The notes under the pieces are model-generated. The model did not search any database. It was not told the origin of the DNA and saw only the letters and a program-made list of their open reading frames with translations. Shown piece after piece: positions 1 through 64,000 of a stretch of 64,000 nucleotides of DNA. Source of the DNA: Arthonia radiata (taxonomy: Eukaryota; Ascomycota; Arthoniomycetes; Arthoniales; Arthoniaceae). The stretch is taken from contig PSQN01000004.1 in NCBI GenBank assembly GCA_002989075.1, positions 1,054,001 through 1,118,000 of the forward strand. Direction: 5' to 3'. The first letter of the stretch is position 1. Every line of letters begins with the position of its first letter. The translations under genes were made by a program, and so were the position numbers.

Positions 1-59
1 GTGTGTTGAGCCCTATGCGTCGTCACATCTTCTCTCCGCTTCCGCTCTACCCTTGACAG

Positions 60-460
60 CCCTCTTCCACTCTTTCGACGAGATCAGCAATCCCTGGTAC
101 TTCGGCGGAGCGATCAATCACGGCTTTCCGGGTGGCCTTGAGATCGCACGACGGCTCTTCGCAAAAGTGTGGGTCGGTGCGCATGATGAAGATAAAAAGA
201 ATACTGGTATCAGCACAAGGCGGACTAGGGTCAACAAGTGGCATGTGGATGATGTGAGGTGGATGCTCGACGAAGGTGGGCTGCAAGCAGAGAAAGGACG
301 CAAAAGGGCAAGCAGTGGTGCTGTGAGGAGCACGAGTGGGACACGCGCCATGTCGAAGCGGACACAGACGGAGGTCTTAATGCTTGACGCGGGAGATCAG
401 CTGATGATCAACAGCGACGGCGTGAAGAGAGGGAGAGACGACGTGGGCGTGGCTGTTTGA
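60..460 (+). CDS. Metallo-beta-lactamase-fold protein, C-terminal exon (5' partial)
   Basis: The reading frame is open from the window start, and a likely intron acceptor (TTGACAG) ends at base 59, so this is the last exon of a gene that begins outside the window. The product's conserved part reads NPWYFGGAINHGF, then KVWVGAHDEDKKNTG. The G-x-HDE-x-K-x-x-G block resembles the C-terminal metal-site region of fungal metallo-beta-lactamase-like hydrolases of the NAPE-PLD/UlaG type; this is a family resemblance, not a proof of substrate. After about residue 75 the tail is basic and low in complexity. The stop is at 458-460. The catalytic HxHxDH motif would lie upstream of the window and cannot be checked. 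Confidence 0.55.
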
Positions 461-1331
461 TGTTGCACACAAGGGGAACCATTACCGGTCGCCAGAGAGC
501 AACGCAGGCGCCGGCAAGTCTTCTCCGAGAAAGAGTCATATGTAGGACCGCGGCAAGCTGGACAGATGGATGACCGTGATGTTGCTGAGCTATGGTAAGG
601 GGGTAAGGTAACATTTCATGATTTACGAGATATGATCCGAAATGACGAAGAAAAAAGCATGGCGCTCAAGGTGCAAAAATATGTAACATGATAATAGGAT
701 TTTTCGGTCGTATGAGCATGTCCCTGTTATGCGTTCTATGCGGAGTCCCTCAGTGATCTCGCATATTCACACAGCAGCAAGTGTCTTACAACGTTGCCCC
801 ATTAACGAACGCGTGCTCAAGATCGGCAACAATAGAGTCCTTTCAAAATGCTCGTAGTCTATGAATAAGAACATCGACAGCATATCTAAACCTTTGTCCA
901 GCTAGTTGTATCCTATCGGAAACCTCGCGTTCTTGCATCACCCCCGTCGTTTCGCATCGACACCTTCACACCTACGGCTTTGCTAGCCGGAGTATTTTCA
1001 AAGACCGCTACACGCTATGTTTGTCAGAGCCTTGTGGGGACCGAGCTTGAGTTCTTTACAGAATCGCGCTATGCGCCACTTCTGACCAGCTCCATACTCG
1101 ATCGAGTGCATCCTGCGACTACCCGCCTACAAGACGACAAAGCGGGACCACCTATCTGGCTTCATGCACAAGCAACCTAATAGGCCGATTCCGACACTAA
1201 GGAAAGGACACGTCCAGGCATTCCCATGGCACAGGTACAAGACAGTACAGCTGGCAAAGCTTATCCGTCATATAAACTCACTAGCCCGCCTAAACCCACT
1301 TATCTTCCCAAGGTCCATCGCAAACACAACC
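461..1331. other. Intergenic, no supported gene
   Basis: Only short overlapping open frames on both strands, none with a recognisable domain. Base composition is like the surrounding genes, with no sign of RIP. Confidence 0.5.
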
Positions 1332-1553
1332 ATGGCTCGTCTACTCGAAGAAAACCCGCCCGTACCCGGCCTGACAGCGCACAGCATGCCAGTTCTCGAC
1401 AACCTCACTCTCAAATACCACTGTGCCCACGAGCTCGCCGCGCAAGTCCGCGACGCCATCACTCGGCGATGGGACAAAGGTCTCAAGAAAGACGTCGAGG
1501 ATGAACTTGGAGAAGTGTCGGCGGAAAATAAGGTGATTGTGAGTTTGAAGTAA
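1332..1553 (+). CDS. Small hypothetical ORF, possibly a first exon
   Basis: An ATG in a plausible context (ACAACCATGG) opens a 73-codon frame beginning MARLLEENPPVPGL, with GC-rich third positions like the real genes nearby. The frame closes right at a consensus donor (AAGTAAGT), so it may be the first exon of a spliced gene rather than a complete protein. It contains a charged segment (RRWDKGLKKDVEDELGEV) likely to be helical. I recognise no family, and no downstream exon could be tied to it. Confidence 0.25.
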   Translation: MARLLEENPPVPGLTAHSMPVLDNLTLKYHCAHELAAQVRDAITRRWDKGLKKDVEDELGEVSAENKVIVSLK

Positions 1554-2686
1554 GTTAAGTAACTAGAACTTCGGCCAGACAGCCGTCGCATGCAGTGCTT
1601 TCATGCCGCTTGCAAGCTTAGCGTAAATCGAGGCGAAGCTGAAGCGTCGGCAGGACGGTAGAAAAGAAGTCTCAACCTTGGAAAGCGCGCTTGAAGTTCA
1701 AGCAGGTGGCGTATCCTAAGAAGAGCGCGAAGATGACCGTAGGGTTTCAAGGGAGATAGCCGCGAAGGCGGGCTGCAGGCCAAAGACTTTTTACAGGCGC
1801 TTGCGTGGATGGTCGTTGTAAGGTGTGGCTGCGCGACAGTTTCGAGCAAACGTCTCCCACGCGACCTCCCATCACGCATAGGCGAGCCCTGCGGAAATAG
1901 TTGTGGACTGCAAGTTGACGTCCTGAAGCGGTTCGCTTACAGCTTGTTTATCGGCTATGACAATGGACAAGCGTGTCCTTTATTGCACGGGTGAGCACGC
2001 TGCACATTCTGTCGTAGAGCACATTGCAAAGACCTTGGACGCCACTAGAGGAACACTCGACTTCTACAGTCATTAATCATCTGGGAGCGGTGTGTCGTAG
2101 CGCAGCGATCCCCGCCTGTCCTGCGTTGTCAAAGGTTCGCTCTACCCCCAAACAACGATATCTGGGGTCAGATGTGACCGGCTCGAAAGGTATTGCATGT
2201 TGTGGAGACCACTCATTTGAGAATTTTAGAGGTGAAGACCATGCAATTATTGAACGGTGAATAGTCGTGTTGCGTGCGCAAGAAAGAGGAACAACATTCA
2301 AGAACAACACGCAAGAGCCGTTCATCGCTACAGTGCGATTCCATCCGCACCGCCTCGAAGAAAATGCAGCATTCAAAGATGGAGACTGGCGGCTGGCGCC
2401 CATCATTCCATCTACGCACGTACGAGCGGGAACTTTGTACTGGAGAGTCACTCACGTGACACCTAATACTCTCACACTGTGCCGCTCCCAACACGGCACA
2501 TTTCCTATAAGGCGCAATCTGCGATAGAGCGACGACGCGTCTCAGAGTCCGTCATCTCACGACACTTGCGAAAAAGACACGTTCTAAACCCCGCATGGGA
2601 CGTTGAAGAAGTACTATAGGTGGCAGAGCTGACGCATTACTTGTTCTTAGTATTGTCATTATCAGTATTAAGCTGACCGACCTCAC
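1554..2686. other. Intergenic, short ORFs only
   Basis: Several 60-125-codon open frames overlap on both strands without any recognisable domain. None stands out from its shadows. Confidence 0.4.
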
Positions 2687-2956
2687 TTGTCGAGTGTACT
2701 TACATTCATCCGCAAGATCAACAAGATCCACCACCAGGTCGCACTCCTACAAGACATGCTCATGCCCAAGCGCAAGTTGAGATCGTACAGAGAGGACTTG
2801 AGGGAAAACGTCATACTCAAGTACCGTCTTGAGGACGGCCGGGCCGTCGACGTAGCAAAAAACGTCATCAACACCCGGTGGGAGGAAATACGTAGCAGGA
2901 TTGCTAGCGCCGAGGAGGCGACGTCGCAGAACAAAATGGTCGCAAAGTTAACGTAA
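2687..2956 (+). CDS. Doubtful hypothetical ORF or exon
   Basis: A highly charged frame (RKLRSYREDLRENVILKYR ... NTRWEEIRSRIASAEE) predicted to be helical. It has no ATG at its left end; the first in-frame ATG is within MLMPKRKLRS. It stops just past a possible donor (ACGTAAGC), so it could be an internal exon. No homologue is recognised. Confidence 0.2.
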   Translation: MSSVLTFIRKINKIHHQVALLQDMLMPKRKLRSYREDLRENVILKYRLEDGRAVDVAKNVINTRWEEIRSRIASAEEATSQNKMVAKLT

Positions 2957-3889
2957 GCATACACTTCTCGGAGGTGACCATGACGTGCAGTGGCTGCTCG
3001 AGCTCGCGATGGCATGCCAGCCAAGCTAAAATGTTAGTAGGCAAGTAGCTCTCGAACCGCTAGAAGGGGAGGAAAGTTTCGAACCTTTCATATCCGTGGT
3101 GTTCAAGGTGAAGCGGTTGGGGTTTTACCCGAAGCACACATGCTTGGACATACCTTTTCAATTTAGAAACAGAGGGGCGCCAGCGACGTCGACGCAATGG
3201 GATGACACGGCGTCGACCGCAACGACCATCGCTCCGTCACGTCGAGCTTAGGCAGATCAGGCTTCTGTTTGTTCCACTATCTACAAATACGTTACCCGTT
3301 CAGACAGTATATTGATTCAATAGAATCGTTCCAGCGGAATTAAATCTTGCTTCAAGCCTTTCCATTCCATTGACACCACTGAGGAGGACGCAAACATGAG
3401 ATGGAGATCGAGGCCAGCTCTAGTGCTTGCGTGAGTAAAGACATTTGTACAGGTGCGCATACATTCGTTGAGATGTGTGGCTTCGCCGCAAGATGTCCCC
3501 GGATCGTGAGACGCGTCTTGCACACGCATCTAGAAGGCAACAACTCCTCTTTCAAGGCCAAATAAATTCATCGACGGAACGCTCGAAGAAGCTAGAACGT
3601 GCGTTCTCTGTCAAATCCAGACGGAATGATTTTGAGAACAAGACAGCAGAAGAGCAAACGAGATTTCGTGATCTGACCAGTTGGCTAGAAGAGTCAGAAC
3701 AGAGAGCCCGCTCGCTTTAGAGCTACACTCGGTCTAATTTCTTCCTCTAATACAGCCCAACGCCATTTGATAAGCAGATGGCCGACGTGTGAGGTATGCA
3801 ACAGCGCCGCTCATTTATACTCGTGGTGTCTGATGAGCACTTGGGAAGTTGAGGTTTGTAGGCAATGCATGTGATGTGGATAGCAGTTG
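2957..3889. other. Intergenic with one weak charged ORF
   Basis: A plus-strand frame at 3475-3720 has a charged, helix-like end (RFRDLTSWLEESEQRARSL) but no clear start or domain. The rest holds no feature I can support. Confidence 0.3.
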
Positions 3890-4454
3890 TCAATCCAAGG
3901 ACACCTTGTCCATTATGGCTGTGAATGTTCGTCTAACAGCACGCCATCTGTTCCTTCGAACCATCTTGGCGTTTCTGACGTTGACCAGTTCAGCATCATC
4001 GCTCTTAGCTTCGGCTGGGTGATGGGAACCTCCTCCACGGACGGAATGATGGCCGGCTAGCTGCATTGCAACCTTGTCGCCTTGGAGCTTCCTCATCGAT
4101 ATGTGCGCTGCTGTGAATGCAGCTTCCTTTCGTGTCGATCCAAAGCAATGCCAATATGTGATCCACCTTGCGCGCCCCCGTACGAGCGTGAACTCTCTCC
4201 ACAGCGCCGTGAACACTTCGTGAGCTTTTTGCGCGATCATTCTGATTCTTGTAGATGTGGGCAATGTATAGTAATACGGGTCGCAGGATGAGCCACTTCG
4301 ATCGCAGATACGGTCGAGTCTGGAAGAGATGAGGACTGCGTGGCTGCATCCGTGCACTTCGAGGACGGAAGGACACGAGCTTGTCAGTCGCTATTAACAT
4401 GCCACGAGCCAGTTGTCCCATCTGTTGCTCGTCCTGAAGGCTGAATATTGACAT
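3890..4454 (-). CDS. Doubtful hypothetical ORF(s)
   Basis: Two overlapping minus-strand frames of about 150 codons (3890-4357 and 4005-4454) both look weakly protein-like. The first contains MIAQKAHEVFTALWREFTL and a Trp-rich stretch; the second starts with a real ATG (MSIFSLQDEQQMGQLA). They could be exons of one spliced gene, but I could not fix a junction. No family is recognised. Confidence 0.2.
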
Positions 4455-4590
4455 ACCGGTGCTCCAATTGTTGTCTTTCTTGCTTGCTGGCTCGCGCTGT
4501 GAACAGAGCCGGACAACCGGTTCATGTGAATTTCATCGCACTCATAGTGAATCGAGTCTTCGTCTTCATCCTCAGCAGTGCCTTAAACCA

Positions 4591-6960
4591 TCATCCAACA
4601 CTCACTCCCAAGACATTGATAAATCTCAAGCCCTCTCCACCCGTCACACTCGCCTCTTTCACCACGCCCTCCCCATCCCACCGAAAATCCACGCTTCCAC
4701 CCCCTCTCAATCTCAAACCCCTGACACTACCTCCAGCCCAGTTCCTTGGGATCGCCGGCCCCAGCACTACTGTCCGTTCCCCCTCCTGTCCAACTGGCAC
4801 CGGCAAATCCCTTACCAACATCGCCAGAACTGCAGCTGTCAGCCCAAAGTTCGCATCAATCTGAAACGGCGGATCCGTGCCTGAGTACATGGAGAATCCG
4901 TTCGGCGCGAAGTTCGTATCAATTGCGTATTTGAGCTCTGTGTATGCTTGGTCAGTGTTATTGAGACCGGCCCAGCACGCGGATCGCCAGACTTTTGACC
5001 ATCCGGCGTTGGCGTCTGGGGCGTTGCCGTTGCCGCGGGAGTATAGAGTGCTTGCGACTGCATCGGTGATTGTGCTGTTCAAAGAGTAAGGAGTGCCGGA
5101 GATGGAATAGCCGGGGTACCAGCCGACCAAGTGGGAGAGGTGGCGGTGCGTGTCATTCGCCACATCGAAGGTGGGGATCTTCCACTCTTGCAAGATACCT
5201 GTGGGTCCGACGCGGATGCCACGATCGATGCGGGCGTGCGCATCCAGGATAGCACCGTGGAACGCTTCGTCGGTATCGCCGCTGTCTGACCAGGATGAGA
5301 GAATGCCGTCGAAAAGCTCCCAGATGATTTGCTGGTAGTGTGCGCAACCGAACGTGACGGGACCGTGCTCTGGCGAGTTACAAGGTGCAGCGACGAGCGT
5401 GCCATCGTTGTAGAAAGTATCGGGCTGTAGGTACTCGAGCCAGAAGAGGGCAATACCTTTCAACAGAGGATACCCCTGGGTTTGGTACCAGCTTGCGTTG
5501 CCATAGTACGCGTGGTACGAAGTGACTTGCTGCGCCATCCACGCGGCGCCGACTTGATAGTCTGCCCAGATTTCACCGCCGGGCCCACCGTCGATCATGC
5601 CGGTGTAGCCGAATGTGTTGGTCTGGCCGTGGAGGACAAAGCCGCCATTGGTGATGTTATATAGGAGTTCGGCTGTGCGTTGGCCGTAGCCAGGCCAGGT
5701 ATTGGACATGTAGTCGAAGAGCGGGCCTTGGATGTCGTAAGCTAGGCCGGTCTGGGAAGCCACCCAGTAGTTCATCTGTAGATTAATGTCGACGTGGTAG
5801 TCGCCAGACCAAGCGGCATATTGGTCGACGGACCAGCGGCCTTGTAGGTTAGCTGGGAGCGAGCCAGTTCGTGAGGATGCGATGAGCAAGTAACGGCCAT
5901 AGTCGAATAGGAGAGATTCAAGGTAGGGGTCGCCGATTTCATAGTTGTACGATGAGATCAACGATGATGTCTCAACAGCTGCTGAATTATTGTTATCTGG
6001 TAGATCAAGGGAGAAAGCATTGAAGAGCGCCTGATAGTCGGACACATGTGCTCCAAGCAAATCTGCGAACGACTTCTGAGACGCTACGGCGGTGGCAGAC
6101 TCGACATAGGGAGCTGGATCTGCGCCGGCGAATGAGAAATTATGAGCTGCATCACCAGCTGTCTGGTCGTAGTTGGTACCGGCTGCAAGTATGATAGTAA
6201 TCGTCGGCGTTGTGCCCCCAGTAACGATGAGCGTGTCGTTAGTGCACGTGGTCTGAAGGGACTCTGTTACTGATGCAGGTGATATACGTGCAACGCTATC
6301 GAACTTCATCCCGGGTTCGCTGAGCTGTCCTTGGATGCGTATAGCTTGGTCCTCGCATGAGTAGTTGAGCAAGGTGACATACGAGCTGAGGTACGAATTT
6401 TGGAATGCTACAGAGACCTGAGGCAAAGACGAAGTCGAATTGATGCTATAAATGCAAGCCTCGTCTGGTTTCGAGCAGAAGACTGTCGTGTGATATGTGT
6501 TACCATCGCTAATGAATTGGGTATCATGGGTCGCTGATTGTAGGTCCAGCATTCTTGTATAGTCGTTATAGTCACCAATACCATCGAGCGACACAGTCAA
6601 GTTCGCGAGCGGAGTATAGCTACCATAAGAGTTGCCACCATTGACCCAAAGTGTAGATATGTTGCCCTGACCTGTGTTGAAAATTTCATTCCTGATGCCT
6701 GGCAGAGCGTCATATACAGGATCGGGTGGGTTGCCACCATTGTAGCTTGTGTTTTGGAACGGACCCCCCGTCCAAAGGCTGTCGACATTGATGTTGACTA
6801 TGTCGGCGCCTGGGAGACCAGCTGGCATGACACCAAGCCTGCCGTTTCCTAGAGGATATGCTTCTTGGATGAGTGCGTTCACGTCAGCTGGGCGAGTCGA
6901 CCAGATCGTCTTGGACATAGCCACAGCGGCCCAAGTGAAAGTTGTGAACAAGACCCACAT
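4591..6960 (-). CDS. Secreted GH95 alpha-L-fucosidase
   Basis: A single-exon protein of 789 residues, normal for fungal glycoside hydrolase family 95, which removes alpha-1,2-linked L-fucose (some members act on L-galactose) with inversion. The N-terminus (MWVLFTTFTWAAVAMSK) is a signal peptide, followed by the family's opening block with AYPLGNGRLGVMPAG. Further hallmarks are DINLQMNYW at about residues 390-398 in the (alpha/alpha)6 barrel, CNSPEHGPVTFG near 530 holding the likely general-acid Glu, and PPFQIDANFGL near 700 holding the conserved Asp. Many N-x-S/T sites fit an extracellular glycoprotein. ATG at 6958-6960; stop at 4591. It probably acts on plant cell-wall xyloglucan or glycoprotein fucose (inference). 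It stands alone, without a visible CAZyme cluster. Confidence 0.9.
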   Translation of the reverse strand: MWVLFTTFTWAAVAMSKTIWSTRPADVNALIQEAYPLGNGRLGVMPAGLPGADIVNINVDSLWTGGPFQNTSYNGGNPPDPVYDALPGIRNEIFNTGQGNISTLWVNGGNSYGSYTPLANLTVSLDGIGDYNDYTRMLDLQSATHDTQFISDGNTYHTTVFCSKPDEACIYSINSTSSLPQVSVAFQNSYLSSYVTLLNYSCEDQAIRIQGQLSEPGMKFDSVARISPASVTESLQTTCTNDTLIVTGGTTPTITIILAAGTNYDQTAGDAAHNFSFAGADPAPYVESATAVASQKSFADLLGAHVSDYQALFNAFSLDLPDNNNSAAVETSSLISSYNYEIGDPYLESLLFDYGRYLLIASSRTGSLPANLQGRWSVDQYAAWSGDYHVDINLQMNYWVASQTGLAYDIQGPLFDYMSNTWPGYGQRTAELLYNITNGGFVLHGQTNTFGYTGMIDGGPGGEIWADYQVGAAWMAQQVTSYHAYYGNASWYQTQGYPLLKGIALFWLEYLQPDTFYNDGTLVAAPCNSPEHGPVTFGCAHYQQIIWELFDGILSSWSDSGDTDEAFHGAILDAHARIDRGIRVGPTGILQEWKIPTFDVANDTHRHLSHLVGWYPGYSISGTPYSLNSTITDAVASTLYSRGNGNAPDANAGWSKVWRSACWAGLNNTDQAYTELKYAIDTNFAPNGFSMYSGTDPPFQIDANFGLTAAVLAMLVRDLPVPVGQEGERTVVLGPAIPRNWAGGSVRGLRLRGGGSVDFRWDGEGVVKEASVTGGEGLRFINVLGVSVG

Positions 6961-7636
6961 TATGCCTTAAGCTATGGCGTCTAAATTGATGTTGATACCT
7001 CCGGACAATGCCCGCCTGTAGAATGGCGGATACCATCGTAGGAAGAGAGGCACGTCTGAAGTGTCATTGAATTTCTCCACAGCATCCCCACACCCGCCAG
7101 GGTGGACCAGGTTTCCGCAGCGATCTTTGTACATGGTTCTTTGTTGCTATGCAACGGTCACGACCGCTAGAGGCTTGACTTATACAACCCATAGAAGCTC
7201 AAGGTGTTGTCGGCCAAGCGCACACCGAGCTTCCAATTTCGTAAAAGCGTCCAATTTGCGAAGCACGAATCCCGTGACAGGCGTAACATGTTGTCTGTAC
7301 CATTATTGCCGTGTTTCCTCTCAAGTTGGAGACTGCAGTCAAGATTCGGCGTCCTCGACACCAAGGTTCTTTCTCGAGCTCGGATCGCGTGAACTATTAT
7401 CCGACGGCACTTGTTTGGCGATTAAATGACAACAACATTCCATGCGTGTGCCTTGAGATTTCGGGACGCCCTCGCTGCGTTAATTCGCGCATCCGTGACC
7501 CATACGCACCCACGGCCCTGCTTCGAACCGCCATGTAGAAAGAACCGCCACGTAGAGGCAATGTCTTTAGATTGCCAGTCTTCATTGTTGACATACGTGG
7601 GCTTTCTGATGCAGCAGGTTAATGTGGGCTCTGTCT
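6961..7636. other. Intergenic region upstream of the fucosidase gene
   Basis: Probable promoter side of the fucosidase gene and 3' side of the next minus-strand gene. Only short overlapping frames; no gene supported. Confidence 0.4.
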
Positions 7637-8629
7637 TCAAAAAACAACCGACTCCATATCGATAGTCACATGAACCCTATCACTGCCGATGCCATCCCGA
7701 TATGCACGGAATATAGGTCTCATATGCCCAGGGAGCACCAGCGTAATACACCGCGGCTGAGTAAGTTTCTCAACATTATGCTTAAACCACGAGAAGAAAT
7801 AGCCGTTAGGATGCGGCTTCCAGACATCAAGATACTCGGTCTCGGTTTCACCCTGCTTCGCCGTATCTCGAAATGCGAGACGCAGCGTCCGCAGCGCTTT
7901 GAGACTTGCCAGCATGTCCCAGAGCTGTTCGGAGTAATCGTAACATTCTCGGCAAGTGAGTAGCCCTGCTGGAATGGTCCAGGTCATTTCCAGATATCGG
8001 AGCGATTGAGCCATGTTGTGCGGGAGCAGTTTGTCGATGACCGATAGGACTTCTGTGCATTGCCATGGTCGTGGTTCCATGGTCTGTGGTTCAAAAGATA
8101 AAGGAGAGATATTGAACCGGTTGCCTCCGTAGATGATGTCGAGGCTCTCTTCGTACGCTCTTTGGCATGTCAACGGCACCGAAAGCAGGCCTTCCGACGA
8201 CGGATATCTGGCCAGCTTGCGGTAATAGTAATTGTCAGAATTTCTCATCCACGCAAGAACCCCACTGCGTAGGCGCAGCCGAGACCGAAACGTCTGTCTC
8301 CTGCACATCCATTCGTCCTCGAACTGCAGCGTGAGCTTTTGCCTTGTCAGACAGTGCGTATAGATCTGCAACCGGATCTCCAGCGGCAACAATCCAAAGA
8401 ACCGACTCTGAATCTGCGCACGTCTATCATTTGAGAAAGATGCACCAGGCTCAATTGGTGGAGCGATCGGTGGCTTGCTGTGAGCATGGTAACTTTTCGC
8501 CAACTCGTAGTCCGAGGCGTTGTTCTGCTCTGCTCTGCTCCAGTATTCGGAGTCGCCCAAGGTGACCATACGAGATTCACCGGACTCCTGGCCATCGTAT
8601 TCATCATGCACTCGGATGACTTTACTCAT
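7637..8629 (-). CDS. 2EXR/DUF7730-like fungal protein
   Basis: A 330-residue single-exon protein. After a polar N-terminus of about 75 residues comes RFFGLLPLEIRLQIYTHCL, the F-box-like opening helix (LP-x-E-[IL]-R-x-x-[IV]-Y) typical of the 2EXR/DUF7730 families that are greatly expanded in filamentous ascomycetes. Typical family signs further on are LPLTCQRAYEESLDIIYGGNRF, where T/C-x-x-A-Y-x-E-x-x-x-[IL]-[IL]-Y-G-x-N-x-F is the usual second block, and a later YLEMTW strand. The biochemical role is unknown; a substrate-adaptor role by analogy with F-box proteins is only inference. ATG at 8627-8629. Confidence 0.7.
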   Translation of the reverse strand: MSKVIRVHDEYDGQESGESRMVTLGDSEYWSRAEQNNASDYELAKSYHAHSKPPIAPPIEPGASFSNDRRAQIQSRFFGLLPLEIRLQIYTHCLTRQKLTLQFEDEWMCRRQTFRSRLRLRSGVLAWMRNSDNYYYRKLARYPSSEGLLSVPLTCQRAYEESLDIIYGGNRFNISPLSFEPQTMEPRPWQCTEVLSVIDKLLPHNMAQSLRYLEMTWTIPAGLLTCRECYDYSEQLWDMLASLKALRTLRLAFRDTAKQGETETEYLDVWKPHPNGYFFSWFKHNVEKLTQPRCITLVLPGHMRPIFRAYRDGIGSDRVHVTIDMESVVF

Positions 8630-9568
8630 AATTCGCTCAACAGGCTTGGTCGTCGCCTTCGACCGTTTTGAGCTGCTGCTCAGCCACAGCTTGCCTAAGT
8701 AATGCTGTTGTTCAATGGGCTTTTTGAGACATCAGGAGTGGCCAGCACCAGCCGCTGATGTACGGCTGAACAGAAGTCATGCAATTGTCGGAGAAGAGCA
8801 CCAGAGGACGAAAGCAGAGACGTGGCAGGCGGGCCAAATGGCGCACAGACCCGCGCCTGAAATTCGATGATCAACGCTTGATAGCTCAGGCCACGTAAAC
8901 ACTGTCGATTTGCAAATGTTGCCAGAAGAATTGCCAGGAGATTTTGATCAGAAGCGCATGCCAGTGTACTAACATTACGTGAGGTTGCTCATGGAAAAGG
9001 GAAGCTGGAGGCTTTGATCGGGAAGAAGCTCGGTACGCTAGAATTTGCGCTTGTCTCATCTGGGCAAAGCGTCAGCAGGCTTCCCTATCCGCGCTAATAG
9101 CATCTTCCGCCTAGCGCCATTTCCAGAACACTGTAACTCTATGAATCCTCAACCCGTTTTGCTAATTCTACTGGGAAACATCGCCAAGGTCGACTTTTTG
9201 CGCTGATTTCAGAAAACTAGGATGCAACATCGTGGTGCGGGTGTGGAAGGAACGGCAGGCGGTTTGTCGATTTGAGGGTGCGGAAGCGCTAGCGACTGAT
9301 TCGGCAAGCGGATTCTTTCGCATACGAAAATCATGGACGCGTCCAAATGTGAAGTTCGGTCTTTGGCTCATTCTTATAGACTCGTTACAAGTGGCCATTC
9401 GAAATTGTCATATCATCTTGCTGTACAGCACTCGGTACTCGATGGTTCAGCTCAATTATAGAGCTCATGTGGGTGTCCATCTACCGTTTCCTACTAACAT
9501 ATCTCATGAACTCATACAGTCATCTACAGTATCTCACAATGCCGAGCCCACATTCTGTACAAAAGTGA
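8630..9568. other. Intergenic, no supported gene
   Basis: Lies between the 3' end of the PalB gene and the 5' end of the 2EXR-like gene. Short frames on both strands show no recognisable domain. Confidence 0.45.
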
Positions 9569-12500
9569 TCAGATACCAGGCGTAATATCACGCCAAACGC
9601 CCAGATTATCCCATTCCGGAACATCACCCCAGCTCTCAATTTGGAAGCGCTCTTCACCGCGTCCCAAGTCGGTGCCCATCCGCTCAAGGACAAGCCACAT
9701 CTGACTGCTTGCCGCGCCTCCTGCTTGGATGACAGCGGAGCGATTGCTTTTCCTCGCTGGCGCCATGTCACAGTCTTCAGTTCGTACGCCGCTCGCGGAG
9801 GTGGCGTCCATGAAGGCTCCATCACCTGAGGCAATGACCATGACACGGTCAGGCCCCAGCCCGCTTTCCACGGTCAGTCGTACGGGTGACGGCGGCATGG
9901 CGTTATACGCGTTATCTGAGGTCTTATCAAAGATACGCTGCACGGCCTTGACGACGAAGTAGACCTTGACGATACGATGGACCAAAAAGGGGGCGCCGAC
10001 GCGTCGCACACCAGGCCCGAAGCTGATGTCTGAGAAGCGCTTGAGAATGCGGCCTGCGCCTGAGCGGGCAATAGGGTTTAGTGAGGCATTGACATTTGAA
10101 GCGACAGTGAGTGTGAAGTCGCCAGTCTGACCTGGAGCGAACGTTGAGAGCACGAGCGTGTAGTTTCCGGCCGGTATGTACGGCTCTCCTTCCTGCGCCG
10201 ACTTAGACTCAAGCTGGTTGTCGGCATATGCTTTGCTAGTTGAGGCAATCACACAATGACGACGGTACTCGCCAGATTCGAGTAGTATATCGCGGGACTT
10301 GAGTTCACTCTCGAAACGCTTGCCTTGACCGTGGAGAAGCTTGACATTTATACTGAGATCTTCCGCGGCTGACTCGATGACAATCGAAAGCTGTGATTGC
10401 GCCGGCAGATGTAGCGCATACTGCGGATTTTGGGTGTAGGTATCGCATTTCGCGTTGCCTCCTGACGACTCTTCTGTCCACCGCCCGTACAAGCTAGTAC
10501 TGTCATTATAACGCAATCGCGCCCTCTCTATGTGAGCTTTGTAGTGGCTGAAGACCGACAAGGTGAAGTTGTAGGCAAGCGACTGTAGCAGTTGTTCCGC
10601 CGGTACGATGGTAACAGGCTGATCGGCACGGACATTCAGTTTCAGTAAGGTCTGTGGTGTGTCAACAAATGGGTTGCTGATCGCAGCGTTGCGCATCGCT
10701 ATCACACGATAGCCGTTGTTCTTGAAAGCGTAGAGGCTAACATAGCACTCTTCAGGTGCCTTCTTTCCAGAGTAGACCTTGGCAAGATTGAAAGAACTAG
10801 CACCGTCAACATCAGTCTGCGTATTATCCCTGAAATGTCTTGACAGAACGACCCAGACCTCGCCGTCCATGGCTGGGCGAATGACATATTGGGGATTCGT
10901 CCGTAACGAATTCATCGGGCTCCGCGATTGTGACAAATCCCACTCGAAGTGCACGTCTGATCGATACTTGAAGAAACCAGGATTCCAGTTGAGATAGAGC
11001 GACTCAAAGTTCTGCAAGGCATCGCTGAACGGCATCCAGAACGAGCCAGGCAGACCAGCTTGTTGGGGTAGTCGCTTCTCCGGTGACCGAGACGCCAAGC
11101 TCACGAGGTCGTCATCAGCCTTCGAATCAGATGAGCTGCTATCACGCGACACTGATCTTGCTTGCGAAGATCCGAAACGACCTTGCCATGTTGGACCGTT
11201 CAGCCACGGGTTCTTGATCAGCACCTGCTTTCCACCGTATTCACTCTCCTTCAAGTCAAGGACCGCATAATCATGCTCACTCACAAGACCCAGCTCTCGC
11301 TCGGTCTTGCTAGTCATTTTGCCGGAACCAATAGTGATGAGAATTTGGCCGTGATTGAAAGCTGCGTATACTCGATCCCACGCGCGATCAGCATCAGTGT
11401 CCTCGTGATGAAGCAGGATCTGTTCAGGAAGCCATCCAGTAAGAATCCATAGGTCGGTGCCACTGTTGCTGCCCGGGAAGTCGTAGCCGCCTCGAACCTT
11501 CAAATAGGCCTTCTCAAGCAAAGCCGGCCAAAGCAGCCTTGGGTTGTTCCGATCGATAATGTGAAGCAAACGGTCGTTGATAGTCACCGGTAGTCGATCA
11601 TCGATCTCGACCTTGCGAAAGCAGCCGTTGAAGTTGAGACGTACAATGTATTTGCCATTTGGAGAGATGAAGGGAGCCTTGCTTTCCTCGTCGTAAGGAT
11701 ACAGGATGCCGGACAGTAGCGATGGGAAGCCCTTCTCTACTCGAGCCATGCCAGCACACATGCTTGCTACGACTGAACAATCTGTAGCAGCATCTTGTAC
11801 AAAATCGGTCGGGCCAGTCACGTGCATTAGAGGTGGGCCTAAGACATGTTCATGACGCATATGAGGAGGCGGTAGAGCTTCTTGAGGCCGTTCCCAAGCA
11901 GACAGAATCTCCAGCTGCTTTCGAGACAGATTGAAATCAGTCTTGTCGACGAACCGGGTTTCTCGAGCAAAGGAGTGATGATCAAGCGCCCTGCCTTTGT
12001 CTTCAGCCCAGGGTGGGTAAGGACCACCATGAAGCTTGGAGCCCCGCCACAGAAGAACCTTCTCCGTGCTTGTAGGCTCTCGGCTTTGAATTGGTCCCTT
12101 CAGCATTTTTACTTGACTGGGTTCCGGAGACGGGGCCTTGCCGGCTTGGTGGGACGGTGAAGGAGAAGCAACCCTCGGCGATGCTGACCTTGTTGTCGTT
12201 GACGAAGGCGTCATCACATGGACAGCTGTGCTTGAAGGCACGTTGAGCACGGAAGACTTGACAGGATTGAGCGGCTGGAAGTCCAAGAGGTCACCATTAG
12301 CATTTGGATTCCACTGTTGAGTCTTCTTAATGGTCTCGGCTTGAGTCAGGAGACGACTCGAGTTCTCCTTGTGCAGCTGCTTTTCATCCTTGGTCTTAGC
12401 AAGCTGCATGAGCTTCATGGAAAGCTGAGTGGCCTCGATAGCAAGCGAGAGAGCCTCATCTTTCGTGAGTTCGCCAAAGTCTCGCTGCTTGATAACCTGT

Positions 12501-12636
12501 TTGCCCTCTAGTTTCCTGGTCTTAAAAGATAAGTATCAACTCAAGGACTCACATTAAGCTGTTGAACCAGGTCATTGTGAGGCGAGGACGCTCTGTTCGG
12601 CACTTGATCATCGCCAAAGTCGATGAGGCTTGCCAT
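9569..12636 (-). CDS. palB: Calpain-like cysteine protease PalB/Rim13 (ambient-pH signalling)
   Basis: Two exons. Exon 1 (12553-12636) starts MASLIDFGDDQV and ends at a GTGAGT donor. The intron ends at 12506 (47 nt) or, less likely, at 12521 (32 nt); both keep the frame, giving about 1006-1011 residues. Next comes an MIT domain (TKDEALSLAIEATQLSMKL), then the calpain core with catalytic Cys in QDAATDCSVVASM (about residue 270), His in SEHDYAVLDL and Asn in IKNPWLNGPTWQG. Two C2-like/calpain-III modules fill the C-terminal half. Known family role: with ESCRT-III and PalA, it cleaves the C-terminus of the zinc-finger factor PacC/Rim101 at alkaline pH. The protein is complete, and the catalytic triad is present. 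Confidence 0.92.
12506..12552 (-). other. palB intron 1
   Basis: Donor GTGAGT at 12552. Acceptors at 12506 (GAG) and 12521 (TTTTAAG) are both in phase 0 and would differ by five residues. 47 nt is the more usual fungal size. Confidence 0.6.
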
Positions 12637-14218
12637 TCTTTGCCAAGAGCTGGATGTGCTTGCCGAGAGGTCTACACATGCTCGACAGACGCCATGGTCT
12701 GGCGGATGGTATAGCTCCGGGGGCGTGTATGGGTTGAGGTCGGTCAGGTGAGGCCAGATCTCAATTCTCACGCATGCTACACCTTGCTTAGACGGCTAAG
12801 TAGGAGCACACGCGCGCAAGACGCGTTGTTGTTCGTCTGGAGTCAAGTTGCTGGTTTGCAAATGGGAATGAGCAAACAACGCGCTAATGCAACCTTAACC
12901 TTAAAGCATCGATATTATCGATAGTCATCCTCGAAGCTGGAACTGCAGGTGCGGAGGCACCACCCTAGGATCCTTAGGTATACCGTACCCCGCTTTTTCT
13001 AATATAGTATATATACTAAAATAAAAGTAAAGATACGTAAAGCTAGGAATTCTTAGCTAAGTTGTTTATATACTCTTTTTTACTCTTATAAAACCTTATT
13101 ATTAATAATAATATTTAAAAATTAAGTCTATATAGCTAGCTTAATAGTAGTAAACTTATCTATACTATTTATACTATTACTAATAGTGTTACTATTAATA
13201 AATAGTTTTTATTCTATTTTATAACTATATTACTAATTTAACTCTTTTTTAATTATAAATTATAAGTATCTTTTATAACTATTTAGCTAGTAAGTTTAAC
13301 TATTCTTACTTATTTTAGTATAAAATAGACTATTGTATTTATTAACTTAAAAATTTTAATATAAAGCTTTTTAATTAGTAAAACTTTATAACTAAAAAAG
13401 ATATAGTTAATAAAAAGTAATAGTAATATCTTTATAAGGACTATTAGTTTATATAGTATAATAATAGTAAGATCTATATTTTACTTAAATATATATTTAA
13501 TATTATTATTCATATATATAAATAAATTAATACTAATAAAGATAAAACTTTTATTACTATTAATAAGTTTTATTATAGTATATTGATTAATAAAATAAAG
13601 TAGCTTATTAATTAATATTACTACTATATTTTTAATATTACATTAATAGCTACTACGTTTATTTAGCTAATTATTATTAATTATATATTTAAGTAGATAT
13701 ATATTAATTCAATAAACTTTTAGTTATAGTCTTTAAATAGATATAAGTAAACTATAGTTATTTAAAACTACTTTAGTAAGTATATTAATATTTATATATT
13801 AAAAATAAAGTTTAATAAAAAAGTAGCTAATTACTATAAACTTTAAATTAAGTATCTTATTACTTTATATATTAATTAGTTCAATAGTAGTAGTAAGTTT
13901 AAAAGAGTTTTTATACTTTTACTTCTATAGTATAGTATTAAGATTATTTATAGCTTACGATACTCTTTTTAAGTAAATAGCTAAATTAAATAGTAGAACT
14001 AGTTAATTAAGCTAATAATTATTAAAAAGATACTTAAAAATAGATATAACTACTAGTATAAATATCTTATTTATTATAAAATTAGCTTAAATTAGTTATT
14101 TACTATATTTAGAAGCTATTAATATACCTATTATATTAAGAAGACTATTCTTTACTATATATAATCTTTTAGTTTATCTTCTATTAACGCTATCTTTTAA
14201 TTATTTAAATAAAGATAA
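12637..14218. other. Transition from gene DNA to RIP-like AT-rich DNA
   Basis: Up to about 12980 the sequence is ordinary palB upstream DNA. From about 12990 it becomes extremely AT-rich, dominated by TA, TTA and TATA strings and without long open frames, as expected of old repeat DNA heavily altered by RIP. No element family can be recognised in it. Confidence 0.75.
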
Positions 14219-14490
14219 TGTTATAGACAATGTTGAGAACAACTTATTAACTACACAAAGAAACAGATAGAATTCCAAAGCTACAGAACAACTATCTAGG
14301 AAACTAGAACTGCTATTTAGTTAGTTGGAGCGGTTTGCCAAGCCTTTACCTTTTGCCTGGGCAACCGGAGATAAAGCTGGGAGAAGGTGAACTGGCAATT
14401 AATTAGTGGCAAAGAACAGTCTTCCTAATGCGACAGGCGTGTCAATAGCTTTCAAAGGCGGCAGACGCCGAGCAAGGCAGTTCCATAACA
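14219..14490 (-). repeat. Element A LTR, left copy (3' LTR of the minus-strand element)
   Basis: 272 bp, starting TGTTATAG and ending TTCCATAACA. It aligns along most of its length with 39714-39987. The adjacent C-rich run (ATCCCCCCCTTC) is the polypurine tract on the minus strand. Confidence 0.85.
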
Positions 14491-14499
14491 CTATCCCCC

Positions 14500-16169
14500 C
14501 CTTCAAGAAGCTAGTTGCCCTCAATCAGCGAGATAACAGAGGGTTTCAACTACCTAGGTCTTGGCTTGCTCGGGTATTTCTCGTAGAAGCTCTCTAGTAG
14601 ATCCTAAGCGTGTTTAAAGTCTTTAATCGGGTACTATTTTCGGTCTTCGTCGTAGCCGTACTATTTTGCGCGGGCCTAGATTTGTTTTTAACTTTTCTGT
14701 ACGTTAATAATATCTTTAACGACCTATTCGTTGTTATTATTAATTACGATAGGCTCTGGGTCGGAGTACTCCTAGCCTTCTAAAGGCTCGTTAGGGTCTC
14801 TTAACAATATTAAGAAATTAAATGTTTTATAGATTTCTATTGAATCTAAAAGGTCTAGTATATAGGTATTTCTTCGGCGATACGTAATTGCGTATAGTCC
14901 GATATACTTGTAATCTAGCTTCTTTAATAATCGCTCCGTTTAAATGTTCTTAGTTAATAGCTATACTTTGTCTCTAACTTCGAAGGTTGTATTAGACCTC
15001 TGTTTATTGGCCTGCTCCATTATCTTAAGTTAAGCTTGTTCTATATTCGATTTTCCTTCTTTCTACAATTCCTAGAAATAGTTGCTTATAGCCTCTACTT
15101 TGTCCGATTGAACCCTCTTGTAGGCAGTTTAGTCCTAATTGATAGGTTTCATTGTAGGTTCGAAGCTTATTTAGAGTTCGTATCCGTAGGTTATACCAAA
15201 TAGTAACATTTTAGTTGTTTTAGATACCGTAGCATTTACCGCAAACTCGGCCGCGGGAAGCTTGTCGTACTAGTTATCTTGATAGTAATTTACAAATATT
15301 TTTAGGTGCACCTCTATACCTTAATAAGAGATTTTGGATTGGCTATCGGTCTAAGGGTAATAAGCGGTTGTAAGTTTAATATTTACTTTTAAGCGCTTTA
15401 TTAAGTGTCTTTAAACTACGCTAGTAAACCGTAGATCCCGGTTAGACGTTAGGAACCTCGGGAGTCCTTGTTTGTACTATACGTTCTAGTAAATTAGGTT
15501 CGCTATCGATTCGGCATCCGTTTCGCTAAGTCTAAACTTGCAGAGAAGGAATATTTTCAGCTTCGCTAATCTGTCAACCAGCACCAAGATAGCATTGTCT
15601 TTGTTTGGTCTAGACTTCGGTAGGTCGGTAACAAAATCTATAGTGTAGTCTAAGTTAGGCCTCTTGGAGGCCAGCAACGGCTAAAGGAGCCCTGCTAGCT
15701 TCTTGTTCCTTGGCTTAGCCCTCCTACAGACATAGTAATTGTCGACAAACTACTTTATCTTTCTTAACAGTTAGGAAAACTAGTAGTGTCTAGCGAGCTA
15801 ACGAATTGTGTTTTTAACTCCTAGGTGTCTTGTTTTCATTAAAGAATGTATCTTGTTAATTACTTCGGTAACGTAGAAACTAGGCACTACTAAGCGTTCT
15901 TGTATTAATAGCAGTTCATTAACATTTAAGTATAGTAGTAGATAATAGCCTTCAACGTTTCTATCGATTAAATTGTCTTCTTTATATTTAGCTAGGGCTT
16001 TACGGATATAACTAAAAGCTTTATCTTTAGTATTCGCTTCTTTTACCAATTCTTTAAGTACCGCTAGGGGTTCGACCTCGTCTTTCGCATCGATTAGGTA
16101 TACTTAACAGTCTTCTCGGACCTTCGTAGACAGTTTGCTAGCGGGCAACAACGTTTAAAATATGTTAGG
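14500..16169 (-). pseudogene. Element A integrase and chromodomain-like tail (fossil)
   Basis: The minus strand carries integrase signatures: a zinc-binding-like region (SLMKTRHLGVKNTIR) near 15800-15850 and a core-domain segment (DYTIDFVTDLPKSRPNKDN) near 15600-15650, followed toward 14600 by a chromodomain-like end. Broken. Confidence 0.75.
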
Positions 16170-16174
16170 ATCTT

Positions 16175-16646
16175 TATTACGAGCACCAGCCCCAGACGGC
16201 CTAGCGTGCACCCAAGCATTAACCACCGCTAGTTATCTTAGCCCTACCAGCATTATTCCCGACTAAGCCTATAAACCCGCCGTAGGCATTGTCGGACAAA
16301 ACGGCTATAAGAGCCTATATTCCCTATAAACCCGATATAGGCATTGTCGAGATTAACAGACATAGAGGAACTTCTTTATATACCTTAGATTATATAGCTA
16401 GACTAATAACCGACCTTAGAATAAACTTTAGTTTATTAACTTAATATTTGAATACAAGTTTCTTAACTATATTTAAGTAACGTACTTTACCTTCTATCTA
16501 CTTTAGTTAAGCTCTTCTTACCCTCTATAATCTATCTCGCCTCTCCTATCTTTTAGTCTCTAGCACACAAGACACCTACTACTAAGGTCGATAAGCACAC
16601 AAGGCAAGTAAGCCTTAGTTTAGTTCTTTTAGCGACCAGCGTTATA
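16175..16646 (+). repeat. Element B 5' LTR
   Basis: 472 bp, starting TATTACGAGCACCAGC and ending GCGACCAGCGTTATA. Same length as the 3' copy and as both LTRs of element C. Confidence 0.92.
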
Positions 16647-16688
16647 CTTTAATAAACTCGCTACGAAAGTAGAGAAAGCAGATTAATT

Positions 16689-19600
16689 ATGTCTACTACT
16701 TTAGTACCCAACAGCCGCAACGCTGCGGATAGATTGGCCAATAGAATAGCCAGTACGAGTAAGATATCGGACGTCAACACTAAGATAGGGAAAAGCTTCT
16801 TAGATAAACGTTTCAAAGTTACTTTATTCTTAATATGCCTAGCTATATACTTTAAAACTTACAAAGACTAGTTCCTAAACGATACTATTATAGTTCTATT
16901 CGCTACCTTTTATATAAATAGAGATGCTTACAAGTAGGTTAAGTATTATTTTACACGATTTTTTGTTCACTCTAATAAAGAGTAGGCGCGAGGACACCGA
17001 CGAGTTCTTTGCTAGCTTTACCTTCTTTTAGAAGAAGCTTCGTAAAATCTTTAGACAGACCGACGCTAGACGCGTCGCTATTAGAAAGCTTAGAAACCTT
17101 AAACAAATAAGACCAGCAAGCAGGTACGCCGTCGAATTTATATAGTATGCTAATTAAATAGGATAGAACGAGAAACCCCTTATCGAGACCTTTTACGAAG
17201 GACTTAAGGATTATATTAAGAAAATAATCTATATTCGTAGAGAGAAGTTTAATAATCTCGACAACTTTATACAACGAGCAAAGAAGATCGACGACAGTAA
17301 CTTTAAAAGATATATAGAAAAGAAGAGTAACCCTACTAACAGGTTCTATAGAACAAAGAATCGAGCAAACTTACAATAAGACCGAGGCGATCCAATAGAG
17401 CTAGATTTTATAAAGCCTCGAGAAAAACTAAACAATCAAGAAAGAGAACATAGAATAAAGAATAAGCTATACTTATATTACGGAAAACTAGGGCATTAAG
17501 TTAAAGAATACCGTTCTAAGAAATAATAGTTCAACAGTACCGGTAGAAACAAGCACAATAATCGATCTTAGAAACCCTGTCTCCTACAATAATAGTTTAA
17601 TATAACTACCTAGACAAAAGAGGACAATAGTCGCAACAAGGCAATAGAACTACTAGCAGCCTTCTCCGACCGCTAACAGAAGGACCCGACCGAGGGTTGT
17701 CTTCTTCAAGAATTAAGTCTCTCACAGAAGACTATCCAGAACTAGTATAAGTACGTTACTAGACTAACCAAGGAGCAGAAGAATATCTACTAAAATGCCT
17801 TCTGTAACTAGGAAAACACTCACCAGGTTTCGTCTAACGAAAAGCACAACGAGTAGAATTTATTTAATTTACACAAAAACTAGGATACAGATATTAAGTT
17901 ATAAGAAGAAATAAAGGAACGATAAATAAAACAGGAACAACAAAATCTATAGGACTAGAACAACATTAACCGCACTATTCCGAGACAGTGGGTACGAGAT
18001 ACCGCTACACTATACGAAACACTATTCTAAACTGCGTGCTACGATAATAATTGTACGACCCACAAATCTAACAAATTGGAATTAAGATGGTAGCCGAAGA
18101 AACCGATATCTCTAAAACAAGGTTTAATATAAGAACTAGGCCTTACCCGAGGACGACCTAGGTTACCTTATCTAGAGACTTAAGAAGAATTTAAGAAAGA
18201 ACAGACCGTAGAAGCTAAGCAAGATAGCGGCTACGATGCGTTATAGGTAAGACAACGACTTAAAGACAAAAATATAGATTCTAATGGTACAGAATCCTCG
18301 CTCGAGGACAACACTAACTAGAAAAAGCAAACTCTAATTCGTTGGGAAGGAATAATATAGAGACTTTGTTAGTTAACCTTCTACGATAGAAAGTTAAGCG
18401 CTAATAGGGATATTAACGATATTTCGAAATATATTTACTTACGCCTACGACGACCGGTAGACTACCTTATTAGAGATCTAGAATTATATAGTTAGTACTA
18501 ATATCTTTAACTAACAATATACAACCTACAGACACAACGAGTCTTAACTAGTAATAGTTGTATAATTAAAGTAGAGATCGTAAATAACAAACTAGACGTT
18601 ATAATAAAAGTAGTACTAGGACATCCTATACAGGCATTCTTATAGCAAATTAACCGACAATAGGTTCTGGTACTTAAAATACTCTAGAACGTACACGATT
18701 AACAGAGAAAAGACTAGACCGACTGCTTCGAGGGCAGTAGTACTAGCCCGTCTAACGGTTAGACCCTCTAAAAGTCTAGTTCTACGCGAGCTTGGCTGTC
18801 TATAGAATATATCTATATACTTAGGCAACAATAAACTATAGAAACATTAAAATTATAATCAATTTAGACGCAACAGGCAACTTTATCTCAATACGCTACG
18901 TTAAAGAGTACTAAATATAAACACGAAAGAAGAAATTACCCTACGTACTGTCTAAATTTCAAGGGATAGAGGAAAGAGTCGACTACAAGACTTCGCCAAT
19001 AAGTATAACAATTAGGGACTATTAGAAAGAAATTACTTATAATATCGTAGATATTAATTAGTACTACGCTGTGCTAAGTATACCTTAGTTACAACAATAT
19101 AACCTAGAAGTAGATTAGAGAACTAAGAAACTCCTCTTTACTAGGTACAAGCACTCTAAACAAGAGTTGTTCTTCGGAACGGATACCTTATAAGCTATTT
19201 TTAGTAGTAAGAATAAGAAGCGCAATAAAGAACTTACGCGGGTTAGTACCACTATATTCCGACATTCAGACATCTTACGAGAGAAGTCTAACGCAGTATC
19301 TCGTCTATAGCTAACTACGCGCAAGTATAAACAAGAGACAACTATACGCCAACGATTCTATACAACAACAAGTACTTAGTTAATTACTAAGATACTAGAG
19401 AAATACAATTAATTCTAACATCTGTTTAAGAAAGCTGAGCCGAACTCAGCTCTCCTAGAACACAAACCGTAGGATTATATAATACCTTTATAAGAAGGTA
19501 AAACGCTAATATTCGGTTCAATATACTTTCTATTAGAAGCAGAAAATTAAGCGCTCTGCGACTATCTTAACAAAAATCTTAAAAAGGAATTTATCTAGAA

Positions 19601-22230
19601 ATTAACATTACTAGCCGGATACCCGATACTCTTTATACTAAAGAAGAATAGTAAACTACGACTCTACGTAGACTATAGACAATTAAACAGGGTAACTATT
19701 AAGAATCGATACTCTTTACTATATATCGACAAAATAACAGACCGATTATATAACGCGCAATAGTTTACTAAGTTTAATCTATAAGGAGCTTATAACCTAG
19801 TTTGTATACAAGAAGGCGAAGAATAGAAAACAGCCTTCTATACCAGACATAGACTTTTTAAGTATTGCGTTATACCCTTTGAGCTAATAAACGTACCAGT
19901 ATTATTTTAGAAACTAATTAACAATACATTTAGCGATTACCTAAATATATTTATAACTGCTTATCTAAACGATATCCTAGTATACAGCTGTATACTAGAA
20001 GAACATAAAAAATATATTAAGAAGGTATTAGAAAGATTAGCGTGTACCGATTTACAAACCGATATTAAGAAAACCCAGTTTTATCAACAATCCGTCGAAT
20101 TTCTTAGATTTATAATTACCGAGCACGGTCTTTAAATAAAAGATTCAAAGATCTAATCCGTTCTAACCTAGCCTATATCAAAGAATATAAAACAATTGCA
20201 ACAGTTTCTTAGTTTTGCTAACTACTATAAGCGATAGATATCCAACTTTAGCCGAATTATAGTACCGCTGTCTTAATAGACAAAACAATCGATAGAATTC
20301 TTTTAGACGCAAAAAGAACAATTAGTATTTAAAGAGCTTAAGGAAGCTTTTAGAATCGGGCCTATACTAGCAATATTCGACCCTAACCTACCGATTATTA
20401 TAGAAACAGACGCGTTAGACTATGCGATTAGAGTATATATAAGTTAAAACAATAAGGAAGGGAAGCTTAGACTAGTAGCTTTCTACTTAAAAAAAATATT
20501 ATCTATAGAACAGAACTACGATATTTATAATAAAGAGCTTTTAACTATTATAGCAGTATTCAAAATATAGCGAGCTTACCTAGAAGGAGCAAACTATACG
20601 ATTATAATATATATAAACTATAAGAATCTAACTTATTTTACAACAACAAAGAAACTTAACTGTAGACAAGTTAGATAGTTAGAGACTATAGCTCTATACA
20701 ACTTTATTATTACCTACAAGAAGGGTTTTAAGAACGATAGAGCCAACGCTCTAAGCCGACAACTAAATTACCTTAATAACAAGGAACACGTTAAGTATGC
20801 AATATTCTAAGAATATAATAATAAGATTAGATACAATCAATTAGCTATAATAATTGAGTTTATTATCGAACCGAATAGCCGAATCCTAGATATTCTGAAC
20901 GATCCTAAAACTTACTAGGAAAACGAGAAACGACACCTAGAACTAACAAAAAACAGCAAGGGCTATTACAAATTTTAAGGCAAGATCTACGTTCTAAGGA
21001 ATCTAATCCGACACATTATTAGTAACTTTTACGATAACCTAACAAAGAGACACAAGGGCATCGATAACACTATTAAGAAGATTATACGAACCTACTATAT
21101 TCCGAGAATTCGACATTACGTCGAGAATTATATTTAAGAATGCGACGTATACGTAAGAACTAAGCACCCAAGGCATTCACTATACGGTGAACTACAACTA
21201 CTAAAGATATCCGAGAGACTATAATATACAGTCTTACTAAACTTTATTACTAAGTTACTAACCTCCAAGGATCTACTTATAGGAGTAGCTTACAACGCTA
21301 TTCTAGTTATATGCGACAAACTAATAAAGTACGCATACTTCGTACCTTACAAGGAAGCTAGCAACTTAGAACAATTAGTATATACCTTCCTTCGGATTAT
21401 CCTAGTAAACTATAGTTAACCACAAAGAATTGTCTCAGACAAAGACTAAAAATTTGTTTCACAATTTTAAATATCCCTAATACAACAGCTAGAAACAAAA
21501 TAAAAGATATCAACGTCGTTCTATCTACAAACAGACGAATAAATAGAGCAGACAAATTAAATACTAGAACAGTATCTTCGGGCATATATTAACTATCAGC
21601 AGAACGACTAGGTATAATTACTACTAGTAGCGCAAGTAGCGCACAACAATACAAAAAACAATACGACCAAAATAACACCGTTCTATGCCCTATACGGCTA
21701 TTACCCTCTTTAAGGCAAACAACTACAAAATACTACAGAAAACGACACTGCTACATAAATAGTAACGAATATAAAGACCCTGTACTAGCAGTTAAAGGCT
21801 AACAGCGAGTTTATTAACGAACAAACAAGGAAATAGTATAATAAGTTAAGAACTACTCTAAATACAAGCATAAAAGAGGAGGAAAGAGCTTACTTGCTTA
21901 TAAGAAATATAAAAACTATTAAACTAAGCAAGAAACTCGACTACACTAAGACAAAACTATTTAAAATCTTATAGCAATTAGGACCCGTAACATTTAAACT
22001 TAAACTCCTAAAAACGATAAAAATATATTCTGTATTCTACGTAGCGCTGTTAAAACTAGCTTACTTCTAAGAGGTAGAACGACCCAACCTAGAAATCCTT
22101 CTTAACAACTAAGAACCCGAGTATAAGGTTAAAACGATTTAAGCTTATAAACAATATCGAGGCAAACGACAGTATCTTATAAAGTAGAGAGAATATCCAG
22201 AACATAAAAATTAATGGGAACCGGAACGAA
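16689..22230 (+). pseudogene. Element B gag-pol region (fossil)
   Basis: Starts with a gag segment (RNAADRLANRIASTSKI), has a degraded zinc-knuckle area near 17460-17520, a reverse-transcriptase catalytic segment near 19960-20110 (LNDILVYS), RNase H near 20300-20760, integrase near 20900-21900 and a chromodomain near 22100-22220. Broken by many interruptions. Confidence 0.8.
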
Positions 22231-22236
22231 ACCTAA

Positions 22237-22708
22237 TGTAACGCCGGTCGCTAAGAGGACCGAACTAAGGCTCACTTGCCTTGTATGCTTATCGACCTTA
22301 ATAGTGGGTGTCTCGTGTACTAGAGACTAAAAGGCAGGAGAGGCGAGATAGATTATAGAAGGTAAGAGGGGCTTGACTAGAGTAGATAGAAGGTAAAGCA
22401 CGTTACTTAAATATAGTTAAGGAACTTATATTCAGATATTAAGTTAACAGACTAAAGTTTATTCTAAGGTCGGCTATTAGTTTAGCTATATAATTTAAGG
22501 TACATAGGGAAGTTCCTCTATGTCCGTTAATCTCGATAATGCTTATATCGGGTTTATAAAGAACGTAGGCTCTTATAGCCGTCTTGTTCGATAATGCCTA
22601 CAGCGGGTTTATAGGCTTAGTCGGGAATAATACTAGTAGGGCTGAGATAACTGGCGGTGGTTAATACTTAGGTACACGCTAGGCCGTCTAGAGCTGGTGC
22701 CCGTAACA
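22237..22708 (-). repeat. Element C LTR, left copy (3' LTR of the minus-strand element)
   Basis: 472 bp, TGTAACGCCGGTCGC to GTGCCCGTAACA. The adjacent C-rich stretch ATCCCCCCTC is the polypurine tract on the minus strand. Confidence 0.92.
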
Positions 22709-22749
22709 CAATCCCCCCTCTTCTAGTTAAATCGTTTTTAATTAACCCT

Positions 22750-25700
22750 CAGCCTTTTAAACACCTATAAGTTGCGTTTTGTCCCTTCTTCCGTAACTAA
22801 TCTATAAGTCGCTATACCTCGCATAAAGTCTGTTGCTGCGGGTCCTAACAAAAAGTTTAGCTAATACCTGTTAATTAAAGCCTACGGTATTAAAATGCCT
22901 CCTTGTTCTAAATATATATCAACTAAGGAAAGGTGTGTGGTTTAGTTTAGGAAGGCGACGTGTTCGATGTGTACTCGAGATAAAAAGAGTTGTAATTTAC
23001 GGGTATCGATAGCAGATAGTATGCCCTATTGTTGTCTTTCTGTAATATCTAGAACTAACTTAGTTGTAGCGCGTTCAGTTTATTCTCAATATTCCTCTTA
23101 GTCGGCTGTCCTTCAGCGTACAAAACGTTAGTTACGCGCGTTAAAGTCCTAGACAGCAGCGTTGATTGCGGCTGTATAGCGTAACCGATCTAAGGTCTAA
23201 AAGTTAAAAGAGGAGGTTAAGAAGACTTGTACGCGAGCAGCAGCGAAGTTAGCTTAAAATAAGTTGTTGGAGCAAGAGAAGTTTGCTGCGTTAATAGCTG
23301 GTAGCGATATATTTAAATGTCCGAGCGGGTTGTTTATTGACTTTCGGGGTGACCCTTATCCAGAGTTAGGTAGTAGTCCTATAACGTAGTGGGCTGGTTC
23401 GTTTGTAGGTAACCTAGGTACTAGCGAGGCGCACTAGATAGTAAATTAGGGTATTAGTGCTGCTATAACCGACTAATATTCTAATTTCAATATCGTCGAA
23501 TAGTGTCTTTATAGTTAGTTAGGTTTCGTTCTAGTTCCTATTAATTTTTATGTTCTAGATATTCTCTCTACTTTATAAGATACTGTCGTTTGCCTCGATG
23601 TTGTTTATAGGCTCGAATCGTTTTAACCTTATACTCGGGTTCTTGGTTGTTAGAAAGGATTTCTGGGTTGAATCGTTCTACCTCTCGGGAGTAAGCTGGT
23701 TTTAACAGCGCTACGTAGAATACAGAATATATTTTTATTGTCTTTGGGAGTTTAAGTTTAAATATTACGGGTCCCAATTGCTATAAGATTTTAAACGGTT
23801 CTGTCTTAGTATAGTTAAGTTTCTTGCTTAGTCTAATAGTTTTTAAGTTTCTTATAAGTAAGTAAGCTCTTCCCCCCTCTTTTATACTTGTATTTAGGGT
23901 TGTTCTCGACTTATTATATTATTTTCTTGTTTGTTTGTTAATAAACTCGCTATTAGCCTTTAACTACTGGTACAGAGTCTTTATATTCGTTACTATTCGT
24001 ATAGCAGTGTCGTTTTCTGCAGTGTTTTGTAGTTGTCTGCCCTAAAGAGGGTGATAGCCGTATAAGACATAGAACGGTGTTATTTTGGTCGTATCGTTTT
24101 TTGTATCGTTGTGCGCTACTTGCGCTACTAGTAGTAATTGTACCTAGTCGTTCTGCTGGTAGTTAATGTATGCCCAGAGATACTATTCTAGTGTTTAATT
24201 TGTTCGCTCTATCTGTCCGTCTGTTTGTAAATAGAATAACGTTAATATTTTTTGTTTTGTCTCTAGCTGTTGTATTAGAGATGTCCAAAATCGTAAGACG
24301 AATTTCTAGTCTCTGTCCGAGACAATTCTTTGTGGTTGACTATAGTTTGCTAAGATAATCCGAAGGAAGGTATATACTAATTGTTCTAAGTTGCTAGCTT
24401 CTTTGTAAGGTACGAAGTACGCGTACTTTGTTAGTTTGTCGCATATAACCAGGATAGCGTCGTATACTACTCCTGTAAGTAAATCCTTGGATGCTAGTAA
24501 CTTAGTAATAAAGTTTAGTAAGACTATATGCTATAGTCTCTCGAGTATTTCTAGTGGTTGTAGTTTACTGTACGGTAAATGTCTCGGGTACTTAGTTCTT
24601 GCGCAAACGTCGCATTCTCGGATATAATTTTTAACGTAATGTCGAATTCTCGGGATGTAGTAGGTTCGTATAATCTTTTTAATAGTGTTGTCGATGCCCT
24701 TGTGTCCCTTTGTTGGGTTATCGTAAAAGTTACTGATAATGTGTCGGATTAGATTCCTTGGAACGTAGATTTTACCTTAGAATTTATAATAGCCCTTGTT
24801 GTTTTTTGTTAGTCCTAGATATCGTTTCTTGTTTTCCTGATAGGTCTTAGGATCGTTCAGGATGTCTGAGATTTAGCTGTTTGGTTCAATAACAAACTCT
24901 GTTGTTATAGCTAATTGATTGTATCTAATCTCGTTATTGTGTTCTTAGAATATTGCGTGTTCGACGTGTTCCTTATTATTAAGATAATCTAGTCGTCGGC
25001 TTAGAGCGTCGGCTCTGTCGTTCTCTAAACCCTTCTTGTAGGTAATAATAAAGTTGTATAGAGCTATAGTTTCCGACTATCTAACCTGTCTGCAGTTAAG
25101 TTTCTTTGTCGTTGTAAAGTAGGTTAGGTTCTTATAGTCCGTATATACTATAATCGTATAGTTTGCTCCTTCTAGGTAAGCTCACTATATTTCGAATGCT
25201 GCTATAATAGCTAAAAGCTCTTTATCGTAAATATCGTAGTTCTGTTCTGTGAGTAATATTTTTCTTGAGTAGAAAGCTACTAGTCTAAGCTTTCCTTCTT
25301 TGTTATTTTAACTTATATATGCTTCAATTGTATAGTCTAACGCGTCTGTTTCTATAATAATCGGTAGATTAGAGTCAAATATTGCTAGTACGGGTCCGAT
25401 CTTAAAAGCTTCCTTAAGCTCTTTAAATACTAATTGTTCTTTTCTACGTCTAAAAAAATTCTATCGATTGTTTTGTCTATTGAGACAGCGGTGCTATAAT
25501 TCGGCTAAAGTTGGATATCTATCGTCTGTAGTAGTTAACAAAACTAAGAAACTGTTGCAACTGTTTTATATTCTTTGGTGTAGGCTAGGTTAGAACGGAT
25601 TAGATCTTCAAATCTTCTATTTAAAGACTGTGCTCGGTAATTATAAATCTAAGAAATTCGACGGATTATTAATAGAACTAGGTTTTCTCGATATCGATTC

Positions 25701-26522
25701 GTAAATCGGCACGCGCTAATCTCTCTAATACCTTCTTAATATATTTCTTATGTTCTTCTAGTATACAGCTGTATACTAGAATATCGTTTAAATAAGCAGT
25801 TATAAATATGTCTAGATAATTACTAAGTATGTTGTTAATTAGCTTCTAAAATAATGCTAGAGCGTTCGTTAGCCCGAAGGGCATAACGCAATACTCAAAA
25901 AGTCTGTATCTGGTACAGAAGGCTGTTTTCTATTCTTCGCCTTTCTGTATACAGATTAGGTTGTAAGCTCCTCGCAGGTTAAACTTAGTAAACTATCGCG
26001 CGTTATACAATCGGTCTATTATTTTGTTAATATGTAGTAAAGGGTATCGGTTCTTAATAGTTACCCTATTTAGTTGTCTGTAATTTACGTAGAGTCGTAG
26101 TTTACTATTCTTCTTTGATACGAAGAGTATCGGGTATCCGGCTAGTAATGTTAATTTCCGGATAAATCTTTTCTTAAGATTCTCGTCGAGATAGTCGCAG
26201 AGCGCTTAATTTTCTGCTTCTAATAGGGAGTATATTAGACCGAATATTAGCGTTTTGCCTTCTTATAAAGGTATTGTGTAATCCTACGGTTTGTGTTCTG
26301 GGAGAGCTGAGTTCGGCTCAGCTTCCTCGAATAGATATCGGAATTGATTGTATTCCTCTAGTATCTTAGTAATCAACTGAGTACTTGTTGTCGTGTAGAA
26401 TCGTTGGCGTGCAGTCGTCTCTTGTTTATACTTGCGTGTAGCTGGCCACAGACGAGATACTGCGTTAGACTCCTCTCGTAGGATGTCTAAATGTTGGAGT
26501 GTGGTGGTGCTAACCCGCGTGA
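22750..26522 (-). pseudogene. Element C chromodomain, integrase, RNase H and reverse transcriptase (fossil)
   Basis: On the minus strand, 23568-23777 encodes an integrase C-terminal segment (GPVIFKLKLPKTIKIYSV) running into a chromodomain (YKVKTIRAYKQHRGKRQYL). Integrase core lies about 23950-24900, RNase H about 25000-25450 and reverse transcriptase about 25600-26250. Broken. Confidence 0.8.
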
Positions 26523-26527
26523 GTTCT

Positions 26528-26713
26528 TGTTATATGCAGGATCGACCAGTCTAGATAAGTATGCCAAGACACGGGATGCTCAGTAGGGAATTGCCTAAAT
26601 AGGCATATACTGTAGTTACGTAATAGACGCGCACACACTTTGCCGCTTATTACTATATATCCTAGACCTCTCCCTTATATAGTCCAAAATTAATAATTGT
26701 CCAAACCTCAACA
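26528..26713 (+). repeat. Element D 5' LTR
   Basis: 186 bp, TGTTATATGCAGG to AACCTCAACA; matches 31603-31788 over its whole length without indels. Confidence 0.93.
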
Positions 26714-27199
26714 GATTATAAGCCCGGCAGCTTCATTGCGCACAGAAGGCTTCACCTTAAAGTTTTGGTAGCGATTAGCCCAATAGCGGCCTTACTATCG
26801 CCGTTGTTACCCAAGCTGCCTCCAGCCGCTCAGGGGTAAATCCCATCACCGGCGACAGCAAGGCCGAACGGTAAGATATTAAGACTCAAACGTTATCCTA
26901 ACGTTCTCAGCGTGCCTCTTTATCCCCGAAGCACTCTCCCTTGTTAATTCGGGCCTTCAGACCCTTATTATCGGCGTCGTTCGAACCTGCCACTAAGCAG
27001 GTAAGAGCGGTGTTCAAAAACTTCACAAAGTATCGTTACACGAAGGCCTCTTAGACCAGTTCAATAGATAGCAGAATCAAACCTTATATTGCAGGCATTT
27101 ACCAGCTTTAAATTTAATCACTGTCTTTACTGTTGCTCTTGCCAAAACCGTAATTTCGTCTCGCTATTACTATAGACTCCCAATCGTTCTACAATGCCT

Positions 27200-28140
27200 A
27201 CGACAAAGTCCCTCAGTGGCGTATAAAATCACCTCACGACTTCCCTCGATACCGTGTCGAAGTCGACAATGTCCTCGGTGCCGCAGGCCTCAGAGCGTTT
27301 ATCCAAAACAGGGCTCCTAAGCCTAAGCAAGAGAAGAAAAGTGCATATAATAAGCAAAAGACCCTACACGAGCTATGAGATCAGCTTAATAGCAAGGCAA
27401 AGTAAATCTTTCTACGCCAGCTTCCTACGGATGTCGCTGTTATCGTTGGGACTTACCCTACTACACAAGAGATTTGGGACCATATAAACTAACAATACAA
27501 AGTCTCTCCTTTACCTAAGATATTCGAACTTATCGACCAGCTCCCAAGCATCACGCTCGAGGGCTCGAAGAGCCTGGAAGACTACATTAACCGCTTCCTT
27601 AAGTGTAGAGAAGAACTCCGTACCCTGGGCGAGGATAATTAAGTGTACCCAGATCTCTATGACAGTGTCTTATTCCTACGGGAATTAAAGACCGAGACAA
27701 GGATGAACGAGGTAATTAGGGAGCTACGTTTTGCAGAGCTAGTGCCTGCAATTTATTACGTTATCAACAGGATTCGAGCCGAGTACCAGTATAAGGGGAT
27801 CCCAATAATGAAAAACAAGAGGCCAGGGCTCTCCGTAGCCAAGTCTCAAGACAATCTTATTGCCACTAACGACCTACTAGCTACTATAGGCGCCCAGGGC
27901 AAAAAGAAGAAAAAGAAGAGCAATACTTACCTAGGCAGATGCGACCTGCATCCAGAAGCCGGGCATCGAAACAATGAATACTACAAACAGCACCCCAAGC
28001 TGCTTGCTAAGCTTAAGAAGGAGAAGGCTAACAAGACCAAGTTCTCCGAGATAGCAGGCGTAGCTATTGCTACATTATCTACAATCACACCATTAACGGC
28101 GGCGATAACGTTTAGTGAGCTCTCCTACAATAAGATATAG
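27200..28140 (+). pseudogene. Element D gag region (fossil)
   Basis: Copia gag with UBN2-like helical content (RELRFAELVPAIYYVINRIR) and, near 27940, a CDLHPEAGHRNNEYY segment at the zinc-knuckle position. Broken. Confidence 0.75.
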
Positions 28141-29470
28141 ATGTACGACACCGGTACTACTGTCTATATTTGCACAAACCTCAACGCCTTCGTTACTATT
28201 AGGAAACTCGAGGAACTAAAGCAAATAAAAGTAGCAGACGGACTCGTATTTGCTACCCAGTGTGGAGATATAATCTTAAATCTTGAGCTCGCCGATGGCA
28301 GCAGCAACGTTCTCCGCCTACTAGACGTTTTGTTTGTTCCTTCTGGCTCAATTAACATTATTTCAGCTCAAAGGCTAAAGAAATCCTGTAGTTTATACCT
28401 CGATCACCAAAATAATCGACTTATAGTAGGAAACAAACTATATGCCAAGCTTACCATTATCGACGACCTTCTCTTCGTTATCCCTACCGGCGTCAAGCAG
28501 CCAATTCGGACTGGAACTGCTGCACCGGCCGTGCCAACGACGCCTCTCACACCGGAGCTAATCCACAAGCGTCTTGGGCATCCAGGGATGTCTATTATAA
28601 GGAAGATTAATAAGCGGTATAATGAGCTTACTGGCTTGCCAGACATTTCTTAGTGTGAGACTTGTTATATATCTAAATCCCAAAGAGCACAATTTAGAAC
28701 TTTAGAACGCTCCGAGCGGCCAATGCAGCGTCTCTACGCAGATACAATTGGCTAAGTAACGTTTACCGACGACAACGATCTCCCTCAGGGGGCTAGCAAG
28801 TATACCGTTATCGTTACTGATGATTGCACCCGGCGTAGGTGGTCGATAACGTTCTTATCGAAGGACCGTATCGCTAAGGGGGTCATTAACTTATTCAATT
28901 ACCTCCGCAATTACTATCCGGATCAACGCATTTCCGAGTGCCATGCTAATAGTAGTACTAAGTTCAATTTAGTCATTAAGAAGGCTTCTGAGCTAGGGAT
29001 TCAGGCTAGGATATCTGCTCTATATACCCCTAAGGAAAATGGATTAGCAGAGTTGTCTAATAAGGTCGTCCTTGTCAAAGCTAGAAGCATAATAATCGAT
29101 AGTAGCGTGTCTAGTCGGCTCTGGCCGGATGCACTGTCCTACGCTACTTACATATTAAATAGGATCCCGTTCGGTAAGGAGGATAGATGTTCCCTGCAGA
29201 TTTTCGATAACCCTAAGGACAAAACCCCGAAGGCTCTTAGCTTGAGTTATCTACGCCGGTTTGGCTGCTTAGCCTACCTATACTTGCCTGTGTAGACACG
29301 TACAAAGAGCCAGAAGTTCGTGCCTAGGGCGAGGAAGCTCCTATTTGTAGGCTTCGTCGCCGGTACTATTTACACCTACCAAATTGTCGATCCAGTCGAC
29401 TTTAAGACCTATTAAAGTTTATACGCTACGTTTAATGAGTTAGCAGTGTTCAAGGATTGCCTGTAGTCGT
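28141..29470 (+). pseudogene. Element D protease, pre-integrase and integrase region (fossil)
   Basis: Starts with an aspartic-protease-like segment (MYDTGTTVYIC), then the GAG-pre-integrase block (HKRLGHPGMSIIRKI) and an integrase core between about 28700 and 29300. Broken. Confidence 0.8.
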
Positions 29471-30049
29471 TCAACTACGCCGGTAATGACCTCGAGACCT
29501 TGCTCGAGTCCAATATCCCCGAGTACACGCCTAGCGGCGAACTTGGCGGCAACGATATTGTGCCTCATACAACCCCTAGAGCTCCGAAAATAAGCGGGAG
29601 CGAGCTTTTGGAACTAGAACGTTCTCTTGCAACATCTCCCAAAGTTTCTGAACAGAATAATTTTTTACATGAAAGTCGTCAAACCACCCCTGGTAGTGAC
29701 CCCCCCGAGGGCGACGACCAGCCAACTAGTGACGGAGGCGACAATGACGCCCCCTCCGGATGTGAAGTCGATAACGGAGAACAGCCTCACCAAGAAACTG
29801 GAGCCGTATCTCCAGAAATTCGAGCTCAGCGTCGCTCCGGACGGACCACAGTTCGGCGTGACTACGATAAAATGAGCAAAACCGGCTTGCCTGGATCCGC
29901 TTTGCACGTGTTTTCTGCGGCAAAAACAAACGAACTGTTTCTTGATCCCACAAGCTACAAAGAAGCCATAAGCAGAGCAGATGCTCCCTGCTGGGACTCC
30001 GCAGCGAGAGCCGAACTCAAGTAGCTCCACGACACCGGCACCGTTACCA

Positions 30050-31450
30050 GGTACCAAGTATCGAGTCTTCCAGCTGGCTCGAAGCCAATCTCCAGCACGC
30101 TGGTATTCAAACTAAAACGCCATCTAGATGGGACAATCGACAAATATAAGGTACGGCTAGTCGCCCGCGGATTTGAACAACGGTACGGAATCGATTACTG
30201 GGATACTGCAGCCTCTACTGTAAGCGCCCCCGCAGTTCGAGTACTTCTCGCCGTCGCCGTGCAGCTCGATTGGACCTTTATACAGATAGATGTCGTAGGT
30301 ACTTATCTAAATGGCGTCTTAAATCACGGAAAACCTCTCTATATAAAGCTTCTAAAAGGCCTTGAAGAAGAAGGGGTAGTTCTACGCGTTTGGAACTCAT
30401 TGTACGGCCTTAAACAGTCCGCAATGCTGTGGCAAGATAATTTTAAAGAAACAATGAAGGAACTCGGCTTCACTAGCCTATACTTAGAGGTTTGTCTGTA
30501 CGCCAATAAGGACCGCACATGCCTGGTGCTTATCTACGTCGATGACATTAAGATTACCGGCTCCGACACCAAAGCAATTTACAAATTGAAGAGGGATCTC
30601 GAAAAGAAATACGAAATTAAAGAGATCGACCAAACTACTAGCTCTTTCCTAGGGCTAATCATCAAACAATCGTCGCAGGGACTTACCGTTTCTCAGCCGC
30701 AGTATATCGACAAGCTGCTGCGTGATTTTAGCATGGATGAGTGTAATGAGACGAAGTCCCCCGGGAACGTTTAGCTTGAAGCTCGTACCGTAGGCCAGGC
30801 GTCTCCGGCGGAGGTAACCCTGTATATATCAGCTACGGGATCCCTACAGTACCTCGCCACCCAGACTCGGCCAGATATAGCCAATCAAACTAACATGTGT
30901 GCGAGGTTTAATCACAATCCCAGCCGTGCACACTGGGAGGCGGTCAAACGCCTGTTTCGATATCTTAAGGGCACACGCCACCTCGGCCTACTCTTTACCA
31001 AGCACAACCACCTCACCGTCGACGCCTACAGCGACGCAGACTACGCCGGAGACCCGGACAACCGTAAGTTTACAAGCGGCTCTGTCATCAAGGTGAGCGG
31101 AAGTCCCGTTGTGTGGCGTAGCAGACTTTAAAACAAAGCGGTGTTTTCGACTATCGAAGCCGAGTACTATACCCTCGCTGAGGCGACTCGAGACGTTCTG
31201 TGGTTAAACAACCTGCTTGAGGAACTTCACCTCACCGGCGCCGTTTAATTGCCCATCACAATCTATAAGGACAGCAATAGGGCAATTAACCTCGCTACCA
31301 ACCACGTAAACTACAAGCGGTCTAAGTATGTAGACCTCGCTAATTATATCTGCAGGCAGTCAGTCGAAAACGGTTCGATTAAGGTTTAGAAGATCGACAC
31401 TACCAAGCAAGCCGCAGATAGCTTAACAAAGCCTCTCCTACTACCAATGT
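30050..31450 (+). pseudogene. Element D reverse transcriptase and RNase H (fossil)
   Basis: Clear Copia reverse transcriptase (IQIDVVGTYLNG, SLYGLKQS, LIYVDDIKITG) at 30259-30774 and RNase H (DAYSDADYAGDPDNRK) near 31020-31130, with the C-terminal part reaching about 31450. Broken. Confidence 0.88.
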
Positions 31451-31602
31451 AGCAGGGCTTTATTCAACAATTAGGTCTCCGGACCTAGCCGCACAAGGTG
31501 TGCAGTTCTTTTGTTACCTACACGCCTAGACAGGCTAGCTCCTTTGTCACAAAAATAGGTTTTTGGCTTGTTATTACCTACGCTGGTGATCCTGAGGGGG
31601 TG

Positions 31603-31788
31603 TGTTATATACAGGATCGGCCAGTTTAGATAAGTATGCCAAGACACGAGATGCTTAGTGGAGAATTGCCTAAATAGGCATATACTGTAGTTACGTAATG
31701 AACGCGCACACACTTTGCCGCTCATTACTATGTATCCTAGACCTCTCCCTTATACAGTCTGGAATTAATAATTGTCCAAACCTCAATA
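31603..31788 (+). repeat. Element D 3' LTR
   Basis: 186 bp, TGTTATATACAGG to AACCTCAATA, preceded by the polypurine tract. Confidence 0.93.
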
Positions 31789-31793
31789 GTTCT

Positions 31794-34182
31794 TTATCGC
31801 GCTTCTTATTCTCACTACTAAAAATAGCTTGTAGGGTATCCGTTCCGTAGAACGACTCTTGTCTAGAGTGCTTATACCTAGTAAAGAGGAGTTTCTTAAT
31901 TCTCTAATCTACTTCTAAATTATATTGTTGCAACTAGGGTATACCTAGCACGGCGTAGTACTAGTTAATATCTACGATATTATAAGTAATTTCTTCCTAA
32001 TAGTCCTCAATAGTTATACCTATTAGTAAAGTCTTGTAGTCGACTCTTTCCTCTGCCCCTTAAAATCTAGACAGTGCGTAGGGTAATTTCTTCTTTTGTG
32101 TTTGTATCTGGCACTCCTCAACGCAGCGTGTTGAGATAAAGTTGCCTGTTGCGCCTAAATCGATTATAATTTTAATGTTTCTGTGGTTTATTGTTGCTCG
32201 AGTGTGCAGGTGTGTTCTGTAGGCAGCCGAGCTCGCGCAGAGCTAGACTCCTAGAGGGTCTGACCGTTGGACGGGCCGGTACTGCTGCCCTCGAAGTAGT
32301 CGGCCTAGTCTTTTTCCTGTTGATTGTATACGTTCTAGAGTATTTTGGGTACCGGAACCTATTGTCGGTTAATTTGCTGTAAGAATGCCTGTGTGGGGTG
32401 TCCTAGTACTGCTTTTATTATAACGTCTGGTTTGTTGTTTATGATCCCTGCTTTAATTATACAACTATCGCTAGTTAAAACTTGTTGTGTCTGTGGGTTG
32501 TATATTGTTAGTCGAAGATATTGGTACTAACTGCGTAATTCTAGACCCCTAATAAGGTGGTCTACTAGTTGTTGTAGGCGTAAGTAAATATATCCCAGAA
32601 TGTTGTTAATGTCTCTATTAGCGCTCAACTTTCTATCGTAAAAGGCCAACTAACAAAGTCTCTATATTATTCCTTCCTAACGGATTGGGGTTTGCTCTTC
32701 CTAGTTAGTATCGTCCTTAAGAGAGGATTCTGTACTATTAGAATCTATGTTTTTGTCTTCGAGTCGTTATTTTGCCTATAACGCATCGTAGCTGCTATCT
32801 TGCTTAGCTTCTACGGTCTGTTTTTCCTTAGATTCCCCTTAGGTCTCTAGATAAGGTAACCTAGGTTGTCTTCGGGTAAGGCCTAGTTTTTGTGTCGAAC
32901 CTTGTTTTAGAGATATTGGTTTCTTCGGCCACTATCCTAATCCTAATTTATCGGATTCGTGAGTCGTGCAATTATTATTGTAGTACGCAGTCTAGGATAG
33001 TGTTTTGTGTAGTGTAACGGTATTTTGTACCTGCTGCCTCGGAATAGTGCGGTTAATATTGTTTCAGTCCTGTAGGTTTCGTTGTTCCTGTTTTATTTGT
33101 TGTTCCTTTGTTTCTTCCTATAACTCAATGTCTGTATCCCAGTTTTTGTGTAAATTAAATAAGTTCTACTCGTTATGCTTCCCGTTAGAAGTAACCTAGT
33201 AAGTGTCTTCCTGTGTCTAGATAGTTATATTGAACTATTGTCGTAGGAAACGGGGTTTTCGAGGTTGATTGTTGTGCCCGTTTCGTCCTGTACTGTTGAA
33301 CTGTTGTTTCTTAGAACAGCATTCTTTAACTTAATGCCCTAGTTTTCCGCAATACAAGCATAGCTTGTTCTTTATTCTGTGTTCTTTTTCTTGGTTGTTT
33401 AGTTTCCCTCGAGGCTTTATAAAATCTAGCTCCATTGGATCGCCTCGGTCTTATTGTAAGTTTGCTCGATTCTTTGCTCTATAGAACCTGTTAGTAGGGT
33501 TACCCTTCTTTTCTATCTATCTTTTAAAGTTGCTGTCGTCGATTTCCTTTGCTCGTTGTATAAAGTTGTCAAGATTATCGAACTTCTTTCTACGGATATA
33601 GATTATTTCCTTAATATAATCCTTAAGTCCTTCGTAAAAGGTCTCAATAAGGGGTTTCTTGTCCTATCCTGTTTAATTAGCATACTGTATAAATTCGGCG
33701 GCGTACCTGCTTGCTGGTCCTATTTGTTTAAGGTTCCTAAGCTTCCTAATAGTAACGCGTCCAGCGTCGGTCTGTCTAAAGATTTTACGAAGCTTCTTCT
33801 AAAAGAAGATAAAGCTAGTAAAGAACTCGTCGGTATCCTCGCGCCTACTCTTTATCGGAGTAAACAAGAAATCGTCGAGGTAGTACTCAACCCACTTGTA
33901 AACATCTCTGTCTATATAAGAGGTAGCGAATAGAACTATAGTAGTATCGTTTAGGAACTAGTCTTTGTAAGTTTTAAAGTATATGGCTAAGCGTATTAAG
34001 AATAAAGTAACTTCGGAACGTTCATCTAAGAAGCTTTTTTCTATCTTAGTGTTGATATCTGATATCTTACTCGTGCTAGCTATTCTATTGGCTAACCTAT
34101 CCGCAGCGTTGCGGCTATTGGGTATCGAAGTAATAGACATAACTAATCTGCTTTCTCTGCTTTCGTAGCGAGTCTGTTAAAG
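31794..34182 (-). pseudogene. Element C gag and protease region (fossil)
   Basis: The minus strand begins at about 34140 with the same gag start seen in element B (RNAADRLANRIASTSKI) and runs through gag and protease toward the site of the Copia insertion. Broken. Confidence 0.75.
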
Positions 34183-34654
34183 TGTAACGCCGGTCGCTAG
34201 GAGGACCGAACTAAGGCTTACTTGCCTTGTGTGCTTGTTGACCTTAATGGTGGGTGTCTCGTGTGCTAAAGACTGAAAGGCAGGAGAGACAAGACAGATT
34301 ATAGAAGGTAAGAGGGGCTTGACTAGAGTAGACAGAAGGTAAAGTACGTTACTTAAATATAGTTAAGGAACTTGTATTTAGATATTAAGTTAACAGACTA
34401 AAGTCTATTCTAAGGTCGGCTATTAGTCTAGCTATATAATCTAAGGTATATAGGGAAGTTCCTCTGTGTCCGTTAATTTTAATAATGCCTATGTTAGGTT
34501 TATAGGGAACGTAGGCTCTTATAGCTATCTTGTCCGACAATGCCTACGGCGGGTTTATAGGCTTAGTCGGGAATAATGCTGGTAGGGCTGAGATAACTGG
34601 CGGTGGTTAATACTTAGGTGCACGCTAGGCCGTCTGGAGCTGGTGTCCGTAACA
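34183..34654 (-). repeat. Element C LTR, right copy (5' LTR of the minus-strand element)
   Basis: 472 bp, TGTAACGCCGGTCGC to GTGTCCGTAACA, directly followed by the CCTAA target duplication. Confidence 0.92.
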
Positions 34655-35469
34655 CCTAACCAACTATAAAGACACTATTCGACGATATTAGAATTAGAAT
34701 ATTAGTCGGTTATAGCAGCACTAACACTCTAATTTACTACCTAGTGCGCCTCGCTAGTACCTAGGTTACCTACAAACGAACTAGCTTACTACGTTATAGA
34801 ACTACTACCCAACTCTAGATAAAGGTTACCCCGAAAGTTAACAGATAACCCGCTTAGACATTTAAATATATCGTTACTAGCTATTAACGCAGCAAACTCC
34901 TCTTACTTTAATAACTTATTTCGAGCTAACTTCGCTGCTACCCGCGCACAAGTCTTTTTAACCTTCTTTTTTAACTTCCGGACCTTAGATCGGTTACGCT
35001 GCACAGCCGCAATCAACGCTGCTACCTAGGACTTTGACGCGCGTAACTAACGTTTCGTACGCTAAAGAGCAGCCGACTGGGAGGAATATTGAGAATAAAC
35101 CGAACGCGCTGCAACTAAGTTAGTTTCAGGCATTACAGAAAGACAACAATAGGGTATACTATCTACTATCGATACCCGTAAATTACAACTCTTTCTATCT
35201 CGAGTATACACCGAACACGTCGCCTTCCTAAACTAAACTACACACCTTTCCTTAGTCGACACACATCTAAAACAAGGAGGCATTTTAATACCGCAGGCTT
35301 CAATTTACAGGTATCGGCTATACTTTTTATTAAGACCCGCAGCAACGGACTTTATGCGAGGCATAGCGACTTACAGATTAGTTATAAAAGGAGAGACAAA
35401 ACGCAACTTATAGGTATTTAAAAGGCTAAGGGTTAATTAAGAACAATTTAACTAGAAGAGGGGGGATTG

Positions 35470-35941
35470 TATTACGAGCACCAGCCCTAGACGGCCTAGC
35501 GTGTACCCAAGCATTAATTACCGCTAGTTATCTCAGCCCTACTAGCATTATTCCCGACTAAGCCTATAAACCCGCCGTAGACATTATCGGACAAAATGGC
35601 TATAAGAGCCTAGATTCCTTATAAACCCGATATAAGCATTATTAAGATTAACGGACACAGAGAAACTTCCTTATATACCTTAGATTATATAGCTAAACTA
35701 ATAGTCGACCTTAGGATAGACTTTAGTCTATTAACTTAACATCTGAATATAAGTTTCTTAACTATATTTAAGTAACGTACTTTACCTTCTATCTACTTTA
35801 GTTAAGCCCCTCTTACTCTCTATAATCTATCTCGCCTCTCCTACCTTTTAGTCTCTAGTATACGAGACACCCACCACTAAGGTCGACAAGCACACAAGGC
35901 AAGTGAGCCTTAGTTCGGTCCTTCCAGCGACCGGCGTTACA
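35470..35941 (+). repeat. Element B 3' LTR
   Basis: 472 bp, TATTACGAGCACCAGC to GCGACCGGCGTTACA, preceded by the polypurine tract GAGGGGGGATTG and followed by ATCTT. Confidence 0.92.
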
Positions 35942-35946
35942 ATCTT

Positions 35947-38900
35947 CTTTTGCTCTTAGGCCCGGGGCTCTTCTTATTAAAGCGTCTACCTTCCTGTTTG
36001 CCGCCCCTCTGCGGTACGTAATTTCGAAATTGAATGCTAAGAGGAACTTAGCTTATTGAGCTTGTCGTCGGGTTAGTTGCTTAGTCGACATAAAGTACTT
36101 TAATACCTAGTAATCGATAAGGATTTGGGTTGGCTTATTAGTAGGTATAGACTATAGCTCCGGTTAAAATGTTTTAAAGAACTTAACGATCGCCAATAAT
36201 TCCTTATTATAGATAGCGTAGTTTAGCTCCGCGGAGTTAAGGCTCGAGGACTAGTAGGCTACTAGTCTTAGTTAGCTATCGTCGTTAAGTTGCGACAAAA
36301 TACCTGCCGCTATTAAATCTAAAGAATCGTATTTTATAAATAATTACTTGTTTAGACGAAAGTGTATTATAACTAGTTCCTTGCTAACTTTCTCTTTAAG
36401 GTACTTAAAGGCTCTGTCGTAGCTATCGTCCTACGGTCCGCTATTCTTCTTCGTTAGGCTGTTTAGCGGGCGGACTATTTTACTAAAGTTCTAGATAAAT
36501 CGTCGATAGTAGTTGTAAAACCCTAGGAACCGCCGTACGGCAGTAATATTACCTTGCCGGGGTCTCTCCTAGTTTTTAATCGCTTAGACCTTTTTGAGGT
36601 TCATTTTGGTTCCAATTAATATAATAACTAGGTCCAAATACTTAACCTCTTGCTTGTAGAACTCGTACTTCTTAATATCCGCGTGTAGGCCGATTAACCT
36701 CAGCCGTAATAAGACCTGTCGAATGTGTTCCTTGTGTTTCTTCTTTAACTTACTAAAATTAAGTATATCGTTTAGATAAATCGATACGTACTTGTTAAGT
36801 ATATTCAAAAAGGAATTGTTTATAAATCGTTAGAAGGCCGAAGGAGCATTATATAGGCCGAACGGAACTACGTTGTACTTGTAGTTTCTAAGGCGGGTAG
36901 CGAAAGTTGTAAGGTTTAAATCTTTTTCTAAAGCTATTCTTAGCCAATAAAAGGCCTAACGGATATTAAGCTTTAAGAACTACTGTGCTTTAGTAACCCT
37001 TGCCAGGGTTTCCTCGATTAACGGAAGCGGATAGGAGTCTTTCTAAGTAACTACGTTTAGTCTCTAGTAATTAATATATAAACAGAGTCTACCTCCTAGT
37101 TTATAAATAAATAGGATTAGAGAGCTGTAATAAAAGTCGCTGGGCGAGATATACTGTTTAGCGAGGTTTGACCGTACGTAGTCTTTAATAAGACTAGCCT
37201 CTTCCGTTAATATTCTCCTTAAGGGTTCTTGGTAAGGTAATTCGAAGCCAGGCTTTAGCTTTATCTTTAGGTCTTGTAGTCGGTAAGGTAATAGCTTGTC
37301 CGCGCTATCCTTATTAAACACATTTAAAAACTCCCAGAACTCTTTAGGTAGCTTTAATTTCGGATTAATCGTTTCTTAATCTTTTTTCCGATAGGATTCA
37401 ATGTCCTTTATAGTTATAGAAAATACTTTGGCGTTCTTCTACTTTACTAGGTGTCGAAACAGAGCTGCATCTATAAAGTTAATCTACTAGGGGCTTCCGA
37501 GTATAGAGGTATCCTGTTACTTTTTAAGTTGCGACTTAGATTCTTTGTATATCTCTTTCTTAAAGGAGGCCTTTTAAGCACCTTCCGCGGCAACCGACGC
37601 TCCTTGTCCTTAATTAATCGAGCTCGTTCTAGCGGAGCTAATCGGTATTTAAGGTTGGGCCTGCTAGTTAGCCTCGGGCCTCTTTAGTATTGTTACCTTC
37701 GCTAACAGTAAGGGCCACTTATCTTCTATAATTCGGCCGTCCTAAGACAGATCCGGATCGATTTGGGCTGGCCTTAAGTCGGATAGAGATTTAGGTATCG
37801 TTAACCAATTCTAAACCGGCTTCTACTCGTACTTACAATCGTTTCTGAATTTCAGTAGTTCTTTCTTATAGTCTATCGACATAGAGTACGTTTCTAACTA
37901 GCGTTTCTCTAACAAGATCTTTTACGTTTCTAGCTGAGTAACGTAGAACAACGTACGTAGGATCTAGTAGTCTTGTACCTGTACCGGCACGAATAGTCCC
38001 TTTCCAATAGTCTTTCTTAGCTGTCCTTCGAATTCTCGGGTAGTAATCGGTTTATTTAGCTTTACTAAGCTAATCTCGAACGTTTAGTAAATCTTCTCTG
38101 TAAGGCAATAATCTATAACGACAGCGATCTAGCAATCTATATCTATTATCGCTAAAAACTTAAGCGAGGTTTAGTTTCAATTGCTAGCTATTAATAGCTG
38201 TATCTAGATAAACGGGTCGTTCTATATCTTTATATTATTTTTGATATTAACCAGCTCTAGAGGTAGAGAGTAGGGTTTGTTAAACTTCTCTAAAGCCTGA
38301 CTACTGCTTAGTACTAGTCGCTCCGACTAAACTTCGTAGAGGGCTACGCGTTTCCCTATTTTAGCGCTAGAGTCTTCTTAAGAGAGCAGTTCCTCTAGTA
38401 ATAGCCCTTCTTCTAACACTTTTAGCAAGTAATGTCTTCTACGTTTCGTTAAAAAGGGTTTGTGCTTAAAGTCGATTGACGTACTACTAGGGCAGCCGAA
38501 AGCTTAACGGTAGCGGTAGGAGTTCTAGTTTCTACTAGGGCTAAGTTCGTCCGCGACTGTAAGGATCGATTTGATTGAGAGTTATTCTCCTTAACTGCGT
38601 TTACTCGAGACTTCGCCTTATTGATCTGCTGAATGTTTCGGTCGGCGAATTAGAGTTCCTTAACATAACTAGCGACAGTCCTAGGCTTATACAGCAGCGT
38701 AGCTTCCTTAAGAAGAATATTAATCTTGTTCCGTAGGTCGTACAGCTAAGTTAGTTTATCGATATTAGCTTTGATCGCGTATTTATAGAACTAGGCGAGG
38801 AACTTAGACAATTTCTTCTGTCCTTGGCGTAGGTTAAGGTAGCCCTTGCGAGCAGTTTCTTCTTAAAACAGATCTCTATATTAGTTCTCTAACGCCTAGT

Positions 38901-39713
38901 AGACGTCCTTCGGTATAGTCTCTTTAGCTTAGTTTAAGTAAGGTTCTATGTACTAGGCGGCGGTTTTATCTAGGCGTAATAGGATATAAGCTACTTTAGC
39001 CTTATTTAACGGATAGCGATTAGCGTTGATATGCATCTTGTTCTTTATACGACGTATTTATAACTTAAGCTCTTGTAAGGCTTCGCTAGCGAAAATAGGA
39101 GGGTCGGGCACCTTCTTAGATTTCTCTTTATTGCTAATCTAACTTAACGCAGGCGTCTCCTTAGTAGTCTCTTCGCGACTCTCTCTAATTGTTTAGGAAT
39201 TAATATTCTAACGACGATTTTAGCGCTTGTCCTCTTTAGTCTAGAGCTTACGTAATTGAGCTTAAGTATCGATATGTTTGACGTAGAATTCTGTTCAAAA
39301 TACAGAGAAGTTCTCTAGCCGGGTCATTATTAGGTTAATTATGTTATTGTCTGTCGCGTAGCTCCTAATGTCTCTGTAGAATTACGCATTAGTGTTATTA
39401 TTACTAACTAGACGGTCTAGTAACGATTCTCGGGGTGCTATCTTATATAGCAGGTATATAACTATTAAAGCTTTGTACTTGGATAGGGTTAACAATACTT
39501 TTTATTATAGCGGAATCTATTCTACAAAGTTGGTTTAATTCGGTTCGGTTTCTACTAACTGCCTCGCTCGGCGTCTGTTAGTTGTATCTTGCTAAAGGAT
39601 ACTTAAATAGTTCGACGGGTTTATTGGGTGCAGTACAACAGTCTTTAATAGGTATTAACACTATTAATATCTGCTGCGTATATATAAATAAAAGGGGTAG
39701 AGCTTTGGAATAA
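35947..39713 (-). pseudogene. Element A RNase H, reverse transcriptase, protease and gag region (fossil)
   Basis: On the minus strand, RNase H at about 35960-36400, reverse transcriptase at about 36500-37330 (segments YLNDILNFSKLKKKHKEHI and LPYRLQDLKIKLKPGFELP), then protease and gag regions to about 39600. Broken by many interruptions. Confidence 0.78.
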
Positions 39714-39987
39714 TGTTACGAGCGATGTCGAGAACAACTTATTAACTGCACAGAGGAACAGATAGAATTCTAAAGCTACAGAACAACTATTTAGGAAACT
39801 AGAACTGCTATCTAGTTAGTTGAAGCGGTTTGCTAAGCCTTTACCTTTTGCCTAGGTAACCGGAGGTAAAGCTGGGAGAAGGTGAACTGGCAATTGATTG
39901 GTGGCAAAGAACAGTCTTCCCAATGCGGCAGGCGTGTTAATAGCTTCCAAAGGCGGTAGTTGGTTGATCTGAGGCAGTTCCGTAACA
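39714..39987 (-). repeat. Element A LTR, right copy (5' LTR of the minus-strand element)
   Basis: 274 bp, TGTTACGAGCGATG to TTCCGTAACA. It matches 14219-14490 apart from transitions and one short variable stretch near its right end. Confidence 0.85.
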
Positions 39988-41185
39988 ACCGAACTGTCTG
40001 GGATTTTCGAAGAAAATTCGATTACTACCGTTTTAGCGGGTACTTTTGAAAAGTCTGTGGATAAAAAGACTCGGCAGGCTCCAACGCACCAGGCAAGCAC
40101 ATATTTGCCCGGGCAAGCCGGTCAAATTAGACCGGAGACCCCGGTTTTGCCGGTAAAACTGTTACTTATCGACAGCAATTCGGCAAAAGAACTTACCAAA
40201 AACCCTACCTTCCAAGCTAAATCTAAGCATATTGATATACAGTATTACTATGTTAGAGAAAACGTTTAGGCAGGCCAAATAGAGCTCAAATACGTTTCTA
40301 TAAAGGAACAATTAGCAGACAGTTTAACAAAACCGATTGACTTGGCTAAAATACTAACGTTTAGAACTCAAATTAGCTTACAATCCGGCTAAAACAACTA
40401 GTCGATTAAGGGGGTGTGTTAGAAATTAACTAACTAGCTGGTTAGCCGGAACCCCCAGAGGCCCGGAGTATCGGACAGGTCCTACCAGCTGTCTCGGCCT
40501 AGAATAGAACAAGCCTTTTACCTAAAGGGTCGGGCCTAGTAGCCCGGGCCTAGGACAAAAAGAAGCATTGTACGACCCGTCCTAGACAGCTGGCCTGTAG
40601 TCTAAGACAACATGGAATAGACTTAGAGACTAACAGTTTTAGATAGACGGAATTACCGTCTTGTGCGGTAAGTTACGGGTTATCTGGCCCCTATTGTAAG
40701 AGTACTGAGCTAGAGTTTCTACTATTCTTCTATGAACAAGACTTGCGATAAGGAACAACTATCTATAAGCGCTGCGCGCTCTCTAAATATCCAGGCTCGA
40801 GGTAAGAGTGCTCGATTGGGCCTAGCGCGTGCACCTCTGTGGCCAATTATAATTTACCGCGTCGAGGCTAGCGCGGCGTAGGAAATGTTAGCGCGGGCCC
40901 GAGCTTTCCGTTCCGACTCCGTTTCGACTTATCTAGCTTGTAATCCTTATACCTATTAAAAGAACAGATATCTAGTAAGTCCTGTACAGGCCGCTAGACT
41001 TAGATATATAAGCTAGGATCCCTCTAGAGGATTCTAGCTAACAAGACAGACAACACAACAACAACTTCTCTTTGTTACTGAGTATTGTACCTATACCAAG
41101 CCTAAGTATTGCACTAGTCTCAAGCTAGTCTCATCTTCCTACTCTTTGTAGTAGTATCCTTCTTCTTCCCTGCACTTTTTTAACA
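39988..41185 (+). mobile_element. Element E: truncated Copia 3' end with LTR-like terminal sequence
   Basis: The plus strand carries the end of a Copia RNase H (LIDSNSAKELTKNPTFQAKS, then HIDIQYYYVRENV, then SIKEQLADSLTKPI) at about 40155-40350. A polypurine tract (TTAAGGGGGTG) follows, and a terminal repeat begins TGTTAG at 40417, perhaps reaching a TAACA end at 41185. The 5' part of the element is absent; the fossil begins abruptly where element A's LTR ends. Broken. Confidence 0.7.
40417..40572. repeat. Left arm of a large inverted repeat (LTR start of element E)
   Basis: Begins TGTTAGAAATTAAC. It is a near-perfect reverse complement of 41201-41342 except for a 14-bp extra stretch and a handful of substitutions. 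Confidence 0.85.
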
Positions 41186-41200
41186 CTGCTAGCTTATGTC

Positions 41201-41342
41201 TACAATGCTCCTTTTTGTCCTAGGCCCGACCCTTTAGGTAAAAGGCTTGTTCTATTCTAGGCCAAGACAGCTGGTAGGACCTGTCCGATACTCCGGGCCC
41301 CTGGGGGTTCCGGCTAACCAGCTAGTTGGTTAATTTCTAACA
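41201..41342. repeat. Right arm of the large inverted repeat
   Basis: Ends GGTTAATTTCTAACA and mirrors the left arm. It is either the first ~140 bp of a second LTR in reverse orientation or the end of a foldback structure. Confidence 0.85.
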
Positions 41343-42840
41343 AAAGTTGTAGTAGTTTTAAAGTTAAATATAGTATAAATAAGGATAAGAAAGAACTATA
41401 TTATAGTAGTAACTTAATATTAGTACTTTAAGCTACTATACTATCTTATTAATGCTAATAAGGTCTTTTTATAGGCTTTATTAAAGTTTTATACTAATTT
41501 TAATATAATATCCTATAATTTAAATATATTATACTACTAATACTATAATTTTAGTATATATACTATATTAATAAAGGTAGAATTATTACTATTTATAAAC
41601 CCTACTAGAAGGCCTAGATATTCTAGTATCTAAGAATTCTATAATATTTTTAGAGTCTTAGTATCCTTAGACCCTAAATTTAGTACTTATATATATATAT
41701 ATCTAAAAAAGAAAATTATCTTAAGCTTACTTAAGGTTGTATTTAGAGTCTAAGTCTAACTTATAGTACTTTAGTAGTTAGTACTTTTAGCTTTAGTAAG
41801 AGATAAAAAAGCTTTATTTTACCTTCTCTCTTAGTATTTTACTAAGAAATTTAGTAGAGCTATACTTCTAGCTACCCTCTATAAGCTAATACTATAATTA
41901 TTTAAGTATTCTACAAGAAGCTTAAGATAGTAGGATTAAACTATAAGAATTAGCTAGGATTACTTAACTCTAAGGGCTTAGTAAGCTTTATTATAGCTTT
42001 TAAAATACTTAATAAGGCCGTTTTCTCCTTTTTTTTAAGCGTCTACTATATCTATTATATTTTTAAAAGATTATATAGATAGCTCTTCTTTCTATAAAAA
42101 TTATAATATTACTCTTTTTTAAAAAAGCTTGTATATTATAATATAGTTTTTAAGAGTACTACATATTCTAATTTCTTAGCGCTAGAGTTATATTATATAA
42201 AACCTTTATTGATAGCTTTCTAAAGAGAAAGAAAAAATCTAAAAAGTATAATTAAATTATAAATACTAAATATAGAGTATAATATTAGCCAATAAGCAAT
42301 CTAAGACAACTAATATATTATTGAGTAAGAAGTAAAAGTACCGACTATTAGTAATTTACTAACAAAATTTAGGCTAATTACTAAAAATACTGTAAGTTAG
42401 GCTTAGATACTATTAAAAGTTAATAAGATTCTTAAAATTTAAAGCTATAAATAAAGCTAAGTAGACTATATATATATATTAAGACTAGTATCTATACTAG
42501 AAATTCTAGTATACTAAGCTCGCTATACAAGCCTAAAACTAGTATATAATAGCTAGAACTAGTATATTCTAATATACTTCCTTAGGCTTAGCTATACTAA
42601 TAATAATAAGGTCTTCTATAAAGTACCCCCTATATATATACTTCTACTATCTTAATAAGGTTGTTTACCTTATCCTTTTATCTATCTATAACTAGCTCTT
42701 ATCTTAATCTAGTAAAAATTAACTAAATACCGGAGGGTTACTAATACCAATATACGCGCCTAAAGAAGCTAAACTAAAATTGATCTACGCTACCTTTTAT
42801 ACGTCCTTTCCAATAAGAAACTTAAGTCGATTTATAACGT
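41343..42840. other. AT-rich RIP-altered repeat DNA
   Basis: No open frames, dense TA/TATA strings. It contains at 42401-42575 a RIP-converted version of the sequence at about 43951-44127 and is otherwise unrecognisable. Confidence 0.75.
42401..42575 (+). repeat. RIP-mutated copy of the 43951-44127 repeat
   Basis: Aligns over about 175 bp with 43951-44127; nearly all differences are C-to-T or G-to-A, always with the A/T state here. Confidence 0.8.
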
Positions 42841-43950
42841 TATTGTTATAACACGCTAAGCAGGAACGTCACCACATGCTTAGATCGGCAATCCTAACGA
42901 ACAGCATGTGCGACGCTAATGTACAACACAAGTCGAACAAGAACAATAGGAAGCGTGTGCATGAAACGCAACGATCGCACGGATCGAAGCGACACTTGCG
43001 AACGAGACGAACACACTGTTCGTCTGGATCGACAGAAACACAAAGCACAGGACGAATATAACGAACCACGCAGACTATATAGACAGGATGGGTATCCACC
43101 TCAGTAGATAGCCATCCGTGAATTTAGATTCAGAATTGGTATCATTGTTTGATATTGATTCTGAGGTGTTGAACCTGATCAGTTCATCTTGCCGTGACGC
43201 AACCAGTGAGCTACGAGCGATTCTCGTAAGTATTGGCGCGAGGCAGGACCCTACAGCTACGTCGGCGTGCAAATAGAGCGACCGAGTCCCGAGAGAGCTT
43301 TCCTGTGCGGCCTCAGTGCATCTCCTGGCTTGTTTACATCACCGGCTGAGTCCTTCGTTCAAGACTCACAGTTTGTCCCTTGCTTCCTTGACCTCCCCTC
43401 CCGAGTTGGATATCTTGGTGATCATCTCCCTCCCAAGATCACATCACCCTTGGCATAGAATAAGACCAAGCAAAGCGGTTACGGCCGCCCGGCGTCACAT
43501 TTATCTCGCTATACTAGCCTAGTCTAATTTTAATTACTAATAAGGCCAGTCTTAATTATTAATTGTCTATCTAAGCGTTAGTATTTACTATTCTATGCTA
43601 GTAAAGTCTTGTCTATATCTTACCTTCTTTATTATTAATCTAATGCCTTCCTGCTCTTTCTGTTCTTCGGTCCTAGCGACGCTAACTAGCGTAAGCTCTA
43701 TCTCTAAATATACCTGCTATTGACACTAATCTAGCTTAATTACTAATATATTAATAGCTATTAATAAAGCTCTCGGTAGAAGAGAAATTAGAAGGTTAAA
43801 GATAAGTTAATAAGGTACTACTATAAAAGTCGTCGGTAGTAATAAGATACTACCGTATTATAGCGCCAACGGAAGGATCTCTAGGTTGCTAGGGTCTTAC
43901 TGTTGCTGTTACTGTGATAGAGCCAATTAAGGCTATTGAAAGAGCTACCC
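42841..43950. other. Patchwork boundary between repeats and gene island
   Basis: 42850-43500 has normal composition but no recognisable gene. 43500-43900 is again AT-rich with short TTAAT motifs. No gene supported. Confidence 0.5.
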
Positions 43951-44127
43951 GGGCTCATAACCTGTCAAAAGTCGCTAAGATCCTTAAGATTTAAAGCTAC
44001 GAACAAAGCTGAGCGGACTATATGTGCGTGCCATGACTGGTGTCTGTACCAGGAATTCTGGCACGCCAAGCCCGCCACACGAGCCCGAGACTGGTGCATG
44101 ATAGCTGGGACTGGCATATTCTGATAG
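43951..44127 (+). repeat. Unconverted copy of a dispersed repeat
   Basis: GC-rich partner of 42401-42575 (shared anchors ATTTAAAGCTA and GAATTCT/AAATTCT). Lies about 300 bp before the NDUFA13 start. Confidence 0.8.
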
Positions 44128-44431
44128 ACGCTCTCAGAATTGAAGAGCTGACCTCCTGTTTTGGCAACTTTTGGCTATATCTAGCCGTGCGCACGCTAAA
44201 TTGTCTACGCTTTGCGACCCCCGCGCGCTGGTAGGAATAATTGTGATTGCAGAGAGCGTCTGAGGCCACTGAGACTACGACCTTCAATGCGTCCGGTCTC
44301 AGACCTCTCTTCTCTTCAAGATATTACACACAAGCATGCGCACATCCCCACTCCTTCGAATGCGACCATCGCAAATACTAGGCCTTCGCGCCTCACCCAC
44401 ATCCGCCATGCGCGCAACACTGCGGCGGCGG

Positions 44432-44918
44432 ATGCCCCAAGATATGCCGCCCGAGGGTGGTTACGACCCCGTGCAATACAAGGTACTGCTGCTCTCATCC
44501 TGCCCATGATCTCGTAACCTCCGCTCTGGCGCACCGAAAGCTGACGCACGCAATAGCGCAACCTGCCCGCGCGCGGCTTCCGCCCAATGTACTACCTCTT
44601 CGGCGTGGCCGCGATCATGGTGTACGGCTGGTACAAGCTGTTTCACGGCATCCGGGAGTGGAACGAGCTGGCGCGGGAGAAGATGTGGACGCGAATACAT
44701 TTGACGCCGATGTTGCAGGCGGAGGAAGATCGCGATCAGGTGAGGCGGTGGTATGCAAACCAAGAGCGGGAGAAGGACCTGTTGGGGAGCGCGAGTAGTG
44801 TTTATAGTTCGGATCGGTATGTGTTGTTGATATTTCGAGATGTGTGGGGCCTTGCTGACGAAGGAGTAGGTTTGTGAGGCCGACGTACAGCGTTGGACAA
44901 CCGCCGGAAAAGGAGTGA
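44432..44918 (+). CDS. NDUFA13: NADH:ubiquinone oxidoreductase subunit NDUFA13 (GRIM-19/B16.6)
   Basis: Three exons, 44432-44482, 44557-44816 and 44870-44918, with GTACTG...AATAG and GTATGT...AGTAG introns, giving 119 residues. The N-terminus is MPQDMPPEGGYDPVQYK, joined to RNLPARGFRPMYYLFG and a single transmembrane helix (MYYLFGVAAIMVYGWYKL). A helical matrix-side region (EWNELAREKMWTRIHLTPML) and the end DRFVRPTYSVGQPPEKE follow. This is the usual fungal GRIM-19 layout. It is an accessory subunit of the complex I membrane/peripheral-arm interface in the mitochondrial inner membrane. It is convergent with the AAA ATPase gene downstream and starts about 0.3 kb after a copy of a RIP-hit repeat. 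Confidence 0.92.
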
Positions 44919-45252
44919 AGGTGCGGACGTTTCGCAGCATTGAAGAGCTCATGTGGCCGAAACCGTGCATAACGGAAGAGCCTGGGAAGTCGACATATAT
45001 TGGTCGCATGTACAGACAGCTAGCAATGCAATAATGCCAACAATGGCATGGCACAATTTTAGTAAGCGTGTTCTGGAGCACAGCAACATCCCAGCACCAT
45101 CGAGAATGCCGATACAGATGATGTGAGAACTATTAGGCACAGCAAGGTCTCAAAGCGCATCCTGGTCTCACTGTTTGACTAGATTATTTAGCTAGCCCAG
45201 AGAGTCCCGTGGCCATGCTAGATAAGGATGCATGCGTAAGTCATTCCAGGTC
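44919..45252. other. Convergent 3' intergenic region
   Basis: Shared 3' region of NDUFA13 (+) and the AAA ATPase gene (-). No gene seen. Confidence 0.6.
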
Positions 45253-47811
45253 TCAGCCTCCTCTCTCTCCAAATTCCTTAGCCCAGTCCTCGTACTCCTT
45301 CAGACCTTGCCGGCTTACACTAGGTCTGATGTTTATCAAACTCGACTCAAAATCTTGCATACCAATTGGACGGATGTCTTCAGGCGACATGTGAAGAAGT
45401 TGTTCTCCCAGACTGCGCAGTGGACCCATCGCAGCATCCTTTGCTAGCGCCGTGATGTCGGAGCCGGAGAAACCTGCACTGATGTCAGCAAGTGCGTTGG
45501 GTGCGCGATATGAAATTGGAACTCACCATCTGTCAAATGCACTAGGACCTCATAATCACTCTCTCGCAAGCTGTGCTTCTGCCGTTCCATCAAGCGGCGC
45601 AGCTGATCTTTTCGCACGGGCCCTTCCGGCAAGGGGATGTACTGTCTTCGCACAAACCGCCGTCTTGCTGCTTCGTCGATCGCCCAAGGCATGTTAGTAG
45701 CCGCAAGAACAAGTACTCGGGTTGCATCGCCCAAACCCTTGTCCTTCTCTTCTCGGCCTGCGGCGGCTTTTTGCAGATCGCTCCACCCAATCAAGAATTC
45801 CGTCTTGATCCGTCGCGTCGCTTCGTGCTCGCCAGACCCTGACCTACTGGATAGGAGCGAGTCGATCTCATCCACAAATATGATAGACGGCGCAAGCGCC
45901 TTTGCAATCGCGAACAGTGCTCGAACGAGCTTTTCCGACTCCCCCAGAAATTTGCTGGTCAAACTGCTTGCTGATATCGAAAAGAATGTCGATTTTGACA
46001 TGGTTGCAACAGCTCGAGCAAGCATCGTCTTTCCTGTGCCGGGCGGACCGAACAATAGCATGCCCCTCGCTGGTTCTCTGAGACCCATGAACAAGTCCGG
46101 CCGAAGGAATGGATATACTACTGCTTCTTTCAATGCAGTCTTAGCAATATCCAGACCGGCCACATCGTCCCACGTCACCACGTCACCCTTAATGACAATC
46201 TCATTGAGGATAGATTTAGCTGCCTGAGGGTCGACTCCTTTCGGAAGGTTCTTGAGCAGGTGCTCAGCTCTTGCGTCCCAAGCAGCTGCTTCAGCAGACG
46301 TGGTATCAGGCTCGCTGCCGACAAGCTCTGCTGCCGCTTCTTTGGCGTCATCTGTCGCCCGTCTGCGACGCGCTTTGCTTCCAACTTTGTCATTTTCACT
46401 TGAGTCTGGAGACGAAAAATCTGGTGGCCTTTCGGACCTTGGCGATGGAGGTACTGCTTTGCGCGCAATCCCTGGTGCTCTTGGTCGTACTGGAGATCTC
46501 CTTCGACGTGGTGAATTTGAGTTGTCGCCATCGATTTCGCTGCGATTTCCGTGCGCCAACGCTGCTATCGCCTGAGCCTTTTTGGGATCCATGCCGTTCG
46601 TATTGGCGTTGTATTCACGACGGTAGGTGGGAAAGTCTGGCAGTTTCAGTGGCTGCGACATTGGCGGACTCGAAGCAGTCTCTGGCTGAGGTGCCGAAGG
46701 CATTTCGTTTGAGGTTGGCGCTGGAGGTGCATCTCGAAGCATGCCATTTGCGCGCCGATCTGGGCTGAGGTCTCCTCGTGCATCCCCGGCCTTGCGTCTT
46801 ACAGCTCGATGAGCGTCCCTATGAGGTGGGGGCGGGGGTGGCTTGCTCATTAGAGATGGATCTGCGGTATTACGCGCTGATGGTCCGGCAGGGCTGGAAG
46901 TTCGGACCTGAGGTATTGATGCTGGTTGCTTGGCGTGCGAAGGTAGTGCACTTCCTACTTCTCCTGCCGGTGCTTGCAACGTAGTCTGCGAACTGTTTGG
47001 CCAGGCAAGTGTTGCTGCTTTCCCAGCGTTGGGAGGAGGTTTGCTCCGCATTGTCATCTGTAGTCGTCCAGTCGAGTTCCTAGCGGCATCGGGCCTTTGA
47101 GGTCGCAGTGTCGACTTGAACATCCCTCCTTTCTTTTCAGGGCTCGGTGATCTCGAGGTCTGCTTTTGCGGGACATCGAGAACAGGAGGTGAGATTGTAG
47201 ATGATGGTCGCGGAGGTGGGTCAGGTGCGCTCGCAACGCGACCTTGAGCCGCGCCCATACCCGACAATGGTCCACTGGCACTTCGTCGTTGTGGCAAAGC
47301 TGGGCGAGCTAAGTCTGGGTAATTAACGGATGGTATAGTACCGTCTCCAAGCCTGCCAGAAGACGCGCCCGTCGATGAGTTGACGTTCGAAAGGCGATGA
47401 TGGCGACTCTTTAAGACTCCGTTGGACTCTTCTGCTGATTTGCTTGACTCCTCTCTGCTTTTCCTAAGAGCTTCGAGCAAGTCTACGCGCTCTTTGCACT
47501 GCACCTCCATTTCTCGCAAAGAGTCTTGCAGCGCTTTCTCGGTCTCGTTCTTCGGTTTGTAGCTCGCAGGTATGCGGAAGGCATTGTTGTAGTATATCTG
47601 ATCCAAGGCTTCGCGCCATGATCGAAGGGCTTCGTCTTCATTGTTCTAGAGGCTATCAGCATTGTTTCATAGCTAGCGGGCTGCCAGAAGATGGTCGGCG
47701 CAGGCATGGTGCTTGGCTCACCTGTTTCTCGAAGTAGACGGCGGTTGAGCAAATTATATAGCATTGGTCGTAGGTCTTTTGCATAGAAGAGGCTGGCGAG
47801 GATCGCATCAT
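45253..47811 (-). CDS. SAP1: AAA ATPase of the Sap1/Yta6 (spastin-fidgetin-Vps4) group
   Basis: Three exons: 47722-47811, 45527-47645 and 45253-45473, giving 809 residues. The first junction joins STAVYFEKQ to [17 protein letters not shown], an MIT-like helical start. A long Ser/Pro-rich disordered region (about residues 70-430) follows. The AAA module has [20 protein letters not shown], Walker A GPPGTGKT, Walker B IIFVDEID, sensor-1 AATNMPW and an arginine-finger segment [18 protein letters not shown]. After the last intron come [20 protein letters not shown] and a Vps4-type C-terminal helix ([13 protein letters not shown]). The domain order matches Sap1/Yta6, meiotic-clade AAA proteins with incompletely defined roles (Yta6 is linked to the septin cortex in yeast). 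The ATPase site looks intact. Confidence 0.9.
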
Positions 47812-48202
47812 TTTGGACGAGGGAGCGATGGTGAACGATTGGAGTGCGCGCCTTCTGCCTCCATGTGGTCCGTATGGGCGTCTTCCAGATGTGAGAAGCG
47901 TGACGATGCCTGCAGCGTGGGGTGTGAGGCTTGTTGATGGTCATGCGAGTAAGGTTGTGGACATCTCTGGGGTGTGACGTCGGAAGGCTGTATCGATTGG
48001 GAAAGAACGCTAAGCCCGAGGGGGGCCTCCAGCCTGGGCTTGAGCCACCCGAACTGCGCACTCATTTCCGTCCAAGAGATATGTAAGACTCATAAAATTT
48101 GTCATAGCATCGTCTATTCTATTCGTAAAATATCAAGGGTCTATCGTAACAGAACCTGTTAAAAGTCGCGACAACGTGAAGACCGTGAGACGGATAATCA
48201 TC
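47812..48202. other. Intergenic between the AAA ATPase and RSC genes
   Basis: Upstream of the AAA gene. The frame of its first exon stays open upstream but without an ATG, so the chosen start at 47811 is the first available one. No other gene seen. Confidence 0.5.
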
Positions 48203-50915
48203 TCAGCTGTGCCCATTCACCATCCCAATGTCTTTCGTCCGTGGTATGGTGGAGGCGTGTGGTATTGTCGCTGACATGTCTTCAGACGAGTTTTTTACGT
48301 CGCTGGAAGAGTGCATTTCGGAGGCCGTCGCGGCTTTGAGCTGCTCTCTCAAAACACACTCCGCTTTCGCCTTGAGCGCCTTCGCTCGCTCGTGGAAAGC
48401 TGCTGCCCGCTGTTTGCCAGCCTCCTCTTCCAAATGCTCGCATTCTTCGCGCTCGTCTTCTGCTCGCTTGCGCTTCCGCCCCCACTCTTCAGCCCGTCTC
48501 TGCATCGTCGCAAGGTAACGCGCGCTGTGCGCCAGCCCAGCCCCTTGTTTCTCTCGCGGTCGCACGTCCACTGGCGGCGTTGTGAAGAACAACAAGCGGC
48601 CAAAGTCGTCGCATTGGAATTGGCTGCGAATGTCTGGAGGTATCCCATTGTTGACGGCATCTTGCAAATGATACACTTCTACAGCTTGCGGTGCTTGATA
48701 ATTTGGCACTCCAGGTGCCTGTGCGCCAGTCGTTGGAGGGAGATTGCGATTCGTACCGGGAAGGGTTTGCGCTTGTGTCTGTGTCTGCGCCATTCGAGCA
48801 CCTGGGGCTTGTGCTGTATTGTAAGTGCTTGGATTGCGAAAATTGGAGTTAGAGCGATTGAGAGTTGCAGACGTTGTACCGGCCGGCTGCGGGAAGGATC
48901 GTTGCTGATGCGGCTGGGGCGGCGCGGTTTGTGGTTGAATCGTTGCAGACGGTGGCCGCTGAGTGTTGGGTGTATTGGGGTAATTTGCTGATGGCTGGGT
49001 AGACATTTGTGCGGCAGGTTGAGATGATTTAGCTGGAGATTGAGGCTTGACTTCTGGTGTTGGGGGAGGAGGTGGCGTAGGCTCCGGTGGTGGTGAATCC
49101 TGAAACCCGTTAGTCGGCTCCGTTGCTGATAGTATAGTTAAGATGATACAATTTTGTGATCGCGTCGCACAAAATCTGGAACTGTAGGTGAAGGTGAAAG
49201 TGAAATTGAAAAAGTGGGACACTCACCTTGGGATCGCGTGGTCGCTTGTGTACACCACCGATTTTCGGCGGCGCATTGTCAGCCCCCCAGATGGGCTTTG
49301 GCAGGTCGTCAGTCTCTGTCTGCTCATCTTTCAACAAGTAGGCTATTGGGCTAGGAAGCTTCTTCATGCGCCTTTGCTCCTTGAAGATTTCCATCTCATA
49401 GTCCTTGTCCCGCACCTCGTCAGGCAAGCAGCTTGCCCACGTCTTGATCTTGTTGAAGCGCTGCTTGTCCTCATTGTACCTCGACTCACAGACGTATATC
49501 TCCTTGTCGTGCGGGAAATCCCGAGGCCGACCCTTACCATATCGTGTAACAAACATAATATGACACCTGTCCACAATCTCCTCAACATGGTGATCCCTGT
49601 ATTGACCAGTCTTGAGTACCTCGTTCTCGTAGAAGTGCTTGTCAAATCGGTGTATTGTTTGCTCAGGTCGATAGTACCAACAAGCGTTGATGAATCTGTT
49701 TCCAGATGCGTCCTGCCATGTCCGATAGATCTGTGTCGGAATCGGCTTCGTCAGATCGTTCGAGTTCTGCACATGCACCCAGTCCCCAACCTGGTACAAC
49801 TCGCCATTGTGCATGACACCATTCGGTAGAGGTATTCGTCCCTCTTCATCGACGAAATCTGTGTCCGGCCTGGCATTCTCCTCTTCGGTCATTCTGTGAG
49901 CCTCTTGCTGGAGTTCCACGGCAAGCTTATAAATCTCACTATCGTCCTCATTGTAGACTTTGGCGTTCTCGAACATGAGGTCGATGTCTTTCATGAACTG
50001 CTCAACGTCCGAGTATTTCTTACGCTTCATTCGTGTCCGGATCCTATCGACGGCCATCGGATTCTTAATCTCGGTGTAATACTCTGGCATCTGCGCCTTG
50101 TCTGGCAAACGATCAAAGTATGAGATCTTGAGCGCTCCACCTTGCAACTTTGGACGTCGAATAGCCTTCATGATGTTCTTGATGCGCGCTTCGACTGGTG
50201 TATCCACCTTGGGAGGGCGGCCGCGCTTCTTCCGTGGATCGTAATCACCCTGGTCGTCTTCGTCCTTCTTGCTCGCTCGATTTATTTTTGGTCGGCCACG
50301 GCCTCGTTTCTTAACGCCCGACTCGTCTGACTCTTCTCCAGAATCCTCTTCCTCTTCCTCGCTTTCTTCCTCGACCGCCTCCTCCGCTGGCTGAGGGTCT
50401 GGCTCTGGAATCTCGCCAAGGTATGGAAGATTAGCTTCCTCCTCGCTGATGACCTCTGTATCAACCAGTTGCTTCAGCTGTGTCTCTAATACGCGTCTGA
50501 CTTCAAGCGCATCGAGATATGCGCCTGACTCCGGCCGGTTGTATACTTGCGCATTGTGTGATATCAAGGCGAAATCGCGTACAAATGCTTGGGGATTCGT
50601 ATATTGCTTCAAATTCAGCCTCGCTTTGATTGTAGCCAACGCCAGAGGCTCTTTGATGACTTCGTAGTAATAGGGCAGGTTACGTTTGTTCGGTTTTCGA
50701 TGGAAGACCTTGCTCGCGTCATGGCCGTCTTCCGCTCGGTGCGCGTACACGGTCATGAGTATGGCTTGGAAAGCCTGCCATTGGAGAGGAGTGACCGTGG
50801 ACACGACAGGCTCGCTGCTCTGGCCATCCTCATCTGCACCGTTGGCGGCGTCGGCAGGGTCTTGCTCGGTGGTCGGAACAGGTGTGTTGCTCGCTTCTTG
50901 CTGATCGGAGCTCAT
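48203..50915 (-). CDS. RSC1: RSC chromatin-remodelling complex subunit Rsc1/Rsc2
   Basis: Two exons, 49227-50915 and 48203-49099, split by a 127-nt GTGAGT...TTTCAG intron in phase 0, giving 861 residues. Order: bromodomain 1 (about 45-155, with PYYYEVIKEPLALATIKARL), an acidic stretch of Glu/Ser, AT-hook-like motifs KKRGRGRPK and KKRGRPPK, bromodomain 2 (about 245-345, PEYYTEIKNPMAVDRIRTRM), then a BAH domain (about 380-500, YQVGDWVHVQNSND to EIYVCESRYNED). Exon 2 encodes a Pro/Gln-rich tail ending in a charged coiled-coil-like segment (WGRKRKRAEDEREECEHLEE). Two bromodomains plus AT hook plus BAH is diagnostic of Rsc1/Rsc2. The complex slides and ejects promoter nucleosomes. Divergent from CCT6 across about 315 bp. 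Confidence 0.95.
49100..49226 (-). other. RSC1 intron
   Basis: Donor GTGAGT at 49226, acceptor TTTCAG ending at 49100; phase 0. Without it the first exon would run on into 38 non-conserved codons. Confidence 0.85.
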
Positions 50916-51229
50916 TATGATCAGAGTACGTCCTCATGAGCCTTTGATGCGTTCTTGAGTATTTCGAGATGAATACAGGTTCTTCACGTCGTTGCGTATG
51001 ATCCAGCGCACGTGTATTAAAGCGTTTGCTGATCCACGTCCTTGCTTCGACTCAGCGATACGCGCTAGCAAGTATTGGGAATGGCTCCCGTCGAAGCTTG
51101 GACGCGAAATACTAACGCGTGTCTGAACTTTTGCAAAGCAGCTTCAGACGACCCGAGACACAGGCGTGTAAGCTTCATCTTCGAGTCAAGTACGGCAGTC
51201 ACATTCAGACCGTCTCAAATATCGCCAAT
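50916..51229. promoter_or_regulatory. Divergent promoter region, RSC1 (-) and CCT6 (+)
   Basis: About 314 bp separate the two start codons. No canonical TATA box stands out. Both genes are constitutive housekeeping genes by family. Confidence 0.5.
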
Positions 51230-52907
51230 ATGTCCGCAGCTCAACTCCTCAACCCCAAGGCCGAGTCCAGGGTACGTATGTAGCAAACATTCAGCGCAGC
51301 ATTGTAAACTGACCTCATCTCAGCGACGCGGCGAAGCGCTCAGCGTGAACATCTCCGCCGGCGAAGGCCTGCAACAAGTTCTGGCATCAAACTTGGGACC
51401 CTCAGGCACACTAAAAATGCTAGTAGACGGCTCAGGCCAGATCAAACTCACGAAAGATGGCTCTGTCCTGCTAAAAGAGATGTCCATTCAAAATCCAACA
51501 GCCGTGATGATCGCCCGCGCAGCAACCGCTCAAGACGAGATGACCGGAGATGGTACAACAAGCGTAGTTCTGATGGTTGGCGAGCTTCTCAAGCAAGCAG
51601 ACCGTTACATCGAAGAAGGCCTGCATCCGCGCGTGATAACAGACGGCTATGAAGTCGCGCAAGAAGAAGCACTAAAATTCCTCGACAATTTCAAAATCAC
51701 AAAGGAAATTGATCGCGAGCTATGCCTTTCGGTGGCGCGCACCTCCCTTTCCACCAAACTCTCCCAGTCCCTCGCCAACAAGCTCACGCCTGCCCTTACC
51801 GATGCAGTCCTCACCATTACGGAACCAGGTCAAAAGCCCGACCTCCATATGATCGAGATCATGACAATGCAACACCGCTCTTCGGCTGAGACACAGCTCA
51901 TCCGTGGCCTTGCTCTTGATCATGGCGCACGACATCCCGACATGCCCAAGCGCGTCGAGAACGCCAATATCCTTGCCCTCAACGTTTCGCTAGAATACGA
52001 AAAGTCAGAAGTCAACTCAGGCTTCTACTATAACAGCGCGGAGCAGCGCGAGAAGCTCGTCGAGTCTGAGCGGCGCTTCGTCGACGAGAAGCTACGCAGG
52101 ATCGTGGAGTTGAAGAAGGAAGTTTGCGGCGACGACCCGAAGAAGGGCTTCGTCGTCATCAACCAGAAAGGCATCGACCCTCTGTCATTAGACGTACTAA
52201 CCAAGAACGGCATTCTCGCTCTCCGCCGGGCAAAGCGGAGAAACATGGAGCGGCTTCAGCTTGTGTGCGGCGGCACTGCACAGAACTCTGTCGACGACCT
52301 CACGCCAGACGTGCTCGGTTGGGCAGGCCTAGTGTACGAGCATACGCTTGGCGAGGAGAAGTATACGTTCGTTGAGGAGGTCAAGAACCCCAAGAGCGTG
52401 ACAATCCTCATTAAAGGCCCAAATGCACACTCTATCACCCAGATCAAAGACGCGGTACGCGATGGCTTGAGGGCAGTCTTCAACATGGTTGTCGATGGCT
52501 GCGTGGTACCAGGTGCGGGCGCGTTCCAGGTTGCGTGCGCGAACCACCTGAACAGCCCTGAGTTCCGGAAGACAGTGAAAGGTAAGTCGAAATACGGCGT
52601 TTCCGCCTTTGCAGACGCACTGTTGGTCATCCCGAAGACGTTGGCGGCGAATGCTGGGCATGATATCCAAGATGCGCTTGCAGAGTTGCAGGATGAGGCT
52701 GCGGAGGGAAACACGGTGGGGTTGGATTTGAAGACAGGAAGCGCTATGGACCCTGCACAGAGTGGTGTGTGGGATAGCTATCGTGTCCTCAGGAATTGCA
52801 TATCGAGTAGTCAGGGGATCGCTAGCAATCTGTTGTTGTGTGATGAGTTGTTGAAGGCAAGGCAGATGAGTAAGGGAGGTGGGCCTGGAGGCATGCCGGA
52901 GGAGTAA
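51230..52907 (+). CDS. CCT6: T-complex protein 1 subunit zeta (CCT6)
   Basis: Two exons, 51230-51271 ([14 protein letters not shown]) and 51324-52907, with a 52-nt GTACGT...CTCAG intron; 541 residues, the family's usual length. Group II chaperonin signatures: [23 protein letters not shown], the ATP-site loop [19 protein letters not shown], and [13 protein letters not shown] in the C-terminal equatorial domain. The end is short ([13 protein letters not shown]). CCT6 is one of eight paralogous subunits of the cytosolic TRiC/CCT ring that folds actin, tubulin and WD40 proteins. A longer frame continues upstream of 51230 through the leader, but the conserved N-terminus appears only with the spliced start used here. 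Confidence 0.96.
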
Positions 52908-53229
52908 AAAGTACTATTAAAAGCTTGGGCAACAAGAGCAACTGGTAGAAACGCATATTATGCGCGTGGCAGTATGATCTATCGATATCAAAGATCGAAG
53001 TACAGCCTCCCAGCGCCGTACATCTGTAAGATCAATGTACAATATATCAAATCATCCAGTCATCTTCCTATACATGCTTTACCAATGTAGCCTCCCCGCA
53101 ACTTCAACACCTCGATCGGTTCTAGATATTTGCTCGCTTGATAGTCGACCTACACTGAGACATCCAACGTCTCGTGGTCTGCGCAGCGTCATCCAAACTC
53201 ACGTCGTTTCCTCGTCACTTGCAGCCCGC
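52908..53229. other. Convergent 3' intergenic region
   Basis: Between the CCT6 and carrier stop codons. AT-richer, consistent with two 3' untranslated regions; no gene seen. Confidence 0.6.
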
Positions 53230-54381
53230 TCACTTTACCATGACGGGGGAAGCTTGTTTGGCCTTCTCCGCCATCATCGCCGCGGCTTTCGCAATCTTCT
53301 CGGCCTTTAATCTCCTCATATACGCGAACAGCAATATAAACAGCAGCTCGACCCTGAACCCTCGTCAGCAAACTCACTCATTTCGCCAGTTTTGCCTGTA
53401 CAGAGTACTCACCTCTCTTTCGTCATCATCAAAATACCCTGCACCGCAACCCCCTTCATCAATTGCGGCCCCATTCCCTTAAACAAGCTCATCCACCCCT
53501 CATGCCTCACGGTATGCGTCAACACCTCATCAAACGTCTTGAACGGCTTCCCATTCCGCTCTGGCGGCGGCTTGCTCTGCAGCCTTACCTTCGCCACAAT
53601 CAACGGCTGCGTCGCGATCGTCGCCAGCGCTTTGCTCAGCGCGCCTATTAGGAACGCCTCCCACGCCGCCAGGTTCGTCCGGTGCGGGAACAGCACCTCC
53701 TTCAGCCGCTGGTACGCGCCGTACGTGATACTCGGGTTCACGACCAGCACCAGCGACGCTTTCATACCCCGCCAGAGACCTGTCCACCCGTCTTCCCCAT
53801 CTATGATTTCTTGCGCGGTTTCTAACATTCCCTTGCGCTCGTGCTTCTTTGTCTGTGTCTGCTGGCGCGTCGTGACTACCGCGATTGGTATCGTGAAGAG
53901 TTGCCCCAGCGCGCCTGCTACGGCGCCCAGGCTAAGCTCGGCTGCTGTGCTGGGGTTGGTCTGGAGGGAGCGGTATTTGAGGTAGAGGGTGCGGACTGTG
54001 CCGTACCACCAGAAGTAGGCGAAGTTCTGGGAGACGACGCCGATTAAGGAGGGGGTGATCCCGGAGTAGAGGCCGGAGAGGCCTTCGTCTTCGAGGATTT
54101 TGGTGATGGCGTGAGTGGTGGATTCGTAGTGTGGGTGGTAGTCATGCGCGTGCGGGTCGGTGGAGATGGTGGAGGGGGATTTGCCTTGGACCTGAAGGCG
54201 GGTTTTTACGCTGGTGGTGGTTAGAGGCGCTGTGCTGTGGAGGTGGAGGAGGGAAGGACCAGAGGGATGGGGTGGCTTACATGTCAAGTGGGTAGACCAT
54301 GGCGTTTGCGACCAGCGCGCCTGTTGAGCCTGCGAGTGCCAGACCCCATGATGGGAGCACTTCTTCTTTCTGGCCGGGCAT
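53230..54381 (-). CDS. ANT1: Peroxisomal adenine nucleotide carrier (SLC25 family, Ant1/PMP47-like)
   Basis: Three exons, 54281-54381, 53413-54210 and 53230-53353, giving 340 residues. The first joins NAMVYPLDI to VKTRLQVQ across a 70-nt intron. Three SLC25 repeats are visible through their signatures: PLDIVKTRLQ in repeat 1, TIPIAVVTTRQQ in repeat 2 and TQPLIVAKVRLQ in repeat 3. The linker contains the G-x-x-x-G segments and the Trp-rich TGLWRGMKASLVLVVNPSIT typical of the PMP47/SLC25A17 group. The last exon encodes the sixth helix (VELLFILLFAYMRRL) and a Lys-rich tail. Family role: exchange of cytosolic ATP for peroxisomal AMP to support fatty-acid activation. Divergent from MED9. Confidence 0.88.
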
Positions 54382-54763
54382 TGTTGGTGGAGGGTGAGGA
54401 GCGGGGTGGGGGATTGGAAGGTGACGCGGACGGCTGCGAGGCGTTCAGAGCCTGGCTGATACTACTGAGTTTAAGATTGGGTAGATGAGCAAATAATGAC
54501 TAGGCTAGCAGTACAGCCGTGCAGGCGAACAAGGAACGATAGCATGCCATTGCTGCGTCCAATGTTGGACCAGATGGCAGCACATGGGACCGGATGACCT
54601 CGGCTCTACCAAAGAGCTGCCATAATTTTTCCGACCAGCTCTCCAGTTGCTGTGACTAGAAGGGTGTTGACCACTTTCGCTCAATCGACAATAAACACCC
54701 ACTTCTTTGCATCTATCCTCGAGCCTTGGGCCCCGAGGTAGGTGGCTTGATCTATTGCCAGAC
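54382..54763. promoter_or_regulatory. Divergent promoter region, carrier (-) and MED9 (+)
   Basis: About 380 bp between the two starts; no specific sites identified. Confidence 0.45.
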
Positions 54764-55189
54764 ATGTCACAAATCAACAGTCCTTACCCATCCTCCGCGA
54801 CTTCCACTCGCCCAACATCCACGGTCCCTATGTTCGGTCCTTTCGCAGCTCCCACCTCGCAACCGCAGCCAAAGCCCTCAGGTCCCTCACCAGAGACACT
54901 GGATATCTTGCCTGCGCTGCACGAACTGTTGAGCCGTACTTTGCCGCCTGTGCCTGGAGCAAACAGTCAGCCGGGCGCCAGCCAGCCCACGTTCCCTAAG
55001 CAGGAGCCGCTGGATATCAGCCAGCTCGCGGGCGAGGTCTCGGGCGTCAGAGCGAGGATCAATAAGGCGCGAAAAGAGATTGAGGCGCTGCCAGATATGG
55101 ACAGAACTGTTGATGAGCAAGAAGAGGAAATGCTATATCTGAGGGAGAGGATACGTAAGCAACTTGCTGTCATTGAGGGGCTGAAGTGA
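54764..55189 (+). CDS. MED9: Mediator complex subunit 9
   Basis: A 141-residue single-exon protein starting MSQINSPYPSSATSTRP. The first third is Ser/Pro-rich and disordered. PSPETLDILPALHELLSRTL is the conserved Med9 N-terminal helix, followed by a flexible linker and a C-terminal coiled coil (ISQLAGEVSGVRARINKARK, then EEEMLYLRERIRKQLAVI). In fungi Med9 sits in the Mediator middle module with Med1, Med4, Med7 and Med21 and helps to couple activators to RNA polymerase II. An upstream in-frame extension of 19 codons lacks an ATG, so the start at 54764 is preferred. No intron is needed. Confidence 0.85.
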   Translation: MSQINSPYPSSATSTRPTSTVPMFGPFAAPTSQPQPKPSGPSPETLDILPALHELLSRTLPPVPGANSQPGASQPTFPKQEPLDISQLAGEVSGVRARINKARKEIEALPDMDRTVDEQEEEMLYLRERIRKQLAVIEGLK

Positions 55190-55579
55190 ACGGCGGCCAC
55201 ACGGTTGAAAAACGATACTGAGATGTCTGAAGTGCTTGTTTAAGCCTCAACTTCTCAAAGCTCCTCACAGGGACCGTATGCCAGTGTTGCGAATGCCAAT
55301 GGTTGTCGCCGAGTTTGAAGCTGACACTGCGAGGGCGCCGCTTGACTGCGCAAGTTACTTGCTATTTAGCAGGGTCTGTCGAGGCCATATGCTGAACCCC
55401 AGCCGGCTCGTCGCAAAATGGGCCCACAAAGCATACACATGTGTCCATCTGCACTTCTATGCGGCGCTTCTTGACTTACGTATCCCACGTCACCGAGGCC
55501 ACCACAACAACAAACCTCTAACTCGAATCACTCAGTGTAAACACGGTTCACACCGATCCTACACCCTAAAGTCGCCATC
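55190..55579. other. Intergenic, no supported gene
   Basis: Between MED9 and the first of the tandem paralogues; only short overlapping frames. Confidence 0.5.
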
Positions 55580-56166
55580 ATGTCAATTGTGGGCCGCGGA
55601 GAGCACACATTCCTTGGCAAGCATAAATTGCAGATTGACGTCGACGATGAATACGAAGAGCGCAAATACAGCAATGGCTCCAAATCACAGGACCTGATCG
55701 AGAAGGCAGAACACTGCATAGCTCGTCAGGGCGTGTCTCGCTACAGAACAGCTACCAGCGTCGCCTTCACGTACAGCGATCTGTGTACCCTCCCACCACG
55801 ATACGGTGTTGACTTGATCATAGAAATTTGACGGATGTTGCCATGGACGCCACGATCTTCGCAAAGACGGAAAGCGAAAATCCGCGCAAACCGCGCGCAA
55901 ACCGTGCGCAAAGCATTCGCTTGCCTCACTCAAAGGCGTGGAATGGAGTGCACAATGGAAGCAGCACAAGTTCGTGCACTGGTACCATGGTTTTCATGAG
56001 ATCGAGTGTCCCGTTGGGGGATGGTTTGAAAGTCCTGAGGTGCGGGACAGCGACCGACGCCGTCCTCTCCAAATATTCAAGGACGGTAATGGAGAACACA
56101 AGGAGGGCTTCTTCGACGATCCTAGCCACCTTGTACAGTGGCATTTCAACTAAGACAGTAGTATGA
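55580..56166 (+). pseudogene. Tandem paralogue 1 of an unrecognised small-protein family, frame altered
   Basis: Exon 1 starts MSIVGRGEHTFLGKHKLQ and is acidic and helical (DDEYEERKYSNGSKSQDL). A likely intron (GTACAG...CATAG, donor after CGCCTTCAC) joins it in phase to NLTDVAMDATIFAKTESEN. A short GC-rich tandem repeat at 55882-55913 (three units of CCG..GCAAA, 9-11 bp, 32 bp in all) then shifts the frame relative to the part that matches paralogue 2: GVEWSAQWKQHKFVHWY, CPVGGW, EGFFDDPSHLVQWHF (ending at 56153). In the shifted frame the gene stays open to 56166 with an unrelated C-terminus. So it is either a damaged copy or one with a new tail. No signal peptide or known domain. Confidence 0.5.
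55882..55913 (+). repeat. Short GC-rich tandem repeat inside paralogue 1
   Basis: Units CCGCGCAAA, CCGCGCGCAAA and CCGTGCGCAAA. Total length is not a multiple of three and is absent from paralogue 2. Confidence 0.7.
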
Positions 56167-56640
56167 CGTTGGAGCCTTGCAAGCAATGGTCAAGCTGTGA
56201 TAGCCGACGTCGGGTGTTTGCAACAACGCGCGACTTTGAAGTCATCTCGCACCTTGGTACCCAAGCACACGATTGACGCACCTCAGCTTACACCTTACCA
56301 TACACAGGATGGCTTTGTAGCTCTATAGAACGCAAAATGTATTGAGCAAACGGCGCGACATTGCTTACGAAGGCAATATTGCTGATGACACAGTAATCCA
56401 TCGCAGATCACCCCAGATCAGCAAAGTACAAGTCCCGTCATGTCTCACATTGCGTTTGCCGGAAAGAGGCAATGCAGCGAGCACAGACGTGTCTGCTTTG
56501 TCATGAAGCCACACGTGTCGCGTTGCTCGATCACGCAGAGACCAAATGTTGTACTGCTTATAACCAAGGAATAAATTTTCGCTTGGGACAAGTCCTCCTG
56601 ATATTGAGGCTTGTCTGCTCAATTCGATTCCATAATAAGA
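56167..56640. other. Intergenic between the tandem paralogues
   Basis: No gene supported. Confidence 0.5.
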
Positions 56641-57120
56641 TGTCGTTAAAGCTTAATGGAAACTTTCTATCACTGCCAGGAGTCAAAATTCCAGCTGAGT
56701 TCGAAGATGAGGCCAAAAGCCAATTTGGCACGGAGACTGAGCAACACAAAGAGCGTATTCAACAAGCGCTGAAGCGTATCGTGTGCCAAGCAGCTCATCA
56801 CTACACGCACTGCTTGGCTGAAATGCGCGTTATTGTAACGTATGCGGCTCTTAATGGTATACACGGCGATGCTCTACTGACATAGCACAAGACGTTTGAA
56901 AAGCGATGAGCTCGACGTTACGCTCCACGACAATGGTCGCAATAAAACGATTGCTACATACAATGAAGTGAAGTGGAGCGCAACGTGGCCGTGGCATTTT
57001 TCACTGATGGAGGCACATCAATGTCCCCTTGGCAAATGGACGGACCATGAGCCTAAAAGCCGGCACTCAGAGGCTGGCTTCTTCGACGATCTTAATCATT
57101 TCTTTCATATGGGGTTTTAG
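56641..57120 (+). CDS. Tandem paralogue 2 of an unrecognised small-protein family
   Basis: Two-exon model. Exon 1 runs from ATG at 56641 (MSLKLNGNFLSLPGVKIP) through an acidic helical region (EFEDEAKSQFGTETEQHKER) to about 56848. A 46-nt intron with donor GTATGC and acceptor ACATAG, preceded by a CTGAC branch-like motif, keeps phase and joins RVIVT to TRRLKSDELDV. The C-terminal part has EVKWSATWPWHFSLMEA, CPLGKW and EAGFFDDLNHFFHMGF and stops at 57118-57120. About 144 residues. The shared block with paralogue 1 is [VE]-x-W-S-A-x-W ... C-P-[LV]-G-x-W ... G-F-F-D-D-x-x-H. No signal peptide, no known family that I recognise, and only two cysteines of note; probably cytosolic or nuclear (inference). 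Confidence 0.55.
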
Positions 57121-57237
57121 TGAAATTTATCGAAGTCTAGAGTTTGGCCCATTGCTATTGCGTTTCTACAACGTGGCGAAGCCGAATCGTAGAGGCATCG
57201 TCTCGCCACTGCGATAAAATACCAGCTTTTCATGCTA

Positions 57238-57534
57238 AATGCCACCAGGATGGCCGACGCCAAGTAGCATGTCGAGTATCCAGTCATCTCCTAGGGCAAA
57301 TCCATCAACGATATGTGGATTCTTGGGTTCGGGTGCCCAGCCGGTAGCTTCTGTTCGAGGCTGCGTCTCAGCAACGTCCTCGAGCTTGCTGGCTTGTGCT
57401 ACACCGCAAGCTATAGACTGCTTAACCCGCGCTTCGACGATATTTCGCACCTTGTTTGATAAAAGCTCGATCTCCGAGAGCATGCGACTGCCCCGTTCGC
57501 GAACAGTCTCCGGCACTTTTTCTTGTGCTGTACT
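57238..57534 (-). CDS. In-frame open extension downstream of the DUF3632-like stop
   Basis: Ninety-nine open codons follow, in the same frame, the TAG that ends the DUF3632-like gene. They look like real protein: EKVPETVRERGSRMLSEIEL, NIVEARVKQSI, then FALGDDWILDMLLGVGHPGG before the next stop at 57235-57237. It may be the old C-terminus cut off by a recent stop, a read-through extension, or a separate small gene starting at an internal ATG (MLSEIEL). I recognise no domain. Confidence 0.4.
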
Positions 57535-58365
57535 CTACCTAGGATGTTTGGACTCGGCGTGTCTCATCTTGTCCAAGCATTTCCGGGCATATGTGCGAAC
57601 ATATTCGGTCCCTGCTTCGATTTCGATCTCCTCGAGACGCCGCTTCCACAACTCCCAGTGCTGCTCGATGGGCTCCACAATGGCAACTTCGGGGGACATG
57701 GGCTTGATCACACTCCAGGCATCCGGTGGTGCGTGCGGAAGCTCGAGCCACAGCTGCTCTGCTGCGATGTTGAGCCATTCGAATACTCCGCCAATGAAGA
57801 ATTCCAGAGCTACGCCATCTTTTTTTACAAGGTGAGCCAACGATCCCCAGCCCCACCACAAGGGAAAGATTCCTTCCTGGTAGAGCTCGGCTTCCACTCT
57901 TCCAGCAGTCTCACTCTCACGAGCGATGTCTTGTACTTGCCGGGATGAAAGGGTATTGGCTCTCCTCTCAGCCTCAAACGGTCCCAGAATGTGTCCTCGA
58001 TACTCATCTGCCCAGAGGTTCCGGAAATAGTTGAGCTTTTCTGTCGCAAACGACGCTGCCTGAGGGCTCTGTGTATTCGGTTCTGCATGTAAGGCTCGGA
58101 TAGCATGCAGCAGGCTGATTACCTTGGTTCGCTGTTCTGGAAGCTCCATCAATGCATCCGTTAGCAAACCCCAAGGATGCCAGGAAGGAGACTCCTGTTC
58201 CGCCTCGTACAGGAGCTCGACGGTGAGCTCGCGTGCAGCGTCTTCTGCTGTCAGATTTGCTGCCAGGTATCGTTTCCAGATGTCGACTTCTCTAGGGTGC
58301 AAGTCGTTACCGGATTGCCAGTCGTCACCCAAAGCCCGCTTGGCCTCACACCACGCATCAGTCAT
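57535..58365 (-). CDS. DUF3632-like fungal protein
   Basis: 276 residues from the ATG at 58363-58365 (MTDAWCEAKRALGDDWQSG) to a TAG at 57535-57537. The middle has the pattern of the fungus-specific DUF3632 family: a helical start, HPWGLLTDALMELPEQRTKV, LNYFRNLWADEYRG, then GWGSLAHLVKKDGVALEFF, IAAEQLWLELP and a helical end (EEIEIEAGTEYVRTYARKCL). The molecular role of the family is unknown. A possible 5' intron (GTGAGG...CTCAG) lies just upstream of the start. Oddity: the frame continues open for 99 more codons after the stop. The length to the TAG is within the family's usual range, so the short form is plausibly complete. Confidence 0.65.
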   Translation of the reverse strand: MTDAWCEAKRALGDDWQSGNDLHPREVDIWKRYLAANLTAEDAARELTVELLYEAEQESPSWHPWGLLTDALMELPEQRTKVISLLHAIRALHAEPNTQSPQAASFATEKLNYFRNLWADEYRGHILGPFEAERRANTLSSRQVQDIARESETAGRVEAELYQEGIFPLWWGWGSLAHLVKKDGVALEFFIGGVFEWLNIAAEQLWLELPHAPPDAWSVIKPMSPEVAIVEPIEQHWELWKRRLEEIEIEAGTEYVRTYARKCLDKMRHAESKHPR

Positions 58366-59897
58366 CGTAGAACACGCTCTGAGATGATGCCGATGAGGTT
58401 CAGGTGAGGTTACGCGCTCGCGACAGGGTAAAGTTTGATTGACAGTCCTCACCAGGATCGACGTCGATGCTCCTTTCTACGTGACTGTGTGAGAAGAAAG
58501 CTCTGGCAAAAAAGCGACAACACGAATAAGGCAGCAGCACACGCAAGGTTGCAGACAGTCACATGACATCATAGCGTGCCGGCTGCACCTACCTTGTGAT
58601 ACGTGCGGAAGATTGCAACACCGTCTCAATGGTGTCTACACACATGCTCGATCAAGCAACGAGTTTCATGGTATTCTGGTAAAGGGTATTGTTCCGTCAG
58701 CTTACACGCCCAGTCACCCAGAGCCAGAAACTCTGTCAAAGTGCGACGCAATGCGACTACTTTACTGTCTGTATCACGTGTACGACGGCAAACGGTATGG
58801 CATGCAAGCAGCCTTTGTGGACGGTCAAGTCAAACATCAATGCGGCACGATGCGTCGCCCATTCAGCCGCAAAAATGCAGCTTGATGTTATGAAACATGA
58901 GGCTGACATGCGTGTAGCTCTGTACAACACGTTACAAAGCAGCCGATGACCTGCATATGCCTCTTCGCAGCCGGCGCGGGTCTCCACAACCGGCAAGGTG
59001 AGGCAAATATGTCATCCTTTGGTCTCCTCAAAGGTCATTTTCGACAGATTTCTCCTTACGCTGACAACCAATTTTAAGAAATATACTAGACAGGCTATTT
59101 CCCCTTGACAAAGGTACCTGGAGCAACGCAAGATGGAGATATCTCCGAGCTGCTTGGTTGCGCCTTGCTTTGAACGTTCTTCGTGTCTAATCGTGGCTCA
59201 CCTCCAAAACCCTCGTGTTAACACCTAGTCTGTAAAAAGCGTACAACGGCGTCAACTTACGCAGAAGGACAGATGAGACACGTTCCTTTTCTCGGAGTCT
59301 GAACGTCGCGCTGATTGATTGGTGTTTGAGACGCGCATCGGAGGAAATGGCTCGTGAACGTCCATGGAAAGCAGGCTTGTCATTTGACCTCTCTTGCTGT
59401 GACGGCAACCGGTGCTGGTAAAAGAACATCAATATCACACGGTGTGCGTCCCTGTGGAAGAGGTCAAACCTCCACGATTGATGCAACAGCGCAATTCTCA
59501 CCCTCACTTGAGTCCCACGGCAGGCACTCCGAGCCGCGTGCCACCAAGTCTCGCTCGATTCGCTCAACCTGCGTTTCAGAAGCTGTACTTGCGCTACAGC
59601 GGAGCGGACACTGGAGTGTTTAAGCTGGGACGTCAGCGGAGACAAATCGAGAAAGAATGGAAGTCAAGGAGACACAAAGGGACACCAAATGAGTTTCGAA
59701 AGTGGTGCTTCCCGAGCCTACCTATCCACCTATTCCAGGAGCAATGGAGCTGGCCGTGTCAAAAAAGCCCCGAAGGCCACCCTCAAGGATATAAAGGCAG
59801 ATCGAGGGTCACCCTTCTGTAGCAACCTGATCAGTCTCATCCCGGTACGCCCTGCAACAGATCGATACCCTTACAAAACGTTCCAGACTTCTCCAAG
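58366..59897. other. Intergenic with several unsupported ORFs
   Basis: Contains a plus-strand frame at 58613-58885 (YHVYDGKRYGMQAAFVDG) and opposing frames at 59187-59645 (-) and 59412-59822 (+). None has a clear start plus a recognisable domain, so none is called. Confidence 0.35.
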
Positions 59898-60609
59898 ATG
59901 AAAGCATTAGTGCACTCACTGTTGCTGCACTCGCTCTCACCACATCCCTCGTCCTCGCCGCTCCCTCCAACGCCCTCCTCGAGCGTCAAGCAAGCCGCAA
60001 CCGCCCGTTGCCGGACGACCCAGTCTCCTCTCCTGTTGATCTCGAAGGCCTCAGGAATGTCGAAACCGTAAAATGCGGGGGCGTCGAATACACCGAGGAA
60101 GACATCTCTGATGCGATCCAGTGGGCTGTGAATCTGCAAGACGCCGGCAAACGCCGTGGCAAGAAGTCCAAAGACAGATACCCTAGTAGGATGCAAGTGA
60201 CTCCCCACTAAGTGGCACGGTGACTAACGCTATGGCAATGAGACGGCCGCTATCCGCATGCTCTTCCTGACCCTACCAAATATTTGAAACCAGAGTGTCC
60301 AGCCGACGACAATCGGCAGGAGTATCCGCTCGCGAAGGGCAATGGGCCTTATAATGGCGGGTTGAGCAATCAAAAATGTACGTCTTTGTGCTCTTCGCAT
60401 TTTATCATGCTTTCCATCCCACATCCATGGAGAGAAGGGATGCTAATTTGGTGCGGACAGACGGGCCCGACCGCGTGGTGTACTATTACAAGAAAGGGCA
60501 ACAAGGCGTGACTGAACACCCTTTGGCGTACTACTGTGGATCGGTGACGCATAGGCCCCTGAATGACGGCACGTTCAGATACTGTACAACTGTGGTCAGT
60601 GCCCAGTGA
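59898..60609 (+). CDS. Secreted guanyl-specific ribonuclease, N1/T1 family (start unresolved)
   Basis: Three coding segments joined by clear introns: 60186-60242 (branch TGACTAAC) and 60378-60460 (branch TGCTAAT). The product has a hydrophobic secretion leader (ALTVAALALTTSLVLAAPSN) and then the mature enzyme. Active-site features of RNase T1 are visible: RYPHAL (Tyr and His), QEYPL (Glu base), GPDRVVYYY (Arg) and VTHRPL (general-acid His). Four cysteines (VKCGG, PECPA, YYCGS, RYCTT) could form two disulfides. Such enzymes cut RNA after G outside the cell; relatives include virulence-linked RNases. I could not settle the start codon, and the copy may not be functional; left edge approximate. 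Confidence 0.65.
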
Positions 60610-61298
60610 GTCGATCACTTGGTCATTGTTCGGAGCATCATGTTTGGAGCGCAAAGGTTTGGAGTGCCATCGCAGACGAAGAAGATGCTAGGTATCATCG
60701 GATTCAAAATATATGGATGGTATGGCACACGCTCATTTATTCACGAATACTTTCATACATCAGTTGTCTAGACATTGAGAATTTCACTGTTTTATCAGAG
60801 ACACTTTGAGGAAACGGCGCATCTCTCAGAGGCTCAAGTGACAGTAGGAATGCGATATCTTCGGTGCTGCTGAGGATATCTCCCGGCGTCAACGACAAAG
60901 CTTTAGAGAACCGTATTCGCGTCCATTCGTTGTACACTCAGAGGTCAAGAGCGATCCGAGTAGCGAACGTGGTGACTTCCGTTGGATGCCAAGGACAAGG
61001 GGTTTCACAGATGAGAGGCAGAGAAACGCGTGGCTTGTCTGATTCCTGTGACTGTAAATCTTGCTACATGTAAACGAAGTCAAGTGTAGAGTAAAGTAGC
61101 CGGTATGTGTTCTAAACAAATTTACGCTGTAGGCATTACGTTGGCGTAATAGTATATACACCAGCTATAAGTCTAGCAGTCTGCGTTATATAGTCGCTCC
61201 TTTGGGCAACCGTTGCGGTTTGTTCTATGTGTCATTCTAGAAGAGAAGATTGGTCAACAACCGAGACAATTCTAGCGTCTGCCTTTTTATCTTCATCA
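60610..61298. other. Intergenic with weak minus-strand ORFs
   Basis: A minus-strand frame at 60737-60937 (KALSLTPGDILSSTEDIAF) looks faintly protein-like but has no known domain. Confidence 0.35.
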
Positions 61299-63220
61299 CT
61301 ATCTCAATCGGCACTCTATCTCTATTGGCTGGCTTTGTGCATTGCAAAGCTGGAATGTCAGTGCGTCTGCTTCGCCGTTTTGACGTGAAATTATTTCGCC
61401 TGGTTCGGTGAAGGGAAGACGACACACGTCAATCGCCCTGTCCAGCTTGAAGTGAGCGGTGTCAGTGATCACACTGACAGTAGCGGTAGCCTCGCCACCA
61501 GCATCCCTATCTCTGGAGCCAATGCCGCGAGGTCCAAGCTCGAAAAAGAGCTCGAGCTTGTGCGATGTTGCCATGACCCTCAGCGGACGATCGACAGTAA
61601 CGATTTGCGGGCTTGGGTCATGCGAAAGTGACAGGATTGGTGTCTTGTCATGGTTATAGGGTGAGTCCGCAATCTCATGTCCCGGCAGTGATCCCGAATC
61701 GGAACAAGTTTGGCCATCGACGTTGAGACATGCTGAATCCGGCAAGGTAGTACTATGCTCAGTGGGCTCCATTGACTCCTCTACTATCGCATGTGGAGGC
61801 GTGAGTGCCGCAATCTTTCTTTCGCCATCGGCCTTGATGGTTGCGTCAAAATCGTTCGCAACAGACGCTGTTCGTGCAAGCGAGCCAACGCTTGTGGCTA
61901 TTGGTGACCACAGCTGCTTGCCAACATCTATTACGCTTTGGACCGTAAACACCATGCCACTAGTAGATTTCGACCTGAGGGCGTTCTGGGCCGACAATAC
62001 GTCCTTGTTGACTAGTACAAGAGCTTTAGAGATTCTCTCTCTAGAAGCGCTGCTAAATGTCCCGAGATCTGGCACAGTCCACTGGGTATAGAACACGCCG
62101 TGAGTGCTGGTGACGCGGTATAGACCGTACGCTCGGAGGAATGAGTTGCATAGAAAGCAGGCACCCTTGCTAGACCCGATCACTCTGGGCCGTGGTATGT
62201 TTACATTCAGCTCGAAATGCGCGACGAGCTGGACTTCGCCATGAACATGTAGATTCAACTGAGGCTGGACGACGCCTTTGCATTTCTTGTAGGCAGGAAC
62301 AGATGCAATCACGATGTTGGAGAAGAGAGAAGGACGGCTGCGGGCTAGCTTCGTCAGTGTGCGGCAGACCCCTACATACCGGGCAATCTGGCCAATCTCA
62401 TGAAGTTGGCGACTTCCAGCGTTGTTGTGCGGACAATTGAAATCTCGAAGCTTGCTCAAAAAGTCGGCGAACTCTTCATGAACGGCACACGTGGTCGCGA
62501 TGAGGACTTTAAGCGCATAGATGTCTTCGTGTCTTGGCAGAGTCTCGAAAGAAACTAGATGTTCGCGCAGCGTCGCGATGCAGGCTTTCAATGCCGACAT
62601 TTTTGACTGAGGAACCTCCGCTCCGCAGCGCCACTCCCGAATACGATCGACCAACCACGGTTGGGAAGCCTTGTTCTGTCCAAGCTGAAGACGAGTAGTG
62701 ACTTTGCATTTGCGCGATCGCAGCCGTCCGTACAGCTTGTCTATGTTCATACGAATGACACGATCAAGCAACAACTCTTCGCATTTTTGACGCGCAATAT
62801 CTATGTCAGGTTTGAGTGTGAGTTCTGCAAGCAGGCATACAACTCACCACCAACAGCACAATCCGAAAGACTTGTCGACATGGCCATAAACGTGCTCATA
62901 ACAATTTTAGGAACACCCTCGTTGGAAGCAAGCGTGATGTTAAGTCGATCTGGTTGCGATAACGCTTGTACTGTTGCTGCCCTGACAGCGTCAGGGCCGC
63001 TTTTGCAGATTGCCAGGAACGCGAAATCGTTAGCAAGTTGCTCTTCCAAGGCAAGGTTGAAAACCGGGTCTGCTTCCTCCGTTGGTTTCGCATTGCAAGT
63101 GCCGGCGGCGCCAGGGATCTTATATTTGTTCTTGATCGTCCTCACGTTGCCCTCAAAGGTAGCTCGACCTACTCTCTTGAAAACGGAAACCTTAGCTGCT
63201 GCTGTGTGCGGGTTGGCCAT
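61299..63220 (-). CDS. OTT_1508-type nucleic-acid/nucleotide deaminase-like protein
   Basis: Two exons, 62848-63220 and 61299-62800, split by a 47-nt GTGAGT...CATAG intron that joins CAVG to DIARQKCEELL; 624 residues. The N-terminal half is helical. The deaminase signature follows: LHVHGEVQLVAHFEL (H-x-E, about residues 308-310) and SSKGACFLCNSFLRAYGLYR (C-x-x-C, about 338-341), then FYTQWTVPDL. This matches the fungal OTT_1508 family of the cytidine-deaminase-like superfamily, in which His and two Cys bind zinc and Glu shuttles protons. The key residues are present, so it could be active; substrate unknown. A 200-residue C-terminal region without recognised domain follows. Family copies are patchy and expanded in fungi (known). 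Confidence 0.75.
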
Positions 63221-63660
63221 GCTTCAAAAAAGAAGCGCAGATGGGCATTGTAAGTAATTCTAGACTCTTGAATACTCTTGAAGATGGCATTAGGGAAACG
63301 AATGATCGCGGAAGGGTGATATCGTGAATCTTGCGGCAATTATGCGTTGCCTTGTGTACCCGCAGAAGCTGCATGCTGTGTAACACCAAACGTGGCTGGG
63401 CGGACAAGGTCCTTCGATGCTCAGCATGCGAACAACAAACGGACCTTCACCGCGCACCGTCCCGCGTATCAAATATGCATCGATGCAAAGACATCGTTCA
63501 ATAGGGTTGAGGGAAAAGACGCGCACTGGTTTGGCATCAAAACTTCGACCCGGTAGCCTCAGTCCACTCAGGCCCGTGCGCTCGGCTGATATATTACCCG
63601 ATAAGGAAATGCTCGCCCCACGGGCCTGAGGCCCGATAGCAGTCTTGGCGGGGTTTTGCA
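63221..63660. other. Intergenic with a 10-bp perfect inverted repeat
   Basis: Upstream side of the deaminase gene. Contains CAGGCCCGTG at 63569-63578 and its exact reverse complement at 63619-63628. A minus-strand frame at 63290-63661 has no known domain. Confidence 0.45.
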
Positions 63661-64000
63661 TTTCTTAGCATTTTTTTACACCCAAAACTCGCCTTCGCCG
63701 GTACAGGATTTTATAGCCAAATTAACAGGTATTGATCTAAAAAAAACTACAGTAGAAAGAGTATCTTAAGATCTAGAGCCCTTTTTTTTCTTTCCTTCTC
63801 TAACAGCAAAATAGGCCGTATAGAGTCATTAAAGAGCGTATATAATACATTATTATATATTTAACAACTTTATAATAAGGAAGAATAAATTAAACAAAAA
63901 GAACTTAAATATAAGCGATAGTTAATAAAAGATAAAGAGAAGAAGGTTAATTAGCTTCTTTTTAAGCTTTAATAGCAGCGTACAACCTTTTATACCGCTC
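63661..64000. other. AT-rich repeat-like DNA at the right edge
   Basis: Composition drops abruptly to TA-rich strings like those at 13.0-14.2 kb. It probably begins another RIP-altered block continuing beyond the window. Confidence 0.6.

Follow-up and report, generated by a model that had tools for sequence, protein, structure and literature searches.

Four LTR retroelements lie one inside the other in an AT-rich island of the 64-kb window analysed here (the whole stretch C14:1054001-1118000, from a genome of 33.5 Mb in 16 contigs; positions given without a contig are those of the window), with element A split by B, B by C and C by D. This arrangement very probably arose by successive LTR-retrotransposon integrations in the RIP-mutated island, the target site duplication (TSD) of A having most likely been lost by recombination between two A copies. 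The island covers ~13-44 kb of the window and is bordered by gene-bearing DNA, mostly of 49-57% GC, with genes for GH95, calpain/PalB, an AAA ATPase, a bromodomain-BAH protein and TCP-1. The RIP and the gene content suggest an ascomycete-like host; a scan for 5.8S rRNA gave no match in the genome. The composite RIP index ranges from 0.46 to 1.60 (i.e. RIP-like) in the 10 island segments tested and is -0.66 and -0.81 in two flank stretches. The AT-rich left flank (13309-14171) has one long relative (~865 bp, 85%) at C10:2138009-2138875, and a 178-bp direct repeat (42400-42577 and 43952-44129, 71% identical) has one copy in AT-rich DNA and the other near its edge.

Element limits were taken from self-comparison of the window together with inspection of the ends, and the TSDs from inspection of the LTR ends:

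14219..39987, minus strand: element A, probably Ty3-type, split by B; LTRs 14219-14490 and 39714-39987; no TSD
16175..35941, plus strand: element B, Ty3-type, split by C; LTRs 16175-16646 and 35470-35941; TSD ATCTT
22237..34654, minus strand: element C, of B's family on the opposite strand, split by D; LTRs 22237-22708 and 34183-34654; TSD CCTAA
26528..31788, plus strand: element D, Copia-type; LTRs 26528-26713 and 31603-31788; TSD GTTCT
16170-16174 and 35942-35946, no strand: target duplication of B, ATCTT
22232-22236 and 34655-34659, no strand: target duplication of C, CCTAA
26523-26527 and 31789-31793, no strand: target duplication of D, GTTCT

Each of the four elements has a direct LTR pair with TG...CA termini (allowing for RIP to TA), and a purine tract (PPT) adjoins the 3' LTR in all of them. 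The LTRs are 87.5% identical in A (272/274 bp), 90.3% in B (472/472 bp), 91.5% in C (472/472 bp) and 91.4% in D (186/186 bp). The preliminary description had placed the nest at 14219-39987, which the LTR pair of A bears out, and its reading of A as split by B, B by C and C by D agrees with the LTR pairs, the TSDs and the empty sites found in related copies. Aligning each inner pair likewise returned the equal lengths that had been reported (472, 472 and 186 bp), perfect 5-bp TSDs (ATCTT, CCTAA and GTTCT) were confirmed at both ends of B, C and D, and the strand order -, +, -, + from A to D was recovered from the positions of PPT and PBS and from the pol pieces. Absent from that description were the lack of a TSD in A, the membership of B and C in one family and the further retroelement pieces that adjoin A.

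Related copies elsewhere in the genome show what the insertion points look like when unoccupied. The B site reads uninterrupted, with one ATCTT, in 17 of the 17 other close A copies that have the left flank of the site, and the divergent A relative L036 is also uninterrupted there, with other letters. At the C site, 42 B-family rows are uninterrupted (CCTAA in 28, TCTAA in six, CCTGA in six and CCTAG in two); these comprise 36 of 38 fetched stretches, five other loci and the window's C, the count leaving out L106 and L109, which gave no alignment across the site. The D site is uninterrupted in a further set of 42 B-family rows, made up of all 31 stretches fetched for it, the window's B and 10 other loci (GTTCT in 28, GTTCC in nine and GTTTC in five). 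The window's B and C thus serve as each other's empty site, C at the C site and B at the D site, and at the predicted C and D points the related copies hold the pentamer singly, either in the window's own form or as a transition variant. Judged by this comparison of copies, in which the B family is represented by the best 40 of 373 candidates, the inserts of B, C and D are true integrations. Since the window's own pentamer state occurs in 28 of the 42 rows at either site, shared states are uninformative as to whether RIP came before or after insertion, and the use of the target pentamers as RIP time stamps was rejected as not discriminating.

The same evidence bears on two ways in which a nest could be present without having formed here. 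Collapsed or misjoined repeats in the assembly might mimic one, every element being multi-copy and the ends of A lying in different hosts (see below), an arrangement that a misjoin within A would likewise produce; we hold this to be highly improbable, as three matched 5-bp TSD pairs, with the host resuming at the exact next base, are not expected from misjoins, and the copies differ by ~10%, a gap that long reads, if used, should resolve. Less credible still is a block duplication that brought all or some of the nest here ready-made, the insertions having taken place at another locus. Segmental copying of AT-rich blocks is conceivable, but nothing observed speaks for it, and none of the A and B/C-family copies examined (for the B family, those best 40) shares an insertion point of B, C or D with the nest, which thus shows no sign of being a copied block.

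Coding remnants allow the families to be assigned. Element D is Copia-type by its RVT_2 match (30025-30771, 3.1e-51) and also has a Pol_BBD match (28141-28650, 9.1e-09); the stretch after its 5' LTR may resemble a half tRNA-iMet site. Elements B and C are Ty3-type, with an RVT_1 piece in B (19911-20132, 3.1e-08, over the cut-off) and an Integrase_H2C2 match in C (24534-24776, 2e-18), and are copies of one family, differing by 763 transitions and 20 transversions over 6676 aligned columns. A segment of ~180 bp of B (17627-17809) is absent from C. In A, an RVT_1 piece on the minus strand (36587-36829, E 3.6e-06) is a weak profile match under the curated cut-off. The Integrase_H2C2 match of C, together with a weak SH3_Tf2-1 match (23571-23780, 1.1e-4, under its cut-off), may give this element a Tf1/sushi-type likeness. 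The sequence just inside the 5' LTR of A shows 11 nt of complementarity to the 3' LTR (8 nt in the 5' LTR), and the corresponding sequence of B/C shows 10 nt to the LTR, which in B is the 5' LTR (7 nt in the 3' LTR). In self-primed elements such as Tf1 and, in Schizosaccharomyces japonicus, Tj1 (PMC4600332), the PBS is complementary to the start of the element's own transcript. A and B/C may resemble them in this respect, the likeness here being one of complementarity alone; unlike in Tf1 and Tj1, the reading frames of A and B/C are broken.

Given the families to which they belong, the inner elements would have been inserted by integrase, each entering as linear double-stranded cDNA via a 5-bp staggered cut in the resident element. 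B would have gone into A, then C, as a second copy of B's family on the opposite strand, into B, and then D, a Copia element, into C. Thereafter, RIP would have mutated all four, D apparently least; at 0.467 its GC exceeds that of the other three, though composition varies between families.

The mutation spectrum is that of RIP. The four LTR pairs together contain 132 transitions and four transversions in 1402 aligned columns, and the changed cytosines between B and C occur in the contexts CpA (286/894), CpG (191/1090), CpC (120/807) and CpT (166/2026). Changes in the repeats are thus almost solely C-to-T/G-to-A, with a CpA bias, and the two flank stretches tested are spared; we infer from this bias and context that the transitions were caused by RIP. 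Candidate enzymes for RIP or methylation may lie among the matches to PF00145 (DNA methylase family), found at four places in the genome (C9:412616; C11:301429, 656068 and 715227). As the differences within LTR pairs are nearly all transitions, they count RIP events and not time, and the identities of the B, C and D pairs (90.3, 91.5 and 91.4%) consequently give no age order. In the nested retrotransposons of maize, SanMiguel et al. reportedly read the order of insertion from the nesting, as is done here, and are said to have dated insertions by LTR divergence, which RIP makes impossible at this locus; the nest is in this sense a warning that LTR divergence is here a measure of RIP.

At the 763 transition sites between B and C, the T/A state is found in B at 500 and in C at 263, as expected if B is older. 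The excess in B is missing to the right of C (41 vs 44 in 34660-35469; 24 vs 19 in the LTR beyond), the B:C counts being 459:219 on the left of C and 41:44 on its right (Fisher p 6e-4). In C and 20 other copies, however, the RIP load of the left arm correlates with that of the right (rho 0.72), and the left-right difference in load of B (0.06) lies inside the spread of the control copies (mean 0.045, sd 0.05), one of which (L160) is without LTR data; three of the 20 (L148, L158 and L159) show a left-right difference at p < 0.05. The arm effect is therefore not special to B, and a separate RIP of the two arms of B was rejected; RIP load had been compared to see whether C split B before or after RIP.

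Element A is flanked by GATAA on the left and ACCGA on the right, i.e. by no 5-bp TSD. Of the 18 A-family elements for which both ends could be read, 11 keep an exact TSD, two have one with a single transition and five, this A among them, have none (not counted are the C1:797561 element, for want of its right end, and the divergent relatives on C6 and C16). With a TSD in 13 of 18 elements, its lack is a trait of this copy and not of the family. The sequences directly beside A are as follows:

14072..14218, plus strand: A2, the initial 147 bp of an LTR from a family related to A, truncated precisely where A's left LTR begins
39988..41185, plus strand: E, 3' part of a Copia-like element with PPT and 3' LTR (40417-41185), its left side cut exactly at A's LTR end
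40695..40951, no strand: F, solo LTR of 257 bp inside E's 3' LTR; TSD CCTAT at 40690-40694 and 40952-40956
41220..41342, minus strand: E', inverted E-type LTR piece with its terminus at 41342; weaker similarity back to ~41197

On the left, at least 29 other places in the genome match A2 over at least 140 of its 147 bp, and all nine copies read run on past the break point with related sequence. On the right, the eight forward-lying loci printed for E all read AATTGCT directly upstream of the break (11 further loci are oppositely oriented and were not read there), which makes the position of A a plausible point of insertion into E. The terminus of the E LTR, TTTTTTAACA, is the same in L042. Element E is tentatively likened to Copia by the motifs of its 3' coding end; the one piece searched, of 98 aa, gave no Pfam match. 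The F stretch is absent from two other E LTRs read through, and the E matches pass over it. Elsewhere in the genome, LTRs of the F type form six pairs 5.6-5.75 kb apart, and tandem pieces of the F LTR start lie ~65 bp apart at C6:344396-344619. In inverted orientation, E' matches the E LTR over its first 123 bp at 94.3% identity. It is likely from this arrangement that E inserted into E', with ~12 unassigned bases between the E LTR end and E'. With the solo LTR F in E and the inverted E' beside it, the right side of the nest may be six levels deep.

That the ends of A lie in two different hosts, the A2 LTR and E, is directly explained by recombination between two A copies, and A is probably the product of such an event, in which its TSD was lost. 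The exchange would most likely have joined an A copy in an A2 LTR to an A copy in the Copia-like E. Its reciprocal product was found neither among the flanks read nor by a pattern search allowing up to three mismatches, a match that RIP could defeat. An unlikely alternative is that A inserted into E and that its left flank was then deleted or otherwise changed, no A-by-A recombination taking place. In its favour, comparison with four E loci that include 1.5 kb of upstream DNA gives no E match on the left of A in the window, and a pattern search for a junction of E5' with A elsewhere came back empty. Such a deletion would, however, need to end precisely where the LTR does, beside the broken LTR of A2, and the mismatch between GATAA and ACCGA includes a transversion, so that RIP alone is no explanation of it. 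Recombination between A copies remains our preferred reading. A rearranged A copy at C12:1494260-1506892 lacks a TSD as well as ~500 bp of A, and has an LTR of the B family at the left break.

Nested clusters of this kind have already been catalogued in a fungal genome, and the present nest is real and well preserved. In Mycosphaerella graminicola (Zymoseptoria tritici), 78 nested TE clusters of 7.5-63 kb with two to seven elements were reported, one of them tabulated as 242 (49 (263 (623))), i.e. with four levels (PMC4522978). They share with this nest LTR base elements, verified TSDs, RIP-type transitions and low GC; they differ in their families, and strict strand alternation is not described in the sections of PMC4522978 drawn on here. 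TSDs were verified in 35 of the 49 clusters with an LTR base in that RIP-type genome (PMC4522978), and in the A family 11 of the 18 elements keep an exact TSD, with two more one transition off; the earlier view that clean junctions are unusual in heavily RIPed DNA is not supported by these counts. Nested insertions in fungi are also mentioned in PMC10787394 and PMC9970103. The locus is of value as a clean example, since relative insertion order, RIP load and recombination are legible together at one place.

The preliminary description had taken A as the oldest element and D as the youngest. For the copies at this locus the nesting upholds insertion in the order A, B, C, D, but this must not be taken for an age order of families, as the same families nest in reverse elsewhere; similarly, A is the oldest among the four only, its flanks being pieces of seemingly older hosts. 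On C11 near 0.78 Mb, a B-family element lies in a D-family element on the opposite strand, each junction having an LTR and TATAA standing on either side, and on C15 near 1.80-1.81 Mb a B-family element lies in a D-family element on the same strand, with a clean right junction and a weak left LTR match (63-79%). On C11 near 1.90 Mb (L019 and L068), an A element has entered a B-family element on the opposite strand (TSD TTAGT). C7 holds a solo E LTR in A on the same strand (TSD ATATC), C2 holds F in A (TSD TTACT), and in L042, L046 and L048 E lies beside or in B-family DNA. The nest therefore orders these copies and not the families, and nesting order of copies should not be mistaken for the age order of families.

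Tentatively, the island may record rearrangement as well as transposition, in the form of ectopic exchange between A copies ~88% alike that were already scattered in other repeats. On this same possible reading, the finding of A, B, D, E and F nested in one another suggests that several families were mobile together for long under active RIP, in which case some source copies must have escaped mutation throughout the time in which inserted copies were being mutated. A general rule of insertion on the opposite strand was rejected, with two same-strand cases (C15 and C7) and two opposite-strand cases (both on C11) elsewhere. The A insertion on C11 near 1.90 Mb lies ~14 bp from the site of D in C (26523-26527), which may reflect chance or a preferred site.
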